From Bacteroidota bacterium (GTDB lineage Bacteria > Bacteroidota > Bacteroidia > Bacteroidales > ML635J-15), in NCBI GenBank assembly GCA_029558535.1, contig JAKQEK010000014.1, positions 62,001 through 126,000 of the forward strand: 64,000 nt of DNA. The letters run 5' to 3'. Below are positions 1 to 64,000 of the stretch, one piece after another; position 1 is the first letter of the stretch; each line of letters opens with the position of its first letter. The notes under the pieces were generated by a model. That model was not told where the DNA came from, made no database searches, and saw only the letters and a list, made by a program, of their open reading frames with translations. The position numbers were made by a program, and so were the translations under genes.

Positions 1-1697
1 AAGTCGGTATGAGCTCTTAATTCAATTGTAATATTTGGGTTATCAGTAAGAGTTTTCACTAAACCATCAAGTGCCACGGTAGATTCTGGACGAAGAGTAG
101 CTTTATCATAATCATACTCGATATTTGGTAATACGATAATTCTTGGGATTCTAGCAAGATTTATTACAACATTGATTACAGTATCATACTCAACATTAAA
201 GGTTGTAAACTTAGCTGAATTTGAGAAATAATCTTTATTTACCATTGCTTTTACTTCGTAATTCTGATTAGGCTCGAGTTTATAAGTAAATGATCCGGTT
301 GCTGATGAAACAAGCTCAGCAACGACTCCTGCATCGTTAACAAGTGTTATTTTTGCGTCTTTTATTAAAATAATTTTTTCAAGGTCTGTAGTATCTCTTA
401 CTACACCATTTAGTGTCACAACCAATGGTGGTAAACTAAATGAATATAAATCGTCACTACCTTTACCGCCTTTTCTGTTAGATGAAAAATATCCCGTTTC
501 TTCCTTGCCACTGAATATAATACCAAAATCATCAAAAGAAGAATTTATGGGATATCTTAAATTTTCAATAGCAGTAAACTTTCCTTTGTCATCTTTAACC
601 GCTTTATAAATATCTAAACCACCCATACCTTGATGTCCATCTGAAGCAAAATATAAAGTTCCATCTTCTCTTACAGTAGGAAAGACTTCATCTCCCAAAG
701 TATTAATAATAGGTCCTAAATTTATAGGTCTGCCAAATGAATAACCAGAACCACCTGTTCTTTCGGCAACATATAAATCCATACCACCATAGCCTTCAGG
801 AGCTTCAGCTGAAAAATATAAGAATTTATCATCATTAGAAAGTGCCGGATAGCCTATTTCGTAATTTTCAAAACCCGGAATTGTTACAACTACAGCATCG
901 CCCCATGCATTTCCTTTTTTTGCAGAATAAAATATTTTACAAGGTTCATCCACTTTTTTGCCAGCTTTACATCTTGTAAAAAACATATCTGTACCCTTTA
1001 ATGAAACAGTCGAAGCGCCTTCATCTTCCGCCGTATTTATACCACCAGCCAATGGTAGAGGTTCACTCCAAGATCCTTTTCTATCCTGAGTTACTTCAAA
1101 AATATCGGTAAATTTCTGACCAGATTTGTAATTATCCCTACTTCCCATCGATCCTTCACGTGAGGAAGTAAAGTAAATGCTTCTATAATCTTTAGAAGCC
1201 CATACCGGTGAAAAGTCTAACTGCATAGTATTAAACTTTGATACATTAATTACTTTATATCTTGTAGGACGGCTAATCCATTTTGGAACCACAGTACACG
1301 AAGCAAGACCTGAAGTAGCTCTGTGATCCTGCGGAGAAACTTGTAAATATTGCTTATAAATATCAATAGCATCTTCGTATCTGCCATTCATTCTTAAAGC
1401 ATCGGCATAAAACAATAAAACATCAGGTTTTATAACACCCTTTACATAATTTTGAACTGCTACACCAAAATACATTTCTGCTTTATCAAAATCTCCTAAA
1501 ATTTTGTAACAAAATCCTAACTTATAATTGACCTGAGCTTTTTCGGCCTGAGTTGTAATTCCAGATAAAGCCTTAAGATAATAATCTTTTGCGAGATCAT
1601 ATTGACCGGTGTTATAGTACTCATCTCCTTTTGATATCTGAGCTAACATCATTATCGGCATAAGAACCACTAATGACAAAAAGATAATCCGTTTCAT
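1..1697 (-). CDS. PorE-like OmpA family protein (TPR, PD40 propeller, OmpA), partial at window edge
   Basis: Start ATG is at 1697; the gene runs off position 1, so its C-terminus is missing. The translation begins with a signal peptide (MKRIIFLSLVVLMPIMMLAQ), followed by TPR repeats, a PD40/WD40-like propeller with repeated DIY/DLY and YFxS-type blades, a carboxypeptidase-regulatory-like beta domain and the beginning of an OmpA C-terminal domain (the last readable residues are IELRAHTD). In T9SS-bearing Bacteroidota this order of domains is that of PorE, a periplasmic protein thought to tie the secretion machine to peptidoglycan. Two more PorE-like proteins and a PorP/SprF protein lie just upstream on the same strand. 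The family assignment is firm; that this copy is the core T9SS PorE rather than a paralogue is inference. Confidence 0.85.
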   Translation of the reverse strand, partial: MKRIIFLSLVVLMPIMMLAQISKGDEYYNTGQYDLAKDYYLKALSGITTQAEKAQVNYKLGFCYKILGDFDKAEMYFGVAVQNYVKGVIKPDVLLFYADALRMNGRYEDAIDIYKQYLQVSPQDHRATSGLASCTVVPKWISRPTRYKVINVSKFNTMQLDFSPVWASKDYRSIYFTSSREGSMGSRDNYKSGQKFTDIFEVTQDRKGSWSEPLPLAGGINTAEDEGASTVSLKGTDMFFTRCKAGKKVDEPCKIFYSAKKGNAWGDAVVVTIPGFENYEIGYPALSNDDKFLYFSAEAPEGYGGMDLYVAERTGGSGYSFGRPINLGPIINTLGDEVFPTVREDGTLYFASDGHQGMGGLDIYKAVKDDKGKFTAIENLRYPINSSFDDFGIIFSGKEETGYFSSNRKGGKGSDDLYSFSLPPLVVTLNGVVRDTTDLEKIILIKDAKITLVNDAGVVAELVSSATGSFTYKLEPNQNYEVKAMVNKDYFSNSAKFTTFNVEYDTVINVVINLARIPRIIVLPNIEYDYDKATLRPESTVALDGLVKTLTDNPNITIELRAHTD

Positions 1698-1748
1698 AAT
1701 ATTTAGTTTTTATGTTTTAAAACTGTGTCAAATATAATAACTTATTTT

Positions 1749-3290
1749 TTATTTATTAAAAAAAATATCACGCGAAAAATGTTTTGACTCTGTCAGTGTT
1801 TTAGTTTCGACAAAAGCCTTCTCAACATTACCCCCTTTAATTTTATAAAAAATAATATAATTATTTTCGGGTATAAGGTCAATTTCATAATAGCCATTTT
1901 CGTCAGATAACTGCGTATCCATCAAAACATATTCATCGTTCATTACTTGTATATCAACATTTGGCATAACTTCATTTGTTTTTTTGTCATAAATTGTCCC
2001 CGAAACAGTGAACTTTAATTCGGGTAAAACAAAATGAAAAATATCTGTTTTGCCCATTCCTCCAATTCTCCGGGACGATAAAAAACCTTCTTCTCTCATA
2101 CCTATAAATACTATGCCAAAATCATCATGTGATGAATTAATGGGACTTCCCGGATTAAAAAGGTTGTATTTAGTTCCAGAAATATGTTTTGCCCTAAAGA
2201 TATCAAAACCTCCCATACCCGGATGACCGTCAGAAGAAAAATACAAATCTCCGTTACTTCTGATATAAGGATGAACCTCGTCTGCTTCGGTATTTATAAA
2301 GTCTCCTAAATTTTGTGGTGGTCCAAATGGCTGGTTTTTTCTTTCACGAACTACTTTATATATGTCTTTACCCCCAAGTCCACCCAAAAGGCTATCAGCA
2401 ACAAAATACAATGTCAATTCATCGTCACTAATAGCAGGATGTCCAATTGAAATACCTGTTGGTATTCCGGGAATATCAACTTCCTTTATCTGTCCCCAAT
2501 AGCTCCCAACACGTTTAGCAACATATATCCGACATCCTTTATCAAGATTTTTATCATATTTGCACCTGGTAAAATACAAATTGCTGGACTTATGGTTAAG
2601 ACAAGCTGCGCCCTCCTCATCCGTTGTGTTAACGAGACCCGGAACTATTACTGGATCAGACCACTTTCCATCTTTATCTTGTTCTGAATAAAACAGGTTC
2701 GAGCAAAACTCACCTGATTCGGGACTTAGAGAAATATGAGTCGGAGCATAACGTGTTGAAGTGAAATATATTTTCTTTTTATTACGTACTTCATAAAAAG
2801 GGCAATAATCATATTCCGCAGAATTTAACCTTCCATAAATCTCAACCTCATATCTGGATGGCTTATTTAATGACTCAAATGTAAACTTAATACTTTCAAC
2901 TCCTTTGTTAGAAAGTTTATGTTCAGGAGCTAAACTTTGAAACAATTCATATTGTACCAAAGCGGAATCATATTTTTGTAACATTTGCAAAGATTCACCA
3001 TAATACAAATACACCAATGGATCTTCATAACCAACATTTATAGCTTGTTTAAAATAATTTGAGGCATGTTCCGGTAATGATAATTTTTTATAACAGTAAC
3101 CTGTTTTAAAAGAAGCTTCTGCAATTGTATGCTTACTATTTCGCTTTTTGTTCAACTGAGTTTGATAATAACTTATAGCTTGTGAATACTGCTCTTTATC
3201 CAACGCGATGTCTCCGGATTTTATCAATTTTTGCGAGTATAAAAACTGGAAGCTAAAACAAATTAATAACAGTAAGACAAGTTTTAACAT
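1749..3290 (-). CDS. PorE-like periplasmic protein without OmpA domain (TPR + PD40 + beta domain)
   Basis: About 513 residues from the ATG at 3290, chosen because it opens directly on a compact signal peptide (MLKLVLLLLICFSFQFLYSQ); an in-frame start 30 bases upstream only lengthens the n-region. TPR repeats occupy roughly residues 25-140. PD40 propeller blades (motifs such as DIYKVV, GGFDIFRAK, GGMGKTDIF) follow to about 415, and a carboxypeptidase-regulatory-like beta sandwich ends the protein. It resembles the neighbouring partial PorE-like gene but stops where the OmpA peptidoglycan-binding domain would begin, so it lacks the usual anchor. It lies 52 bases upstream of that gene and downstream of an ECF sigma factor gene. 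Role in T9SS or envelope organisation is inferred from family and neighbours. Confidence 0.8.
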   Translation of the reverse strand: MLKLVLLLLICFSFQFLYSQKLIKSGDIALDKEQYSQAISYYQTQLNKKRNSKHTIAEASFKTGYCYKKLSLPEHASNYFKQAINVGYEDPLVYLYYGESLQMLQKYDSALVQYELFQSLAPEHKLSNKGVESIKFTFESLNKPSRYEVEIYGRLNSAEYDYCPFYEVRNKKKIYFTSTRYAPTHISLSPESGEFCSNLFYSEQDKDGKWSDPVIVPGLVNTTDEEGAACLNHKSSNLYFTRCKYDKNLDKGCRIYVAKRVGSYWGQIKEVDIPGIPTGISIGHPAISDDELTLYFVADSLLGGLGGKDIYKVVRERKNQPFGPPQNLGDFINTEADEVHPYIRSNGDLYFSSDGHPGMGGFDIFRAKHISGTKYNLFNPGSPINSSHDDFGIVFIGMREEGFLSSRRIGGMGKTDIFHFVLPELKFTVSGTIYDKKTNEVMPNVDIQVMNDEYVLMDTQLSDENGYYEIDLIPENNYIIFYKIKGGNVEKAFVETKTLTESKHFSRDIFFNK

Positions 3291-3413
3291 TTTCTTGTTT
3301 TTTGGTTTGTAAAGAAACATAATTTCAGTTTAATTTGCAAATGACAGTGCTAAACAAAATAAATGCCACAGAAAAATCCATGGCACTTATCATTAAAACA
3401 AAAAAACCTTGTA

Positions 3414-3914
3414 TTATCTGTAATCCTGAAGATTATCCATCAAGATTCTACGAGCAAAAAATATTCTACTTTTCACAGTTCCAATCGGCAAATCCATTGT
3501 TTCCGCTATTTCTTTGTACTTATAACCATCAATAAACATTTTAAAAGGAATGCGATAATCATCATCCAATTCATGTATAGTTCTTTCAATATCATTGGTA
3601 CTGATTTTAGTTTCAGCATTTTGATTATCAAACATGGTATTCTTCAAAATATAATCATCTTCAGATTCATCATTAATTGTTTTTTTTGTCGATAGCTTTG
3701 TAACCTGATTCAAATATGTATTTTTAAGAATGGTAAATAACCAAGCTTTAATATTTGTGTCTAAAGCATATTTTTCGCGATACTGAATCGCTTTTAAGAA
3801 AGTTTCCTGAACTAAATCTCCTGCATTTTCGGGATTTCTGGTAAGACTAAGAGCGAAGTACTTTAAGCTAGGCTCCATATCGACTAATCTTGTATTAAAT
3901 TCTTGTGTGCTCAT
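3414..3914 (-). CDS. ECF-type RNA polymerase sigma factor
   Basis: 166 residues, the normal length of an ECF sigma factor. Region 2 (about residues 10-80) shows the expected GDLVQETFLKA and IKAWLFTILKNTYLN segments. Region 4 (about 110-160) has the helix-turn-helix YKEIAETMDLPIGTVKSRIFFARR. No anti-sigma gene is adjacent. The next gene downstream is a PorE-like T9SS-associated protein on the same strand, 123 bases away. In Porphyromonas an ECF factor (SigP) controls T9SS genes, so a similar role is conceivable but is inference from position only. The gene has a full Bacteroidota promoter at 3957-3987. Confidence 0.93.
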   Translation of the reverse strand: MSTQEFNTRLVDMEPSLKYFALSLTRNPENAGDLVQETFLKAIQYREKYALDTNIKAWLFTILKNTYLNQVTKLSTKKTINDESEDDYILKNTMFDNQNAETKISTNDIERTIHELDDDYRIPFKMFIDGYKYKEIAETMDLPIGTVKSRIFFARRILMDNLQDYR

Positions 3915-3956
3915 ATTTGTATTTTTTAATTATATATCTATTTAAGTATTACAATA

Positions 3957-3987
3957 CAAATATACTACATTATTATTTTTTACCAAA
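3957..3987 (-). promoter_or_regulatory. Bacteroidota housekeeping promoter of the ECF sigma gene
   Basis: On the minus strand a -33 TTTG (3984-3987) is separated by exactly 19 bases from a -7 TATATTTG (3957-3964), matching TTTG-N19-TAnnTTTG. Transcription would start near 3950, about 36 bases before the ATG at 3914. Confidence 0.75.
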
Positions 3988-4122
3988 TTTTTTTAAAACT
4001 TTTTTTTTGCTTTAACTCAATATTTCAGAGTATTCTAAATAAGAAAGAGATATAAAACCTAGTAATTTCATATCTCATATAAGTAAAATTAAGCTTGATT
4101 ATAAATTTCGATTAATTAATTT

Positions 4123-4551
4123 TTAGTGAGAAAATATTTCGAATTGACTGAAGAAAAAATTAGCTTCAATCAGTGCATTATCATCAGAATCTGAGCCATG
4201 AATTGCATTTTCCTGAACAGATCTGGCAAATTTTTTCCTTATAGTGCCATCCTCTGCCTGGCTTGGGTTGGTATTTCCTATAAGTTTTCTAAAATCATTA
4301 ACCGCATTTTCTTTTTGCAATACGGCAGCGAGAACCGGTCCGGAAGACATAAATTCTACCAAATCGCGATAAAAAGGTCTTTCTTTATGGATTTCATAGA
4401 ATCTCTCTGCCTGAGCTCGCGAAAGTCTTGTCATTTTCATAGCAATCACAGCAAACCCAGCAAGGTCAATTTCATGTAGAATTGGCACTAAATTCCCAAG
4501 TCTAACAGCGGTAGGTTTTATTAAAGTAAATGTAAATTCGCCTTTTTTCAT
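4123..4551 (-). CDS. ndk: Nucleoside diphosphate kinase
   Basis: 142 residues, the usual length for the family. The enzyme transfers the gamma phosphate from ATP to other NDPs through a phosphohistidine and acts in the cytoplasm. The N-terminal LIKPTAV strand and the active-site motif NAIHGSDS are present, with catalytic His118. Residues binding phosphate and nucleotide (Lys12, Tyr/Arg positions, the RPF segment near 58-60) are also recognisable. It is transcribed in the same direction as the upstream metal-exporter gene, with only 11 bases between the exporter stop and this ATG, so the two are probably cotranscribed. No functional link between them is evident. Confidence 0.96.
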   Translation of the reverse strand: MKKGEFTFTLIKPTAVRLGNLVPILHEIDLAGFAVIAMKMTRLSRAQAERFYEIHKERPFYRDLVEFMSSGPVLAAVLQKENAVNDFRKLIGNTNPSQAEDGTIRKKFARSVQENAIHGSDSDDNALIEANFFFSQFEIFSH

Positions 4552-4562
4552 AATATAAATAT

Positions 4563-5747
4563 TTAGAAATTAAACAATAGCCCAAATATTCCGGACAAAA
4601 ACCCAAGAAAGATAAGTATTATTTTCATAATAACAAAACTCTTTTTTGATTCGGCAAACAAAGGTAATGATCCGTGACCATTTTGAACAATACTGTTCGC
4701 AAGCAATATACTCAAAGGAATTGTCCCTTGTACAAATAGCACGACAAAAACGAGATGTGGACCTGATTGAGGAATAATACCAACTAAAACTGCAATAATC
4801 AAAACATAAATCAGATTGTTGTATATCCAATTATCAAATTCGGCATATTTTAGCAAAAATGCAATTGCAACGAGTGTGAGAAAAACCCACAGCAATATTT
4901 TAGGAAGGTGTTTCACAATAATATGTTTCCAGAGATGCGATTCAATAAAATGGTCGGTACTAAACAGTATAACTATCAAAGCAAATATTGAACTCAATAA
5001 AATAGTAATTTTAACCCAATCCGTTGAATGGTGATGATTTTCATGAGAATGGGCATCATTTTCATGATTTGCTGACGAGTCTCCATCGTGATCACAATCA
5101 ACTTCACTATCAGAATGCTGATGAACCGGCATTTCAATTTTTTTATTTGTGTTTATATCAGGTAAACTAAAAATCAAAGATTCGGAATGACTATGACCAA
5201 TAATGCCCACCACAGTTAACGTAATTACTGTAATAATAATTCCAATAATTGATAGTCTTTTTGGTTTTAATGAGAAATTTTTAAATGAAAAGCTTTTCCC
5301 CTTTGATTCAGCTAGATCGTGATGATGCAAATCGAAAGAAAAGTTTTTTTGGCCTGCGAAATTCTTGTTTTTAAATATTTTATCAGCCAAAATCCCAACT
5401 ATAATTGATAAAACGGCCAAAATAGAAAATATAATAATAGTTTCTTTTGGCATTAAAGCTATCATAAAATAAGCCTCATCTCCTGTTGTAGCTATCATTG
5501 CAGCTATTAAAGCACCGAAGGAAAAAATTCTGTGTGTATATAACGAAACTGCCGTAAAAACACCAAGGCAACCCGGTAAAAGACCTAAAAGTGTACCTGT
5601 AATTATCTGAAGATATCTATTTTTACTAAACCTATTTACAAGTTTGCCTTCTGTGGTTACATTTAAAAATTCGATTAGTAACATCACAACAACTACGAAA
5701 CTTGTAATCAATAAAGTTTCCTGAATTATTCTCAACCAATCAACCAT
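4563..5747 (-). CDS. Putative 10-TM heavy-metal (manganese/arsenic-type) exporter with His-rich loop
   Basis: About 394 residues from the ATG at 5747 (MVDWLRIIQ); a TTG further upstream is less likely. Around ten hydrophobic segments are arranged in two halves that share LLPGCLGVF and IIPQSGPHLVF motifs, the hallmark of the putative manganese/arsenic exporter family (ArsP_2-like, PF11449). The loop near residues 205-245 is very rich in His, Asp and Glu and looks like a metal-sensing or metal-delivery segment. The gene lies close downstream of the OmpA-domain PorE-like gene and just upstream of ndk. The metal exported cannot be told from sequence. Inner-membrane location is clear. Confidence 0.8.
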   Translation of the reverse strand: MVDWLRIIQETLLITSFVVVVMLLIEFLNVTTEGKLVNRFSKNRYLQIITGTLLGLLPGCLGVFTAVSLYTHRIFSFGALIAAMIATTGDEAYFMIALMPKETIIIFSILAVLSIIVGILADKIFKNKNFAGQKNFSFDLHHHDLAESKGKSFSFKNFSLKPKRLSIIGIIITVITLTVVGIIGHSHSESLIFSLPDINTNKKIEMPVHQHSDSEVDCDHDGDSSANHENDAHSHENHHHSTDWVKITILLSSIFALIVILFSTDHFIESHLWKHIIVKHLPKILLWVFLTLVAIAFLLKYAEFDNWIYNNLIYVLIIAVLVGIIPQSGPHLVFVVLFVQGTIPLSILLANSIVQNGHGSLPLFAESKKSFVIMKIILIFLGFLSGIFGLLFNF

Positions 5748-5772
5748 AAAAACTTTTTCTGATAACAATTAA

Positions 5773-7758
5773 TTATTCAGATTGTTCAAAATTTTCAATA
5801 GATACAGCAATAATTTCAATTCTTCGCTCCCTTGATGCCGCAGGACTATAAATTGAGTTTCGCGGATCATTAGGATCGTCGCTAACTTTCCCAGCCGAGA
5901 AAGTTTTACCAAAAGCAACAAATTCATAACTAATCATACCCGACTCAATATAAGGTAGAAAAATTCCTCCCTCATATTCTGCAAAATAGTTAACCAAACT
6001 TGAAATTCTTCTTTTTGCGAGATTATTATTATACTCAACCGTATTAAGCGGACTAGTATATCCTTTAATTGTTACAACAATCTTTTTACCTTCCTTCAGC
6101 AATTCTTTCATTAAACTCGAAAACTCCAGCAACTTATTATAATTCTCCTGTACATAATATGAATAATAATAATCGACACTGTCAATTGCAGAAGCTTTAT
6201 CGCTTTTAGACAAACCTTTCGAAAAATTCTTACGATATTCTTCCTGAAGCTCCATATATTTGAAATAAGTCGTTGAATAATTTAGTTCGGTAACGGTATC
6301 CCATGAATTTGGGCCAGGTTGATCGTTATGAAAATACAATGCAATCGGCACTAATAGTTTTGTTCTTTCAGTAAGGATTTCTATTCTCTGTTCTTCAATT
6401 ACTTCTTCGTTTATTTCTCGTTCTATATCGTGATAAAAAATATCATTACAGCAACTCTGATGACTGACAGCATAAGCCGATTTTCTATTGCTGGCGAGAA
6501 ATGCCACATATTGATCGGGATATATTTTGTAATAGAAATCATTTTGTGCTGAATTTAAAGGGTACCCAACATTTTTAATTGTATCCCAGACTCTAAAATT
6601 ACCCTTAACTTTAAAAATATCGTATCCCCCCATACTTGAGTGCCAATCGGAACTGAAATATAGTAATGAATCTTCAGAAGTATAAAACGGCGTTATTTCA
6701 TTCCCCGGTGTATTTATAACAGAAGTGGTGTCAAAAAAATTCAAATACCGTGTATCATCAAAAACAGGTCTTCCTATATTTCGGGCAAATCCCCAACTTC
6801 CATCCGGCAATATTTCGCAAAAATAAATATCGTACCCACCCTCTCCTTCCGGTCTGTCTGATGACCACAGAAATATATCAGTTTTATCCTCTCTTTCGAC
6901 AAGATAAGGATGAGTGGAATTAAATCCCGGTTTATTTATTATTTCGGGTAACTTCTCAGGTTTACACCATAATCCATTTTTCAATTCTGACATAAATATA
7001 TAGGTATTACCTCCTTTATAATAATCAGAAATCGTAAAATAAATTTTATCAGACTTCTTATTAAAATGAGGATTAGAAATATCAAAACCCGGGACATTGA
7101 TTATCTCATCTAGTAGTGTTGCTTCATCAACACTTTGATTAAAAAAATTGATTTGATATAATCTGGACTTATAATCATGAATACTATCGTTGATTGGTTT
7201 AATTGACGAAAAAACTAGCATAGAATCATTATAGAAACCTGTCGAATAATCGCTATAAACAGAATTTATCAAAGTATCGCACTGAATTATTCTATAACCA
7301 TTAGGCCTATTAAACATTTTCCAAGCATATTCACAATTAATTAATTCTTCCTCAGCCCTTTTATATAAAACATGTGTATTATCAAGTCCACAAACCTCAA
7401 TGTATCTTTTGAAAAAATACTGGGCTCTGACAAATTCTTCGTTAGCTTTTAACATCAAAGCATAGTAAAAAAATGCTTCAGGATATTTTTCGGGAATTTT
7501 ATCCGCCAAATATCTATAATGTATCGCTGCTCTCACATAATCATTATCTTTTCTATAAGATTCTGCAGTTTTCCAAACGATATCATACATTCGTTGATTA
7601 TACTTCAAAGCTTCTTCGTATAATTTAGCAGCACCAAAATAGTTCTTTAATTTATATGCTTTATCTGCAGATGCAATAAGATTTGATATTTCCTTATTCT
7701 GAGAAAAAGCAATTACAGAAAATAAAATAAAAACTATATATAGTAGTGTTTTTCTCAT
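5773..7758 (-). CDS. PorE-like protein: TPR + PD40 propeller + C-terminal OmpA domain
   Basis: 661 residues from the ATG at 7758 (the TTG codon one position upstream is not needed). Signal peptide MRKTLLYIVFILFSVIAFSQ, TPR repeats to about residue 150, PD40-like blades (GGNTYIFMSE, GEGGYDIYF, MGGYDIFKV) to about 430, and an OmpA domain near residues 545-655 with the signature segment NNLAKRRISSLVNYF. Such proteins bind peptidoglycan through OmpA and are partners of PorP/SprF barrels. The start codon overlaps the stop codon of the PorP/SprF gene by one base (TGATG), so the pair is translationally coupled, the usual arrangement for this pair in Bacteroidota. Confidence 0.88.
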   Translation of the reverse strand: MRKTLLYIVFILFSVIAFSQNKEISNLIASADKAYKLKNYFGAAKLYEEALKYNQRMYDIVWKTAESYRKDNDYVRAAIHYRYLADKIPEKYPEAFFYYALMLKANEEFVRAQYFFKRYIEVCGLDNTHVLYKRAEEELINCEYAWKMFNRPNGYRIIQCDTLINSVYSDYSTGFYNDSMLVFSSIKPINDSIHDYKSRLYQINFFNQSVDEATLLDEIINVPGFDISNPHFNKKSDKIYFTISDYYKGGNTYIFMSELKNGLWCKPEKLPEIINKPGFNSTHPYLVEREDKTDIFLWSSDRPEGEGGYDIYFCEILPDGSWGFARNIGRPVFDDTRYLNFFDTTSVINTPGNEITPFYTSEDSLLYFSSDWHSSMGGYDIFKVKGNFRVWDTIKNVGYPLNSAQNDFYYKIYPDQYVAFLASNRKSAYAVSHQSCCNDIFYHDIEREINEEVIEEQRIEILTERTKLLVPIALYFHNDQPGPNSWDTVTELNYSTTYFKYMELQEEYRKNFSKGLSKSDKASAIDSVDYYYSYYVQENYNKLLEFSSLMKELLKEGKKIVVTIKGYTSPLNTVEYNNNLAKRRISSLVNYFAEYEGGIFLPYIESGMISYEFVAFGKTFSAGKVSDDPNDPRNSIYSPAASRERRIEIIAVSIENFEQSE

Positions 7759-8783
7759 CAAATAAAATCAGGACATTTTCTATAATAAGGTGAGTCAAAT
7801 GGTTTTGTTTTCATAAAAATGTAAATCAATGAGAACTCAACTCCACCTTTACCACGGCTAATTGAAGTCAGTTTTGATAAATTTATATCATAATTTATGA
7901 GAATTCTGGCGTTATGATATTTAAATCCAAAAACTACAATTCCGGCATCTGCAGTTCTCATAAAAGTACCAAAATAAATTGACTGAAGACTTACAGGATT
8001 ATAGTCAAAACGAAGCATTGCTCCTATATCGTACTCTGTGTATTTACTCTGAAACATTGCTAAAAAATTTGGTTCAATCCATAAATCATCTTTAATGTTA
8101 TATTCTGCAGATACTACAAGAGAATACTTTTTTGGTAAATATGAATCTGCGTTATTATAAAAGCTCTTTATGGGTTCATTTAGATGAGAAATAGAAAATC
8201 CTGTTTGAATCACAAGTTCTTTTTTGGGTTTATATAATAGATTTAGCCCTGTCCCTAAATCAAAATAATTGCATTTATCATACATCCATTCTTCACCAAT
8301 TGGTAATAAAGGATTAAACTGTTCGCCGGTATATTGATTCCCGAAACTGAAATTATTAAAATTAATATTATGCATTATATACCCTGACATAATACCCACA
8401 CCAAGCAAAACTTTTTTTTGTTCTCCAAAAGGGAAATAATATGCAAGGTCAACACAAAATTGAGTTGTTCCTAGTTTACCATCGCCGGCAACATCATTAA
8501 AAACCTGAACTCCAACACCTGAACGTGAACCCGGAATAAAAAGGTTATTAAAACCCACGTCAAAAGAGCCTGCAATTGTAGTATAAGCATTGGTAAAAGT
8601 ATTCCATTGATTTTTATTGTTTACAACTCCGCGAAAATCACCTTCAAAATTTCCTGTATTTGCAGAATTTGTATATAACGGAGATGAGAAAAACTGACTA
8701 AAATGTATATCCTGGGCATTCACAAAACAAGAAATGAATGACTTAACAATTATTATTAGTAGTAATAGTTGTATTTTTTTCAT
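7758..8783 (-). CDS. Type IX secretion system membrane protein, PorP/SprF family
   Basis: 341 residues from the ATG at 8783; an upstream TTG in frame was not used because the ATG begins a clean signal peptide (MKKIQLLLLIIIVKSFISCFVNAQ). After cleavage comes the family-typical DIHFSQFFSSPLYTNSANTG, then about fourteen amphipathic beta strands of an outer-membrane barrel ending with the IYIFMKTKPFDSPYYR segment. PorP/SprF proteins interact with C-terminal domains of secreted or surface proteins and with PorE. It is the first gene of a coupled pair with the PorE-like gene downstream. Confidence 0.92.
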   Translation of the reverse strand: MKKIQLLLLIIIVKSFISCFVNAQDIHFSQFFSSPLYTNSANTGNFEGDFRGVVNNKNQWNTFTNAYTTIAGSFDVGFNNLFIPGSRSGVGVQVFNDVAGDGKLGTTQFCVDLAYYFPFGEQKKVLLGVGIMSGYIMHNINFNNFSFGNQYTGEQFNPLLPIGEEWMYDKCNYFDLGTGLNLLYKPKKELVIQTGFSISHLNEPIKSFYNNADSYLPKKYSLVVSAEYNIKDDLWIEPNFLAMFQSKYTEYDIGAMLRFDYNPVSLQSIYFGTFMRTADAGIVVFGFKYHNARILINYDINLSKLTSISRGKGGVEFSLIYIFMKTKPFDSPYYRKCPDFI

Positions 8784-8880
8784 AATCAATAATTCAATGT
8801 AAAATTAAGCATAATTATCGTTAAGTGCAATACATCAAATATAATTTAGTCTAAAATGCATATATTTTTTACAATTGAAT

Positions 8881-8888
8881 TACATTTG
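8881..8888 (+). promoter_or_regulatory. -7 element (TACATTTG) of the AlgX-like gene
   Basis: A perfect TAnnTTTG box lies 18 bases before the ATG at 8907. It argues against the in-frame ATG at 8856, which would be upstream of the transcription start. No clear -33 TTTG is seen. Confidence 0.5.
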
Positions 8889-8906
8889 CAAAAAATTTCA
8901 TTCTCA

Positions 8907-10199
8907 ATGAAAGACATAAAAAAAATAATATTCGTTGTCTTTTTGATTATTCTTTTTATTCCTATTTTAGTTAAATCGTTAAATCTTATTAAGGAAAAAC
9001 CTTTAAATGGAGCATTTATTCCTGCCGAGAAACCGTATTTATCTGACAGCACTTGGTTCAATGGTTATTTTCAAGAACAACAAGAGAAATACCTTAATGA
9101 AAACACTGGACTTCATAATACCATGGTTAGGATAAACAATCAAATTGATTTTAGTTTATTTAATAAATCAAAAACCGATAAGCTTGTAATTGGAAAAGAA
9201 AACTATTTATTTGAGGATAATTACATCTTTGCAACAACTGGGACTGATTATATTGGTGAAGAAAAAATTAAAGAACTTACACAAAAAGCAAAACAAACAC
9301 AGGAAATACTCGAATCAAACGGAATAAAAATGCTTTTTGTTTTTGCACCAGGAAAAGCAAGTTTTTTCAAAGAATATATTCCTGACAGATATTTTGTCAA
9401 TGGTACAAGCCCAGTAACCAATTATAAGGTGTTTACTGAATACTGCAAAAAAGAGGATGTAAACTACATTGATTTTAACTCTTATTTCTTAAAATTAAAG
9501 GATAAATCCGAATATCCTTTGTATCCAAAAGCAGGAATTCACTGGTCATATTATGGAATGTACCTTTGTGCCGACAGTATAATCAGTAAAATTGAAAAAG
9601 ATTTAAATAAAGATATCCCTGAGATTATTATTAAAAATATTGAATTAAGTAAAGAGCAAAAAAATCCCGAATATGATTTGGGAGACCTGGCTAATTTACT
9701 TTTTAAAATTGAAACATACGATCTAGCTTATCCTGTTTACAGTTATAATCAGGAAGGCAAACATCGTCCCAAAGTTCTTGTAGTAGGAGATAGTTATTAC
9801 TGGAATATGTATTATAGCGGGATACCATCTAACGTATTCGAATCATTAGATTTTTATTATTATAACAGCAAATACTATTATAATGGTAATGCGACCCCAA
9901 TAGAAGTAAGTACATTGGATTATGTTCAGGAAATATTAAAATATGAATACATAATTCTTTTAGAAACTGACGGAGGATTAAATAACTTTGGTTTTGGGTT
10001 CTTTGATAAAATAATTAAAGAATTTGGAAAATTAAATTTAGAGCCAGAGGTTTTAAAATATATAAATGCAATTATCAATGATCCTGCATGGATGAAACAT
10101 ATTGAAGAGAAGGCAAAACAGAGGGGGATATCAACAGATGAAATGATTGAAATTGATGCAAGGTATATGTATGAACAAGATATAAAAAATGCCAAATAA
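8907..10199 (+). CDS. AlgX/AlgJ-like SGNH-hydrolase-fold protein, catalytic Asp position changed
   Basis: 430 residues from the ATG at 8907. An N-terminal hydrophobic segment (about 6-24) anchors or exports it. The rest resembles the SGNH domain of AlgX/AlgJ/AlgV polysaccharide O-acetyltransferases: KENYLFED near 97-104, a FVFAPGKASFF strand, IHWSYYG with His212, and a GDSYYWN block with Ser296. In AlgX/AlgJ relatives the His is preceded by Asp two positions earlier (DxH); here that position is Gly210. It may therefore be a weak or non-catalytic member, or use another acid. No MBOAT partner or exopolysaccharide genes are adjacent. The protein probably acts in the periplasm; the substrate is unknown. 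Confidence 0.6.
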   Translation: MKDIKKIIFVVFLIILFIPILVKSLNLIKEKPLNGAFIPAEKPYLSDSTWFNGYFQEQQEKYLNENTGLHNTMVRINNQIDFSLFNKSKTDKLVIGKENYLFEDNYIFATTGTDYIGEEKIKELTQKAKQTQEILESNGIKMLFVFAPGKASFFKEYIPDRYFVNGTSPVTNYKVFTEYCKKEDVNYIDFNSYFLKLKDKSEYPLYPKAGIHWSYYGMYLCADSIISKIEKDLNKDIPEIIIKNIELSKEQKNPEYDLGDLANLLFKIETYDLAYPVYSYNQEGKHRPKVLVVGDSYYWNMYYSGIPSNVFESLDFYYYNSKYYYNGNATPIEVSTLDYVQEILKYEYIILLETDGGLNNFGFGFFDKIIKEFGKLNLEPEVLKYINAIINDPAWMKHIEEKAKQRGISTDEMIEIDARYMYEQDIKNAK

Positions 10200-10206
10200 G
10201 CCTTTC

Positions 10207-10530
10207 CTATTCTGTGCAAACTGCATATAACTCATGGGCTTCCAACAAAAGGTTTTCATTAAACAAATATCCGGATTTCTCGCATTGTTCGAGCCAATAA
10301 ATTACATTTTTAAAATTAGTGACAGAGTTTTTCTTATTAGCCTGAAGTTCAGAGATCTTATCACACTCAAAAATTTTCTGCATTGAACTAATAGCACTAA
10401 ATGTAGAGGTAAGAATACGCTTTGCTATAGGAGCCTTATTCTGCTTTATAAGTTCGTCATGAAAATCTATAATTTCCAATGTAAACTTAAAAATTTTTTT
10501 TAATAAAATAATTCTATCTTCGTCTTTCAT
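10207..10530 (-). CDS. Four-helix-bundle protein (23S rRNA intervening-sequence-protein-like)
   Basis: About 107 residues from the ATG at 10530 (MKDEDRIILL); another ATG at 10551 would add seven residues. The protein is all alpha and matches the general pattern of the four helix bundle family common in Bacteroidota: a first helix with FKFTLEIIDF, a second starting at IAKRILTSTFSAISSMQKIFEC and a later FKNVIYWLEQCEKSGYL. The family forms pentamers and was first noticed in rRNA intervening sequences, but its molecular role is not established. It is convergent with the AlgX-like gene, with stops seven bases apart. Confidence 0.6.
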   Translation of the reverse strand: MKDEDRIILLKKIFKFTLEIIDFHDELIKQNKAPIAKRILTSTFSAISSMQKIFECDKISELQANKKNSVTNFKNVIYWLEQCEKSGYLFNENLLLEAHELYAVCTE

Positions 10531-10654
10531 GGTTAATGTAAATAATTGCATACAATATACGCAATTATTTAAAGCAAAACAAGTTTTTCTTATAAAATTG
10601 TATTTTTTTCTTATTTATACTTCACTAATGTTCGAAAAAAAAGATAAATTTATG

Positions 10655-10687
10655 AATTAAAAAAAAGCTCCGAAACAATCGGAGCTT
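10655..10687 (-). terminator. Intrinsic terminator ending the Orp-like operon
   Basis: A perfect 9-bp stem (10665-10673 with 10679-10687, arms AAGCTCCGA/TCGGAGCTT) has a 5-base loop and is followed on the minus strand by a run of T. It sits 12 bases after the stop of the flavoprotein gene and marks the 3' end of the long operon that starts near 17162. Confidence 0.88.
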
Positions 10688-10699
10688 AAGTTTAATCAA

Positions 10700-12049
10700 T
10701 TATCCTAATTTTTTTGCGACTAATTCTGCTGCTTTTATCAAAGGATAGGCAGCAGGTGAAGCTGTTAAGCATGGATGAGTTCCAATTTGCATAGTAAGCA
10801 AAGAATTAACCGACATGCGATTTTGAATAGCAAGACCAATTACATTTGTAAGTTCGCCTGCTTCGGGACCTCCTACAACCTCACCACCTATAATATTACC
10901 CGAGTGTTTTGCCACAATGAGTTTTACGATTTGTTTATGTGCCCCCGGAAGATTACCAGGATGACGATTAACGCCTTCAAACATACCGGTTACAATTTCA
11001 ATGCCTTCTTTTGTAGCAACTTGTTCTGTTATACCTGCAGTACCATAACCATAATCGTCCAATGCTGTAGAATAAACAGCTATAGTTCCACTAAATGTTT
11101 TAACGACATTTAGGTTAAATAAATTCATTCCTGCAACGCGTGCTTCGGCACACGCAGTTGATGCAAGCATGGTTGTTACTTTTTTTCTTGTAACGAAATC
11201 ACGTTTTTGGGCACAGTCACCAACAGCAAAAACATCCGGAACCTCTGAACGCATATATTCATCAACGACAATGAAATTGTTTTCATCAACTGGTATTCCT
11301 GCTTTCTGTGCAAGTTCTACATTAGGTCTGTATCCCATAGATAAAATAACAGCATCTGTAGCAATTCTTTCACCGTTTTCCAATTCAATTGCTTCTACTT
11401 TAGTTTCACCAATAATTTTCTTAATCCCGTTTGCTTTTATTACCTTAACACCTCTAGAGGCAACAAGTTCTTCAATTTTTTCTCCAATTTCAGGGTCAAA
11501 AGCAAGATTTAAAATATGAGGCAATTTTTCAACAAGACTAACATTCATGCCTCTTTTATTCAGTTCGTCTGATAATTCAACTCCAATAAAACCTGCTCCA
11601 ATAACAACAATATTTTTCATTCCATTAAGCTTCTCAGACATCATATCAAGATACTGACGTTCTTTTGGAATTACGAATACATTTTCGAGGTCGGCACCTG
11701 CACACCACTTTGGTCTAATCGGTGAAGAACCTGTAGCAATAACCAGCTTATTGTATGAAATAACTTCCCCACTTGCAAATTTTACAGTTTTATCATCTGT
11801 AATAATTTCAACAGCTTCATCAACAACTGAAGTCACGCCACATTTCTCCATTGCAGCATCTACAGGCATCAGGTTTTTTTCGCTGTTATTTAATGTCCCA
11901 AAAATATAAGGTATTCCGCAAGGTACCATTACGTCTTTTTGCTTCTTTACCAAAATAAAATCTTTGTCCGCCCAGTTGGATTTACCGGTTAAGGCTGTTA
12001 CCATACCTGCAGCACTACCTCCAATAATTAATACGTCTGTTTTTTTCAT
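10700..12049 (-). CDS. CoA-disulfide reductase / NADH oxidase-type FAD-dependent oxidoreductase
   Basis: 449 residues from the ATG at 12049, which has an AGGG ribosome site; an upstream TTG is not needed. It shows the FAD Rossmann motif VLIIGGSAAG (6-15), a redox cysteine Cys44 in VPCGIPY, a second dinucleotide motif VVIGAGFIGVELS for NAD(P)H, the FAD-binding VFAVGDCAQ, and a C-terminal dimerisation domain. This is the pattern of single-Cys flavoproteins that reduce CoA disulfide, polysulfide or oxygen through a Cys-SH/SOH or Cys-S-S-CoA centre. It is the last gene of the Orp-like operon, so a role in sulfur or thiol redox chemistry serving the MoCu/Fe-S cluster proteins upstream is plausible but inferred. 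Confidence 0.85.
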   Translation of the reverse strand: MKKTDVLIIGGSAAGMVTALTGKSNWADKDFILVKKQKDVMVPCGIPYIFGTLNNSEKNLMPVDAAMEKCGVTSVVDEAVEIITDDKTVKFASGEVISYNKLVIATGSSPIRPKWCAGADLENVFVIPKERQYLDMMSEKLNGMKNIVVIGAGFIGVELSDELNKRGMNVSLVEKLPHILNLAFDPEIGEKIEELVASRGVKVIKANGIKKIIGETKVEAIELENGERIATDAVILSMGYRPNVELAQKAGIPVDENNFIVVDEYMRSEVPDVFAVGDCAQKRDFVTRKKVTTMLASTACAEARVAGMNLFNLNVVKTFSGTIAVYSTALDDYGYGTAGITEQVATKEGIEIVTGMFEGVNRHPGNLPGAHKQIVKLIVAKHSGNIIGGEVVGGPEAGELTNVIGLAIQNRMSVNSLLTMQIGTHPCLTASPAAYPLIKAAELVAKKLG

Positions 12050-12088
12050 TTTTCCCTGTTTTAGTTTATAATAGTTATTCAAAATATC

Positions 12089-12610
12089 TTAAAACTCGAT
12101 CCCCAATCTAGCCGGAATCTTATTATTGTAATAATGTTTAATTTCTTTCATTTCAGTTACTAAATCAGCTATTTCGATAAATTGGTCGGTAGCATAACGA
12201 CCTGTCATAATCAATTCAATATTTTCAGGTTTTGATTTAACAAATGTTATTAAATCTTCAGATTTAATCAGTTTATAGTACAACGCAATAAAAATCTCAT
12301 CTAAAATCACAACATTGTAATTCGCTTGAATGATTATTTCTTTAACTTCAGTAAATCCTGCTTGTGCAGCTAAAATATCTTCAATTACCGGCTCTTGCTC
12401 AATAAAACAGCTTCTGCCATACTGTTTAACTGTTATATTTTCATGCTTTTCTAATGAAACCAATTCCGAATAATGCATTCCTTTAACAAACTGAGCAATA
12501 AAGATATTTTTCCCTGCACCCGCTGCCCTTAATGCCAAACCTAAAGCTGCAGTTGTCTTACCTTTGCCATTTCCTGTGTAAATGTGTATTTTACCGTAGT
12601 TATCTTCCAT
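12089..12610 (-). CDS. Cob(I)yrinic acid a,c-diamide adenosyltransferase (BtuR/CobO/CobA type)
   Basis: 173 residues, the normal length. The P-loop TGNGKGKTT (about 12-20), the FVKGMHYSEL segment after the second strand and VVILDEIFIAL (Walker B region) are all as in BtuR/CobO. These enzymes transfer the adenosyl group from ATP to cob(I)alamin or its precursors. The ATG overlaps the stop of the CoA-binding protein gene by one base (TAATG), so the two are coupled. No other corrinoid genes and no cobalamin riboswitch are visible nearby. The enzyme may act on scavenged corrinoid, or the fold may have been reused in this cluster. Confidence 0.88.
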   Translation of the reverse strand: MEDNYGKIHIYTGNGKGKTTAALGLALRAAGAGKNIFIAQFVKGMHYSELVSLEKHENITVKQYGRSCFIEQEPVIEDILAAQAGFTEVKEIIIQANYNVVILDEIFIALYYKLIKSEDLITFVKSKPENIELIMTGRYATDQFIEIADLVTEMKEIKHYYNNKIPARLGIEF

Positions 12611-12966
12611 TAGTACTGATTGTTACTTAACATTATAAGAACACATGAATGTAAAACTTCTACTCCAATATTTTTTAACTTATTTTCAAGAACAGGGTTA
12701 TGTGTTCCGGGATTAAAAATTACACGTTTTGGTGGATTATTCAAAATTGAATCATAATATTTCTCCTGATTTTCAGCCGAAAGATACATTGCCACAGTAT
12801 GAATATCTTCTTTGTCGGGATAAACACCGGTTATTGGAATATTATTAATATTTGCTTTCTTAATTCCAACCGGAATAACTTCATGACCATGTTCTAATAA
12901 TTCTACAGTTGCAAGATATGAATATCTGTGAGGGTTATTACTTGCTCCTAAAACTAATGTTTTCAT
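12610..12966 (-). CDS. CoA-binding protein (CoA_binding_2 family)
   Basis: 118 residues forming one Rossmann domain: VLGASNNPHRYS at the nucleotide-binding loop, GHEVIPVGIKK, ITGVYPD, and a VIFNPGTHNP loop. This pattern is characteristic of small CoA-binding proteins of the YccU/CoA_binding_2 family. They bind CoA or a related nucleotide, but their cellular role is not settled. The presence of a CoA-disulfide-reductase-like flavoprotein two genes downstream makes a CoA-thiol link worth noting. It is in the middle of the operon, 27 bases after the MinD-like ATPase gene and overlapping the BtuR gene by one base. Confidence 0.82.
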   Translation of the reverse strand: MKTLVLGASNNPHRYSYLATVELLEHGHEVIPVGIKKANINNIPITGVYPDKEDIHTVAMYLSAENQEKYYDSILNNPPKRVIFNPGTHNPVLENKLKNIGVEVLHSCVLIMLSNNQY

Positions 12967-12993
12967 TGATAATAATTTAATATTTATACAAAT

Positions 12994-13857
12994 TTAAGAA
13001 TTTATCACCTTATCAATAGCATCTTCAAAAATTTTTGTAAAATCAGAATCAGGCTCCCATTCTGAGATACTTTTGCAATTTACCATTGCCTCAACAACCT
13101 GTTCGTGATACGGCAATTTAGCCAAAATTTGAATGCTTTTTAAATTACAAAATTCAAATATTTTCTCAGACATCTCGCGATTTAAATCAAATTTATTGAT
13201 AATAACCCAAGTTTTAAGATTAAAATTTTCAGTCATCTCTACGGTACGTATTAAATCATGCATACCCGACAAGCTGGGCTCTGTTACCACAACAACATGG
13301 TCAACACCTGTAACAGTAGAAATAACCGGACATCCAATACCCGGAGGTCCATCAATTAAAATTACTTTAGAATTATTTTGCTCCGCAATTTTTCTTGCCT
13401 TTTCTCTTACAATATTTACAAGCTTTCCCGAATTTTCTTCACCCGGTGCCAATCTACCATAAACCATTTTTCCGTAACGAAAGTTACCCGACAAAAGAAG
13501 ACTTTCATCATTATTTATCATCGTTATAGCCTTTTCGGGACATATTCGGGAACATAACTGACAGCCATCACAAAATATTTCGTTAATAGCAATTTTCCCA
13601 TTTTCAATTTTTATAGCATCAAATCGACAATAATCCATGCAAATGCCACAATTTGTACAATTATTATAATCAATTTCAGCTTTCTGGGCACCAACGAATG
13701 ATGTTTTTTCATCTATTTCAGGTTCGAACAAGATATAAAGATTTGCAGCATCAACGTCACAGTCAACCAAAACGACATTTTTCAACAAACTTGTAAAAGC
13801 AGCGGTAACACTACTTTTTCCGGTACCTCCTTTACCACTAATTACTGCTATTTCCAT
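12994..13857 (-). CDS. MinD/Mrp-type P-loop ATPase with inserted two-cluster ferredoxin domain (second copy)
   Basis: 287 residues. The deviant Walker A motif SGKGGTGKS lies at 7-15 and VLVDCDVDAANL follows. An inserted 2[4Fe-4S] ferredoxin has Cys67/70/73/77 and Cys96/99/102/106, and LIDGPPGIGCPV marks the Walker B/switch region. Proteins of this type are encoded in the orange protein (orp) operons of anaerobes such as Desulfovibrio, where two ATPases of this kind associate with the Orp protein. They may also help assemble or deliver metal clusters. The start overlaps the previous ATPase gene by 20 bases. The two ATPases are clearly paralogous and probably act as a pair. Confidence 0.92.
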   Translation of the reverse strand: MEIAVISGKGGTGKSSVTAAFTSLLKNVVLVDCDVDAANLYILFEPEIDEKTSFVGAQKAEIDYNNCTNCGICMDYCRFDAIKIENGKIAINEIFCDGCQLCSRICPEKAITMINNDESLLLSGNFRYGKMVYGRLAPGEENSGKLVNIVREKARKIAEQNNSKVILIDGPPGIGCPVISTVTGVDHVVVVTEPSLSGMHDLIRTVEMTENFNLKTWVIINKFDLNREMSEKIFEFCNLKSIQILAKLPYHEQVVEAMVNCKSISEWEPDSDFTKIFEDAIDKVINS

Positions 13858-14734
13858 ATCTTTCTAATATTGATTCAAACAAATTTGCAAACAAGATTTT
13901 TATTTTGTCATTATGAGCAGCTACTATATTTCCATTCGAATATAAAACAGCTATTTCTTTATCAAAAGGTATTTCTGCAAGCAAATCAATATCTTCACTT
14001 TTTAAATAATCGAAAATTTTCTTATCCCCTAAACCTGCTCTATTAATAATAACGCCATAATTTTTATTCATAGTTTTAAGAGTGTTAACAGATTGTTTCA
14101 GGTCGCTTAAACCAAACGGGGTTGGTTCTGTAACAAGGATAACATAATCTGCCTCAACTACAGTTTGAATAAAAGGACATGATGTCCCAGGCGGAGAATC
14201 CATTATCACGACTTGCTTATCAACAGTATATTTATGAGCCGCCTTAATAACCGGAACGGGTGTCATAACTCCATTTTTCATTCTGGCTTCAATTATATTA
14301 AAGCCTTCATTTGAGACAAAAACATTTACCCGACCTACCTCCATATCTTTTTCCGTTATTGCATCATATTCGCATGCTACCGAACAAGCACCACAACCAT
14401 GACACAATTCTTCTATCACTTTTATTATACGCGATGGTGGTATTATAAATATTGCATTATAAGCACAATAATCATGACATTTACCACAAAATGTGCACTT
14501 ATCAGTATCTATAACCGGGACTTTCTGCACTACTTCAACAGACCTTTGTAGATTAGCTTTGAAGAACAAAACGGAATTAGGCTCTTCTGCATCACAATCA
14601 ACAAGGACACTGTTTTTAAAATTTTCTTGTATTGCATAAAACATTGATGTAGCAATTAAGGTTTTACCTGTACCTCCCTTACCACTTGCAATTGCAATTT
14701 TTATCGTTTTATTTACCAATTTTTCGACCTCCAT
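13838..14734 (-). CDS. MinD/Mrp-type P-loop ATPase with inserted two-cluster ferredoxin domain (first copy)
   Basis: 298 residues. Walker A ASGKGGTGKT at 16-25, VLVDCDAEEPN after strand 2, and inserted ferredoxin cysteines Cys80/83/86/90 and Cys111/114/117/121, enough for two [4Fe-4S] clusters. VIMDSPPGTSCPF marks the switch region. It is a paralogue of the next gene, with which it overlaps, and its ATG lies inside the end of the DUF89 gene. Together with the NifX-like proteins this reproduces the core of an orange protein cluster. Which of the two paralogues matches which Desulfovibrio ATPase cannot be decided by eye. Confidence 0.92.
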   Translation of the reverse strand: MEVEKLVNKTIKIAIASGKGGTGKTLIATSMFYAIQENFKNSVLVDCDAEEPNSVLFFKANLQRSVEVVQKVPVIDTDKCTFCGKCHDYCAYNAIFIIPPSRIIKVIEELCHGCGACSVACEYDAITEKDMEVGRVNVFVSNEGFNIIEARMKNGVMTPVPVIKAAHKYTVDKQVVIMDSPPGTSCPFIQTVVEADYVILVTEPTPFGLSDLKQSVNTLKTMNKNYGVIINRAGLGDKKIFDYLKSEDIDLLAEIPFDKEIAVLYSNGNIVAAHNDKIKILFANLFESILERYGNSSN

Positions 14735-15596
14735 TTAATACTATAAAACTTCCTTTTTTAACATTTAACATATCTGCAATAACATCACATTTTACCATTA
14801 ACAGAAAGAAAATCCTGTCATCGTATTCTTTCAACAAACCTTCAAGATTTCCCTGCCCTTTAGATATTATTAAATCTGCAGTATTGTATTCTTTCATAAA
14901 TTCTTCACTGCATTTTGACAAAACCGTAGATGGAGCATCATAGCCATTAGTTATGACCTTCGCTGTTTCAATCATTCTAATTTCATCAGCATCCTTCATT
15001 GTGACATCATTTAAGACCGGAGCAGATTTAACAACATAAGTTACTTTATCTGACAAATTTGTCTCAATAAATAACTTATCAAAAACTATTTCGCCTGCAT
15101 TATCACCTAAATAAAGGATTTTCTTTGCTGTATCGATTTTCTCTTTCAATAAACATGAATCATCTATTGCAAAGTCTGTGTGCAGTACATTAATAATTAC
15201 AGAATCAATGTCAAAGCTGTCTGCCGCTCCATAATCCATAATATTTCCTGCAATTGCAAGTCTTAAAGAGGCTTTAAACGAATCGTGAGTTTCAAATACA
15301 ACAGGTTTCCATCTATTATAAATTTCAAATGCCTGTCTATTAGAATGTTTTTTTTCTGACAGGAACGGATCTTCAATTCCGATTATATCTCTGAAAGCTA
15401 AATTCAGCTCTCTTTGAATCAAAGGAGCTGAAAAGAAAAGCAATTCAGAAGTTTTTTGATCAAAAACCTTTAAAAAAGATTTTTGTTTCTCATCATCAAC
15501 ATTAAACTTATTAAAAAGTCTCTTGTATCCGCGCAAAAAACACTCGACACATCTTTTATCGTGCGTAGTTTTAGTGTCCACAATTATCATGTCCAT
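14709..15596 (-). CDS. DUF89 / ARMT1-like damage-control phosphatase family protein
   Basis: 295 residues, normal for the bacterial/archaeal DUF89 branch. Motifs seen: CVECFLRG near the N-terminus, LAIAGNIMDYG, LYLGDNAGEIVFDKL (metal/phosphate-binding GDNxGE) and ADLIISKGQGNLEGL, ending with KCDVIADMLNV. DUF89 proteins are metal-dependent phosphatases that remove damaged or surplus phosphorylated metabolites. Association of DUF89 with MinD-ferredoxin ATPases and NifX-like proteins recurs in anaerobes, but its job there is unknown. The start overlaps the upstream NifX-like gene by 26 bases; a second ATG two codons later is also possible. Confidence 0.85.
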   Translation of the reverse strand: MDMIIVDTKTTHDKRCVECFLRGYKRLFNKFNVDDEKQKSFLKVFDQKTSELLFFSAPLIQRELNLAFRDIIGIEDPFLSEKKHSNRQAFEIYNRWKPVVFETHDSFKASLRLAIAGNIMDYGAADSFDIDSVIINVLHTDFAIDDSCLLKEKIDTAKKILYLGDNAGEIVFDKLFIETNLSDKVTYVVKSAPVLNDVTMKDADEIRMIETAKVITNGYDAPSTVLSKCSEEFMKEYNTADLIISKGQGNLEGLLKEYDDRIFFLLMVKCDVIADMLNVKKGSFIVLNGGRKIGK

Positions 15597-15942
15597 GACT
15601 ATGGTCGTGGTTACAATAATTAGCTGTAAGCTCTAAACGTCCGGCAATAAAATCCTCAACCAGCTCTTTGGCAGTTTTAACAGGTGCTCCTACAAAAGCA
15701 TTTATGTTTTGTTGATTAAATAAAATAATTGCCTGCTGGCCCATACCTCCGGCAATAACATCTGTAACGCCAAACTGAGCAACCCATCTCGGATACAAAC
15801 CCGGTACATGTTCAGGTGGGTCTAATTCTTTAATACTAATAATACTGTCATTTTTAACTTCAACAATTGCAAATTGCTGACAATGACCAAAATGTGCACT
15901 CAACACACCACTTTCCATTGGAATTGCGATAATTCTATCCAT
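15571..15942 (-). CDS. NifX/NifB-type (dinitrogenase FeMo-cofactor biosynthesis fold) protein with His-rich tail
   Basis: 123 residues. The RNase-H-like NifX fold is recognised from MESGVLSAHFGHCQQFAIVEV at the N-terminus, GVTDVIAGGMGQQAI in the middle and GAPVKTAKELVEDFIAG at the end. A short C-terminal tail, NYCNHDHSHGHDNCGH, is a probable metal-binding appendix. Orange protein (Orp), which carries a Mo-Cu sulfide cluster, belongs to this fold, and the gene sits next to the MinD-ferredoxin ATPases as Orp does. Whether this copy or the other NifX-like protein is the Orp equivalent is uncertain. A large imperfect hairpin precedes it (15963-16027). Confidence 0.88.
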   Translation of the reverse strand: MDRIIAIPMESGVLSAHFGHCQQFAIVEVKNDSIISIKELDPPEHVPGLYPRWVAQFGVTDVIAGGMGQQAIILFNQQNINAFVGAPVKTAKELVEDFIAGRLELTANYCNHDHSHGHDNCGH

Positions 15943-15962
15943 ATAAATATTTTTAATTAAAA

Positions 15963-16027
15963 ATGAAGGCTAGTAGAATAATGAAAAAGCAAACTTCTAC
16001 AAAAAAGTTATTCCACTAAGCCTTCAT
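15963..16027 (-). repeat. Long inverted repeat (hairpin) inside the Orp-like operon
   Basis: Arms 15963-15981 and 16008-16027 are complementary over 19-20 bases with one bulged base and one G-T type mismatch; the loop is 26 bases. It lies in the gap between the DUF5320 gene and the His-tailed NifX-like gene. There is no T-run after it on the minus strand strong enough to call a terminator, so an mRNA processing or stability element that sets different levels of the upstream and downstream genes is more likely. Confidence 0.7.
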
Positions 16028-16045
16028 GCAGGAAAATTATAAAAA

Positions 16046-16231
16046 CTAAACACTTCTACCATTACCTCTTCTCTGCCCTAAACCACGTCCGGCTCCACGA
16101 CCCGCACCTCGGCCGACACCACGACCTGTATTTGGTTGTGCATTATTATTCCCGTTACCGGCACATTTTCCGGCTTTACGTCCTGTCATTGGACCTTGTC
16201 CTTCAGGACCTGTTTGATCAAAATTTGGCAT
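16046..16231 (-). CDS. DUF5320 family small Gly/Arg-rich protein
   Basis: 61 residues. The N-terminus MPNFDQTGPEGQGPMTGRKAGKC matches the conserved start of DUF5320 proteins (PxGxGPxTGRxxGxC), and the second half is a low-complexity GRG repeat (GRGAGRGAGRGLGQRRG). Such small proteins are regularly encoded beside NifX/NifB-like proteins and MinD-ferredoxin ATPases in anaerobes; their function is unknown. The single Cys in the conserved head could bind metal. Located between the two NifX-like genes of the operon, 15 bases from the upstream one. Confidence 0.82.
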   Translation of the reverse strand: MPNFDQTGPEGQGPMTGRKAGKCAGNGNNNAQPNTGRGVGRGAGRGAGRGLGQRRGNGRSV

Positions 16232-16246
16232 AATTACCTCCTATTA

Positions 16247-16564
16247 TTATTTGTTTAACATATCTATTATATCTTGAATTGTTTTTACAGGATCTTTTAT
16301 TACGATCATCTGTATTTTCAAACTATCAAGCAATGATTTTATTTTCATTCCAAATTCCCCTGATACTATTTTTGAGACCCCTTTATCAGCAACAAATTGA
16401 ACAGATGCGGGACCTGCTCCGTTTTCAGCATTTTTATTGGGATTTTCAAAAAACTCATGGGATTTTGATTCTGTATCATAAATGACAAAATATGAGCAAC
16501 GTCCAAAACGTGGATCAACATTTGAATTCAATTCTTTACCGTTTGATGTAATTGCAATTTTCAT
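16247..16564 (-). CDS. NifX/NifB-type (dinitrogenase FeMo-cofactor biosynthesis fold) protein, short form
   Basis: 105 residues. Motifs of the fold: ITSNGKELNSNVDPRFGRCSYFVIYD at the N-terminus, GPASVQFVADKGVSKIVSGEFGMKI in the middle. The DPRFGRC loop is the typical metal-cofactor-facing segment of this family. It is the second gene of the operon, 15 bases after the DUF134 regulator, and differs from the other NifX-like protein in lacking the His-rich tail. It could bind the MoCu or Fe-S species of an orange-protein-like complex. Confidence 0.88.
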   Translation of the reverse strand: MKIAITSNGKELNSNVDPRFGRCSYFVIYDTESKSHEFFENPNKNAENGAGPASVQFVADKGVSKIVSGEFGMKIKSLLDSLKIQMIVIKDPVKTIQDIIDMLNK

Positions 16565-16579
16565 AATTTTTCTTTTTAT

Positions 16580-17146
16580 CTATAATAAGTTATTTCTTTT
16601 TAATGGCACTTTGCACTCTGGACACACATTATCTTTACACGGCTTTCCCTGCATATGTTTTATCGAATATCCACACAAAGGGCACACACATAATTCTTCA
16701 TCTGTATCAGGGCTAGTTTCTTTAACAGTTGATTGACCTATGAACTTAAAATTTTCACTTTTACATAAAGGACATTTTCTAATTTCCATATCCATATCAG
16801 GATTATTAAAATAACACTTACAATCCTGACACAAATACCAATCTTTATCAAAAGCTACTCTACCTCCCTCAATCGAAATTTGGCGCCCTTCTGCTAAAGC
16901 TGTTGCTATCTTCTGCCTTGCTGAAGCATAAATTCTGGTAAATGTAGGTCTTGAAACGCCCATAATCTCACAAGCAGAAATATGATTAAGCATTTCATAA
17001 TCACAAAGCTTAACAGATTCATATTCTTCGAACAAAATAATCACCGGTTCCGACTTCTTTAAATCATACTGTTGTCCATAAGGCTTAAAGCCCTTAACCA
17101 CAGGAGGATTCATCATTCGTCTCATTCTTTTTCTTCTTGGTGACAT
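16580..17146 (-). CDS. DUF134 (UPF0251) DNA-binding protein with C-terminal zinc ribbons; probable operon regulator
   Basis: 188 residues, longer than the roughly 100-residue minimal family. The N-terminal MSPRRKRMRRM and the helix-turn-helix ISACEIMGVSRPTFTRIYASARQKI (sigma region 4-like) define DUF134. Residues 100-188 add zinc-ribbon modules with CQDC, CPLC, CVCPLC and CPEC pairs. DUF134 proteins are predicted regulators of neighbouring NifX/MinD-type genes. Here the gene leads the operon, and a perfect palindrome fills the spacer of its promoter (17177-17192), so autoregulation is likely. The cysteine-rich tail may sense metal or redox state. The direction of regulation (repression) is inferred from operator position. 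Confidence 0.88.
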   Translation of the reverse strand: MSPRRKRMRRMMNPPVVKGFKPYGQQYDLKKSEPVIILFEEYESVKLCDYEMLNHISACEIMGVSRPTFTRIYASARQKIATALAEGRQISIEGGRVAFDKDWYLCQDCKCYFNNPDMDMEIRKCPLCKSENFKFIGQSTVKETSPDTDEELCVCPLCGYSIKHMQGKPCKDNVCPECKVPLKRNNLL

Positions 17147-17168
17147 TATTTTTATTACTAATTTGCTA

Positions 17169-17200
17169 CAAAGATAATGAACATATGTTCATAATGCAAA
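17169..17200 (-). promoter_or_regulatory. Promoter of the Orp-like operon
   Basis: Minus strand: -33 TTTG at 17197-17200 and -7 TATCTTTG at 17169-17176, separated by 20 bases. Transcription would begin near 17162, giving a leader of about 16 bases to the DUF134 ATG at 17146. Confidence 0.7.
17177..17192. promoter_or_regulatory. Perfect 16-bp palindromic operator in the promoter spacer
   Basis: ATGAACATATGTTCAT is its own reverse complement. It occupies the spacer between -33 and -7 boxes and touches the -7 box directly. A dimeric protein bound here would block RNA polymerase. The DUF134 protein encoded 31 bases away is the obvious candidate. Confidence 0.75.
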
Positions 17201-17326
17201 TATTTTTTTGTTTATTTCTTATAAAGATATTAACAGATTGCAAACAGATAGAAAATAACATGAAAATTAAATCAGGTTTGCAAAACCAGGGGTTAAAAAT
17301 GATTAAAGATTAATGATGAACGATAA

Positions 17327-18415
17327 TTACAAAATTCTTTGCTTTAGCTTAACAAAATACAAAAACAGCTTATCAATCTTGGAAGTATATTTTTCGTATT
17401 TCAGGGGTTTTATTTCTCGGATTTCATTCATTTGTTCTTCGGAAATGTTGAACAATTTGAGAATTTCATTATAATTTTCAGGCTTTTCATCAATCTTATC
17501 AGCTTCATACAATTCCAAAGCTTTTTTTCTAGTAATTTCTCCCCTTCTAACCATATTGCTATACTGACAAATATGTCTTTCATAACCATAAATATTCTGT
17601 CTTACATAATTAGTAAATGGTTCTGCAATACAATCAAAGTGTTTTGTAAAATCTTTATTTGAATCTTCCTTCCATCCCATTTCTTTTGATATAATTTCGC
17701 CCATTTCTTTATCGGACGGGTTGTCTATATAAAATAAAGGTCTGACTTCAAGTCCAATTTTTCCGGATTTCTTCTTAAAAAAAGTATTTAAATGATTGCG
17801 TGAAGGCAAAACAAGATATTTATTTATTTCATCCCTATTTAATTCTGGAACATCTTTCAAAATATATTTAAATCGTGAAATATCCTGAATAGAATCAGGC
17901 ACAAAAGAATCTTCTTCCAAAGGAGAAGTTCCGTATAAAATCAAAGGAGTTTTGTAATCTTCGGCTATTTTGTGGATATATGAAATAGTTGCAATATCAC
18001 AAGCCCCACAAATATCACCAGACTTCAACAACATATTGCGATATACTTTTTTCTGAATTTCAAAGTCAGTTTTACAAAACACATGTTCAACTCCCGTAAT
18101 TTTTAGTGCTCTGTCAATATTATCCAGAGCAGTCTGGCTAAACAAACCATTATCATAAGTCATTGCCAGGACTTTCAGATTATACACTTTTGCAGCCAGA
18201 TATAAAATATATGTACTATCCTTACCTCCGCTCAATGGAACAAGAGCATCAAATCTTGCATTTTTACTTTTAGCTTTATTAAATATCTCAATTAATTTAT
18301 CTTCCCCAAATGGTTTAAAAGCTTTACGAGTATTACAGAGAGAACACTCTCCCACATTATTAAAATTCACTCCGGGATATTTGTCGTTAAGAATACAGGT
18401 AGTACAAATAGTCAT
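17327..18415 (-). CDS. N-acetyl sugar amidotransferase-like PP-loop ATPase (WbpG/PseA-like)
   Basis: 362 residues from the ATG at 18415 (an upstream TTG is in frame). The N-terminal CTTCILNDKYPGVNFN plus CSLC forms a four-Cys zinc site, followed by the PP-loop LSGGKDST and a CGACD motif further on. This arrangement fits the N-acetyl sugar amidotransferase family, which uses ammonia from a HisF/HisH-like pair to amidate a nucleotide-bound sugar for LPS or glycan synthesis. No HisFH partners or other glycan genes are adjacent, so the gene is isolated here; an adenylation or thiolation role on another substrate remains possible. Confidence 0.75.
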   Translation of the reverse strand: MTICTTCILNDKYPGVNFNNVGECSLCNTRKAFKPFGEDKLIEIFNKAKSKNARFDALVPLSGGKDSTYILYLAAKVYNLKVLAMTYDNGLFSQTALDNIDRALKITGVEHVFCKTDFEIQKKVYRNMLLKSGDICGACDIATISYIHKIAEDYKTPLILYGTSPLEEDSFVPDSIQDISRFKYILKDVPELNRDEINKYLVLPSRNHLNTFFKKKSGKIGLEVRPLFYIDNPSDKEMGEIISKEMGWKEDSNKDFTKHFDCIAEPFTNYVRQNIYGYERHICQYSNMVRRGEITRKKALELYEADKIDEKPENYNEILKLFNISEEQMNEIREIKPLKYEKYTSKIDKLFLYFVKLKQRIL

Positions 18416-18490
18416 AAAAGTTAATTTACGGGACAAAAGTAATAAAATAAAAATTTAATCAGATGAAAGCATGTATTCTATATTTATACT

Positions 18491-19627
18491 TTATTTGGTA
18501 TAAGTATTTAAATAATCGTTAAGTCTGATAAAAACTTTTGGTGAAAAATAGCCCATTATATAACCATAGGTACAAGCACGTAATTGATATTCACCTAAAC
18601 CGTTAACTATCGTTAATATATCAACCAGTTTTTCTTCATCAGATACTAAATATTCATCTCTAAATTGAGAAAAACTACTAAATGAATAACCAAATCCGTA
18701 AGATTTGCCCAAATGATAGTTATTAAATACATGGCATAACTCATGTGAAATTACAGCTGCTGCCACAAAAGGATTATGAATATATGAAGGATTGATTTCA
18801 ACATGAAAGCCAATATATTCTTTTGAGATAGAAGGTACAGAAGAGTATGATCCATAGGAATATGTAGTTTTCAAAACAGATTTACATCTTCCGGGCTCAG
18901 CTAATATAGGATTGACACTAAATTTGACTTTTACTCCTTTTAAAAAATGCTTTTTGATTAGTTTAAAAACGCCATTAACTCCCTGATTATTAAATCTTTT
19001 GACCAGCTCATCAGGGTTTATTTTATTTTTTAAAGACTTTTTTGCATCAATTATATAACTGTAATCCTTTAAAAGTGAGTTTATCTTATCCCTGCCGAAC
19101 TTTTCATTATGAATTTCATCAGAACTCAAATCGTCATAAGAAGGTGCTTTAACAGCGAACTCCGATTGATAATCACGAAAACTTACAACAACATCACCCC
19201 TATACTTTTTCCTAAAAATTGAGAACAAATCTATTTTTGGATATTTCCCCACACTAATAAGTTTTTGTTTATATGAGCTATGGGCATTTTCATCAAGTTC
19301 AAATTTTACAATTCTCTTACCAATACGAATGGAAGTTTTGTGACCATGTTTTATATGATCTTTATTTATCCAGCAAGATGAATTTGATGATACACCTTTA
19401 TTATATTTCAACCTTATTATCTTTTCAGACAACTCATTACCATTATTAATCTTTATTCTTATTCTATGGATTTTACCTGGAATAATTTCAGGCAGCTTTA
19501 TTTTGAATTTCTTACCCTCTGTTTTATAGATAATAGCACCTAAAGAAATCTGCTCGGGATTAAGCCAAACGTTTGCAAAGCCTGTTTTATCTATCATTTT
19601 ACCAATTATTTCTTTGAACTTTTTCAT
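18491..19627 (-). CDS. Unrecognised protein with zinc metallopeptidase-like HELCH motif
   Basis: 378 residues without a signal peptide or membrane segment, so apparently cytoplasmic. The N-terminal half (1-150) is basic and beta-rich and unfamiliar. The C-terminal part has HELCH at 295-299 inside a hydrophobic helix (AAAVISHELCHVFNNYH). It is followed by SDEEKLVDILTIVNGLG near 329-345, whose acidic residues could supply the third zinc ligand, as in gluzincin-like peptidases. No named family is recognised. The gene is transcribed alone from the shared bipartite promoter at 19654-19688. Peptidase activity is inferred from the motif only. Confidence 0.6.
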   Translation of the reverse strand: MKKFKEIIGKMIDKTGFANVWLNPEQISLGAIIYKTEGKKFKIKLPEIIPGKIHRIRIKINNGNELSEKIIRLKYNKGVSSNSSCWINKDHIKHGHKTSIRIGKRIVKFELDENAHSSYKQKLISVGKYPKIDLFSIFRKKYRGDVVVSFRDYQSEFAVKAPSYDDLSSDEIHNEKFGRDKINSLLKDYSYIIDAKKSLKNKINPDELVKRFNNQGVNGVFKLIKKHFLKGVKVKFSVNPILAEPGRCKSVLKTTYSYGSYSSVPSISKEYIGFHVEINPSYIHNPFVAAAVISHELCHVFNNYHLGKSYGFGYSFSSFSQFRDEYLVSDEEKLVDILTIVNGLGEYQLRACTYGYIMGYFSPKVFIRLNDYLNTYTK

Positions 19628-19653
19628 GTCTGTAAATTTTAATTCAAAGATTA

Positions 19654-19688
19654 TTATATTCAGAAGTAAAAATGGTAAACAAAATTTT
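19654..19688 (-). promoter_or_regulatory. Bipartite promoter-like element, copy 1 (HExxH gene)
   Basis: Minus strand AAAATTTTGTTTACC (19674-19688), 15 bases, then TATAA (19654-19658). The ATG lies 27 bases downstream. Four other genes in the next 20 kb carry the same element at the same spacing. Confidence 0.7.
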
Positions 19689-19740
19689 AGAGATTTCTAA
19701 TTATTTTATCTAAACCTTTATGATTTTGATAATGAGTTTA

Positions 19741-19785
19741 AATAAAAAACTTACCAACGAGTTTTTATTTAACGTTGGTAAGTTT
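19741..19785 (-). terminator. Intrinsic terminator
   Basis: A perfect 13-bp stem (19747-19759 with 19773-19785) with a 13-base loop is followed on the minus strand by TTTTTTATT. It ends transcription of the secreted-protein gene whose stop is at 19817. Confidence 0.85.
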
Positions 19786-19816
19786 CATAAAAACAAGAAA
19801 CCATGATAACATTTGA

Positions 19817-21364
19817 TTACAACTTAGATAATAATGGATCGCCCGGATATAATGACAATGCTTTCAAATAGCTCTTTTCAATTCCTTCAGAATATTTAAC
19901 ATTTTCCTGAAAAGGGGAAAATCTCTCTCCGGTTTTAGCGTTGTGAACGGTCAATGTTAAGAACATTGTATTTGAGTTTTCATTGTTTGTATATCCACAA
20001 TATATTTTATAATCAGGTCTGATATATTCAGCTTCTTCTGTCCCTGCTATGACGATATATTTTGCATTTAAATGCATTTTTACTAACTGTGTTGTAAAGT
20101 AACCTAACTTAGACTCATCAGGTAAATATATTAAAACTGATGACTCATTATTAAACCCAGAGTAGTTTGAAACTTTGCCGGCAATATTCTCACATAATCC
20201 ATAAAAAGAAGGTGTCAGTTGAGCTAAATCTGAGATTTTTATTTCAGCTATATATGTACTATCTGGATTAATTGTCAGTTTTATACTCTCTGTACAAAGA
20301 TATTCACCATCTGAATAAAGTTTTACAGGTAGATTAACATCGCAGGGGTCTAATCCATTAACCTGGATATCAAAAGATAGTAAATATTCTTTCTTGGTCT
20401 TTTCATACAAGTAGGAGCTCTTTAGAATTTTAATTTTATCACTGGGAGATTCAACTTTAATATTTGTTAGTTTTAAATCAATTTCATTATCCACAGGCTT
20501 TATAGTGCTGTTTACCTGAAAAACTCCAATTGGATTCAATGCTTGCAAGCTCTTTACATCTTGAAAAATCTTTGTTTTACTTATTGCTATTTTTGGAATT
20601 TTGTGTTTTACCCTTACATTATCCTTAAATGGAATAAACACATCTATTTTTGTGCTTAAAGTAAACAAACCCCTTGGTATATCAGGCTCAAGTGAAGCTA
20701 TCATATTTTCGGGCATTCCTATCTGTGTATCAGGATATGTACGATAAACATAACCCACAGACAATTCAACTTTATTAAATCTTACGGAAATATCTGCACC
20801 GGCATTATTAAAACCCGAAAAAAAGGATTTTGTTGAACCTGTAAAAGGATTTTCAAAATAATTGTAACTGACAGGCAAACAATAAAAATTAATATTAATT
20901 CCCGGATATGGTATGAGATTTATTCTGGATTTGTATCCATCTTTCGGTATTAGATCAAATAATGAAATACTCAAGCCCATTTTAAAAAGGCTTAAACTAG
21001 TTATATTTGTTGAAAAAGAATGAATTCCTCCATTTCCTTCATAGGCTTTAAATTTGTAATTGTTAAATCTGTGTCCAGTTATAGTAGTAGCATTTACGAT
21101 AATATTTAAGTATCTGTTCTTAGTAAGCATTTTACTATATTGTCCGATGTCAATACCATATTCAAAAAGCATTTTATCTGTTCCATTTAAAGGATAAAAT
21201 GTACCATATGCACTTATAAAACCAAGTCTGGATTGATTAATAAAAATCTTATCATAAGTTTCTTCTATATTATAAGCTTTATTATTCTTGACTTTAAAGT
21301 TCTGTGAATAAGCACTAGCGTATGCTATCACAGAAATTGCGAGTATTATTATTTTTGTTTTCAT
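19817..21364 (-). CDS. Secreted protein of unknown function (probable outer-membrane/periplasmic)
   Basis: 515 residues beginning with a clear signal peptide (MKTKIIILAISVIAYASAYSQ). Residues about 45-230 look like amphipathic beta strands with aromatic ends (GHRFNNYKFKAYEG, VELSVGYVYRTYP), suggesting a partial barrel or large beta domain. The region about 270-400 resembles beta-sandwich repeats, and the C-terminal 130 residues contain a mixed alpha/beta segment (LVKMHLNAKYIVIAGTEEAEY). I recognise no family. It follows the next described gene in the same direction, but a terminator lies between them (21386-21422), so expression may be partly independent. Confidence 0.7.
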   Translation of the reverse strand: MKTKIIILAISVIAYASAYSQNFKVKNNKAYNIEETYDKIFINQSRLGFISAYGTFYPLNGTDKMLFEYGIDIGQYSKMLTKNRYLNIIVNATTITGHRFNNYKFKAYEGNGGIHSFSTNITSLSLFKMGLSISLFDLIPKDGYKSRINLIPYPGININFYCLPVSYNYFENPFTGSTKSFFSGFNNAGADISVRFNKVELSVGYVYRTYPDTQIGMPENMIASLEPDIPRGLFTLSTKIDVFIPFKDNVRVKHKIPKIAISKTKIFQDVKSLQALNPIGVFQVNSTIKPVDNEIDLKLTNIKVESPSDKIKILKSSYLYEKTKKEYLLSFDIQVNGLDPCDVNLPVKLYSDGEYLCTESIKLTINPDSTYIAEIKISDLAQLTPSFYGLCENIAGKVSNYSGFNNESSVLIYLPDESKLGYFTTQLVKMHLNAKYIVIAGTEEAEYIRPDYKIYCGYTNNENSNTMFLTLTVHNAKTGERFSPFQENVKYSEGIEKSYLKALSLYPGDPLLSKL

Positions 21365-21385
21365 GACGATTTATTTTTAAAGTTA

Positions 21386-21422
21386 ATAAAAACTACTGTT
21401 CCGCACTAATACGGAACAGTAG
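21386..21422 (-). terminator. Intrinsic terminator
   Basis: Perfect 11-bp stem (21393-21403 with 21412-21422, arms CTACTGTTCCG/CGGAACAGTAG), 8-base loop, then TTTTTATT on the minus strand. It follows the stop at 21430 by 8 bases. Confidence 0.82.
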
Positions 21423-21429
21423 AAACAAT

Positions 21430-22830
21430 TTAATTAATCCCATTTTCACGCATAAACCTCTCTCTCTCTTTTAACTCCGGCACAATAGTATTCTTATCAG
21501 GAGTAAACCATGTAAGTCTGTGAATACTACCACTGACATTTAATGGCAAGCCAATCTCCTTTGCAATTAGTTCAACGACTTCAACCAGATCATATTGAGG
21601 TAATGTTGACCTATAGGAAATAATAACTAGATCACCTGAGTTAACGGTTGTCAAATCACAATATTTAAAATTTTCATCTTTTCTTAACCTGTTAAACAAT
21701 GCTCTAAGTTTTTCGTAATCATTATTAAAACTGTAGAAATACAAGGATAGTCTTTCACCGTTCGTTTCGCAATCAACTAATTCGCTTAGGTAAAGAGAAA
21801 GAATTCTGTCAAAATTATTTGTCATGGCATTTTCTAGAGCCTTCTCATAAGAAATGCCACTACCTTCAACTGTAATATTATTAATACTTCGGTGAATGAT
21901 CGGGTCAAAGAGGTCAACTGTCATTGAAACAATGTATGGGGTTTGACTTGAAGTTGATTTTTTAATATCTATTCTATCTAATAAAAGTATAAGGTTGCTA
22001 TTTGTATAAAACCCACATTTTCTTAAGAAGTTAAATTTTCTTTTAATAATTACATCTTCTGAATTTTCATAATTATCAACCTCTTCAAAATACTTGTCAA
22101 TGTCAAATATTTTAACGAAGGTTTCTTCATGGAGAACATGCATGTGATATTGGCCCAATGATCTTCTAAGTAATAACATTGCATAGAGATAGTTTGCGAT
22201 ATAATCCTCACCGTATTTCTCAATAATTTCTTCAGGATAATAAGCTCCAATAACAGGATAGTTAATAAACTTTCTATTTACATTTTCTGCATGTAATTTT
22301 AATAATTCAGCATTAAACTCTACCTCGTATTCAAACAGAGGATTACCGCCTGTAATACTACCGCCTTTTAGTTCTTGCAATTTAGTAAACTTCAAATAGT
22401 TCATTCCATACTTTTCATCAGAAAAAACATTTTGAACTAAAATGTTATAGCTACTTAATATTTCCCAGAAATAATCATTAAAAACCTCATCATACACATC
22501 TTTTCTAGCTGAATTTCTATCAAAACTTAATATTTTACCAGTCAATACAATTTTCCCATTGGGACTCGAATTATCTGCTTTTTGGGCACTAAAATTAGTG
22601 TAGGTAATGGGATTATACTCTGTTGAGCTACCTGAGCCATAAACAGATTCTCTTTGAGAATATAAACTAGTCGTTATAGTTGTCAGTAAAAATAATAAGG
22701 TAATGTTGATAATCGTATTAAAATTATTTAAAAGATTTTGGCTACACTTTAGGGTTTCGCCTTTCCCTGTAGAATCACTGTTCCGATAAAAACTGATCGG
22801 ATTTGTCGAGTTGAGATTTTTTGTTTTCAT
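21430..22830 (-). CDS. Secreted protein of unknown function with an extended N-terminus
   Basis: 466 residues. The only ATG in front is at 22830, which places a polar stretch of about 38 residues before a hydrophobic segment (INITLLFLLTTITTSLYSQ, about 40-58) that otherwise looks like a normal Bacteroidota signal peptide with the SQ cleavage end. Either the signal peptide has an unusually long n-region or translation starts at a non-ATG codon. The mature part is mixed alpha/beta. Repeated segments such as NGKIVLTGKILSFDRNSARKD and PYIVSMTVDLFDPII hint at domains that handle other lipoprotein or LPS-type components, but no family is recognised. Confidence 0.65.
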   Translation of the reverse strand: MKTKNLNSTNPISFYRNSDSTGKGETLKCSQNLLNNFNTIINITLLFLLTTITTSLYSQRESVYGSGSSTEYNPITYTNFSAQKADNSSPNGKIVLTGKILSFDRNSARKDVYDEVFNDYFWEILSSYNILVQNVFSDEKYGMNYLKFTKLQELKGGSITGGNPLFEYEVEFNAELLKLHAENVNRKFINYPVIGAYYPEEIIEKYGEDYIANYLYAMLLLRRSLGQYHMHVLHEETFVKIFDIDKYFEEVDNYENSEDVIIKRKFNFLRKCGFYTNSNLILLLDRIDIKKSTSSQTPYIVSMTVDLFDPIIHRSINNITVEGSGISYEKALENAMTNNFDRILSLYLSELVDCETNGERLSLYFYSFNNDYEKLRALFNRLRKDENFKYCDLTTVNSGDLVIISYRSTLPQYDLVEVVELIAKEIGLPLNVSGSIHRLTWFTPDKNTIVPELKERERFMRENGIN

Positions 22831-22874
22831 AATTAAATTGTTTAGTTATACAATGGTTACATATTTGAATTTAT

Positions 22875-24107
22875 CTAGTAACTCCACAAATTAAGCCTCA
22901 GTTTGTAAGCCATATCGTAATATTCTGCGGCTTTGATATAATTGCCCTTTAATGAATATACATCTGCCAGTTTTGTACATATTTGTTCACTAAAAGGGAA
23001 TTCGTCAGCACCTGCTAACAACAGATTTACGGCTTTATTTAACTTATTGGCAAAAATGAGTAAATCAGCGTGCTCAATAATTACACTTTCTATATCATCT
23101 GTGAGCTCATAAGCTTGTTTGATTTTACGTTCAGCTATATGCATTCTATTATTGTTTGCATAAAGTGAAGCTTCATAGATAATCTGATTCACTAGTTCGG
23201 CACGACAAAAAATAAAATAATCTTCCTCATCATCAAGATAGTAATTATAATAATCAGTATTTTCGGTAACGTACTCTTCATCACTATTATAATCAAATTC
23301 ATCGAATAAATTATAGTCAAAGCCAAACTCAATAGTATCGTTAGAATAGATTAATTCTAGAAGATATGACAATAATTGTGACAATTCATCTTCTTCTAAA
23401 ATTAGGGTACAGAAATCTTTATAACAGAGAGTTTCTGTATTATGTAAATATATAAAGCCACAGGTAACATCAACTCCAACGTTAATATTGGGTACCGGTT
23501 TGTCATAATACAATGTAAGCTCAGCAACTATTCCAACAACTTTTGCATCCTTAACACTAATCAAAGGGCTACCACTACTAGCGTAATATACAGGTGCTGT
23601 AAAAAATATAGAATTTCTGAGAGGAATTGTATCATCAGCAACATTTTCTCTATAACCTGCAATTATCCCGGTTGTTGCCAAATATGGGTAACCTGCAGTA
23701 TGACCTATTGCTAAAACTTCGTCACCTTTTTCTGCCTGGTTATCCGATAATTCAAGAAAATGAAATTCCTTACTGTCAGCGAAACTGATTTTAAAAAGTA
23801 TATAATCTTCTTCTTTAGAATACCCATAAATGGAATCAATAGAAAACAGATTCCCGTTAATATCCTGAACCATAAGGTCATTTGCATTCTCGAATACATG
23901 AAAACATGAAAGTGCAAACCCATCGGGACTTATCAAAAAGCCAGTTCCGACTAATTCATACGTATAATTATGGACAATTTTAACTACAGCTTTTTCCGAC
24001 TCTGATATCAAATCTGTTGAAGGAACTGCAAGTATAAGTGAATTAAAACAGAAAAGTATCTGTAGAACTGCTATTCCGATGATTCTGGCAATAATGTACT
24101 TTTTCAT
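22875..24107 (-). CDS. Secreted trypsin-like serine protease with C-terminal TPR repeats
   Basis: 410 residues with an N-terminal signal sequence ending near residue 28. The trypsin-like fold (S1/HtrA type) shows its triad: His70 in SCFHVF, Asp101 in EEDYILFKI, and Ser178 in ASSGSPL, where the usual GNSGGP has become a variant but keeps the Ser. An acidic, Tyr-rich linker spans about 245-275. The C-terminal 120 residues form TPR-like helices (HADLLIFANKLNKAVNLLLAG, KGNYIKAAEYYDMAYKL). No PDZ domain is present. It begins six bases after the zinc-ribbon gene and is cotranscribed with it from the bipartite promoter at 24386-24422. Confidence 0.85.
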   Translation of the reverse strand: MKKYIIARIIGIAVLQILFCFNSLILAVPSTDLISESEKAVVKIVHNYTYELVGTGFLISPDGFALSCFHVFENANDLMVQDINGNLFSIDSIYGYSKEEDYILFKISFADSKEFHFLELSDNQAEKGDEVLAIGHTAGYPYLATTGIIAGYRENVADDTIPLRNSIFFTAPVYYASSGSPLISVKDAKVVGIVAELTLYYDKPVPNINVGVDVTCGFIYLHNTETLCYKDFCTLILEEDELSQLLSYLLELIYSNDTIEFGFDYNLFDEFDYNSDEEYVTENTDYYNYYLDDEEDYFIFCRAELVNQIIYEASLYANNNRMHIAERKIKQAYELTDDIESVIIEHADLLIFANKLNKAVNLLLAGADEFPFSEQICTKLADVYSLKGNYIKAAEYYDMAYKLRLNLWSY

Positions 24108-24113
24108 AATACT

Positions 24114-24356
24114 TTAGTTTAAGATTATTAAAAATTCCTTTTGTGTTTTTCTCTCGAGTATTCCTACCATTCTGGTAGAACAAGCTCCGTGTTCGCTGCT
24201 CCAGTTTTGTTCGTCTTCGACCGGCACGTACACTCCGCTGTAAAACAACTCCTGCTTTGCTCCGCAGTGAGGACACTGGAATACTATATGCTTGTCGGTT
24301 GGAACTCCTAATCTTCTGTCGCATGAACTGCATTTTACCACTCTCTTGTTTTTCAT
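24114..24356 (-). CDS. Small zinc-ribbon protein
   Basis: 80 residues. The start MKNKRVVKCSSCDRRLGVP and the CPHCGAKQE knuckle give a two-CxxC zinc ribbon of about 35 residues; the remainder (YVPVEDEQNWSSEHG onward) is unfamiliar. Its base composition is noticeably richer in G+C than the surrounding genes, suggesting recent arrival or constraint. The ATG at 24356 lies 30 bases below the -10-like part of the bipartite promoter. A longer overlapping reading frame in another phase (24043-24381) was rejected. Probably cytoplasmic; binding to nucleic acid or protein is unknown. Confidence 0.65.
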   Translation of the reverse strand: MKNKRVVKCSSCDRRLGVPTDKHIVFQCPHCGAKQELFYSGVYVPVEDEQNWSSEHGACSTRMVGILERKTQKEFLIILN

Positions 24357-24385
24357 AATTCTCTGTTTTTGTGTTACGCAAATAC

Positions 24386-24422
24386 TAATACAGAGAATTC
24401 GGGAGGGTAAACAAAAATTTTT
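24386..24422 (-). promoter_or_regulatory. Bipartite promoter-like element, copy 2 (zinc ribbon/protease pair)
   Basis: Minus strand AAAAATTTTTGTTTACC (24406-24422), 15 bases, then TATTA (24386-24390), continuing GTATTTGCGTAA. One extra A and T extend the AT palindrome relative to the other copies. Confidence 0.75.
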
Positions 24423-24621
24423 GAGAATTATTTAAGATTTATTATTTTCTTAAGTATTAAACTTTCATACAATGCTTACTAATACATAAAAGGTAACGTT
24501 TTAAATTTATATTGTAAATTGTTGAAAGATATAACCAATCTAAATTAATTTTTCTATAAGATAACTTTAATTGGTAATATACTAATAATTGTTTAATTTA
24601 GCAGGGAATAAAGTTTACACC

Positions 24622-27600
24622 ATGGTAAAGAGCAATAAAATTATATTTTTTGTGACGATTTGGGTTTTCTTAACCTTTGCTATACACACAAAAGCACAAG
24701 AGAGCATTTTTGAATCAAGCAATAACTTCAGCTTAAATAATATTAAAAAATTTGTCGAAAACGGTGGCGATGTTAACTTGAAGGACAAAAACGGAGCCTC
24801 TGTTCTTATGTGGGCAGCTTATTACGGTGATATAGATGCTGTTAAATTTCTTGTAGAAAAAGGAGCAGACCCATCACAAAAAGGAGCAATTTATATAGAT
24901 ACGCTTGGCTCTACATATGGGAATTTATTAGCCATTGCTGCAGGAGAAGGCAACTTGGACTTATTGAAGTATTTTATTGAAAAATTAAAAATTGATGTTA
25001 ATGACAGGGAATTCAACCCAAATGATAGCACTGATAGTGGTTGGACAGCATTGCATTGGGCAGTTTATTCTGTTAACGAAAAAAGAATAGAAATCATTGA
25101 ATATTTATTGAATCAAAAAGAAATTAATGTAAATGTACAAGATAATAATGGGTACACTCCATTATTTAATTCTGTATTTAAAAATGATACTTTGTCATTT
25201 AAACTAATTTTATCGAACATTAACATAGATTTAAATAAACAATCAACTGATGATGGTAATACGGTTTTACATTATGCTGTTTATAGTGAATTACTGCCTT
25301 TTGTAAAAATGCTTTCTAATAAACCATCATTAAACATAAATTTACAAAACAAACTCGGATGTACAGCACTACATTACTGCGTTAATAACAATGACACAAC
25401 AATATTAGATATACTAATTAATGACAAGTATATTAATGCAAATATTCAAGATGAAAACGGATTTACACTATTTCACTATGCTGCTTATTTTGGAAAAGAA
25501 AAAATTATAGATTTTTTGTTAAAAAGCCCAAAAATAGATGTAAACTTAAAAAGTATTGATGGTTATACAGCCCTTCAAATTGCTATTATACAAAAGTACT
25601 TTAATATTTGCTCAAAACTAGTAAACAACCCAAGAATCAATATCAATGAGCAAACATATAAAGGGAATACGGCTTTACATTATGCAGTAAATTCAGGAGA
25701 CATTGGAATTCTTAATCTATTATTATCAAACAATAACTTAAATTTAAATATCAGAGGTGAAAAAGATTACACACCACTTAACTTAGCTATTATAAATAGT
25801 TTTAATGCTGCAATTGAACTTCTTCTTGCACATAAGGCAGATATAGATTTGGTTGATGAAGATGGCAGAAGTCCATTAATTAATTCGGTTGTTAATGACA
25901 ATTATGAAATAACTAAGATTTTATTGCAGAACAATGCTAACATGTACTTTATCGATAATAACTCATTCACAGCTCTACATATGGCTATTGAAAACAAAAA
26001 TCTTAAAATGGTTGAGTTATTTATTACAAATGATTTTGATTTGACGTTTAAAAATGAAATGGGTATTACTCCATTTCATTGGGCAGTAAGGAAAGGAGAT
26101 TTAAATATTATCAGTAAAATTTATTATACAGATAAAAACCTTGCTAAGGCACTAGACGTTAATGGTAGTTCTCCACTACATTGGGCAGTATATTACAATC
26201 ATTATAATGTAGTTGAGTTTCTTTTAAAAAATAAAGTAAGCCCTGATGTAAAAGATGATGCTTCATCAATACTTTCTCTATTTAAATATCAAAACACTGA
26301 TGAAGATTTTGAAATATTTCAAAATGAAACAAAAGCTGGCTTTACACCTCTACACTATGCTGTGTTTTTTGGATTTGATAATATTGTAAAACTATTATTA
26401 GAATACAATGCTAACATTAACGATAACGATAACATTTTAAGAATAGCACCAATTCATCTGGCTGTTACTCAGCAAAACTTCTCTTTAATTGAATTATTAG
26501 TTAAGCATAAAGCAAATATTAACTTGGTCAATTGTTTTGATTATTCTGTTTTGCATATAGCTATTATCTTAAATAATATTTCATTGGCACAAAAATTATT
26601 AGAGTATGGAGTTGATATAAATATTAATCCACAGTTCAAAGATACTCCATTACATCTTGCTGTATTTTTAAATAATTTAAAGATGGTAAAGTTCCTATGC
26701 GATCAAGGAGCTGATGTCAACCTTAAAAATGAGGATGGTTTTACTCCTATACATATTGCATTTACTCAAAACAATACTGAAATATTAGAAATTCTTTTTA
26801 ATTCAAATAGTTTTGATATTGAAAAATGTGAACAAAATTTTTATCTTAATCTAGCAATACAATTCAACAATGAGAAACTTGTTACAAAGATATTAAGCTT
26901 CAACCCTAATGTAAACCTTAATGACAATTTAATTGGAAGTCCAATACATTATGCCGTTTTATATGCAGACACAAATGTACTTAATATATTATTACCATAC
27001 TGCGAAAACATAGATTTACCTAATAAATATGGTTTAACTGCTTTGCAGTTGGCAGTTGAACAGAATAAAATTAGTCACGTAAAAATATTATTAGATAAAG
27101 GTGCCTCAGTTATGTCCTATCTTAAAACTGACCAAGGAAACAAATACAATTATCCTTTTGAAATTGCGGTGCAAAATAATAATCTTAGCATGTTGCGAAT
27201 TTTAATTGGACATCTTGATGAAAAAACAAAAGAATCAATTATTCAGGAAACAAACGTGTTATTGTTAGCTATATTAAATAACAATAAAGAAATATTCAAA
27301 TATTTAATCAGCGAGGTTGAATCTATATCACCGGCAAATTTTACGTACACTTTGTTAAATGATAATACAGATTTGTTTTTCTTATCTGAAATTATGAATC
27401 ATGATAATAATTTTGGAAACAAATTGAGTCCTTGTAAAACTTTCACTCCTTTAATTCTAGCAGCAATTTTTAATAACTTTGAAGCAGTTGAATTATTGTT
27501 GCAAAACAATACTCAAATACAAACTAAAACTATTTCAGAAAAAACAGTCGTAGATACTTGTCTTTCGCTAGGGCTAAAAAAAATGTATAATTATATAATA

Positions 27601-29868
27601 GGATATCCTAATGTTTCAAAACCTCACAACACATTCAAAAAAAACCTTCAAATAATTAATTCTTTACCATTATATGACTCGGTTAACTATGTAAATTATT
27701 TTATAACGGCTTATAATTCATTAAATGAAGAACTAGAGCCTAATTCTATTTTCTACTTATACAAGTTATCTGATCTATTGTACACAAACTTTAATAGAAA
27801 CTATTTAAACACTGAGTATTTCACAGACATTATTGATAGATTTGGAATAATTACAAATGAATTATCTAATAATAATAAATTACCTGAAACATCAACTTAT
27901 TTAAATCAACATAAAATCATGCTAGGCGATTTCTATGCTCAAATAAATAAACCTGACAGTGCATTAAAATATTATCATCTTGTATATAATGCAGATGAGC
28001 CTTTATTTTTAGGGGATTTAGATTTCAAAATTGGAATGATTTATACAGATATGCTATATAACAAAGACAGTTCATTATTTTATTTTACCAAAGCTTTATA
28101 TTCTAAGGAAACATTAAATCCCTTTTTAAATATAAACTCCAAAGCTTATATTGCCTCTTACGAATCTAAAGAAAGCTATTTCGACGAATATATTTCATTT
28201 CACGACGATATTGATTTCATATGGGCTTTTAGTCCTCCGAACTCCTTTGCACCGACAAATCCCGACTTTGTTTTTTCTAAATATTTTTCATATACATATC
28301 GAAAATCCAATCATGATTTAACTAATTTCAATGCATTAAAATATGTTATTAATACAAAATATCGAGGGTTAAAAAAAATAAATGAATATAGTAAATTTTC
28401 TACAGAATCGCAAGATTTAATAACAGTTGAAAACAATATGAGACTTAAAGAACTTTATAATTTGAACTATAAAATAGACTTGGATTATAAATCAAATACA
28501 AATAATGAAGAATATTATAAACAAAAAAATATCCTAAATAAAGAAATTAATACAATTATTAATACGGCTTGGAAAGCAAAGCCTAAAGAAAATAAGAATG
28601 TTTTCACAGATATTGATATTGTGTCAAAATTGCAAGAGAACGTAAAAGATAATGAGGTAATTATTGATTTTGTTAATTTCAAATTAATGAAATATGATAA
28701 TATAAATGTATCCACTGATTCAATAATATACGCAGCAATAATAATGAGACCAAACCAAAACTTACATTTTATACCATTATTTGAGGAAAAAGATTTAGAC
28801 AGGATTATAAAAAGAGAAGCTGGGAGTTCAGATGAAAATTACATTAGTAATTTATATTCTAATAACGGAGAAGACTTATATAAACTTATTTGGGAGCCAA
28901 TAACACCATATCTGGATGGAGTTGAGAATGTATATCTTTCTCCTGCAGGTTCTTTGTTCAAAATTGCTTTTAATGCAATTCCAATAAGCAAATATTCTGT
29001 GTTGGGAGACAAATATAAATTCAGATATTATATGAACAGTTCTTCAATGCTGGAAGAGGAAACTATTACTTTGGAAAATATAACTGTCTTTTACGATATT
29101 GATTATAATAGCCTAGACACAGCGATAAATAATGCATTACCTCAAATAGATTTTTTAGCAGAATCAGAAAAATCAGAAATTTCTGATATTTACGCTAACG
29201 AAAAGTCCGCATCTCAAATATTAAAACCATTTTCACATAGTAAATATCTTCCTGATAGTATTTTCAATGAGAGTAAAGTTAAAGATATAAATATCAAATT
29301 GTTTGATGGCCCAAATGCGACTAAATGCCAATTTCTTAAACTATCAGGCATAAAACAGAGTATAATACATTTTGACACACATGGAAAATATGTTTCATCT
29401 AATGAAAAAGATCATTATTCGGACAGCTACCGCATATATAAACACTCCAACCCAATGTATCGTTCTTACCTAGCAATGGCTGGCATCAACGACACTATTA
29501 CTGTAGGTAATGAAGCAATTTTAACCGCATATGAAATCTCGAACATTGATTTAAGTAATACTGAGCTAGTTGTACTTTCAGCATGTGAAACTGCTAAGGG
29601 TGACATTTTGGGCAATGAAGGAGTTTATGGTTTATTAAGAGGATTTAAAATAGCTGGCGTTGACTATATAATTGCAAGCTTATGGAGCGTTGATGCAAAA
29701 GCGAGTTTTGAATTTATGAAAATATTTTACAATAAATTATTTGAAGCACATTCAACAAACGATAGAATAAATATAAATAATATTTTCACAGAAACACAAA
29801 ATAAAATGCGACAAAATCCAAAATACTCAAGCCCTTATTACTGGGCTGCCTATATATTAATAAAATAA
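24622..29868 (+). CDS. Secreted ankyrin-repeat protein with C-terminal CHAT (caspase-like) protease domain
   Basis: 1748 residues from the ATG at 24622, preferred over a TTG 33 bases upstream because it begins a signal peptide (MVKSNKIIFFVTIWVFLTFAIHTKAQ). About 25 ankyrin repeats (motif TALHYAV...) fill residues 30-965. A helical, TPR-like region lies near 1095-1165, and a CHAT domain occupies about 1330-1748 with the His/Cys dyad His1587 (HFDTHGKYV) and Cys1655 (LSACETAKGD). CHAT domains are caspase-like cysteine proteases of clan CD; bacterial relatives act in regulated proteolysis, including CRISPR-linked Craspase. Here the signal peptide puts the protein in the periplasm or outside. It converges on the anti-sigma-like gene, with stops 22 bases apart. 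The substrate is unknown. Confidence 0.88.
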   Translation: MVKSNKIIFFVTIWVFLTFAIHTKAQESIFESSNNFSLNNIKKFVENGGDVNLKDKNGASVLMWAAYYGDIDAVKFLVEKGADPSQKGAIYIDTLGSTYGNLLAIAAGEGNLDLLKYFIEKLKIDVNDREFNPNDSTDSGWTALHWAVYSVNEKRIEIIEYLLNQKEINVNVQDNNGYTPLFNSVFKNDTLSFKLILSNINIDLNKQSTDDGNTVLHYAVYSELLPFVKMLSNKPSLNINLQNKLGCTALHYCVNNNDTTILDILINDKYINANIQDENGFTLFHYAAYFGKEKIIDFLLKSPKIDVNLKSIDGYTALQIAIIQKYFNICSKLVNNPRININEQTYKGNTALHYAVNSGDIGILNLLLSNNNLNLNIRGEKDYTPLNLAIINSFNAAIELLLAHKADIDLVDEDGRSPLINSVVNDNYEITKILLQNNANMYFIDNNSFTALHMAIENKNLKMVELFITNDFDLTFKNEMGITPFHWAVRKGDLNIISKIYYTDKNLAKALDVNGSSPLHWAVYYNHYNVVEFLLKNKVSPDVKDDASSILSLFKYQNTDEDFEIFQNETKAGFTPLHYAVFFGFDNIVKLLLEYNANINDNDNILRIAPIHLAVTQQNFSLIELLVKHKANINLVNCFDYSVLHIAIILNNISLAQKLLEYGVDININPQFKDTPLHLAVFLNNLKMVKFLCDQGADVNLKNEDGFTPIHIAFTQNNTEILEILFNSNSFDIEKCEQNFYLNLAIQFNNEKLVTKILSFNPNVNLNDNLIGSPIHYAVLYADTNVLNILLPYCENIDLPNKYGLTALQLAVEQNKISHVKILLDKGASVMSYLKTDQGNKYNYPFEIAVQNNNLSMLRILIGHLDEKTKESIIQETNVLLLAILNNNKEIFKYLISEVESISPANFTYTLLNDNTDLFFLSEIMNHDNNFGNKLSPCKTFTPLILAAIFNNFEAVELLLQNNTQIQTKTISEKTVVDTCLSLGLKKMYNYIIGYPNVSKPHNTFKKNLQIINSLPLYDSVNYVNYFITAYNSLNEELEPNSIFYLYKLSDLLYTNFNRNYLNTEYFTDIIDRFGIITNELSNNNKLPETSTYLNQHKIMLGDFYAQINKPDSALKYYHLVYNADEPLFLGDLDFKIGMIYTDMLYNKDSSLFYFTKALYSKETLNPFLNINSKAYIASYESKESYFDEYISFHDDIDFIWAFSPPNSFAPTNPDFVFSKYFSYTYRKSNHDLTNFNALKYVINTKYRGLKKINEYSKFSTESQDLITVENNMRLKELYNLNYKIDLDYKSNTNNEEYYKQKNILNKEINTIINTAWKAKPKENKNVFTDIDIVSKLQENVKDNEVIIDFVNFKLMKYDNINVSTDSIIYAAIIMRPNQNLHFIPLFEEKDLDRIIKREAGSSDENYISNLYSNNGEDLYKLIWEPITPYLDGVENVYLSPAGSLFKIAFNAIPISKYSVLGDKYKFRYYMNSSSMLEEETITLENITVFYDIDYNSLDTAINNALPQIDFLAESEKSEISDIYANEKSASQILKPFSHSKYLPDSIFNESKVKDINIKLFDGPNATKCQFLKLSGIKQSIIHFDTHGKYVSSNEKDHYSDSYRIYKHSNPMYRSYLAMAGINDTITVGNEAILTAYEISNIDLSNTELVVLSACETAKGDILGNEGVYGLLRGFKIAGVDYIIASLWSVDAKASFEFMKIFYNKLFEAHSTNDRININNIFTETQNKMRQNPKYSSPYYWAAYILIK

Positions 29869-29890
29869 TAAAATTATTACTTTATAGGTA

Positions 29891-30844
29891 TTATCGCTTG
29901 GCATCGGTTATATAAAATATTCTTTCGATACTATTTATTGATTTATCATCAACTCCTAAAATATTAATACGAATACCATATAGACCAGGAATGTAAAGGC
30001 TTAGTGTCTCCTCTTTGTTGGGCTCGAAAATAAAATTATAAATTTTATTACCATCATTATTAAATATTTCTACTTTGTATTTTTTATCGGTATTGTTAAT
30101 TATTTCAAATCTGTTAGAAGGTAATATTTCATTATTTTTAAAACAATCAAATGGCGCAAAATCAATTTGATTATCAGATGCTATTTCAGCATATAAAACT
30201 TCATTGATTTTTAATTCTCTAAGAAATCTATCATTCATTAAAAACTTTTCAATATTTAAATTACTTGCTAGATATTGATTGGTTTGAATACTATTTAAAC
30301 TATCTATTGACTGTTTTAAAAACATCAAGCTGTCTTGATATAGCGTAGCCAAATTTTCCTTTTCTCCTAATATTTCTTTATTAACTTTAATAATTGAATC
30401 ATTCTTTTCTATTTCCATACTTAATTCGTCCTCTGGAATAAGATTAACTACACGCAAAGACTTTAAATATTGCGGAGCCAACCACGCTAAAAAAACAATC
30501 GTAATACTTGCTGCAATAGCAAACTTTCCTTTGTGTTTTTCCCATAATGTCCTTTTCTGAGTAATTTTAGCCTTATCTTCTTTTATGACTGTATTTTTTT
30601 CAAAGGCTTCTTCCGGATTTTTTATAGATAATTCATCATATAATTTAAAAAAATCCTCACGATCCTTTTTTCGCCCCAGACTTGCAATGTTCATCAGAAA
30701 ATCTTCAGTATCTGAAAAATCTTCAAGCATTTCTACAAATTCAGGGTCGTTTTCTATTCTATAGTTAAATTCAATTTCTTCCTCTTCATTTAACTCATGA
30801 TCAAGGTATTTATAGATAAGATTTTCGTTACTTATATTTTTCAT
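29891..30844 (-). CDS. Membrane anti-sigma-factor-like protein
   Basis: 317 residues from the ATG at 30844. The N-terminal segment LIYKYLDHELNEEEEIEF...RIENDPEFVEMLEDF has the shape of the anti-sigma domain found in Bacteroidota membrane anti-sigma factors, but without the HxxxCxxC zinc motif. One transmembrane helix follows (about 107-127, FAIAASITIVFLAWLAP). The C-terminal 190 residues would be periplasmic: a coiled-coil-like stretch (EKNDSIIKVNKEILGEKENL) and a terminal beta domain. It lies 94 bases downstream of a divergent sigma-like gene, the usual order for a sigma/anti-sigma pair. That the neighbouring CHAT protease releases it by cleavage is conjecture. Confidence 0.68.
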   Translation of the reverse strand: MKNISNENLIYKYLDHELNEEEEIEFNYRIENDPEFVEMLEDFSDTEDFLMNIASLGRKKDREDFFKLYDELSIKNPEEAFEKNTVIKEDKAKITQKRTLWEKHKGKFAIAASITIVFLAWLAPQYLKSLRVVNLIPEDELSMEIEKNDSIIKVNKEILGEKENLATLYQDSLMFLKQSIDSLNSIQTNQYLASNLNIEKFLMNDRFLRELKINEVLYAEIASDNQIDFAPFDCFKNNEILPSNRFEIINNTDKKYKVEIFNNDGNKIYNFIFEPNKEETLSLYIPGLYGIRINILGVDDKSINSIERIFYITDAKR

Positions 30845-30937
30845 CTTGTTTTTTATTTTCAATCATTCTCAATCTTTAATAATGTAAACTACTGCTAATC
30901 AATTACTTTAATTTTATCAAAACCAATAATCTTAAAA

Positions 30938-32668
30938 CTATTTAATTCCAAAATTTGCAACTAGTTCGTCCCATATATTTATCTTACTAATAATTTCTCT
31001 TTCATCTGCTCTATAATTGCATTTTTCGTAAACACAATCTGCAATTTTTTCTTTAGAATATTTTGCCCCAATGGCAAATATTATAATATTTCTTTGTAAC
31101 TCGTCAAAGTTTTGCAATTTGGACCGTAATTTAGTCCTTGCATTATCCCAAAACTTTATAATAGATTCCAACTCAACTGTGTTAAAATCAAATTGACCAT
31201 CAGCAACCAAATAATCTAGAATTTGTTTTTCTTCAAGTTTCCTCATTTTCTTTAATACAATTAATAGTTTATTTTTATCAGTACATTTAATAAATATTTT
31301 TACCAATGAATCTGTTATAGAAACAAAGAAAAACCAATCATGCAAAACTTCTGCAAACGAAGGGATTTCTTCTTGATTTGATGGAGTTTCCGTTTTTTTC
31401 TTATATATAAACCACCTATTTAGACAATCATAACAATATTTATGACTAATATTTTCACTTTGATTATAGCTTATTAACTTATCTGCCAATAGTTTCCAGT
31501 AAAGAAAACAAGAATTTTCTATCTCAATAGCACAAGGAGTATCTAAAGATAAAACACTTGACAAATGATGTTCATTTACAGTTATGTTTCTTATATAATT
31601 TGACAAAATTTCTGTTTGTATCTCAATCGGGACAAAATAATTAAATGCCTTTTTGAAAATACTAATATTCTCTTTACTCCACCTGTGAATTATATTTCTT
31701 GTAGCAACAGATTCAACATTGTACCCATATTTGTAATAATTTAAAATCAAAACTCTAAACGAATCAGGTATAAGCATTAACGCATAAGTCTTTAACATCG
31801 TTGATTCGTTTGATATGTCATTTTCTTTATCATCACTATCTTCATGATGTTTCTGGTTCAGATGTATATCATTTAATTGATTAAAATGAGTAAGTTCGAT
31901 TGAAAAGATGCGTTTAGATGCATTAAGGAATCTTAATTCAATTGCGGATTTATTGCAAAATTTTAATTTGCCTGATATTACATCATATTTAAATTTTTCG
32001 TAGGTATCATGTATTATATCGTCCAGGATTTCTTGTGTGTTTTCCAAATACCAGTCTAAACACTTTTGTTTTGAAGTACTTGTAAAGTCATTTTTATATG
32101 GACCTTTAGCTCTTTTGTTGTTTTTCACATCTATTTTTTGCAACACAGCTATTTCTTGAGAAACCGCATCAATATTAACATCAGTATCTTTCTTATTTCG
32201 ATTAATATTCGAGCTAGTATATCGAAATATTGATTTTTTTACTAACTCATCTTTATTGTTAATTTCGTTTTTAATAGATTCTTCAAACAATGAATATATA
32301 AAGGCATTATAGCTATCCTTATCTATGGGACTATTGTCTATACAATCATAATCAATCTGAATTAAAGAAATTATTAGCTGCATCTTTAATAAAAAGGTAA
32401 AACCTGTATCATCACTAATATCACCATTCGAATAAAGATTAACAATACTTTCTGCAAGAAACTTAAAAAGTGCCGGATTGCTTTTATCAGCTATATTAGA
32501 GAAAAATTTAAAATAAAAAGGCTTGATCTGTTGTTGATTATATCTTTTATAAACCTCTGGACCGAATTTTAATATTATTTTTTTGCAATTTTCAAAATCT
32601 TTCCCCTTAAGTTTATTCTCATAAGTTTCGTGAAAAGTTTCCCAATTGTGTTTGATATTATCATCCAT
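30938..32668 (-). CDS. Large protein with degenerate sigma-70-like segments, candidate partner of the anti-sigma
   Basis: 576 residues, no signal peptide or membrane segment. The section at about 203-262 (CLDWYLENTQEILDDIIHDTYEKFKYD...) is reminiscent of sigma region 2 in Bacteroidota ECF factors. The section at about 292-330 (TYALMLIPDSFRVLILNYYKYGYNVESVATR) is reminiscent of region 4. An N-terminal 200-residue helical domain and a C-terminal 240-residue helical domain with a possible HTH near 535-565 make it three times the size of an ECF sigma factor. The likeness is weak, so the call rests partly on its position upstream of an anti-sigma-like gene. It could instead be a protein that only looks sigma-like. 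No copy of the bipartite promoter lies upstream. Confidence 0.4.
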   Translation of the reverse strand: MDDNIKHNWETFHETYENKLKGKDFENCKKIILKFGPEVYKRYNQQQIKPFYFKFFSNIADKSNPALFKFLAESIVNLYSNGDISDDTGFTFLLKMQLIISLIQIDYDCIDNSPIDKDSYNAFIYSLFEESIKNEINNKDELVKKSIFRYTSSNINRNKKDTDVNIDAVSQEIAVLQKIDVKNNKRAKGPYKNDFTSTSKQKCLDWYLENTQEILDDIIHDTYEKFKYDVISGKLKFCNKSAIELRFLNASKRIFSIELTHFNQLNDIHLNQKHHEDSDDKENDISNESTMLKTYALMLIPDSFRVLILNYYKYGYNVESVATRNIIHRWSKENISIFKKAFNYFVPIEIQTEILSNYIRNITVNEHHLSSVLSLDTPCAIEIENSCFLYWKLLADKLISYNQSENISHKYCYDCLNRWFIYKKKTETPSNQEEIPSFAEVLHDWFFFVSITDSLVKIFIKCTDKNKLLIVLKKMRKLEEKQILDYLVADGQFDFNTVELESIIKFWDNARTKLRSKLQNFDELQRNIIIFAIGAKYSKEKIADCVYEKCNYRADEREIISKINIWDELVANFGIK

Positions 32669-32838
32669 TAGTATTTTTTTTTACAATTTATTCTTTTGAT
32701 CATTACATGGGAACATACCTTCCTATCATTCGATTTTATACCTGTCATTTCTTTTTGATTGACTTAGTTGTTTAATTATCTTGCTAAAATAAATATTATT
32801 TATGAATTTATAAAATATTAAATTATTCGATAAATTAA

Positions 32839-34182
32839 TCAATACAGCAATACATAATAACCTTTTACAACCAACTTAAGTACGCTATATTGTGATACTG
32901 GTTCCGGTAAAACAAAATTCAAATCAAGATATTCGCCTTTGTTCATTTCGAGATATTTGTTGTCAACTATTGCTATTTCTGAATTAGTTTCTGATGTTAG
33001 TGGTATAAGAATTTCATCATCGGCCATCAAATACACGTTATCAATATAGCTGATTTCGTCTTTACGCTCATCTATTCTTATTGAAATAAAATTTCCTGAT
33101 ATATTCTCTGTCGGAATATCTATATACTCATATTTATCAAGTATAGGACTGAGCTGATTTCTTAAAACCTCCGACACTTCATAGATTTCATCTTCAAATA
33201 TAACAGAGACATAAGGACATTTGGGCGAAGCAATAGTATGATTTACTATGTAAGGCATACCATTCGAAAGTTTAATATTATAAACCTCATTAACAGTAGA
33301 GTAATTTTTTTGCACTCTGACAACAATACACTCTTCGAGTTTCTGTGAATATTCAGAATAATATAAAATTTTATCTCCTTCAACAATATTACCAACAGGT
33401 TTATAACCTTCGGGCGTTAATAAGGGATGATTTTCTGTTGCATCAATAAGTTCTATATTAAAATATTCGTTTGTTGCAGCATATAACATATTGTGATTAA
33501 CGAATGAAATTCTCGTAAGTGAGTATTCTTTTCCATTATGTACCAAAACACTGTCAACTGGTGAATACTCAATTTTGTCAGAAATAATATTCCATGAAGC
33601 CACTAATTCTCCTTTAATAACATCACTAATAGGTATGTATCCTCTGTCTGTCAAGATATAAACTGTTTCAGGGAAACAATCTCCAAAAGTTAATGTCTGT
33701 GTTTCGACAGTTTGATTTGTTGAAAATTTTGACAATACCACCGAAGCCCCCTTTATTGTAATGTATAGTTCGTCATTTGATTTTGGCATAATAAAATAAC
33801 ACTGAAGCCCATCATCATACAAATTTAACCATTTACCCGGCAAAATTTTCCATTTCTGATTATCGTTGCCTTTTGGTGAATTTTGAATGATCTTACAACC
33901 AGCATACGCTGGACTTGACTGTGTTTCCAGATACAAACCTGACTCATTATTAATAATATGATAATATCCGTCAGGTTGTTTGATAAAATTAAAATATGTA
34001 TACATTTCTCCTGGCGAAATACTTAAAACTGCACCAGGCGTTTTACTATTATTAAAAATATCCAATTGCTGTTGAATACCGTTATCATCAACAACATAAA
34101 TCACTTGAGAAAAGTTATCCGGCTGTGCTGTTAGCATCAATGACAGGATAATACCACTAAAAATAAATACCAGCTTTTTCAT
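32839..34182 (-). CDS. Secreted protein with ricin-type lectin-like domain and Hint (hedgehog/intein-type) domain
   Basis: 447 residues from the ATG at 34182, starting with a signal peptide (MKKLVFIFSGIILSLMLTAQ). Residues 25-155 look like a beta-trefoil lectin, including the QxW motif NDNQKWKI. A Hint domain follows from Cys169 (TFGDCFPETVYILTDRG, very like the start of Hog domains) through the ENHPLLTPEGYKPV block (His252) to VNHTIASP near 313-320. Hint domains self-cleave at the initial Cys; lacking the C-terminal His-Asn-nucleophile, this one should cleave rather than splice. The last 125 residues form an unrecognised beta domain. It is expressed from its own copy of the bipartite promoter (34228-34262). 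Confidence 0.75.
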   Translation of the reverse strand: MKKLVFIFSGIILSLMLTAQPDNFSQVIYVVDDNGIQQQLDIFNNSKTPGAVLSISPGEMYTYFNFIKQPDGYYHIINNESGLYLETQSSPAYAGCKIIQNSPKGNDNQKWKILPGKWLNLYDDGLQCYFIMPKSNDELYITIKGASVVLSKFSTNQTVETQTLTFGDCFPETVYILTDRGYIPISDVIKGELVASWNIISDKIEYSPVDSVLVHNGKEYSLTRISFVNHNMLYAATNEYFNIELIDATENHPLLTPEGYKPVGNIVEGDKILYYSEYSQKLEECIVVRVQKNYSTVNEVYNIKLSNGMPYIVNHTIASPKCPYVSVIFEDEIYEVSEVLRNQLSPILDKYEYIDIPTENISGNFISIRIDERKDEISYIDNVYLMADDEILIPLTSETNSEIAIVDNKYLEMNKGEYLDLNFVLPEPVSQYSVLKLVVKGYYVLLY

Positions 34183-34227
34183 AATTACAGTTTTTAAGTT
34201 AGACATAAATTTTATTCTTTAAATATT

Positions 34228-34262
34228 TAATACTCTTTTAATCTTTTAGTAAACATAATTTT
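34228..34262 (-). promoter_or_regulatory. Bipartite promoter-like element, copy 3 (lectin-Hint gene)
   Basis: Minus strand AAAATTATGTTTACT (34248-34262; one mismatch in the AT palindrome), 15 bases, then TATTA (34228-34232). Confidence 0.62.
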
Positions 34263-34277
34263 CTTTACAAGTAAATT

Positions 34278-35348
34278 TTAATCAAACAATAACTCGAATT
34301 CATCAATTTCCTCTTCAGCTTCATCGTAATACATATCATCTGATTGTTCTTCTTCCTCAACGTCATAATAAATTTCATCCGCGTAATCTTTTTCAGTTGT
34401 GATATGACTATAATCAGGCACTATAACATATGCCTCAATTATACATTCAATATGATCATAACTAAGCCATAAATAGCCGTTATCTCCCCAGTAAATACCA
34501 TAAGAATTTAATATTTTAAAAGCTCTTCTGTTATCATCATAACCAACAATCAACATGGCATGACAACCATCCGGTTCTTTAGTATAATCGGGCTTCCATA
34601 CTTCATTACCCAAATAATAAAAATCTTCATCAGTATCAACAGCTATAATAATAGGATCTCCTCTATAAAGAACATTTTTTAGAGTCTTTACACTTGTTGT
34701 ATTAACCGAATAATAGCTTTTAATTCTATATTTTTTCGCCTTTTCAATCTGTGACTCATCAGGTATATTATAACAGTTACAACCTGAAAAATAATAGGGC
34801 ATATCAGACCATTTGCAAACTCCATTTTTCATTATAAAATTAAAAGCTCCAATAGTATCATAATAGGTTTCAAAATATAAACCTGAATTACAATCATTAG
34901 TAGTTTTTGTTTGGTTATATAAAAATGCTGGGCTAAACACTTTGTTATAGAGTTTATTATATCCTTGTTCATCATTGAAATAATAGCTCATAGCACCATA
35001 AGCTATTGCCCATGCAGCACAAGACCCCTGATAATAGCCTTGTCCATAAGGTTCAGGAGGAGGTGTATTTAGCACAAATTTTACAGGTAATACAGGTAAT
35101 TGGTAATCATTTACAAGAGCAGAAGTTCCTTTTCCAACCAAATATATTTTGAATTTATCTAAGCTTTTTTTTGCTCCGGAATTTACTTTATATCCAATAT
35201 AAACATCTTGTGATTGATATTCAGAAACATTGCTCTGTTTTTCTTTAGAATATAAATCATCAGAAAACAATGATGTATTATATCCGAATCTCAAGAAACC
35301 ACTGGAAAGTACTATAAGTAACAGACAGTATAAAGTAAACTTTTTCAT
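34278..35348 (-). CDS. Secreted papain-like (C1 family) cysteine peptidase with acidic tail
   Basis: 356 residues with an N-terminal signal sequence. The papain triad is complete: Gln107 and Cys110 in QGSCAAWA, His263 in DGCHAMLIVGYDD, and Asn281 in KILNSYGIYWGDNGYLWL. Residues 50-95 may act as a short propeptide. The last 35 residues are extremely acidic and Tyr-rich (EIYYDVEEEEQ, DEAEEEIDEFELLFD), resembling the acidic linker in the trypsin-like protease of the same region. It has its own copy of the bipartite promoter (35400-35434) and lies just upstream of the lectin-Hint gene on the same strand. Likely extracytoplasmic; substrate unknown. Confidence 0.85.
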   Translation of the reverse strand: MKKFTLYCLLLIVLSSGFLRFGYNTSLFSDDLYSKEKQSNVSEYQSQDVYIGYKVNSGAKKSLDKFKIYLVGKGTSALVNDYQLPVLPVKFVLNTPPPEPYGQGYYQGSCAAWAIAYGAMSYYFNDEQGYNKLYNKVFSPAFLYNQTKTTNDCNSGLYFETYYDTIGAFNFIMKNGVCKWSDMPYYFSGCNCYNIPDESQIEKAKKYRIKSYYSVNTTSVKTLKNVLYRGDPIIIAVDTDEDFYYLGNEVWKPDYTKEPDGCHAMLIVGYDDNRRAFKILNSYGIYWGDNGYLWLSYDHIECIIEAYVIVPDYSHITTEKDYADEIYYDVEEEEQSDDMYYDEAEEEIDEFELLFD

Positions 35349-35399
35349 GACTTTACGATTTAGTTAAAAAATCATTTAATTATCACTCGCTTACTTAGT

Positions 35400-35434
35400 T
35401 AATACTTGTTTATTCTTTAGGTAAACAAAATTTT
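35400..35434 (-). promoter_or_regulatory. Bipartite promoter-like element, copy 4 (papain-like peptidase gene)
   Basis: Minus strand AAAATTTTGTTTACC (35420-35434), 15 bases, then TATTA (35400-35404). Confidence 0.75.
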
Positions 35435-35484
35435 CAATATTTATTCGAATTTGTAAAAAAACAAGCTCGGGGTAAAGCAAAATA

Positions 35485-38400
35485 CTATCTATTCTTCTTG
35501 TTTTTTCTCTTGTTTTTTCTCTTATTCTTCTTTTCCTTTTTGATTAGTTTTTTATTTGTTTTATTTATATTACGAAATTCTTCATAAGTTGTATCCAATG
35601 TTTCAATGATATATTTTTCATGTTTACCAAGTAGTTTTTGAAAAATCAAATTTAGCAAACCCCTTCCCTCAGCGTAAACTCTAATTGAATCATCCTTGTA
35701 TATTACATCAAAACAGTAGCTTTGTCCAAAACCATTGAAAGGATATAAAAACAGTTTTAAATAAAGCGTTTTTTCATAATACTCACCAGAAACCAATAAT
35801 GTAAAACAGTCGTTAATTACTGTATTTGTTTGTTCAAGAATAATTATTGGAACAGTATCATGCTCATTCATTATAGAATCAACCATTTTTAAATTCAATT
35901 CAAATTCTTTAACATGCATAGTTTTTGACAACAATTGCGAAATATTAGCCTCAGTAATAACAAAATTAATAAAACGAGGAACTTCAAAAGAGAAATCATC
36001 TAATTTAATAGACATTCGAATCTTACTACTTGAGTCTGAACTAATTTGGAATTTGGAAATATTTAGATTATTGATTATATCAACTATAGAACCTGATGAA
36101 TCCGAAAATGCGACAAACTCGTTGAGTTGAATATCTTCTGCTAAAATATTATATTTTTCTCCTTCTGTATAATCTAATTTAAATGGGACATTATTCAGTT
36201 TGCCTTCAAAATCCAAAGATAAATCAGTGGAGTCGCTTATTATGGAGTATTTTAAGTTTCTCAAATACACACCAATATTGTAATCATATCCATATACTGA
36301 GGGTGTATCATCATTTTCCCTATTTTTCGCCTTTCCGTTTTTCTTATGATCTAAATCGGTTTTCTTTTCTTTAACAGAATCTTTATAACTAAACTTAAAA
36401 TCACTCAACGAACCTACAAAATTAAATTCAGACATTTCTATAATCCCGTCAAGTGATAATTCTATCATATCATATTCAACATCTTTTGCAATAACATCGC
36501 CACTTAACGATATATCAAAATCTGTAATTACAGATGAAATTTTATTGTAAAGTTCATCTGTAATATACCCTGATTTCATTGCCACATTTAATATTTCTGA
36601 AAACTGTAAGAATTCTGCATTTAAGTTTTGAATCGCGAAATCAAAAATATCTATGTCATTATTACTAAAGGCTATATTGCTTGAATAAAATAGTCCGTCA
36701 AAAATCCCAAATTGAATTTCATTTACTGTTAATTGACCTTTGTTATAAACAGGGTCAGCCTTAATAGTTTTGATATTTAATAAAGTATCATTATTCATGT
36801 TGGTTCCATCTTTACTGTTCATCAAAAACAAATTTTCAATAAAAAAAATCAGCTTTCCATATTCAATGGAAAAGTTATCTGTCTCATGTTTAATATTGGA
36901 ATCATATTGCTGGTGGTTGGTATTTTTTAAATTGTTAGCCAGTTCTTTAAAACTATTCTTATGATATTCTGTGATTGAATCAATACCGGTCAAATTGCCA
37001 TTGAAAAAACAATCAATTTTCTTAAAATATGCAAATGATTCCGGAATAACAATTTTGAAAAGATTACTCGTATTGTCAAAACTAAAATCTATAGTGGCGG
37101 AGATACTATCAATATAAGGATAAATTTTTTCACTGGAATTTATAAATTTTGCTATTGACAAACCTGATTCAGATTCAATTCTGTACAAATCAATATTTTT
37201 CAGATTTATTAAATATTGAGATAAGAATGTACTATCAAAAATCGTCATCCCCGAAACAGATGATTCTACACCATAAAAATTAAAATCACAATTTGACAGT
37301 ATTAAGTTGTTGTTAAAAAACCTTAAATCTGAAATAAAGTCAGTTATCTTTAAATCTGTATTGCTTTTGGAATTAGCCAAAACACTTTCATAATACGGGC
37401 TACAACTGTCAATTTGTTTCTTAATTCTTACCAATATTGACTGAAAGTCATTTACATTAATTTCTATTTGAAAAAGAATATTATCAAATGCTAAGCTTAA
37501 ATTAATTTCTAATCTATCAAGAAAAGTTTTTTGAGATTTTTCAGAATTCTCTTTAACATTATTACCATTTTTAAATATTTCTGACAAATTATTTAAATCA
37601 ACTGTATCCGCAGAAATAAAAGCAGATAATTTGATCAATGAATCATTAAAAAAATGATTAAAATCGTAGGCTTCACCAGTCAGAAAAAACCTGTTATTAT
37701 TAAAAATAAAATTCGATTCAGTAATACGAAAATTTGAGCTTATTAGACTTAAAGTTGCATTTATATTTTGAAATTTAGAACTAAAATCCTTAATCTTTAG
37801 AGTAGCTGAGTAAATTTGAGCATCCTCAATCTCGATTTTCTTTAATATTTTCGAAAGCCCTTCAATTGAGAAATCACTTAACAAGGCTTTTATTTTGATA
37901 CTTTTTGTTGACATTCTTCCCGATAATTCTTCGATTATTTCTGAATTTTGCAATTGTTTCAAATAAGATAAATCTGCATCAAAACCTATATCAATATCTA
38001 ATTCAGAATCGGAATTTATACTGCTCAGCACAATTTCTTTATTTGAAAATAAAACTGAATTCAAAGCTTTAATATTTAAATCTTTTATGATAACAGAATC
38101 ACTTTCTTCTCCGGCAATCGAATCGTAAGAATATACTAAGCAAAAATCAGAATCAATTTGTTTCAAACCTTTAAGATTAAAAAAACAGTTGTCTGTTGTT
38201 CCTGATAAAGCGCAATCAGATTTAAAAAATAGCTTTTCAAAATCATTAGCGTTATCGCATTCCCAGGCAAATTTTAAATTTTGTAATACGACATTTATCT
38301 CGTTGTTTGTTGCAGTTGATAATAATAAACTATCAAAATCATAATCTAACATTTCTGAAATATCTGAACAGACATTGCTGGTAAGCGGGAAACCGAAATT

Positions 38401-39276
38401 TCCATATATTTCTCCTGAATAATTTTCGGGGCCATCCTCAACTGTAAGCAAAAATTCGTTAAAAAATATATCTCCAAAATATGCTGTATCGGGAATATCG
38501 AGATTAACTAAATAATTATCTGATTCTGATTTGTATATGTATTTTATTCCAGAATTAAATATCTCAAATTCCCTATTAGCTAACTCCTGATCATTAAAAC
38601 GATATAATATTAAATTTCCATTACATTGCTTAATCATAAAACAATAGGTATCTAAATAATTATTATTTAAACAATCCTTAGTGTCTTCAATAAACATAGA
38701 AACGTCAAGTTTTGCATAATATATAAAAGCACTGATTTGGTACTCGGAGATTTGTTCCAAATTAAAATCATCAATATGTGATTTATAGTTATTGTAAGAA
38801 ATATAACAACTATCCAATTCACAATTGTGTACTAAAATATTTACATTATGTGGTTCAGATTCCGAATACTTATCAAAAAAAGTATCACCATCATCAAACA
38901 AATTGACATTAAAATCAGCCCCATAAAACGAAATATTGTTTATTTGAATCGTATCTGTAAATAGTGATTTAATATTAATATCTATAACAGTATTCTTTGA
39001 TTTAATCAAGTCTTGTAGCTCCCCATATTTCTCATCAGACATTTCAAAATTGTCAATAACTAAACAAACAGAAGACTCATCTAAATTAAAATCGTATTGT
39101 ATATCTCGTATTTTGATGCTTTTGCCTGTATATTCTGATAGAAAATAACCAATTATTTTTGGATTATGCCCTGCATAACTCAACGACAAAAATAAAATAC
39201 ATGACAATAAAAGAGATTGCCAGATAACATATACAATTACCAATAAAATTGACTTAATATTTTTCTTTGTTTTCAT
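35485..39276 (-). CDS. AsmA-like / DUF748-type large envelope protein
   Basis: 1263 residues. One N-terminal transmembrane segment (ILLVIVYVIWQSLLLSCILFLSL) is followed by the typical opening of AsmA-like proteins, where short helices carry the IIGYFLSEYTGKSIKIRDIQYDF pattern. A very long run of beta strands then repeats VxxxNxxx and LxxxxIxI-type strands, as in bridge-like lipid-transfer or AsmA proteins that span the periplasm. The C-terminus ends in a strongly basic tail (KKEKKNKRKNKRKNKKNR). AsmA proteins influence outer-membrane lipid homeostasis. It is transcribed alone from a copy of the bipartite promoter. Confidence 0.62.
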   Translation of the reverse strand: MKTKKNIKSILLVIVYVIWQSLLLSCILFLSLSYAGHNPKIIGYFLSEYTGKSIKIRDIQYDFNLDESSVCLVIDNFEMSDEKYGELQDLIKSKNTVIDINIKSLFTDTIQINNISFYGADFNVNLFDDGDTFFDKYSESEPHNVNILVHNCELDSCYISYNNYKSHIDDFNLEQISEYQISAFIYYAKLDVSMFIEDTKDCLNNNYLDTYCFMIKQCNGNLILYRFNDQELANREFEIFNSGIKYIYKSESDNYLVNLDIPDTAYFGDIFFNEFLLTVEDGPENYSGEIYGNFGFPLTSNVCSDISEMLDYDFDSLLLSTATNNEINVVLQNLKFAWECDNANDFEKLFFKSDCALSGTTDNCFFNLKGLKQIDSDFCLVYSYDSIAGEESDSVIIKDLNIKALNSVLFSNKEIVLSSINSDSELDIDIGFDADLSYLKQLQNSEIIEELSGRMSTKSIKIKALLSDFSIEGLSKILKKIEIEDAQIYSATLKIKDFSSKFQNINATLSLISSNFRITESNFIFNNNRFFLTGEAYDFNHFFNDSLIKLSAFISADTVDLNNLSEIFKNGNNVKENSEKSQKTFLDRLEINLSLAFDNILFQIEINVNDFQSILVRIKKQIDSCSPYYESVLANSKSNTDLKITDFISDLRFFNNNLILSNCDFNFYGVESSVSGMTIFDSTFLSQYLINLKNIDLYRIESESGLSIAKFINSSEKIYPYIDSISATIDFSFDNTSNLFKIVIPESFAYFKKIDCFFNGNLTGIDSITEYHKNSFKELANNLKNTNHQQYDSNIKHETDNFSIEYGKLIFFIENLFLMNSKDGTNMNNDTLLNIKTIKADPVYNKGQLTVNEIQFGIFDGLFYSSNIAFSNNDIDIFDFAIQNLNAEFLQFSEILNVAMKSGYITDELYNKISSVITDFDISLSGDVIAKDVEYDMIELSLDGIIEMSEFNFVGSLSDFKFSYKDSVKEKKTDLDHKKNGKAKNRENDDTPSVYGYDYNIGVYLRNLKYSIISDSTDLSLDFEGKLNNVPFKLDYTEGEKYNILAEDIQLNEFVAFSDSSGSIVDIINNLNISKFQISSDSSSKIRMSIKLDDFSFEVPRFINFVITEANISQLLSKTMHVKEFELNLKMVDSIMNEHDTVPIIILEQTNTVINDCFTLLVSGEYYEKTLYLKLFLYPFNGFGQSYCFDVIYKDDSIRVYAEGRGLLNLIFQKLLGKHEKYIIETLDTTYEEFRNINKTNKKLIKKEKKNKRKNKRKNKKNR

Positions 39277-39302
39277 ATTGCAAATATTTATTACGCAAGT
39301 AA

Positions 39303-39337
39303 TAATATTAAGATCTCTAATAAGTAAACAAAATTTT
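39303..39337 (-). promoter_or_regulatory. Bipartite promoter-like element, copy 5 (AsmA-like gene)
   Basis: Minus strand AAAATTTTGTTTACT (39323-39337), 15 bases, then TATTA (39303-39307), continuing TTACTTGCGTAA, which shares TTGCGTAA with copy 2. Confidence 0.75.
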
Positions 39338-39355
39338 TAGTCTGTATATTATTGT

Positions 39356-40927
39356 TTACCTAACAAGTTCAATTTTAAACATGTGAGTGAAAGACTCAGA
39401 GCGGATTACCAGGTAATATATTCCGGGGCTAAAAGTTAATGTGGAAATAGAATGCACGTTTTGCCCTTGCATAACTATCTGATTAGCAGCATTATAAATT
39501 ATACAATCATAAATATCTAAATCTGACATAATAAAGATTTCATTCGAAACAGGATTAGGATAAACCTGAAATTCAAATGGGTTTTTGTAGTTAGAAACAC
39601 TGGCACCAGTCATTTCGGCATATCTTGCCATAAATTCTTCATAATACATTCCTGCAATTTCAGCATCGTAAATTATCAGAGTATTCTCATCATAATCCTC
39701 CTCGGCTGAATTTGTCCAATTGTGCGAACCGGTAATTACACATGGTTCACTCTCAGGGTTTGTTGCATCAATTACGGCGTATTTATGGTGAAAGAAATTT
39801 GCAGTTGTAAAATGTGATAAAACATCAACTCCGGCATTAAGCAAACTATTATATTCTGATCCGACATATAAAACATTTTCAATTATTCCCCTAACATCAA
39901 CACCGGCATTATGAATATCAATGACAGCATCGCCCAGATCATTATTTATAAAAGTCAGCATAGCAAATTGCATATCTGTATCTGCCGTAAGAATTGTTGA
40001 CTCAATATGAGAAGTAGTCCCGTCAGTAGGGGAAAAATACAACTCTACCGGAATACCTCCAATATTGAAATTATGAGGAGTATTATCCGTTTTATCTGCT
40101 CCGAACTTTGCATTTGATTGATTTGGAGTGATAGTATTGCTGCCCCACATCTCTTCAAATTCAGTTTTATAAGCATTAGCAAGTGCCTGATCCTGAATTA
40201 TTATCATATTATTATAATCATCATGGCAAGAATTGTACGAATGATTTGTAGATCCCGTAAGGATTGTAGCATTTTCGGAATCAGCGACATCAATAATAAG
40301 AAATTTATTATGCATTACTTCACCATCATCCGGTCTTTGAATAAACGGAATCGTTACCGACAAATTTTCAAGTTCATCGTTGTTTGTTCCGGTATTTGCG
40401 GCAGCTATGTATCTGACAATAACTCCGCGGGATTGGGCATTATTTATCGCTGTAACAATTGGTAAACTAGACGTACTGTAATTACATACGTCCAGAGTGG
40501 TTTGTGCAGAATTTACATAAGCAATGATCGTATCTTCAAAATGTTCTGTCCACATAGCATCAGCAATCGTAGAAGCATTATTATCGCACCAGTGATTGAA
40601 ATAGACTTTTATTTTGCCAGACGATTTTGAAGCTGTTGAGTATATTCCGGTTTCTGAGTAATGCTTCAGTCCATCTATTTCGACATATGCACGAACATAA
40701 TATATGGTGGCAGGAGAAAGATTTTCGAGTTTTAGACCCTTATGCTGTCCGAGTTTTAAATCATGGCTAAAGCCATATTCGATATAACAATCTGCCGAAT
40801 TATGATTTACCCATTCAAAGGAAAGTGAATTTTGTTCGATTTTGTCAATCGACAAAAAATTATTCTGCGCCATAAGTCCAACAATTACGAAAAGCGAGAA
40901 TAATAAATAAAAAAATGTTTTTAACAT
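39356..40927 (-). CDS. Secreted phospholipase D-like protein with T9SS sorting domain
   Basis: 523 residues. Signal peptide (MLKTFFYLLFSLFVIVGLMAQ), an N-terminal fibronectin-III-like domain (about 25-95), then two PLD-type HKD motifs: VMHNKFLIID with His206/Lys208/Asp213 and FFHHKYAVID with His380/Lys382/Asp387, each followed by a TGSxN segment. The C-terminal 75 residues are a type A T9SS sorting domain (FQVYPNPVSNEIFI ... GIYYLVIRSE...IELV). It is therefore exported by T9SS and probably acts outside the cell on phospholipids or nucleic acids. The promoter motif of its upstream neighbours is absent here, so it is probably not part of that regulon. Confidence 0.9.
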   Translation of the reverse strand: MLKTFFYLLFSLFVIVGLMAQNNFLSIDKIEQNSLSFEWVNHNSADCYIEYGFSHDLKLGQHKGLKLENLSPATIYYVRAYVEIDGLKHYSETGIYSTASKSSGKIKVYFNHWCDNNASTIADAMWTEHFEDTIIAYVNSAQTTLDVCNYSTSSLPIVTAINNAQSRGVIVRYIAAANTGTNNDELENLSVTIPFIQRPDDGEVMHNKFLIIDVADSENATILTGSTNHSYNSCHDDYNNMIIIQDQALANAYKTEFEEMWGSNTITPNQSNAKFGADKTDNTPHNFNIGGIPVELYFSPTDGTTSHIESTILTADTDMQFAMLTFINNDLGDAVIDIHNAGVDVRGIIENVLYVGSEYNSLLNAGVDVLSHFTTANFFHHKYAVIDATNPESEPCVITGSHNWTNSAEEDYDENTLIIYDAEIAGMYYEEFMARYAEMTGASVSNYKNPFEFQVYPNPVSNEIFIMSDLDIYDCIIYNAANQIVMQGQNVHSISTLTFSPGIYYLVIRSESFTHMFKIELVR

Positions 40928-41003
40928 AAACCAATTGTAAGAATTATAATAAAGATACTAAAACATTTAAATATAGCGCCAAGTTAACATTTTATGAAAA
41001 TCG

Positions 41004-41035
41004 AAAAAAATAATCTCCTCTAAATAGTAGAGATT
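41004..41035 (-). terminator. Intrinsic terminator
   Basis: Stem AATCTC/GAGATT (41012-41017 with 41030-41035), with a possible inner CTCTA/TAGAG pairing, followed by seven T on the minus strand. It ends the lipoprotein gene that stops at 41069. Confidence 0.6.
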
Positions 41036-41068
41036 CCTTTTACAATTTATATTTCATTTTTTCAACTC

Positions 41069-41560
41069 TTACTGGATACTTTCTGCCTGTGTAATTTCTG
41101 AATCTTCTACAACTTGCTCTAATGGCTTAAGATTAGCATGCGAAATCCATTTCCATGTTCCGTCAACTTCAACAAAAACACTCATACGAGCAGCCGGTGA
41201 TTTTGAAAGTCGTTCACCTTCAACTGTTTCTTCAACAGAAACCATATATGTAGCAACAATAACCTTATCGTGTTGAGTAGTAACTAAATTTGTAATTGTG
41301 TATGAATGGATGTTTAATTCAGAAATAAGCTGTATCTCCTGCTCTTTATTGTTTGCACCATCTTCGTGTACCGCTTGAAAACCTTCCGCCATAAAACTTT
41401 CTGCTGCTTCGACATCACTTTCCTGGAGAATATTCCACAGTTGATTTACCAATTCCTCACCCGATTGCTCTTTAACTTCTTTCTTACCTGACTCACAGGA
41501 AAATATAAAAACTGACATTGCCAAAAGCAATGAAATACTAAAAAATGTAACTCTTTTCAT
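41069..41560 (-). CDS. Lipoprotein with DUF4440/NTF2-like domain
   Basis: 163 residues. The lipobox VFIFSC at about residues 17-22 follows a signal sequence, so it is a lipoprotein. The remainder has the NTF2/SnoaL (DUF4440-like) layout: a helix with LVNQLWNILQESDVEAAESFMAEGFQAVHEDG, then strands HDKVIVATYMVSVEE and a terminal TWKWISHANL segment. Such domains commonly form dimeric pockets; no ligand can be assigned. A -7 element TACATTTG lies at 41601-41608. Confidence 0.8.
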   Translation of the reverse strand: MKRVTFFSISLLLAMSVFIFSCESGKKEVKEQSGEELVNQLWNILQESDVEAAESFMAEGFQAVHEDGANNKEQEIQLISELNIHSYTITNLVTTQHDKVIVATYMVSVEETVEGERLSKSPAARMSVFVEVDGTWKWISHANLKPLEQVVEDSEITQAESIQ

Positions 41561-41600
41561 AATTTTGTTTTTTTACATGAATAATTTGACTGTATAAAGA

Positions 41601-41608
41601 CAAATGTA
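41601..41608 (-). promoter_or_regulatory. -7 element (TACATTTG) of the lipoprotein gene
   Basis: A perfect TAnnTTTG on the minus strand, about 41 bases before the ATG at 41560. No clear -33 element. Confidence 0.5.
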
Positions 41609-41720
41609 TATAAAATTTTACATAAAACTTTCGATTATCAGACTGTTTTATAAAACTATTTACAATGAAAAAATTTCTATCTTCAAAATTAACAATCAAT
41701 ATATCTATCCAAATACACTA

Positions 41721-42548
41721 TTATTCAGCGCAACCGCAGTCTATGTATTGATTTATAAGTTTGTTAGAAATTCCCATTGATGAGAATCCACCATCGTTGA
41801 ATAAATTCTGCATGGTTAACATTTTACTTAAATCTGAGAATAAAAACATGCATATATTAGCGCATGATTCACTATCGGCATTTCCTAAAGGAGACATTGC
41901 ATCCGCATAATTTAGGAATGCGTTAAATCCGGACACGCCGACTCCGGCAGTTGTACGCGTTGGTGACTGAGAAACAGAGTTTATTCTCACATTTTTAGCT
42001 ACACCATAATGATAACCGAATTGGCGAACAATAGATTCCAGCATTGCTTTTGCCTGTGCCATATCGCTATAACTTGAGAAAACTCTTTGAGAAGCAATAT
42101 ATGATAAGGTTACAACTGAGCCCCACTCCTTAATTGCATCTAATCTTTTGGCAACAGAAAGCACTTTGTGTAATGATATTGCGGAAACATCAAGAGTTTT
42201 AAAAAAGTAGTTATAATCTAGTTCAGTATAAGGAATATTTTTACGAACATTTGGTGACATGCCGACTGAATGCAATACAAAATCCAATTTACCTCCTAAA
42301 ATTTGCATAGATTCTTCAAAAAGGTCTTCTAAATCGGAAACTTCGGTTATGTCAGCTGCAATAACCTGCGAATTGGATTGTTTTGCAAGTTCGTATATGT
42401 CTTTTTTTCTTAAAGCTATTGGTGAATTTGACAGAACAAATTGAGCTCCTTCTTCATTTGCCTTTTGAGCGACTTTCCAAGCTATAGAATATTCGTCAAG
42501 AGCTCCGAAAATAATACCGCGTTTATCTTTTAATAGATTATGTGTCAT
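41721..42548 (-). CDS. fabI: Enoyl-[acyl-carrier-protein] reductase (NADH), FabI type
   Basis: 275 residues from the ATG at 42548. Short-chain dehydrogenase fold with the FabI variant of the nucleotide-binding loop (IIFGALDEYSIAWKVAQ), Tyr160 and Lys167 in YSDMAQAK (Y-x6-K of FabI), HSVGMSP, and the C-terminal FNDGGFSSMGIS. It reduces trans-2-enoyl-ACP in fatty acid elongation. The C-terminal CGCAE end is slightly unusual. A -7 box TATTTTTG is present at 42587-42594. Confidence 0.95.
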   Translation of the reverse strand: MTHNLLKDKRGIIFGALDEYSIAWKVAQKANEEGAQFVLSNSPIALRKKDIYELAKQSNSQVIAADITEVSDLEDLFEESMQILGGKLDFVLHSVGMSPNVRKNIPYTELDYNYFFKTLDVSAISLHKVLSVAKRLDAIKEWGSVVTLSYIASQRVFSSYSDMAQAKAMLESIVRQFGYHYGVAKNVRINSVSQSPTRTTAGVGVSGFNAFLNYADAMSPLGNADSESCANICMFLFSDLSKMLTMQNLFNDGGFSSMGISNKLINQYIDCGCAE

Positions 42549-42586
42549 CTTAAACAATTTATAAAGCTAATAATTTAATTTGGGTA

Positions 42587-42594
42587 CAAAAATA
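42587..42594 (-). promoter_or_regulatory. -7 element (TATTTTTG) of fabI
   Basis: Minus-strand TAnnTTTG match about 39 bases before the fabI ATG. Confidence 0.45.
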
Positions 42595-42686
42595 CAAAAG
42601 AATTATAATTTGGTATATTATGCATAACAAGTAAATTATATTGCATTAGAAATTGTTAATCTAAACTTGGAATAATCAAACTGTTT

Positions 42687-43604
42687 TTAAGCCATTTTCA
42701 CCTCAGCAAAACTTCTCTCCACTCCTTTTTTATATTTTACAGCAGGATAACCGAAAATCACAAATAATCCTTCACGGCTTGGGTACTTTATTCCGTATTT
42801 CTCGCGAAGTTTTTTTGCTTTTCTACCATTTTGAATTAAAGGATGTATGCCTCCCAACATACAGTTTCCAAGTCCCAGGCTTTCTCCTGCCAGCATTGCA
42901 TAAGTCGCAGCTACAATAGGATCGGCAGGATCGGTATAAGGAGAGCCATAAAAGTACATTGCTAAAGGAGCATCATACATCACGAGATTTTTCTCCTTTT
43001 TCATATTTTCGATGTAAACTTTAAACAGAGGACGAACAAAACCTTTAAACATTTCGTCATTTGACTTTCCCCAGAACGGACGCATTATAGCCAAAAACCA
43101 ATTAGACACGAACCATTTCATGCCTTCGAGATAACGGCAAAAGTCGAAACTAAAAGCTCGAACTTTATCGTATGAATCAAAGACAACAACATGCACATCA
43201 GACGGCGGTAAACCCATAGGAGCGGTTTTGGCAGCATTAAGAATTTTGTCTATAATTTCCTTTTCGACAGGTTTTTCTTTAAATTCACGGACACTACGAC
43301 GAGTTTTAAACAAGTTTACCAGACTGTCATAACTTGCCAATTCGGCTTTGGGAGGTAAATCGAATAGCATTTCGGCTGAAAGTTCTCTGCCAGAAATTGT
43401 AATTGCTCCTTCGGGACAAATTGCCATACAGTGACCGCAACCAATACAACCAAAAATGCTGGAATCTGAAATTACGACTTTCTTATTTTTTATTTCAAGG
43501 CTAAAATCTTTACATACTTCTACACACAAGCCACATCCAATACATTTTTCCTTATCAATATTGATTTGTGCTTTTTCTTTTGTTCGTGTTGTTGGTATAG
43601 GCAT
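42687..43604 (-). CDS. Nitroreductase family protein with N-terminal 2[4Fe-4S] ferredoxin domain
   Basis: 305 residues. An N-terminal ferredoxin domain has the motifs CIGCGLCVEVC and CIGCGHCMAIC (about residues 21-64). It is followed by a flavin-binding nitroreductase domain (RRSVREFKEKPVEKEIIDKILNAAKTAPMGLPPSDVHVVVF, and GESLGLGNCMLGGIHP later). This fusion is frequent in anaerobes, where the ferredoxin part feeds electrons to FMN; the physiological substrate is generally unknown. The gene stands alone. A pair of REP-like hairpins lies between it and the methyltransferase gene upstream. Confidence 0.9.
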   Translation of the reverse strand: MPIPTTRTKEKAQINIDKEKCIGCGLCVEVCKDFSLEIKNKKVVISDSSIFGCIGCGHCMAICPEGAITISGRELSAEMLFDLPPKAELASYDSLVNLFKTRRSVREFKEKPVEKEIIDKILNAAKTAPMGLPPSDVHVVVFDSYDKVRAFSFDFCRYLEGMKWFVSNWFLAIMRPFWGKSNDEMFKGFVRPLFKVYIENMKKEKNLVMYDAPLAMYFYGSPYTDPADPIVAATYAMLAGESLGLGNCMLGGIHPLIQNGRKAKKLREKYGIKYPSREGLFVIFGYPAVKYKKGVERSFAEVKMA

Positions 43605-43730
43605 AAGTATAATTTATTTGTAATTATTTAGGTGTCATCTATTGTTCGCTTTTGTTATAGTATTTGTAGCCACCCGATACTCCCCTAATTTGACAAATAC
43701 ATATTCCAAAAGCTATCGTTCTAGCTTATA

Positions 43731-43781
43731 AACCCCCGACTAAAAAGTCGGGGTTACTGACAATTGAGCCCTCCGGGCTCA
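43731..43781. repeat. Two adjacent GC-rich hairpins (REP-like element)
   Basis: Hairpin 1: AACCCCCGACT (43731-43741) with AGTCGGGGTT (43746-43755), one bulged C. Hairpin 2: TGAGCCC (43765-43771) with GGGCTCA (43775-43781), 3-base loop. They stand out by base composition from the AT-rich surroundings and resemble REP-type palindromes dispersed by RAYT transposases. They may also terminate the methyltransferase transcript. No other copy was seen in the window. Confidence 0.6.
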
Positions 43782-43808
43782 GAATTTTGACCACCTAAAG
43801 AATTACAT

Positions 43809-44510
43809 TTATTTAATCATTACAGCTAATCTAAAGAAATTATTTACAGAGCCTAAAACTTCATATTGAACATAAAATGATTTCGTCCACTCCATAAATG
43901 CCTTATACTCATGCATTGGAACACTAAATTCGTCAAAGAACAAAATATCTCCCGGTCTGATATAAGGATACATTATTGTCAAAATAAAAAGTGTGGATGA
44001 ATACAAATCGGCATCGAGATGAATTACTTTTCTATTTTCAGATTTGTAATCAGATAAAAAAGGAATTAAGGTTTGCTGAAATAATCCCTGATAGAACTTA
44101 ACTCTCGAATCCTCAATGTCCGGTTGTTTATTTCCACTCGACATTGCTCCTGCTTTAAAGATTCCCCAATCTTCAGGCAATCCAGTAAATGTATCAAAAC
44201 CATAAAACCTTGATCCTGAATTTGTTATACGATTAACCCACCATCTGAAAGACACTCCTTTCGAAACGCCAAATTCAAGATAATCTATACTTTCATCATT
44301 GAGTTTAAATTTTTCAATAACGTATTCATATAGTTTTTCACGTTTATGATAATCAAATTTCGGGGAATAGTAATCACACATCCCGTCTTTTTTATGCTTA
44401 TGCACGAATCGTGACAGTCTTGCAAGATTTCCAAGAAAAAAATATACATTGGAAGGAATAAAAATATGCAGTCTTAAGGCGAAAAACAGTGCTTTTAATT
44501 TAGCTCTCAT
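43809..44510 (-). CDS. TylF/MycF-type class I SAM-dependent methyltransferase
   Basis: 233 residues. The SAM-binding region DYLEFGVSKGVSFRWWVN, GFDTFTGLPEDWG and the acidic motif IHLDADLYSSTLFIL match the TylF/MycF (macrocin O-methyltransferase) family, whose members are metal-dependent sugar O-methyltransferases. The N-terminal stretch (KLKALFFALRLHIFIPSNVYFFLG) is hydrophobic and may lie at the membrane. It is 14 bases downstream of dapA in the same direction; a glycan substrate is plausible but not shown. Confidence 0.82.
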   Translation of the reverse strand: MRAKLKALFFALRLHIFIPSNVYFFLGNLARLSRFVHKHKKDGMCDYYSPKFDYHKREKLYEYVIEKFKLNDESIDYLEFGVSKGVSFRWWVNRITNSGSRFYGFDTFTGLPEDWGIFKAGAMSSGNKQPDIEDSRVKFYQGLFQQTLIPFLSDYKSENRKVIHLDADLYSSTLFILTIMYPYIRPGDILFFDEFSVPMHEYKAFMEWTKSFYVQYEVLGSVNNFFRLAVMIK

Positions 44511-44524
44511 GAATCTATTTTTAC

Positions 44525-45403
44525 TTATAATTGTTTAATATCAGCCTTGATATTTTCGATCAACTTCTCGCTTGCCGGAACCATTGGCAAACGCAAATAA
44601 TTGTCTATTATTCCCATTTCAGCCAGATAAGCCTTAACACCACAAGGATTTCCTTCGGCAAACATATATCCAACAGAGGGTAATAATTTGTAATGCAATT
44701 TCATTGCTTCATCAAACTTCGTATTAAAAGCAAGACGAACCATATCAGATACTTGTTTTGGAAAAGCATTCGCAGCAACAGAAATTACACCTTCGACACC
44801 AACTGAAATAAGTGGTAAAGTCAATCCATCATCACCTGAAATAATGGTAAAATCATTGGCTTTAATACTAATTAATTTCATAATCTGATCTACAGAACCA
44901 CAAGCTTCTTTAATTGCAGTAATATTTTCAAAATCTTCTGCAAGTCTTATTACAGTTTCGGGCATTATGTTTATTCCGGTACGACCAGGCACATTATATA
45001 AAACAACCTGAACAGGACATGCCACAGCAACCGCAGCAAAATGCTGGTATATTCCTTCCTGATTTGGTTTATTATAATAAGGTGCAACACTTAAAATACC
45101 ATCAACTCTGTCAAGCTTAGCAGTTTTGATTTTCTCAACAACTTCTGCAGTATTATTTCCACCTATTCCATACATTATTGGGACACGACCTGCGATTTCT
45201 TTTTTAGCGAATTTAAGAATTTCGTCTTTTTCCTGTTGAGATAAAGTTGCTGATTCTGCAGTTGTCCCCATAACAACCAAATAGTCAACTCCTCCTGTAA
45301 TCAAATGATTTATAAGTTTTGCAAATGCCTTAAAATCTATTGATTTATCTTCACAAAAAGGAGTTACAATAGCTACTCCTGTTCCAATAAAGTTGGTTTT
45401 CAT
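44525..45403 (-). CDS. dapA: 4-hydroxy-tetrahydrodipicolinate synthase
   Basis: 292 residues, the normal length. This TIM barrel condenses pyruvate with aspartate semialdehyde in lysine and diaminopimelate synthesis. Visible signatures: GTTAESATLS near 46-55, YNVPGRTGINI with Tyr136, and the Schiff-base Lys165 in ITAIKEACG. The upstream gene is a DUF6913 protein in the same direction, 41 bases away, an association commonly seen in Bacteroidota. Confidence 0.97.
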   Translation of the reverse strand: MKTNFIGTGVAIVTPFCEDKSIDFKAFAKLINHLITGGVDYLVVMGTTAESATLSQQEKDEILKFAKKEIAGRVPIMYGIGGNNTAEVVEKIKTAKLDRVDGILSVAPYYNKPNQEGIYQHFAAVAVACPVQVVLYNVPGRTGINIMPETVIRLAEDFENITAIKEACGSVDQIMKLISIKANDFTIISGDDGLTLPLISVGVEGVISVAANAFPKQVSDMVRLAFNTKFDEAMKLHYKLLPSVGYMFAEGNPCGVKAYLAEMGIIDNYLRLPMVPASEKLIENIKADIKQL

Positions 45404-45444
45404 CTGTTTATATTTTTATTTATACTCAAGTCAGATAGTAAATG

Positions 45445-46047
45445 TCAATCCTTTGTTGTCTTCAACATTTTCAGATAATATTCGGTTTGATCCAATAATT
45501 CACGTAGAGGATTAATTTCTTCAACCGGCTCTTCATCGTTATCACTTTCATCCAAAGGCTTTTTATCCAGTACATTAATCATCAGGTCATAATAATTCGG
45601 TTCTATTTCGCAGTACCGCCCTGTTTTGAATAATGCAACTGATTCTGCTACAACAAACCTGACAGATAAATTTTCTGTAAGATTCAAGTCCATTAAAATA
45701 TCAAATTCCTTTTGTACAAAATCTTTTACCGAATCTTCATTAGGTTTGAAATACCAATTCAAATCCTTATAACAAAAGAATTTATAGTCCAAAGGTTGAA
45801 TATGATAATTAGATAACTCCTTTTGAGCTACAAAACCTAAGATAATGATTTCAGGAATAAACTTTCTCCATTTATGGACAAAATCACGAACAATTACAAA
45901 ATCTTCTTCTTTCGTTGCATTAAATAATATACCCAGGCTTTTTGCATCTCTCAAATTACATACAATTGCATTATTTTCAGGTTTTCTGAAATCTTTGCGT
46001 AAGCGATACAGACCGTACTTATATTTTAAATTATTAATGAACTCCAC
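45445..46047 (-). CDS. DUF6913 family protein
   Basis: 200 residues; GTG is the likely start codon at 46047, as no ATG is available nearby. The protein is mixed alpha/beta with KYGLYRLRK near the N-terminus, AKSLGILFNATKEEDF, ILGFVAQKEL and LNLTENLSVRFVVAESVALFKTGRYC. This matches the Bacteroidota-specific DUF6913, which is usually encoded next to dapA, as here. It is presumably cytoplasmic; its function is unknown. Confidence 0.75.
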   Translation of the reverse strand: MEFINNLKYKYGLYRLRKDFRKPENNAIVCNLRDAKSLGILFNATKEEDFVIVRDFVHKWRKFIPEIIILGFVAQKELSNYHIQPLDYKFFCYKDLNWYFKPNEDSVKDFVQKEFDILMDLNLTENLSVRFVVAESVALFKTGRYCEIEPNYYDLMINVLDKKPLDESDNDEEPVEEINPLRELLDQTEYYLKMLKTTKD

Positions 46048-46141
46048 TATTACAAAAAGATTTAATACAAAAATAAAATTATATATTCAGAACTCACAAA
46101 AGATGTGGATTTTTTTTAAACAAATTACAGTTATTAAACCT

Positions 46142-46702
46142 TTAAAATTGCATACTCATTCTAAAAACAGGATTTGAATAAGGAGACATTGAGCATTCAT
46201 TAAAATTATACAGAACCATTATCAGCATATAAGATTTTTTACCAATAGGAGTTTGAAAAGCAAAACCGGCAAGTGGAGTTCCAATCCATTTAATACTAGT
46301 ACCTGGAAAATCATAGTAATTACTGATATTTATAGCAGAATATTCGGCATAAAGCAAAATTCCCGAACCCTGATAAGCATTTAAAACTTCTCCCAAATTT
46401 TTAATAATCGTATAACTTGCAAAAACGTTTCCTCCATACATACTTCCTTCATAATTGTAATATGATGAGTTTGCATAAGTGTAATTAATCCCGGTTCCCA
46501 TTGATAATCTGTTTGAAACTCTGTAACCAATTATTGGATTTACAGAAATAAATGTTACAGATCCAAAAGACAATCCTACATCACCACCAAAAAAAATACG
46601 TTTGGCAGTAGTCGGATTATTCTCAAGATACTGTGCATTGGCTGAAGTTAAACAAAAGGCAAACATCAGTAAACAACAACAGTATTTTTTAATTATTTCC
46701 AT
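46142..46702 (-). CDS. Small outer-membrane beta-barrel-like protein
   Basis: 186 residues from the ATG at 46702, which starts a signal peptide with a short Cys-rich core (MEIIKKYCCCLLMFAFCLTSANAQ); an ATG at 46738 would lengthen the n-region. The mature part alternates polar and hydrophobic residues as in an eight-stranded barrel (GGDVGLSFGSVTFISVNPIIGYRV, GGNVFASYTII) and ends with FRMSMQF, a typical barrel C-terminus. It overlaps the end of the GH3/beta-lactamase gene by 14 bases and is probably cotranscribed with it. Confidence 0.7.
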   Translation of the reverse strand: MEIIKKYCCCLLMFAFCLTSANAQYLENNPTTAKRIFFGGDVGLSFGSVTFISVNPIIGYRVSNRLSMGTGINYTYANSSYYNYEGSMYGGNVFASYTIIKNLGEVLNAYQGSGILLYAEYSAINISNYYDFPGTSIKWIGTPLAGFAFQTPIGKKSYMLIMVLYNFNECSMSPYSNPVFRMSMQF

Positions 46703-49700
46703 TTGCCTTTTTATTAGGATTTGTAATACTTTTATCATTGCTTAAAATAGCCTGATAAAATATTTCTTCAATTATAGTGCGAACATTCATTTTAATTATT
46801 TTCCAGTTTTCTGCATCCGGATAAACCCGATTTGAATTAAAAACGTATATCATATCATAATAAGGATCAGCCCAGACCATTGTTCCTGTGTATCCACTAT
46901 GTCCATAGGCAAGATGTGATGAACTCCCACTTCCCAATCCTTTTGTTGTATCTCCGGGACAAGGTTTATCCCATGCCAGACCTCTTCTGTTTATTGTAGA
47001 ATCAAACTGATATTTGGTAAACATTTCTATCGTTTCGGATTTAATGTATTCGACCCCTCCATATTCTCCACCATCAAGATACATTTGCATCATTTTAGCT
47101 ACATCATTTGCCGAAGCAAATAATCCCGCATGACCTGATATCCCTCCAAGCATTGACGCTCCCTGATCATGAACATATCCATGCAGCAATTGTCTGCGAA
47201 ACAACTTATCATTTTCGGTAGGAACAATTTTATTTTTATCAAATCTTTGTAGTGGATTGAAACAAAACGTCCATGCTCCTATACTTGAATAAAACTCATT
47301 ATTTAAATAATCAGGAAAACTCTGATTGGTAACCGATTCAATAAACAATGGGAACAAATAAAAACCCAAATCCGAATAAACATATCTACCATACGGATTT
47401 TTATCAGATTTTCTTATTTGTTCGTAAATACTGTCTTTAAATGAATTTAACAAAAACATATTTTCTGCTACCTGAATCGAAAATTCTTCAGAAAACCCGT
47501 TGCTATAATATTGTAGTCTAACAGCCTCATTTTTAACAGTTTCTTTATAAAATGGAATCCATGATTTAAATCCTGCCCTATGCGTTAGGATATCAAAAAA
47601 TTTAAAACCTGATTTATCACAGTTTTCAATATTTTTGACATATTTTGAAAGGCTGTCATTTAATTCATATTTATTTTCATCATAAAGTTTCATTAAAGCT
47701 GGTGTTGTCCCGACTACTTTTGTTAATGAAGCAAGATCGTACAAATCAAAATCTGTAACAGGGAGGTCTTTACTATAAGTATGATAGCCAAACGATTTCT
47801 GATAAAAAACTATACCATGTCGTGCTGCGACAATCTGTCCTCCCGGAAATGCTTCGGCAACAATAGCATCATTCATAACGGAATCTATCTTATAAAGCCA
47901 TTTTGAATCTACTCCGGCTTCTTCAGGGACTCTGGTGTATTTTAGCCTAATTTTTTCTGTATTATAGCCGCTACCAACAGGAAATCTTTTGTCAGGAGTA
48001 ACAGGCAAGCGTCCTTGTGCAGGAATTCCGCCAAAAATTAACTGAGCCGAAAAATCATTTGTTATTTCCCAGTCATTATATGAAACAATTACAGCAACAC
48101 ATTTGTCAGCATTTTTAAAATAAGCCAGACTGTAAGGATTTGCAAACACATCAAGAATAACATTATTCTGTCCGCTTATATCGTCAATAAACTTAATTGT
48201 TTCATCACTTATCCCATATCTTTTTGCAGATGAATAATATGTATTATGTACACCGGCAATTACTAAATTGTACTTCAACAACTCTTTAATCAAGCCCTCA
48301 TAACCGTATTTTTTAATTGCCTCAGAATAAATATAATCGTCTGTTTTAGTGTAATATTTTAAACGATTTTGAAAACTACTTAATTTACTATTTCCAAAAC
48401 TGATAGTTGCTATTCGTAATGTATCCAGATTTTTAAGCGGCACAATTGAATTATTATTAGTAACTAAAGTGAGTGAGCTTTCGATAAGTTTCTGCTGCAT
48501 TAACCTTGCATCCGAATTATTCAAATCCTCATATAAATTTTCTGTAGCAATAGGTTCAAAGTCGTTTAATCCTGCCCAATATTTAGCCATCAACACTTTT
48601 TTGCAACGTAAATCAATTTCTTCCTGAGTAATCAGTTCTTCATCAACTGCTTTTTTTATTTCGTTGATAACCAAATCTACATCGTTAGGAAATAACAAAA
48701 TATCATTGCCTGCTAATAAAGCTTTAACGTCTGATTCTCCGGGTTTGTAATAATTTGTAATTCCGCCCATATTCAGTGCATCTGTAAAGACCAGACCTTT
48801 AAATTCCATTTCTTCTTTTAGTAATTTGTTTACCGCTAATGGTGACAATGTAGCTGGAGTATTATGTTCAGGGTCAATTGCCGGAACGAACAAGTGACCA
48901 ACCATTATTCCGCTTATACCTTTCTTGATTAAATATCTGAACGGAAAAAGTTCTATTGAATCCAAGCGAGAAATATTATGATTAATTACAGGTAATGAAA
49001 TATGAGAATCAACATCGGTGTCTCCATGTCCGGGAAAATGCTTACCTGTTGCCATAACTCCGTTATCCTGCATACCTTTCATATACTGATAGGATTTTTG
49101 GGCAACATTGAATTTATCTTCACCAAAAGAACGTTCGTTTATTACAGGATTGTCAGGATTGTTATTTACATCACAAACCGGTGCAAAATTTACATGAACG
49201 CCTACTCTTTTTAATTGTCTTGCAAATTCAATTCCCATTTCATATATCAATCTGTCATTTTGAATTGCACCTATCATCATCTGTCGTGGATACAAAACAG
49301 TACTGTCAAGCCTCATACTAACTGACCATTCGGCATCCATAGAAATTAGCAAAGGAACTTTGCTTATTGACTGATATTTGTTTATCAATATTACTTGTTT
49401 CGTTGGACTACCCTGCATGAATATCAATCCGCCAATTTTATAATTTTGAATCAATTCTGAAATATATTTTTCATGTTCATACGTTCTGTCCGAATATGCC
49501 TGGACCATCAGCAATTGTGCAATTCTTTCATCAGGAGTAAGACTATTAAACACAGAATCAACCCAAATTGAATCAGCAGTATAAAATGGTGGATCTGCAG
49601 TTTGATTAGAAAAAATGCTTTTATTATCTTCAAAAGCAATCCTTAAATTAAAAAAACTGAGTAAAAAAGTAAATAATAAAAACCCCGAAAATCGCCACAT
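46689..49700 (-). CDS. Fusion of GH3 beta-N-acetylhexosaminidase (NagZ-like) and serine beta-lactamase-like domain
   Basis: 1003 residues with an N-terminal signal sequence. The first half is a GH3 domain: FAPVCDVNNNPDNPVINERSF, KHFPGHGDTDVDSH, and FTDALNMGGI with the candidate nucleophile Asp, plus a C-terminal alpha/beta domain. The second half is a class C beta-lactamase/DD-peptidase-like domain: Ser658-Leu-Thr-Lys661 (SxxK), YSDLG in the YxN position, and HSGYTGT in the third motif. The combination suggests periplasmic peptidoglycan recycling or remodelling, with hexosaminidase and esterase or peptidase activity in one chain. Such fusions are common in Bacteroidota. Confidence 0.9.
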   Translation of the reverse strand: MWRFSGFLLFTFLLSFFNLRIAFEDNKSIFSNQTADPPFYTADSIWVDSVFNSLTPDERIAQLLMVQAYSDRTYEHEKYISELIQNYKIGGLIFMQGSPTKQVILINKYQSISKVPLLISMDAEWSVSMRLDSTVLYPRQMMIGAIQNDRLIYEMGIEFARQLKRVGVHVNFAPVCDVNNNPDNPVINERSFGEDKFNVAQKSYQYMKGMQDNGVMATGKHFPGHGDTDVDSHISLPVINHNISRLDSIELFPFRYLIKKGISGIMVGHLFVPAIDPEHNTPATLSPLAVNKLLKEEMEFKGLVFTDALNMGGITNYYKPGESDVKALLAGNDILLFPNDVDLVINEIKKAVDEELITQEEIDLRCKKVLMAKYWAGLNDFEPIATENLYEDLNNSDARLMQQKLIESSLTLVTNNNSIVPLKNLDTLRIATISFGNSKLSSFQNRLKYYTKTDDYIYSEAIKKYGYEGLIKELLKYNLVIAGVHNTYYSSAKRYGISDETIKFIDDISGQNNVILDVFANPYSLAYFKNADKCVAVIVSYNDWEITNDFSAQLIFGGIPAQGRLPVTPDKRFPVGSGYNTEKIRLKYTRVPEEAGVDSKWLYKIDSVMNDAIVAEAFPGGQIVAARHGIVFYQKSFGYHTYSKDLPVTDFDLYDLASLTKVVGTTPALMKLYDENKYELNDSLSKYVKNIENCDKSGFKFFDILTHRAGFKSWIPFYKETVKNEAVRLQYYSNGFSEEFSIQVAENMFLLNSFKDSIYEQIRKSDKNPYGRYVYSDLGFYLFPLFIESVTNQSFPDYLNNEFYSSIGAWTFCFNPLQRFDKNKIVPTENDKLFRRQLLHGYVHDQGASMLGGISGHAGLFASANDVAKMMQMYLDGGEYGGVEYIKSETIEMFTKYQFDSTINRRGLAWDKPCPGDTTKGLGSGSSSHLAYGHSGYTGTMVWADPYYDMIYVFNSNRVYPDAENWKIIKMNVRTIIEEIFYQAILSNDKSITNPNKKANGNN

Positions 49701-49797
49701 AATAGTTTTTTTACAAATTTTGTAATTAATAAACTAACTACATATATAAAAACAAAGTTTTTTTAACAAATAAACGTTAATTACAAATAATTAATTA

Positions 49798-49805
49798 TAT
49801 TTTTG
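49798..49805 (+). promoter_or_regulatory. -7 element (TATTTTTG) of the histidine kinase gene
   Basis: TAnnTTTG match, 33 bases before the ATG at 49838. No clear -33. Confidence 0.45.
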
Positions 49806-49837
49806 ATAAGTAAAATTACTAACCTACGAGAAAACTT

Positions 49838-52513
49838 ATGAGTAATCTTAATGATAGTCAAAATACAATCAAAGATGAATTAGAAATATTAAGAAAAGAA
49901 AATTCCATTTTAAATGAACAATTATCTAGGCTTAATCAACTTTTTCAGAGTACTACAATAGGTATATATCGTACTACTCCGGAAGGAGAAGTAATCCAAG
50001 CCAATGAGCCACTTATAAAAATGCTCGGCTACTCTTCACTTGATGAGATGCAGAATTACAACCTGGAAAATGACAAATTAATATTATCTCTGAATCGAAA
50101 TATATTTAAATCCAGAATAGAAAAAGAAGGAATTATTATTGGACACGAAACACAATGGCTTAAGAAAAACGGAGAAAATATTTACATTCGAGAAAGTGCA
50201 CTTGCAATAAAGGATTCTACAGGTAAAATAATTTTCTACGAGGGAACAGTAGAAGATATAACTGCTCAGAAATTGAAAGAATTTGAGCTTCGGGAAAGTG
50301 AAGAAAAATATCGTAAACTTGTTGAGCTATTGCCAAATGGAGTAATTATTCATAAAAATAATAAAATTATTTTTGTTAACGATTTTGTTGTAAAAACGGT
50401 AAAAGCTAAAAGCAAAGATAGTTTAATTGGAAAGGATATTTTTAATTACATACATCCAGACTACTATAAGATAGTAATAAAAAGACTAAACAGAATCATT
50501 GAAGAAAAAACAACTGCCCAATTAAAAGAGGAAGTTTATTTAACAGAAACCGGCGAAGAAATTAATGTAGAGGCCTGCACAATTCCTTTTGAAATGAACA
50601 GGGAAACATACTTCCTTACAGTAGTCAACGATATAACAGAAAGGAACAGAGCTGAAAAAGAACTCAGATTATCTGAAATTACTTATCGTGGAATGCTGAA
50701 TAATATTTCAGAAGCAATTTTCATTCAGGATGAAAATGGTTTTTTTATAGACGTTAATCAAGCTGCACAGAATTATTACAAATATGAACATAATTACTTT
50801 ATAGGACGATCGCCTGTTGACTTGTCTGCTGACGAACGTAACAACATGCAAATAATTAATGGGCAAATCAAAAAAGCTTATGAAGGATCTCCTCAAATTC
50901 TAGAATTCTGGGGAAAGAAATCAGATGGAACAGTTTTTCCAACTGAAGTGAGTATGGTTTCAGGTTTGTATTTTGACAAAAAAGTAGTAATCGCAGTTGT
51001 TCGTGACATTACTGAAAGGATGAATACAGAAAAGCAATTGATAGATAGCGAAAGGAAATATCGTGAACTTATCAATTTTGCAGTTGGAGGAATAATGATT
51101 GGTGCAGAAGATGGTATTATTCTCGAAGCCAATTCTCATATGTGTAAGTTATTAGGGAGAAGCAGAAAAGATATTATCGGCAAAAATATAAGCGATGGGT
51201 TCTTTACCCAAGCTAGTCTTGAAAAAACGCCATTCAATTATGACAAATTAAAAAAAGGGATGCATTTAATCAATGAAAGAGAAATATTGCGTCCTGACGG
51301 ATCTGTTATTAATATTGAAATGCATTCGAAGATGATGCCTGACGGAAGTTATCAATCAATATATCACGACATTTCGGACAGAAAAAATGCTGAAAAACAA
51401 ATTCTTGCAGCCAAAGAACTTGCCGAGAAACTTAATTTACATAAAGAGGCATTATTAAAAGCTATGCCAGATATGATTTTTACTTTTAATTCCGAAGGTT
51501 ACATTATTGATTTTTATTCTAACTCAAATTCATTACTATTATTACCTCCTGAGAAGTTTTTAAATAAACATGTGAATGAAGTTTTACCGAACAGTATCGC
51601 CGAACAGACTAAAGTTCATATTAACTATGTACTTAATAACAAAGAAATGGCAAAATACACTTATGAATTAAATATTAATTCAGAAGAAATGTTTTTTGAT
51701 GCAAAAATGGTATATATTAATTCGCAAACCGTATTGACAGTTGTTAGGGATGTTTCAGAAAGGATGAATCTTATATCGGAACTTCGAAAAGCGAAATCAA
51801 AAGCCGAAGAAAGCGACAAACTAAAATCTGCTTTCCTTGCTAATATGAGTCATGAAATCAGAACCCCTATGAATTCTATTCTAGGTTTCACAGATTTGCT
51901 TAAAGAGAATGAAACCGAAGAGGAGAAAAAAGAATATTTAGGAATCATTGAAAATTCATGCAATTCACTTATGGATATAATAAATGATATTATAGAAATT
52001 TCGAAAATTGAAGCAGGTATTATCAAAATATCCAATGAACAAATTAATGTAAATTTTTTATTAGAAAACATTTGTAAAGAAATATCTGCAATTATTCCAA
52101 AAGAAAAAAATGTAAAAATAAAACTCCATAACCTTAACACTCCTAATGAAATAATCATTATATCTGACCCTGTAAAATTGAAACAAATCATAACAAATCT
52201 GATAAATAATGCTCTAAAATTTACAGAAGAGGGATTGATTGAAGTTGGTTATAAACTAAAGAATGCCTCAAAGGTCGAATTCTTTGTAAAAGATACAGGC
52301 ATAGGAATTAGTAAAAAAGATCAGCAAATAATTTTTGATCGCTTTGTTCAGATTAAAAATAAATTTTCTTCAACAAATTCAGGGTCAGGTCTTGGTTTAT
52401 CAATCTGTAAAGCATATGCTGATATTTTGGGTGGCGAAATGAAAGTTGAATCAGAAATAGATAAAGGTTCTTGTTTCTATTTAACACTACCTATAGTTAT
52501 GATAACTAATTAA
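49838..52513 (+). CDS. Multi-PAS sensor histidine kinase
   Basis: 891 residues, no signal peptide or membrane segment, hence cytoplasmic. An N-terminal coiled coil (about 5-30) is followed by five PAS/PAC units at roughly 32-145, 155-268, 280-395, 405-515 and 530-642. Each ends in a DITxR-type sequence (VEDITAQ, VNDITERN, VRDITERM, YHDISDRK, VRDVSERM). HisKA follows with the phosphorylatable His672 (ANMSHEIRTPMNSILGF), then HATPase_c (771-884) with NLINNALKF, DTGIGISKKD and GSGLGLSICK. There is no receiver domain and no response regulator next door, so the partner is elsewhere. Signals are probably small molecules or redox state bound by PAS domains. Confidence 0.95.
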   Translation: MSNLNDSQNTIKDELEILRKENSILNEQLSRLNQLFQSTTIGIYRTTPEGEVIQANEPLIKMLGYSSLDEMQNYNLENDKLILSLNRNIFKSRIEKEGIIIGHETQWLKKNGENIYIRESALAIKDSTGKIIFYEGTVEDITAQKLKEFELRESEEKYRKLVELLPNGVIIHKNNKIIFVNDFVVKTVKAKSKDSLIGKDIFNYIHPDYYKIVIKRLNRIIEEKTTAQLKEEVYLTETGEEINVEACTIPFEMNRETYFLTVVNDITERNRAEKELRLSEITYRGMLNNISEAIFIQDENGFFIDVNQAAQNYYKYEHNYFIGRSPVDLSADERNNMQIINGQIKKAYEGSPQILEFWGKKSDGTVFPTEVSMVSGLYFDKKVVIAVVRDITERMNTEKQLIDSERKYRELINFAVGGIMIGAEDGIILEANSHMCKLLGRSRKDIIGKNISDGFFTQASLEKTPFNYDKLKKGMHLINEREILRPDGSVINIEMHSKMMPDGSYQSIYHDISDRKNAEKQILAAKELAEKLNLHKEALLKAMPDMIFTFNSEGYIIDFYSNSNSLLLLPPEKFLNKHVNEVLPNSIAEQTKVHINYVLNNKEMAKYTYELNINSEEMFFDAKMVYINSQTVLTVVRDVSERMNLISELRKAKSKAEESDKLKSAFLANMSHEIRTPMNSILGFTDLLKENETEEEKKEYLGIIENSCNSLMDIINDIIEISKIEAGIIKISNEQINVNFLLENICKEISAIIPKEKNVKIKLHNLNTPNEIIIISDPVKLKQIITNLINNALKFTEEGLIEVGYKLKNASKVEFFVKDTGIGISKKDQQIIFDRFVQIKNKFSSTNSGSGLGLSICKAYADILGGEMKVESEIDKGSCFYLTLPIVMITN

Positions 52514-52527
52514 ATTTGTTATATTTT

Positions 52528-53193
52528 TCAATAGTAGCAATTATAAAAAACAGTATCTCCTGGTATACAAAAGACTTTATTTTCTTTAATTATTGACTCA
52601 TCATCGTGAATTGAAATTGAATAAATTAAAATACTATCCCCACCAACAGTTTTACATTGAAAACTTGTATCTACGAAAGAGCCGTAATAATATTTAAAAG
52701 AACCGGAACCACATTCTGTGCATAATTCGTTAATACCTACAATCTTAATTTTAAATTCATCTGCGTCATCATTCGGTAAAATATTGAGAATTCTTACAAA
52801 AATAAATGATTCTCGTGCAAAGTACTTTTCAAATGTATAATCCCATGCATAATCCTGTGGAGTAATTTCATTAGATGAACTGTGGAAATCATCTTTTTCA
52901 AATCTTAATCTAAATTTCAAATATGTATCATTTTCACATTCAAGAAAATATTTTCCCGAGGCATCTGTAGTTGTTTCAGCTAATTGCACAAAAGCTGAAT
53001 TTATACTGGACGCAGACACTTTTGAAGCATCAAGATAAACCTTAACGCCTTCAACAGCATCGCCTGAAGACATGTCATAAACAGTACCGCTAAATGAATT
53101 TACCTCTTCTTCTTTGCACGAAACAAAAAATAAAAACATTACAATAATGCTTAAGACAACAGATTTTAACAATATTGAAAGATTATTTTTCAA
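52528..53193 (-). CDS. Lipoprotein with carboxypeptidase-regulatory-like domain
   Basis: 221 residues, apparently from a TTG start at 53193. The lipobox LFFVSC near residues 21-26 is followed by EEEVN, so it is a lipoprotein. Residues 33-110 form a carboxypeptidase-regulatory/CNA-B-like sandwich (FSGTVYDMSSGDAVEGVKVYLD, TTDASGKYFLECEND). The C-terminal half is beta-rich with Cys pairs (LCTEC, and a terminal CIPGDTVFYNCYY), suggesting disulfide stabilisation. It is convergent with the histidine kinase gene. No function can be assigned. Confidence 0.65.
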   Translation of the reverse strand: MKNNLSILLKSVVLSIIVMFLFFVSCKEEEVNSFSGTVYDMSSGDAVEGVKVYLDASKVSASSINSAFVQLAETTTDASGKYFLECENDTYLKFRLRFEKDDFHSSSNEITPQDYAWDYTFEKYFARESFIFVRILNILPNDDADEFKIKIVGINELCTECGSGSFKYYYGSFVDTSFQCKTVGGDSILIYSISIHDDESIIKENKVFCIPGDTVFYNCYY

Positions 53194-53269
53194 AATTATA
53201 TTACTTAATGAAGTATAAATTTCAAATTAATATGTAATTTTAGCCAAAAATAACAAAAAATAATATATC

Positions 53270-54727
53270 ATGAGTATTTTAAGTAATCTTGAACCAAAAA
53301 ATGTATGGCAATATTTTGAACAAATAACTCAAGTGCCAAGACCATCAAAAAAAGAAGAAAAAATTATAGCATTTCTGCTAGATTTTGCAAAAAAGAACAA
53401 TCTTGAGGCTAAACGCGACAAAATTGGCAATGTGCTGATAAAAAAACCTGCAAGTCCGGGTATGGAAAATTTGAAATCCGTTTTGTTGCAAAGTCACATG
53501 GACATGGTTTGCGAAGCAAATAGAGATGTGAAAATTGATTTTGACAACGATCCAATTACTCCGGTTATTGAAGGCGAATGGGTTGCAGCTAAAGGCACCA
53601 CACTAGGAGCAGATGACGGAATTGGGATGGCAGCTGAAATGGCAATACTTACTGATAATTCGTTAAAACATGGGCCTTTGGAGTGTCTGTTCACTGTTGA
53701 TGAAGAAACTGGGCTAACAGGTGCTTTTGAAATACAACCGGGCTTTTTTGAATCAAAAATTCTGCTTAATCTCGATTCCGAAGATGAAGGGGAAATTTTT
53801 ATCGGATGTGCCGGAGGTATTGATGCAGTTGCAACTTTCAATTTCAAAAACGAACCTGTCCCCTCAAACCACTCTGCATTTAAAATTACCGTTAATGGAT
53901 TAAAAGGTGGACATAGCGGAGATGAAATTCACAAAGGCTATGGTAATTCGAATAAAATGGCAAACAGGTTCTTATTCCTCTTTACCGATAATTTTGACAT
54001 CAGATTAGCAAATTTCGATGGTGGAAATAAAAGAAACGCAATCCCACGTGAGGCAGAATTTGTATTTTCAATAGAAAAAGACAAAATCAGTCAAATGCAA
54101 AAAGATTTTGAAATTCTAAAAAAGAATATCATTAACGAAATAGAATTGACAGAACCAAATATCAATATTATTATTGAAGCAGTTTCAAATCCCGAAACTG
54201 TAATTGACAAACAAACTCAGAAAAACTTAAGCTATGCATTATATGCATGTCCTCATGGAGTTCATGCCTGGAGTCCCGCTATACCCGGCTTTGTTGAGAC
54301 ATCAACAAATCTTGCATCAGTTAAATTTGATGGGAACAAAATAATTGTTGTTACGAGTCAGCGTAGTTCTGTAGAATCAGGTAAAAAAGATATCAATTAT
54401 ATGGTTAAATCTGTATTTGAGTTGGCAGGAGCAACAGTAGAATCAGGCGATGGCTATCCCGGTTGGGCACCAAATCCAAAATCAGAAATACTTACAATTG
54501 CAGAAAAATCATACGAAAGATTATTTGGCAAAAAGCCAGTAGTAAGAGCCATTCACGCTGGTTTGGAATGTGGATTGTTTCTCGAAAAATACCCTGATCT
54601 TGATATGATTTCATTTGGACCAACCCTAAGAGGAGTACATGCTCCGGGAGAGAAGGTGGAAATTAAAACAGTTAAAATGTGGTATGATCATTTAATTGAT
54701 GTATTAAAGAATATCCCACAGAAATAA
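53270..54727 (+). CDS. pepD: Aminoacyl-histidine dipeptidase (M20 family, PepD)
   Basis: 485 residues, the expected length for PepD/carnosinase-like M20 peptidases. Metal-binding motifs: LLQSHMDMVCE (about 75-85), GTTLGADDGIGMA (about 110-123), DEETGLTGAF, LLNLDSEDEG and a C-terminal HAGLECG. It hydrolyses dipeptides such as Xaa-His in the cytoplasm and matches E. coli PepD in architecture. A strong hairpin follows the stop codon (54732-54761). Confidence 0.95.
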   Translation: MSILSNLEPKNVWQYFEQITQVPRPSKKEEKIIAFLLDFAKKNNLEAKRDKIGNVLIKKPASPGMENLKSVLLQSHMDMVCEANRDVKIDFDNDPITPVIEGEWVAAKGTTLGADDGIGMAAEMAILTDNSLKHGPLECLFTVDEETGLTGAFEIQPGFFESKILLNLDSEDEGEIFIGCAGGIDAVATFNFKNEPVPSNHSAFKITVNGLKGGHSGDEIHKGYGNSNKMANRFLFLFTDNFDIRLANFDGGNKRNAIPREAEFVFSIEKDKISQMQKDFEILKKNIINEIELTEPNINIIIEAVSNPETVIDKQTQKNLSYALYACPHGVHAWSPAIPGFVETSTNLASVKFDGNKIIVVTSQRSSVESGKKDINYMVKSVFELAGATVESGDGYPGWAPNPKSEILTIAEKSYERLFGKKPVVRAIHAGLECGLFLEKYPDLDMISFGPTLRGVHAPGEKVEIKTVKMWYDHLIDVLKNIPQK

Positions 54728-54731
54728 ATTT

Positions 54732-54761
54732 AAAAAGAGCTGTTGTATGACAGCTCTTTTT
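54732..54761 (+). terminator. Intrinsic terminator after pepD
   Basis: A 12-bp stem (54732-54743 with 54750-54761, arms AAAAAGAGCTGT/ACAGCTCTTTTT) with a 6-base loop. The T tract is part of the right arm. Confidence 0.78.
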
Positions 54762-54763
54762 AG

Positions 54764-54771
54764 TATTTTTG
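54764..54771 (+). promoter_or_regulatory. -7 element (TATTTTTG) of the SHOCT gene
   Basis: TAnnTTTG match directly behind the pepD terminator, with TTG at 54743-54745 as a possible -33. It implies a leader of only about 8 bases and supports ATG 54786 rather than an upstream in-frame start at 54747. Confidence 0.55.
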
Positions 54772-54785
54772 TAAAAAAAAGTAAA

Positions 54786-55019
54786 ATGGTAAATTGGATT
54801 ATACGTATTTTGATATTTGTTTTAGCTGCAGTAATTATTTATCTATTGTATAAAAGTTTTGTCCCTTCGCAAAAGAATAAAAATCAATCAACTTTAAAAA
54901 ACACTTCTTCCAATCCAAAATCTGTTGCTGACGAATTATTAAAACTTCAAAACCTTAAAGAAGAAGGCATAATAACTGAAGAAGAATTTCAAAAAATGAA
55001 GAAAAAGTTAATTGATTGA
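54786..55019 (+). CDS. Small membrane protein with SHOCT domain
   Basis: 77 residues from the ATG at 54786. One transmembrane helix (about 4-24, IIRILIFVLAAVIIYLLYKSF) is followed by a short polar linker and a SHOCT domain (ADELLKLQNLKEEGIITEEEFQKMKKKLI). SHOCT is an oligomerisation-type module of about 30 residues. No partner gene is adjacent. Confidence 0.8.
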   Translation: MVNWIIRILIFVLAAVIIYLLYKSFVPSQKNKNQSTLKNTSSNPKSVADELLKLQNLKEEGIITEEEFQKMKKKLID

Positions 55020-55123
55020 TTATTTCTTCATTAAACGAATTAAATCACTTCTATTTATAAGTTGCTTCTAAAGTTCAATTAGTAATTTTTTATCAAAATA
55101 TTTTCAATTTTAAATTTTTAGTT

Positions 55124-55131
55124 TATATTTG
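55124..55131 (+). promoter_or_regulatory. -7 element (TATATTTG) before the T9SS cargo genes
   Basis: TAnnTTTG match, 21 bases before the ATG at 55153; likely start of the transcript for 55153 and perhaps the following cargo genes. Confidence 0.5.
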
Positions 55132-55152
55132 TCATGAGAAAAGACCAAAATC

Positions 55153-57579
55153 ATGAAAAATAAATCTTTATTTTTACTATTTTTATTGACAATTTTGTCA
55201 ATCGAAACAGTCAAGTCCCAAACAGAAATTTTAAAAAGAATAGGTCAAACACCAGGTGGTGCAGCACATCATGTTAACTGGATTGAAGATCAGCAAAAAC
55301 TTATTGTTGGTTGTGGAGGAAGTTTGTGGGTTTATGATATGCAAAATCCCGCAGAACCTGTAATAGTGGCTAAAAGAGCATTTATGCAACTCATCCAGGC
55401 AACTGATTTATACGGAGATATTTTATTCGCAGCAGCCGAAAGTGATGGTTTGTATGCCCTTGATTTCACAAGTGATAGTTTGACTATTTTAGATTTATAT
55501 AGTCCACTTACATTTCAATATACTGGTCAACCTCAATCTATTTTTGATTTTTCACGTAGCTATGACACGCTTTTCGTACCTGTTTACAGTGATTTTTATA
55601 AAAGTGTCAGAGTTGTTACTTATAATCAGGAGGATGGTTTCACAGAACTGTATGATTATAATTTTCAACTAGGAATATCTCCGGCAGTAAAAAACGGTGC
55701 AAGATGTATTTCGATTAACGACAAATATATTGCAGTAGGAAAACAAAAAATGCCATTGGAAATATTCCAAAAAGGAGAAATTTATATTTTTAATAGATAT
55801 TATCCCTATAATAAAATTTGTTCTTACGAAGATAGCCTTCTGAACAAAGTGCAAAGATTGAAATTTGCCGATTTAAATGAGGATATTTTATTCGCATGTG
55901 CCGGTTCTACAAATGCAGGATTGTCTTCTCACTTTTTCGCTTTTCATATTGATGAAAATAATATTATTCCCGTTGACACATTTTCAATTGGTTTAGGCGG
56001 TATTGGATTAGGATTACCTATTGTAAGTGCAGTTAATATAACTAATATGGACTCACGAAATGATACAATTTTTCTCGCAACCACTTGCTGGGTAGATACA
56101 GATAATTACCAAGCTGGTGAAAACTTCTCCTTTATTCCGGTACTTGATGCTACCAATCTCCCCGAACAACCAATGAGTTATGACGCACATTTTTATGGAG
56201 GTTTATGGCATTTTGATGTTGCTCTAATGCATGGGACTCCTTATATGGCAATTGCTTCTGAATGGCTAGGCCTACTTATATCAGATATTACAAATTTCGA
56301 CAATCCCTTGGATACACTGTTAATGACTTCAACCGGTGGTTGGATTCACAACACAGAAACTACAGGGGATACTTTATGGGTTGCCAGCGAGGGCTGGGGA
56401 TTAGCTGTTTACAAAACAGACAGTTTATTATTTGAAAACGGTTATAACACAGATGCTATGATAATGCATAAATATCAAGCATACCCGGGACATTATTTTG
56501 TTTCTGACTTTGAATTCATAAATGATACCCTTTTGTATTTATCAAGCGGACATGTCTTCAATCTTAAAAATTGGTTTACCGGAGGTGAAACTGAGTTTGT
56601 TAGCCAAGAAAATATGGGAGCATTCATTACAAAGATGGTTAAGATAAGAACAAATCTTGGGACAAGATTTGTTCTTGGTAAAGGAGTTTGGTTATTGTCA
56701 GACTTAGAAATGGGGTTTTTCAATCCCGAAACCGGTGAAGTTTTTGGAGATGATATTCTACTAAATAATGAGCCTACCGCATTTGATGTTTCTGATGACG
56801 TTTTATTTTACCCTTATAGGACTTTGCCTTATCTCCAACAGGGAGACGTACATATAGTTGCTGCAAAAATTGAAAATGATGAGTTAACTATTCTTGAAGA
56901 TATGTTATTTAAAACAAACACTATTGATATAGTTGGAGCAGTTGATGCTGAAGAAAACATTGTTGTAATAGGATCAGGTGCGACTTTTACCTGGTATGAG
57001 TGGACAGGTGAGGAATTTGTAATTATCAATTCTTTTACTCATAGCAATACAGCACAAATGGCTTCGGGAGTAAAAATAAAAAATAATTTATTATATGCTT
57101 CGTATCGTTATGACGGGCTAAAAGTTATTGATATGAACGATGGTACAGAACTGGCATATTTTAAAGGCAGTGGTGGATATGACGGAATAGGTGGGTCAGG
57201 AAATAGTATTGTAAATGTTGGAAACGACGGTAAAATATACCTTTCTGATTTTTATTCAGGTGTATTTATTATTAATGCATATGATTTAACGATAAACATT
57301 CAAAATGAATTTAGCAAAATGCCTGTTGAAAACGAATTTTTCACTGTTTATCCAAATCCTGCAACAGACGAATTTACAATTTTATTAAATGATAAAACCG
57401 GTAACGACAAAACAGCAATAAAAATTACCGATATAACAGGTAAAGAAATAATTAGTAATATTAAAATTGAGAATGATGTTATCACAATTCAAACGGAAAA
57501 ATGGCAATCAGGTATTTATTTTATAAGCATTACACAAAACAATAAAATTTTAAAAACTGAAAGAATTATCATAAACTAA
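55153..57579 (+). CDS. Secreted beta-propeller protein with T9SS sorting domain
   Basis: 808 residues. Signal peptide (MKNKSLFLLFLLTILSIETVKSQ), then LVIVD-like propeller repeats (GGSLWVYDMQNPAEPVIVAKR, SDGLYALDFTSDSLTIL, YRYDGLKVIDMNDGTELAYF), and a C-terminal type A T9SS domain (FTVYPNPATDEFTI... IYFISITQNNKILKTERIIIN). It should be exported and possibly anchored on the surface. Propellers of this kind have no assigned catalytic role. An inverted repeat lies within the coding sequence at 56646-56676. Confidence 0.78.
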   Translation: MKNKSLFLLFLLTILSIETVKSQTEILKRIGQTPGGAAHHVNWIEDQQKLIVGCGGSLWVYDMQNPAEPVIVAKRAFMQLIQATDLYGDILFAAAESDGLYALDFTSDSLTILDLYSPLTFQYTGQPQSIFDFSRSYDTLFVPVYSDFYKSVRVVTYNQEDGFTELYDYNFQLGISPAVKNGARCISINDKYIAVGKQKMPLEIFQKGEIYIFNRYYPYNKICSYEDSLLNKVQRLKFADLNEDILFACAGSTNAGLSSHFFAFHIDENNIIPVDTFSIGLGGIGLGLPIVSAVNITNMDSRNDTIFLATTCWVDTDNYQAGENFSFIPVLDATNLPEQPMSYDAHFYGGLWHFDVALMHGTPYMAIASEWLGLLISDITNFDNPLDTLLMTSTGGWIHNTETTGDTLWVASEGWGLAVYKTDSLLFENGYNTDAMIMHKYQAYPGHYFVSDFEFINDTLLYLSSGHVFNLKNWFTGGETEFVSQENMGAFITKMVKIRTNLGTRFVLGKGVWLLSDLEMGFFNPETGEVFGDDILLNNEPTAFDVSDDVLFYPYRTLPYLQQGDVHIVAAKIENDELTILEDMLFKTNTIDIVGAVDAEENIVVIGSGATFTWYEWTGEEFVIINSFTHSNTAQMASGVKIKNNLLYASYRYDGLKVIDMNDGTELAYFKGSGGYDGIGGSGNSIVNVGNDGKIYLSDFYSGVFIINAYDLTINIQNEFSKMPVENEFFTVYPNPATDEFTILLNDKTGNDKTAIKITDITGKEIISNIKIENDVITIQTEKWQSGIYFISITQNNKILKTERIIIN
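56646..56676. repeat. Perfect 13-bp inverted repeat inside a coding sequence
   Basis: Arms 56646-56658 and 56664-56676 (AAGAACAAATCTT/AAGATTTGTTCTT) are exactly complementary, with a 5-base loop. It lies within the propeller gene and encodes ordinary residues, so it is either chance or an mRNA-level signal. Confidence 0.6.
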
Positions 57580-57598
57580 GAAATTCAAACTCTAAAAT

Positions 57599-59179
57599 AT
57601 GAAATCAATGAAAATTAAAACTATGTTTATTAAACATATTGCTATTGTATTACTGATATTTTATAATAGCATGTGCATGGCTCAAACAGAATGGACTTAT
57701 TTTTCAGAAGAACCGATACTTGCGATGGATCCGCTTGTATCATGGGGAGCATACGGACAGCCTACTGTACTGATTCACGATGACACAATTCGCATGTGGT
57801 ATGCGGTAGCAGAAACTACCCCAACTGACCCTGTTGTGCGGGGAAGAATACATTACGCATGGTCGCTTGATGGCTACACCTGGAACAAACACCCAAATAA
57901 TCCGGTTTTTGATGTTGGTGAATCGGGACAATGGGATGATGAATGGCTTGATACTCCGGGGATACTTTGGGATGGTAATGAATTTAAACTTTACTACTAT
58001 GCTGATTCAGAATATTTTGCAGGCAATTTAGATAATACTGCGATAGGACTAGCTACTTCTCCTGACGGGATTAATTGGACACGCCAGGGTAAGGTTCTTG
58101 ATATGGGAGGACCCGACGAATGGGATGGTCATCACATTGAGTTACCAGCTTTGTACTATGATAGTGAAATTGGACTATATGCAATGCTTTATACAGGAGC
58201 TGACAGATCAAACTATCCATTAGTAGGTTTTATTAAAATTGGACTGGCTATATCTTTTGACGGTTACGAATGGATGAAATGGCCTACAAATCCTGTTATG
58301 GATGTTGGTACCTACCCTTCATTTAACGATATTGGTGTAGCAGGTCCGGCGATTGTTGAAACTGACGGAATATTTGAAATGTGGTACTCAGGCATACAAG
58401 CATTTGCTCCAGAATATAGTTCCTACGATTCGCTTAAAATAGGATATGCTGTAAGCTTAAACGGAACAAGTTGGATACAATATCCGGGAAATCCTGTTTT
58501 AAAAGCAACTCCCGGAGACAGCACTGTTTTTTGGGCTATTGGAGTTGTTTGGGACGATTCAGACAATCTTTATAAAATGTATTTCGAAAGTCATCATTGG
58601 CAATACGAAGAACCAACTCAACCAGGCGTATTTAATTCGATGAATGCTATTTTTTATGCCACAGCTCCACGAACGGTAATTTATTCACCCGAATGTAGCA
58701 CTTCTGTAAGCGATGACATTACGATATTTACTGGTGGAAGTACACAACTTGAAGCACAAGGCGGCGAATTTTATCAATGGGATCCGGCTGATGGTCTTAG
58801 CAGCACTGATATTGCAAATCCCATTGCATCACCTGAGGAAACAACAACATACACTGTTTTAATTGTCAGCGAAACTTGTATTACAAAAGAGGAAGTAACT
58901 GTTACAGTTTTCGATAATTCACAAATACTTGACAACTTTGCTGACTTTCAGTTTAAAATCTTCCCCAATCCAGCAAATTCAAACTCGGAAATATATTCAA
59001 ATTATAACTTTAAAAATTCTCATATAACGATAAGCAATGTTTTAGGTCAAATAGTTTACACAGGAACAATAAATAATGGAAATAAATTATTTATTGCAAA
59101 AGAACTTAATCCGGGATTATATAATATTAAAATTACTGAAAACGAATCTATATTTAATACTAAAATAATTATTAAATAA
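57599..59179 (+). CDS. Secreted GH43/GH32-type beta-propeller-like protein with T9SS sorting domain (first of two paralogues)
   Basis: 526 residues. Signal peptide to about residue 29, then repeated blades like those of five-bladed glycosidase propellers: IRMWYAVAE, GRIHYAWSLDGYTWNKHPNNPVFDVG, FKLYYYADSEY, IGLATSPDGINW, EMWYSGIQAF. Residues 365-440 form an Ig/PKD-like domain (TTTYTVLIVSETCITKEEV), followed by a T9SS sorting domain (FKIFPNPANSNSE). Full glycosidase catalysis cannot be confirmed, as the usual triad of acids is not evident by eye. The next gene encodes a close relative. Confidence 0.78.
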   Translation: MKSMKIKTMFIKHIAIVLLIFYNSMCMAQTEWTYFSEEPILAMDPLVSWGAYGQPTVLIHDDTIRMWYAVAETTPTDPVVRGRIHYAWSLDGYTWNKHPNNPVFDVGESGQWDDEWLDTPGILWDGNEFKLYYYADSEYFAGNLDNTAIGLATSPDGINWTRQGKVLDMGGPDEWDGHHIELPALYYDSEIGLYAMLYTGADRSNYPLVGFIKIGLAISFDGYEWMKWPTNPVMDVGTYPSFNDIGVAGPAIVETDGIFEMWYSGIQAFAPEYSSYDSLKIGYAVSLNGTSWIQYPGNPVLKATPGDSTVFWAIGVVWDDSDNLYKMYFESHHWQYEEPTQPGVFNSMNAIFYATAPRTVIYSPECSTSVSDDITIFTGGSTQLEAQGGEFYQWDPADGLSSTDIANPIASPEETTTYTVLIVSETCITKEEVTVTVFDNSQILDNFADFQFKIFPNPANSNSEIYSNYNFKNSHITISNVLGQIVYTGTINNGNKLFIAKELNPGLYNIKITENESIFNTKIIIK

Positions 59180-59186
59180 AACTTTT

Positions 59187-60677
59187 ATGGAGCGTTTTTG
59201 TGTAATAGCATTTGCTTGCTTTTTAACCATAAATTGTGCAAATCTATCTGCTCAAACCAATTGGATTAAATATTCAAACAATCCTGTCAAAGAATGGAGC
59301 GCACAAGCTTCTTGTATTATTGAGGAAGGAACCATTAAAATGTGGTATGCATCAGGACATCTTGGTGTATCAAGAATAAAAGCTGCATGGTCGAATGATG
59401 GTATAAATTGGAATAATTATAATGATGGTAATCCCGTTTTACCATTAGGAGAATTATCAGAATGGGATTATGCTTGGCAAGATACTCCCGAAATATTAAA
59501 AATAGAAGATACTTACTATTTATTTTATTATGGAGACTCTACGACACGACTACTCTACTTCATAGGTACATATGATTCAATAACATGTGCAATCGGATTA
59601 GCAAAATCTAATGACGCTGAAAACTGGACAAAATCAACATTTAACCCTGTTTTTACCAAGGGTGACAGTATTGATTTTGACGGCAGGTGGATTGAATCAC
59701 CGACAGTAATTTTTAATGAAAACACATCTCAATTTTATATGTGGTACAGTGGAATGCCGTGGGGTTTAATTTGTAAAACAGGTATGGCGATTTCTGATGA
59801 TGCTGAAATATGGCAAAAACATCCAAATAATCCTATAGTATCTGTTGGTCCATTTTTTTACGATTTTGTTGGAGTTTATACTCCATGTGTAATCAAATCA
59901 GAAAATATATACGAAATGTGGTACTCTGCCATGCCTCCGGTCGAAGAATCATGGGATTCTTTAACAATAGCATATGCTGTTTCAATTGACGGGATTAATT
60001 GGCTAAAATATCCGGGAAACCCTGTTTATGACAGATTTTATCCACCATTTTCCTCAGACAGTGATGGCGTCTCAACATGGGCCCCTGAAGTGATTTACAT
60101 TTCTGATTCAAACAAATATCTTATGTATTATGATGGCTCTAATGGAATAAACTTAGCGATGTCGGACCGCGATGTTTTATTTTCGGAGAGTTGCGATTTT
60201 TATATTTCTGAAGATATTAGTATCAATCAAGGAGAATATATTCAACTACAAGCTCTGGGAGGTATTTTATACCATTGGCAACCGGAAGCCGGGCTTGACG
60301 ACCCTTTTGCATCAAGCCCTATTGCCTCCCCGATTGAAACGACTACATACACAGTGTTAATTGTTAGTGAGGAATGTATAAATACCAAACAAGTAACTGT
60401 TTATGTTGAACCAGTATCAATTAGCAATAATTCTTATTTTGACTTCGGATTAAAGCTATACCCCAATCCTGCTTCAATAAATTCTGAAATCTTTGCAAAT
60501 TGCAATTTTATATCAGCAAATATTGTAGTTTCAAACATTTTTGGTCAAATAGTTTATTCAGGTACAATTGAAAATAACCATAGAGTTCTTGACAGCAATT
60601 TGTTACCATCAGGACTTTACAATGTTAAAATTATTGAATCAAAGAATATTTTCCATATGAAGTTAATAATACAATAA
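59187..60677 (+). CDS. Secreted GH43/GH32-type beta-propeller-like protein with T9SS sorting domain (second paralogue)
   Basis: 496 residues, starting seven bases after the previous stop. Signal peptide (MERFCVIAFACFLTINCANLSAQ), the same kind of blades (IKMWYASGHLG, NDGINWNNYNDGNPVL, FYMWYSGMPW, YEMWYSAMPP, DGINWLKYPGNPVY), a similar PKD/Ig segment (TTTYTVLIVSEECINTKQV) and a T9SS domain (LKLYPNPASINSE). Blade order and linker sequence match the upstream gene, so the two arose by tandem duplication and then diverged. They are very likely cotranscribed. Confidence 0.78.
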   Translation: MERFCVIAFACFLTINCANLSAQTNWIKYSNNPVKEWSAQASCIIEEGTIKMWYASGHLGVSRIKAAWSNDGINWNNYNDGNPVLPLGELSEWDYAWQDTPEILKIEDTYYLFYYGDSTTRLLYFIGTYDSITCAIGLAKSNDAENWTKSTFNPVFTKGDSIDFDGRWIESPTVIFNENTSQFYMWYSGMPWGLICKTGMAISDDAEIWQKHPNNPIVSVGPFFYDFVGVYTPCVIKSENIYEMWYSAMPPVEESWDSLTIAYAVSIDGINWLKYPGNPVYDRFYPPFSSDSDGVSTWAPEVIYISDSNKYLMYYDGSNGINLAMSDRDVLFSESCDFYISEDISINQGEYIQLQALGGILYHWQPEAGLDDPFASSPIASPIETTTYTVLIVSEECINTKQVTVYVEPVSISNNSYFDFGLKLYPNPASINSEIFANCNFISANIVVSNIFGQIVYSGTIENNHRVLDSNLLPSGLYNVKIIESKNIFHMKLIIQ

Positions 60678-60679
60678 AT

Positions 60680-62926
60680 ATGAAAACTGTCATACCATTG
60701 TTAATTGTATTTATATTGCTATTTTTTTCGTTTGATGTGTACTGTGCAAATTATTATGTATCAAACAATGGTAACGATTTAAACGATGGGACTTCTATTG
60801 ATTTTCCATGGGAAACTATTGATAAAGTAAATAGTTTTATCTTCCAACCCGGAGATTCAGTTTTTTTTAAAGCAGGTCATACATGGCGAGGACAATTAAA
60901 AGCTAAGAGTGGTAATCTCGGCAATATTGTTTATTATGGTTCATACGGAGAAGGAACCAAACCGCTTATACTGGGTTCTATTGACATCAGTGATGAAAGT
61001 TTTTGGCAAATGTCACAACCAAATATCTGGACAACTCCTACGTTCAATATCAATGAAAACGAAATAATCTCAAACAATTCATTTGATACTAATTTATCGG
61101 GTTGGATATTTCACACACAAGATGATGCAAATGCAACCGGGATTAGATACACAGATGAATATTTTTCAGCTCCGGCTTGTTTTCTTGTTTCTTGCGGTTC
61201 TTCAGGTACATATCCCTGGGAAATTCAATTTGCTAACCAAAATTTAACAATTCAGCAAGGTAAAACTTATGTATTGTCATTTTATGCCAAAGCAAGCCAG
61301 GATTTTTTCTTAAATTCTGTAATGCTTATGCAATCAGATTTCCCATATCAAATATATTTTGACGGAAATCCCGAAACAGTTGGCCTAAATAATGATTGGA
61401 ATTATTTCCAAATATTTTTCACATCAAATATTGACGCTGACGATGCTATGATCAACTTTTTGTTAGGTGGTATAATTCCTGAAAATACTGAAGTTTTCTT
61501 CGATGATATAAGCTTTAAAGAAATAATTCTTAACACACAAATACAAACTGATATTGGAAATTTAATTTTTAATAATGCCAATAGTTTTGGTGTAAAGAAA
61601 TGGAATCTCACAGAGCTTGAAAATCAAGCAGACTATTGGTATGACAATCAAAATTTACAATTGTATTTATATAGCGAAACAAACCCTTCAATATATTATG
61701 AAAATATTGAGGCTGCACAGACAAAAAACATTATTGATTATGAAGGAGTAGAACATGCAGTTTTTGAAAATATTGAAATAAAATATGGATCTGCCCATGG
61801 TTTTGGAGGAGGTAATACAAACAATATAAGCATTAAGAATTGTGATATTTCATATATAGGTGGAGGCGCTATTTTTATATCAGGATATGGATATATTAGG
61901 TATGGAAATGGCATAGAGTTTTGGCAAAATGCACAAAACAATTTAGTCGAAAAATGTAAAATATTTCAAATTTACGATGCTGCAATTACAAATCAAAATG
62001 CTGGCAATATAGCTATCCAAACCAATCTTATCTTTAGGAATAATATGATTTCAAATTCAGAATGGTCTTTTGAGTACTGGAATCGTCCGAGTGAATCGGT
62101 TACATCAAATATTTATTTTCTAAACAACACTTGTATTAGCGCTGGAGATACTTGGGCAAAAAACCAAAGAGATTTCGATCCAAGCATTAGAGGAGCACAT
62201 CTTACTTTTTTTCAAAACGAAGCACAAACTTCTGATTTTTATATAATGAATAATATTTTTTACGAATCAGAATCTACAATCCTTTATTGCTTAAGAGCCG
62301 AGGATTTGATTTTATTTAATTTTGGGCATAATTGCTGGTATCAAACAAAAACTGACACATTAGTTAAAATATATTATGACGAAAACAATCCTCCTTATGT
62401 TGATATAGTTTATACAACAAATCAATTTAGCGATTATCAGACAAACTACTATACTGAATCTAACTCTTTTTTCGAAAACCCACTTTTTGTAAATGAAAAT
62501 TTTAACAATTTCAATCTGTTTTATAATAGTCCATGCCTAGATGCTGGATATAATGGCCCAGTTGAATTACCTGTAGGAGAAACCGATTTTGCGGGAAACG
62601 ACAGAATAATGCCTGGTTATGGAATGCCTCCGCCATTTATTGATATAGGATGTTACGAATATGATTGGAATTCAGCAAATCTTATAGAGAACCCTGAAAA
62701 CTTTCTTAAAATTTTTCCGAACCCATCCAATGATTTCATTAATCTCGAGTCTAACTCAATAATCCAATCAATATCAGTCAGTGATTTATACGGAAAAGAG
62801 CTTATAAATTTAGCGTCAAATAATTATTTCAACATAATTGATATAGCTTCCTTTGCATCCGGGACATATGTTCTCAAAATAAAAACGAATGATAAAATAG
62901 TCATTCGCAAATTAACAAAAATATAA
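60680..62926 (+). CDS. Secreted parallel beta-helix protein with carbohydrate-binding-like domain and T9SS sorting domain
   Basis: 748 residues, starting two bases after the previous stop. Signal peptide (MKTVIPLLIVFILLFFSFDVYC), then the pectate-lyase-like opening YYVSNNGNDLNDGTSIDFPWETIDKVN. A jelly-roll CBM-like insert (about 130-280, with SNNSFDTNLSGWIFHTQDDANATGI) interrupts the helix. The parallel beta-helix resumes (VFENIEIKYGSAHGFGGGNTNNISIKNCDI) and a T9SS domain (LKIFPNPSNDFINLE) ends the protein. It probably binds or degrades an extracellular polysaccharide. Confidence 0.85.
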   Translation: MKTVIPLLIVFILLFFSFDVYCANYYVSNNGNDLNDGTSIDFPWETIDKVNSFIFQPGDSVFFKAGHTWRGQLKAKSGNLGNIVYYGSYGEGTKPLILGSIDISDESFWQMSQPNIWTTPTFNINENEIISNNSFDTNLSGWIFHTQDDANATGIRYTDEYFSAPACFLVSCGSSGTYPWEIQFANQNLTIQQGKTYVLSFYAKASQDFFLNSVMLMQSDFPYQIYFDGNPETVGLNNDWNYFQIFFTSNIDADDAMINFLLGGIIPENTEVFFDDISFKEIILNTQIQTDIGNLIFNNANSFGVKKWNLTELENQADYWYDNQNLQLYLYSETNPSIYYENIEAAQTKNIIDYEGVEHAVFENIEIKYGSAHGFGGGNTNNISIKNCDISYIGGGAIFISGYGYIRYGNGIEFWQNAQNNLVEKCKIFQIYDAAITNQNAGNIAIQTNLIFRNNMISNSEWSFEYWNRPSESVTSNIYFLNNTCISAGDTWAKNQRDFDPSIRGAHLTFFQNEAQTSDFYIMNNIFYESESTILYCLRAEDLILFNFGHNCWYQTKTDTLVKIYYDENNPPYVDIVYTTNQFSDYQTNYYTESNSFFENPLFVNENFNNFNLFYNSPCLDAGYNGPVELPVGETDFAGNDRIMPGYGMPPPFIDIGCYEYDWNSANLIENPENFLKIFPNPSNDFINLESNSIIQSISVSDLYGKELINLASNNYFNIIDIASFASGTYVLKIKTNDKIVIRKLTKI

Positions 62927-63015
62927 TATTTATTTTCATTCGTCGAAATTATGTATCTATATCTTGTAAACACAATCTCAGTTAGATTAAATTTTACTTT
63001 AATCAAAGAAGACTT

Positions 63016-63034
63016 GTTGAAAATCAACTTTTTT
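63016..63034 (+). terminator. Weak intrinsic terminator candidate
   Basis: GTTGA/TCAAC stem (63016-63020 with 63024-63028), 3-base loop and six T. Only 5 bp, so tentative. It lies 90 bases after the beta-helix gene and before the porin gene. Confidence 0.35.
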
Positions 63035-63099
63035 CTCAATTAAAATTGAATCAACAAATCGATATATTTTTTACTTTTACGCATTAAAAAAACGGAAAT

Positions 63100-64000
63100 A
63101 TGAAAAAATTTACCAAACAACTATTATTTTTTATTGTACTATTTACATCATTAAGTACTGTTGTACTAGCTCAGGAAAAAGAAAAACCCTTCGGAATAAC
63201 ATTTTACGGTTATGTTAAGAACGATTTCTTTTACGATAGTCGTCAAACTGTTGATGCACGTGAAGGGCATTTACTAATGTGGCCTAAAGCCCCGTCTTAT
63301 GACGCAAATAATATAGATATAAATGCACATGGAAGCTTTAATTTCCTTGCAATCCAAACTCGTTTAGGTGGAAAAATAACTGGTCCTGATGTAATTGGAG
63401 CAAAATCTTCAGCTATGTTCGAAGGAGAATTTTTTGGACATACTGATGCTGATATTAATGGATTCAGACTGCGACATGCAATTATTAAACTAAACTGGAC
63501 AAAATCAGAAATTATGACCGGACAATTTTGGCATCCGATGTTTACACTTGAGTGTTTTCCAGGTACTGTATCCTTTAATACCGGTTTAGGCTTTGCACCA
63601 TTTTCAAGAAATCCTCAAATTAAATATACATATACCGCAGGCAAAGTAAAACTGATGTTAACTGCCTACGGCGAAAGAGATTTCACGTCAAGAAACATGC
63701 TAGGTGTTCCAAGTTCTTCATATATAAGGAATTCGGGTACTCCGGGTATCAACTTCCATCTTGACTATGGAAATACAAATGTAGAAAAAGAGAGAGCATT
63801 AAATACCGGGTTTGTTGCTAATTATATTTCGATTCAGCCTGAGTTGATTACTACAGCCGGATATCAAACCAACCAACTTGTTCATGCTTTAGCAGGATTG
63901 GTTTATGTAAATGCTAAATTCAAGCCAATTAATATTAAGTTTGCCGGGGTTTATGCAGAAAATGGAGCCGGAATTACAATTCCCGGTGGATACGCAGTTC
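63100..64000 (+). CDS. Outer-membrane porin-like barrel protein, partial at window edge
   Basis: About 300 readable residues from the ATG at 63100. Signal peptide (MKKFTKQLLFFIVLFTSLSTVVLAQ), then FYGYVKNDFFYDSRQTVDARE and long amphipathic strands (FNFLAIQTRLGGKI, INGFRLRHAIIKLNW, IMTGQFWHPMF) as in Bacteroidota trimeric-type or OprP-like barrels. The C-terminus is beyond 64000. Position after three T9SS cargo genes that may degrade polysaccharide suggests uptake of breakdown products, but this is inference. Confidence 0.75.
   Translation, partial: MKKFTKQLLFFIVLFTSLSTVVLAQEKEKPFGITFYGYVKNDFFYDSRQTVDAREGHLLMWPKAPSYDANNIDINAHGSFNFLAIQTRLGGKITGPDVIGAKSSAMFEGEFFGHTDADINGFRLRHAIIKLNWTKSEIMTGQFWHPMFTLECFPGTVSFNTGLGFAPFSRNPQIKYTYTAGKVKLMLTAYGERDFTSRNMLGVPSSSYIRNSGTPGINFHLDYGNTNVEKERALNTGFVANYISIQPELITTAGYQTNQLVHALAGLVYVNAKFKPINIKFAGVYAENGAGITIPGGYAV

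Follow-up and report, generated by a model that had tools for sequence, protein, structure and literature searches.

The closest described system to the locus analysed here is the Craspase module of type III-E CRISPR, in which the TPR-CHAT protein Csx29, the inhibitor Csx30 and the sigma factor CASP-sigma occur together and the sigma motif is reported to match strongly at three places within the locus and at few outside it (PMC10028731). Caspase-type protease genes adjoining sigma genes have been recognised earlier from genome context, both in the EACC2 systems, where caspase-like proteins are encoded near ECF sigma factors and also with trypsin-like peptidases (PMC8195603), and in metacaspase operons with sigma-70 factors (PMC3501461). 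The present locus shares that arrangement but differs in having a CHAT domain rather than a caspase or metacaspase domain, and the available text of those two reports mentions neither an anti-sigma gene nor a promoter element. RseA/DegS (both cited in PMC10028731) and FecR-type ECF systems provide a further likeness, a membrane anti-sigma protein holding an ECF sigma factor, whereas the presumed trigger here is a CHAT protease and the regulon is limited to one cluster. A search of the open-licence literature for CHAT, sigma and anti-sigma together found PMC10028731 alone, and nothing for Bacteroidetes.

The window, a 64,000-nucleotide stretch of DNA from an uncultured bacterium, contains a 20-kb gene cluster with five minus-strand copies of a two-part signal, AAAATTTTGTTTACY-N15-TATWA (Table 1), which are best read from their sequence as predicted -35/-10 pairs of an alternative sigma factor. 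As in Craspase, the genes for a CHAT protease and a sigma factor appear to be grouped with one for a sigma inhibitor, the sigma role being a prediction here, and the cluster-bound elements parallel the concentration of sigma-motif matches in the Craspase locus. Unlike Craspase, the locus has an inhibitor resembling a membrane anti-sigma protein, ankyrin repeats in its CHAT protein and, in the sigma slot, a protein unrecognisable as a sigma factor; the place of cas1 as target is presumably taken by proteases and envelope proteins. No PADLOC match to Cas7-11, Csx30 or another CRISPR effector was obtained among ten cluster proteins.

Table 1. Elements and genes of the cluster (positions in the window).
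Feature	Coordinates	Strand	Position in cluster	Remarks
Element P1	19654..19688	-	upstream of HExxH gene	exact match to 35-base pattern
Element P2	24386..24422	-	upstream of zinc-ribbon, trypsin-like and 21430-22830 genes	one mismatch to 35-base pattern at 24386-24420
Element P3	34228..34262	-	upstream of lectin-Hint gene	one mismatch
Element P4	35400..35434	-	upstream of papain-like protease gene	exact
Element P5	39303..39337	-	upstream of AsmA-like gene	exact
HExxH protein, 378 aa	18491..19627	-	downstream of P1	HELCH motif by eye; no Pfam family
466-aa protein, no assigned family	21430..22830	-	last gene of P2 unit	
Trypsin-like (HtrA-type) protease, 410 aa	22875..24107	-	P2 unit	Trypsin_2 6.4e-19
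Zinc-ribbon protein, 80 aa	24114..24356	-	first gene after P2	weak zinc-ribbon matches below curated cut-offs
Ankyrin-repeat CHAT protein, 1759 aa, predicted protease	24589..29868	+		CHAT 7.3e-39; Ank_2 7.6e-130
Anti-sigma-type protein, 323 aa	29891..30862	-	tail to tail with CHAT gene	
576-aa sigma-slot protein, predicted element reader	30938..32668	-		predicted from position only
Ricin-lectin/Hint protein, 455 aa	32839..34206	-	downstream of P3	RicinB_lectin_2 4.9e-9; PT-HINT 0.0028, below cut-off
Papain-like protease, 356 aa	34278..35348	-	downstream of P4	Peptidase_C1 3.2e-15
Large envelope protein, 1263 aa, first labelled "AsmA-like"	35485..39276	-	downstream of P5	no Pfam match over cut-off

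All five copies were recovered on the minus strand where the preliminary description had placed them, and the internal spacing was 15 bases in each, as it had claimed. The pattern TTTTGTTTACY-N(14-16)-TATWA occurs exactly in four of the five (shuffle expectation 0.01), with P3 as the single-mismatch copy; P2 is the copy extended by an A and a T, one element has TATAA as its second block and the others TATTA, and TTGCGTAA is common to two copies at an identical offset from TATTA, all of which, save for the offset, had also been reported. The distance from element to ATG is variable, as described, although the range of 27-52 bases given for it gave way to measured values of 26, 29, 21, 51 and 26 bases for P1 to P5 (for P3, 21 bases to the first ATG and 45 to the next). 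As the mean pairwise identity of the spacers (0.31) equals that expected from composition (0.31), the five copies do not represent a recent duplication. None of the second blocks (TATAATAA, TATTAGTA, TATTAAAT, TATTAACT and TATTATTA) forms a TAnnTTTG box, the Bacteroidetes housekeeping -7 consensus (PMC9723704), there being no TTTG after TATTA. Neither the sigma-slot gene nor the CHAT gene has an element immediately ahead of it; P3 is the nearest upstream element for the sigma-slot and anti-sigma genes too.

The genome scan that had been suggested as a check was run with AAAATTTTGTTTACY-N15-TATWA over the genome bin (5.81 Mb, 88% complete, 4.6% contamination), and with up to one mismatch it returned five sites, three exact and two with one mismatch, all in the cluster. 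Allowing up to three mismatches raised the total to 44 places, of which 2 elsewhere in the genome had two mismatches and 37 had three; a reversed-pattern control gave 60. Both two-mismatch sites and the one looser out-of-cluster match (C232) lie within open frames of 262-345 aa. A weight matrix derived from the five elements gave them scores of 31-35 bits, and no other site in the window exceeded 11.0 bits. By itself the core TTACY-N15-TATWA is less distinctive, occurring at seven window places (the five elements, 41484 on the plus strand and 23245 on the minus strand), against one to three places with other spacings. Among genome contigs of 84,980 species, the exact element was found in 17 stretches of up to 8 kb from unrelated phyla, with one match per stretch.

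The CHAT domain of the ankyrin-repeat protein contains both expected residues, the Cys in an LSACET motif and the His in a DTHG motif identified by eye, and a signal-like N-terminus, also seen by eye, predicts export. Its tail-to-tail neighbour was compared with a profile built from 19 CHAT-linked anti-sigma proteins and scored 26.1 bits, against 10.5 for the top of 1,000 shuffles and 8.9 for the next of 49 window ORFs. The match spans positions 2-100, corresponding to the N-terminal cytoplasmic segment and membrane helix of this family; its N-terminal part also matches a FecR protein whose gene, in another genome (G150), immediately follows the coding sequence of an ECF sigma region 4. Matches begin at positions 2-10 for the window protein and for those of L129:10969, L196 and L197, whereas proteins of L114, L130, L134, L168, L169, L173 and L187, matching at 15-27 bits, were left out because their best stretches fall at profile positions above 95, in the TPR part. 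The second CHAT gene of the bacterium's own genome (C342) has no sigma gene nearby.

CHAT proteins are present in 159 of 295 genomes of the order, and a non-random sample of their loci was assembled from 19 regions chosen partly by long frames or tandem hits, 60 by CHAT-score rank and 15 that were CHAT-rich or remaining. The relatives examined in detail carry TPR repeats, in contrast to the ankyrin repeats of the window protein. The tail-to-tail CHAT/anti-sigma layout recurs at 12 other loci, and where an anti-sigma-type gene is present a recognisable sigma factor is encoded in 23 of 24 other loci, 19 of the 24 contributing to the anti-sigma profile by construction; at L154 the sigma and anti-sigma genes lie on opposite sides of CHAT. 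A related motif, TTACY-N15-GATWA, precedes sigma or neighbouring genes at 6 of 19 sigma-CHAT loci, a group outside which L138 and L177 were placed for this count although both have sigma genes. It has 13 sites in the 205 upstream regions of these loci, compared with a shuffle mean of 0.58 and maximum of 3, and other spacings yield zero to two sites. Exact motif sites fall largely at the CHAT locus in three genomes (3/3 in G278, 1/1 in G248 and 3/4 in G148), whereas in G285 (2/6) and G228 (2/26) the rest are spread across the genome, so this promoter class is not always local. The five window elements share the TTACY core followed by a second block after exactly 15 bases in every case; the block is TATTA or TATAA rather than GATWA, and the T-run after TTACC is absent from their spacers. 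The exact class motif was not found in the bacterium's own genome, in keeping with the altered second block.

The 576-aa protein is encoded on the same strand as the anti-sigma gene and directly before it, 75 bases ahead, and is proposed as the reader from this position, direct comparisons having given no sigma identity. No class promoter was found in the 170 bases upstream of its gene, the nearest being P3, before the lectin-Hint gene. One relative is known (P0002, 53% identical); none was found in 60 other related genomes, nor by peptide patterns in viral or genome contigs. Searches of Pfam, NCBIfam and PDB gave no match, to sigma factors or to any other family, and profiles detected neither sigma region 2 nor region 4. 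The CHAT-sigma profile scored -1.4 bits, a value reached by 245 of 496 shuffles. With an ECF profile made from 15 ECF proteins of the same genome, picked from 24 frames, 259 of 499 shuffles attained the full score, while the best stretch (residues 459-544) scored 5.2 bits, attained by 2 of 499; for P0002 the corresponding figures were 461 of 500, and -0.3 bits, reached by 138 of 500. Smith-Waterman windows peaked at residues 201-350 (z 3.5, against 1.1 in P0002), and comparison with CHAT-sigmas over 201-300 gave z 2.9, against 0.6 in P0002. The hhalign result was not significant, the models were of low confidence (pLDDT 33 and 46) with no match in a fold search, and a search with residues 195-350 recovered the protein itself alone. 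The sigma identity at first suggested by stretches picked out by eye was dropped.

The reading of the elements as alternative-sigma promoters, put forward in the preliminary description, is supported by their fixed spacing upstream of genes, by the lack of TTTG after TATTA and by the TTACY-N15 geometry at some CHAT-linked sigma loci of other genomes. A point on the other side is that spacings near 15-16 bases are ordinary for ECF promoters. Such promoters might instead be served by one of the genome's ordinary ECF sigma factors, for example that encoded at 3414-3914 in the window, the 576-aa protein having another role. At least 15 proteins of ECF type are encoded in the genome, including one within the window at a distance of 15 kb, and the 576-aa protein is without a sigma signature; however, a genome-wide factor should have sites elsewhere, none of which appeared with up to one mismatch, and in 23 of 24 other CHAT loci the gene neighbouring the anti-sigma gene encodes a recognisable sigma, L154 having the split arrangement. 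We regard this alternative as unlikely.

It is also rather improbable that the elements are housekeeping-type promoters with a dedicated activator binding AAAATTTTGTTTAC over the -33 region. In Bacteroidetes housekeeping promoters the TTG-to-TA distance is near 21 bases, and TTTTG does lie 21 bases before TATTA here, with inverted GTAAA/TTTAC visible by eye in two upstream regions. Against this, the housekeeping box is missing from all five elements, the sigma-CHAT loci of other genomes have TTACY-N15 without AAAATTTTG, and Pfam revealed no DNA-binding regulator gene among 12 minus-strand cluster proteins. A family of binding sites or local repeats with some role other than promotion would account for near-identical first blocks restricted to a single low-G+C segment (27-29%), but would hardly be expected to combine unrelated spacers with a second block conserved at a fixed distance, every copy being 21-51 bases ahead of a start codon, and we consider it very improbable.

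The sigma-slot, anti-sigma and CHAT protease genes are probably the sigma/regulator set within the cluster, to which the preliminary description had put no names, and on balance we favour a model in which the alternative-sigma promoters belong to a regulon confined to it. The five elements would start transcription of this small regulon upon being read by the 576-aa protein, which the membrane anti-sigma protein would bind and restrain until the ankyrin-CHAT protease cuts the latter and sets the sigma-like factor free. More tentatively, the 576-aa protein may be the founder of a new kind of initiation factor that replaced the ECF sigma in a CHAT/anti-sigma module. Its recognition of TTACY-N15-TATTA would then make the secreted proteases a self-contained regulon under a protease switch, within a widespread group of CHAT-switched sigma modules that the papers found do not describe as such, many sharing one promoter geometry. 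If it does read these promoters, it would be a polymerase specificity factor invisible to current profiles.

To our knowledge, the targets cut by most CHAT proteins are not known. The recurrence of a sigma/anti-sigma/CHAT module with a common promoter geometry suggests that the anti-sigma protein is the CHAT substrate, and the shared promoter supplies a reporter for CHAT activity. Such a module would extend the CHAT-to-sigma logic of Craspase to envelope signalling without CRISPR. As the products downstream of the elements include proteases that look secreted, together with a lectin-Hint and an envelope protein, the cell surface or its surroundings are the probable site of the response. For the 466-aa protein, the gene sets around relatives of its C-terminal part gave no sigma profile match; these relatives occur in 5 of 294 other genomes. 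A hairpin at 21393-21422 follows the gene for this protein, the last of the P2 unit.

The five bipartite elements of the preliminary description were found at the coordinates it had assigned to them, and when the whole genome bin holding the window (5.81 Mb, 88% complete, 4.6% contamination) was scanned with the gapped pattern, they were the only sites with one mismatch or fewer. The bin may lack about 12% of the genome, so additional sites could exist. Two further sites with two mismatches and 37 with three were regarded as background, since the reversed-pattern control yielded 60. With a weight matrix the elements scored 31-35 bits and the rest of the window 11.0 bits or less. Spacer identity among the five was at chance level, which argues that the element blocks have been kept by function rather than by recent copying.

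Features of the cluster and the elements that precede its genes
Feature	Coordinates	Strand	Element or remark
HExxH gene	18491-19627	minus	P1, 19654-19688
zinc-ribbon / trypsin / 21430-22830 unit		minus	P2, 24386-24422
lectin-Hint gene		minus	P3, 34228-34262
papain-like protease gene		minus	P4, 35400-35434
1263-aa gene		minus	P5, 39303-39337
ankyrin-CHAT gene	24589-29868	plus (opposite to element-bearing genes)	1759 aa; signal-like N-terminus by eye
anti-sigma-type gene	29891-30862		323 aa
sigma-slot gene	30938-32668		576 aa

A trypsin-like and a papain-like protease are encoded under the elements, along with an HExxH protein, a ricin-lectin/Hint protein and a large envelope protein. Catalytic residues and signal peptides were judged by eye. 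The G+C content of 24001-40000 is 27-29%. A T9SS sorting tail in the window, together with relatives that have FecR-type proteins, points to the Bacteroidota. Within the minus-strand gene series 18491-39276, no element lies directly upstream of gene 19817-21364, which is preceded by a hairpin (21393-21422), or of the sigma-slot/anti-sigma pair, for which P3 is the nearest upstream element. A relative of the papain-like protease (2.7e-27) is encoded at L206:10439-11836, in a stretch chosen for its CHAT gene. The C-terminal part of the 466-aa protein 21430-22830 has relatives in five other genomes (L189-L193), located in a recurrent lipoprotein/exported-protein gene set (178, 387-435 and about 280-370 aa). 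L138 and L177 each have, near their sigma, anti-sigma and CHAT genes, a gene for an endonuclease-like protein and one for a membrane protein of very large size (1414 and 1447 aa); the window's 1263-aa protein is of similar size, with no sequence match found.

A CHAT domain was encoded by 159 of the order's 295 genomes, and 96 stretches with a CHAT ORF, a non-random sample that includes the window, were surveyed. Besides the window, 24 carried an anti-sigma-type gene no more than 5 kb from CHAT. A profile was built from 19 proteins whose genes lie behind CHAT-linked sigma genes; 22 of the 24 loci scored at least 117 bits, 19 of them being profile members by construction, and the other two, L196 and L197, reached 36 and 27 bits. 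In 23 of these 24 loci a sigma factor near CHAT was recognisable, with sigma and anti-sigma genes on either side of CHAT at L154; the slot protein of L197 (261 aa), like that of the window, was unrecognised by sigma profiles. A frame judged caspase-like by eye, for which Pfam gave no match, lies in a one-strand row with sigma, anti-sigma and TPR-CHAT genes at L123:4190-10308.

In the window, the sigma-slot gene precedes the anti-sigma-type gene, which lies tail to tail with the ankyrin-CHAT gene across a gap of 23 bases. This layout (tail to tail, 700 bases or less) recurs in 12 loci (L129, L138, L143, L165, L167, L172, L175, L176, L177, L182, L196 and L197). The product of 29891-30862 scored 26.1 bits against the 19-protein profile, compared with up to 10.5 for 1,000 shuffles and 8.9 for the next of 49 window ORFs. 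Its match spans profile positions 2-100; unrelated proteins at 15-27 bits instead fit the later TPR part. Its sole match besides itself in the 295 genomes was to a FecR-type protein, in that protein's N-terminal part (G150, 1.1e-4); the FecR-type protein is encoded directly behind an ECF sigma region 4.

Upstream of CHAT-linked sigma genes, GTATTACCTTTT...GATAA was recognised by eye. The motif TTACY-N15-GATWA had 13 sites in 205 upstream regions of 19 sigma-CHAT loci, compared with 0-2 for other spacings from 8 to 23 and a shuffle mean of 0.58 (maximum 3); two sites preceded genes in the other 61 CHAT loci. Over whole stretches, 22 sites were counted in 279 kb of sigma-CHAT loci versus 16 in 951 kb of the others. 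The 13 sites fall in six loci (L188, L180, L159, L135, L144 and L152), five of them before sigma itself, and 13 of the 19 loci have no strict site. When exact motifs were counted across ten whole genomes, those located at the CHAT locus were 3 of 3 (G278), 1 of 1 (G248), 3 of 4 (G148), 1 of 2 (G185), 2 of 6 (G285) and 2 of 26 (G228); G187, G119, G238 and the window's own genome had none. The window element has the TTACY-N15 core of this class and differs from it in second block and spacer. In G228 (the L152 genome, 3.9 Mb), TATTACYTTTT-N10-SGATWA had 26 exact sites, a count that rose to 31 when one mismatch was allowed (1 for the reversed control), and the 26 exact sites suggest that the CHAT-linked promoter class has turned into a genome-wide regulon in one species.

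We read the cluster as a sigma/anti-sigma/CHAT module in which a very divergent protein fills the sigma slot, and infer every step beyond the element itself. The CHAT protease is probably exported. It would cleave the membrane anti-sigma protein in its outer part, and the reader freed in this way would initiate transcription from the five elements. According to the Craspase report (PMC10028731), a CHAT protease cleaves Csx30, the inhibitor of CASP-sigma, and CASP-sigma has three strong motif matches within its own locus; that precedent makes the chain proposed here plausible.

The reader could instead be an ordinary ECF factor, and one is encoded at 3414-3914, about 15 kb from the cluster; an activator acting at a housekeeping promoter is likewise possible. 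The divergent sigma-slot protein, the reader in the module proposed here, gave no match in protein-family searches, and a sigma fold was not shown by profile, pairwise or structure tests; its weak sigma-like peaks are absent from its one relative among about 5.8 billion proteins (593 aa, 53% identity). A CHAT-linked sigma of 288 aa with a region 4 match (L117:13196-14062) has an additional stretch at its N-terminus, IIKKVYSRFRHEVLSGKL, which shows a likeness, though not a significant one, to IIHDTYEKFKYDVISGKL of the 576-aa protein. The second unrecognisable slot protein (L197:2944-3729), encoded between an anti-sigma-type gene, with CHAT tail to tail, and upstream genes, is a candidate bridge to that of the window.
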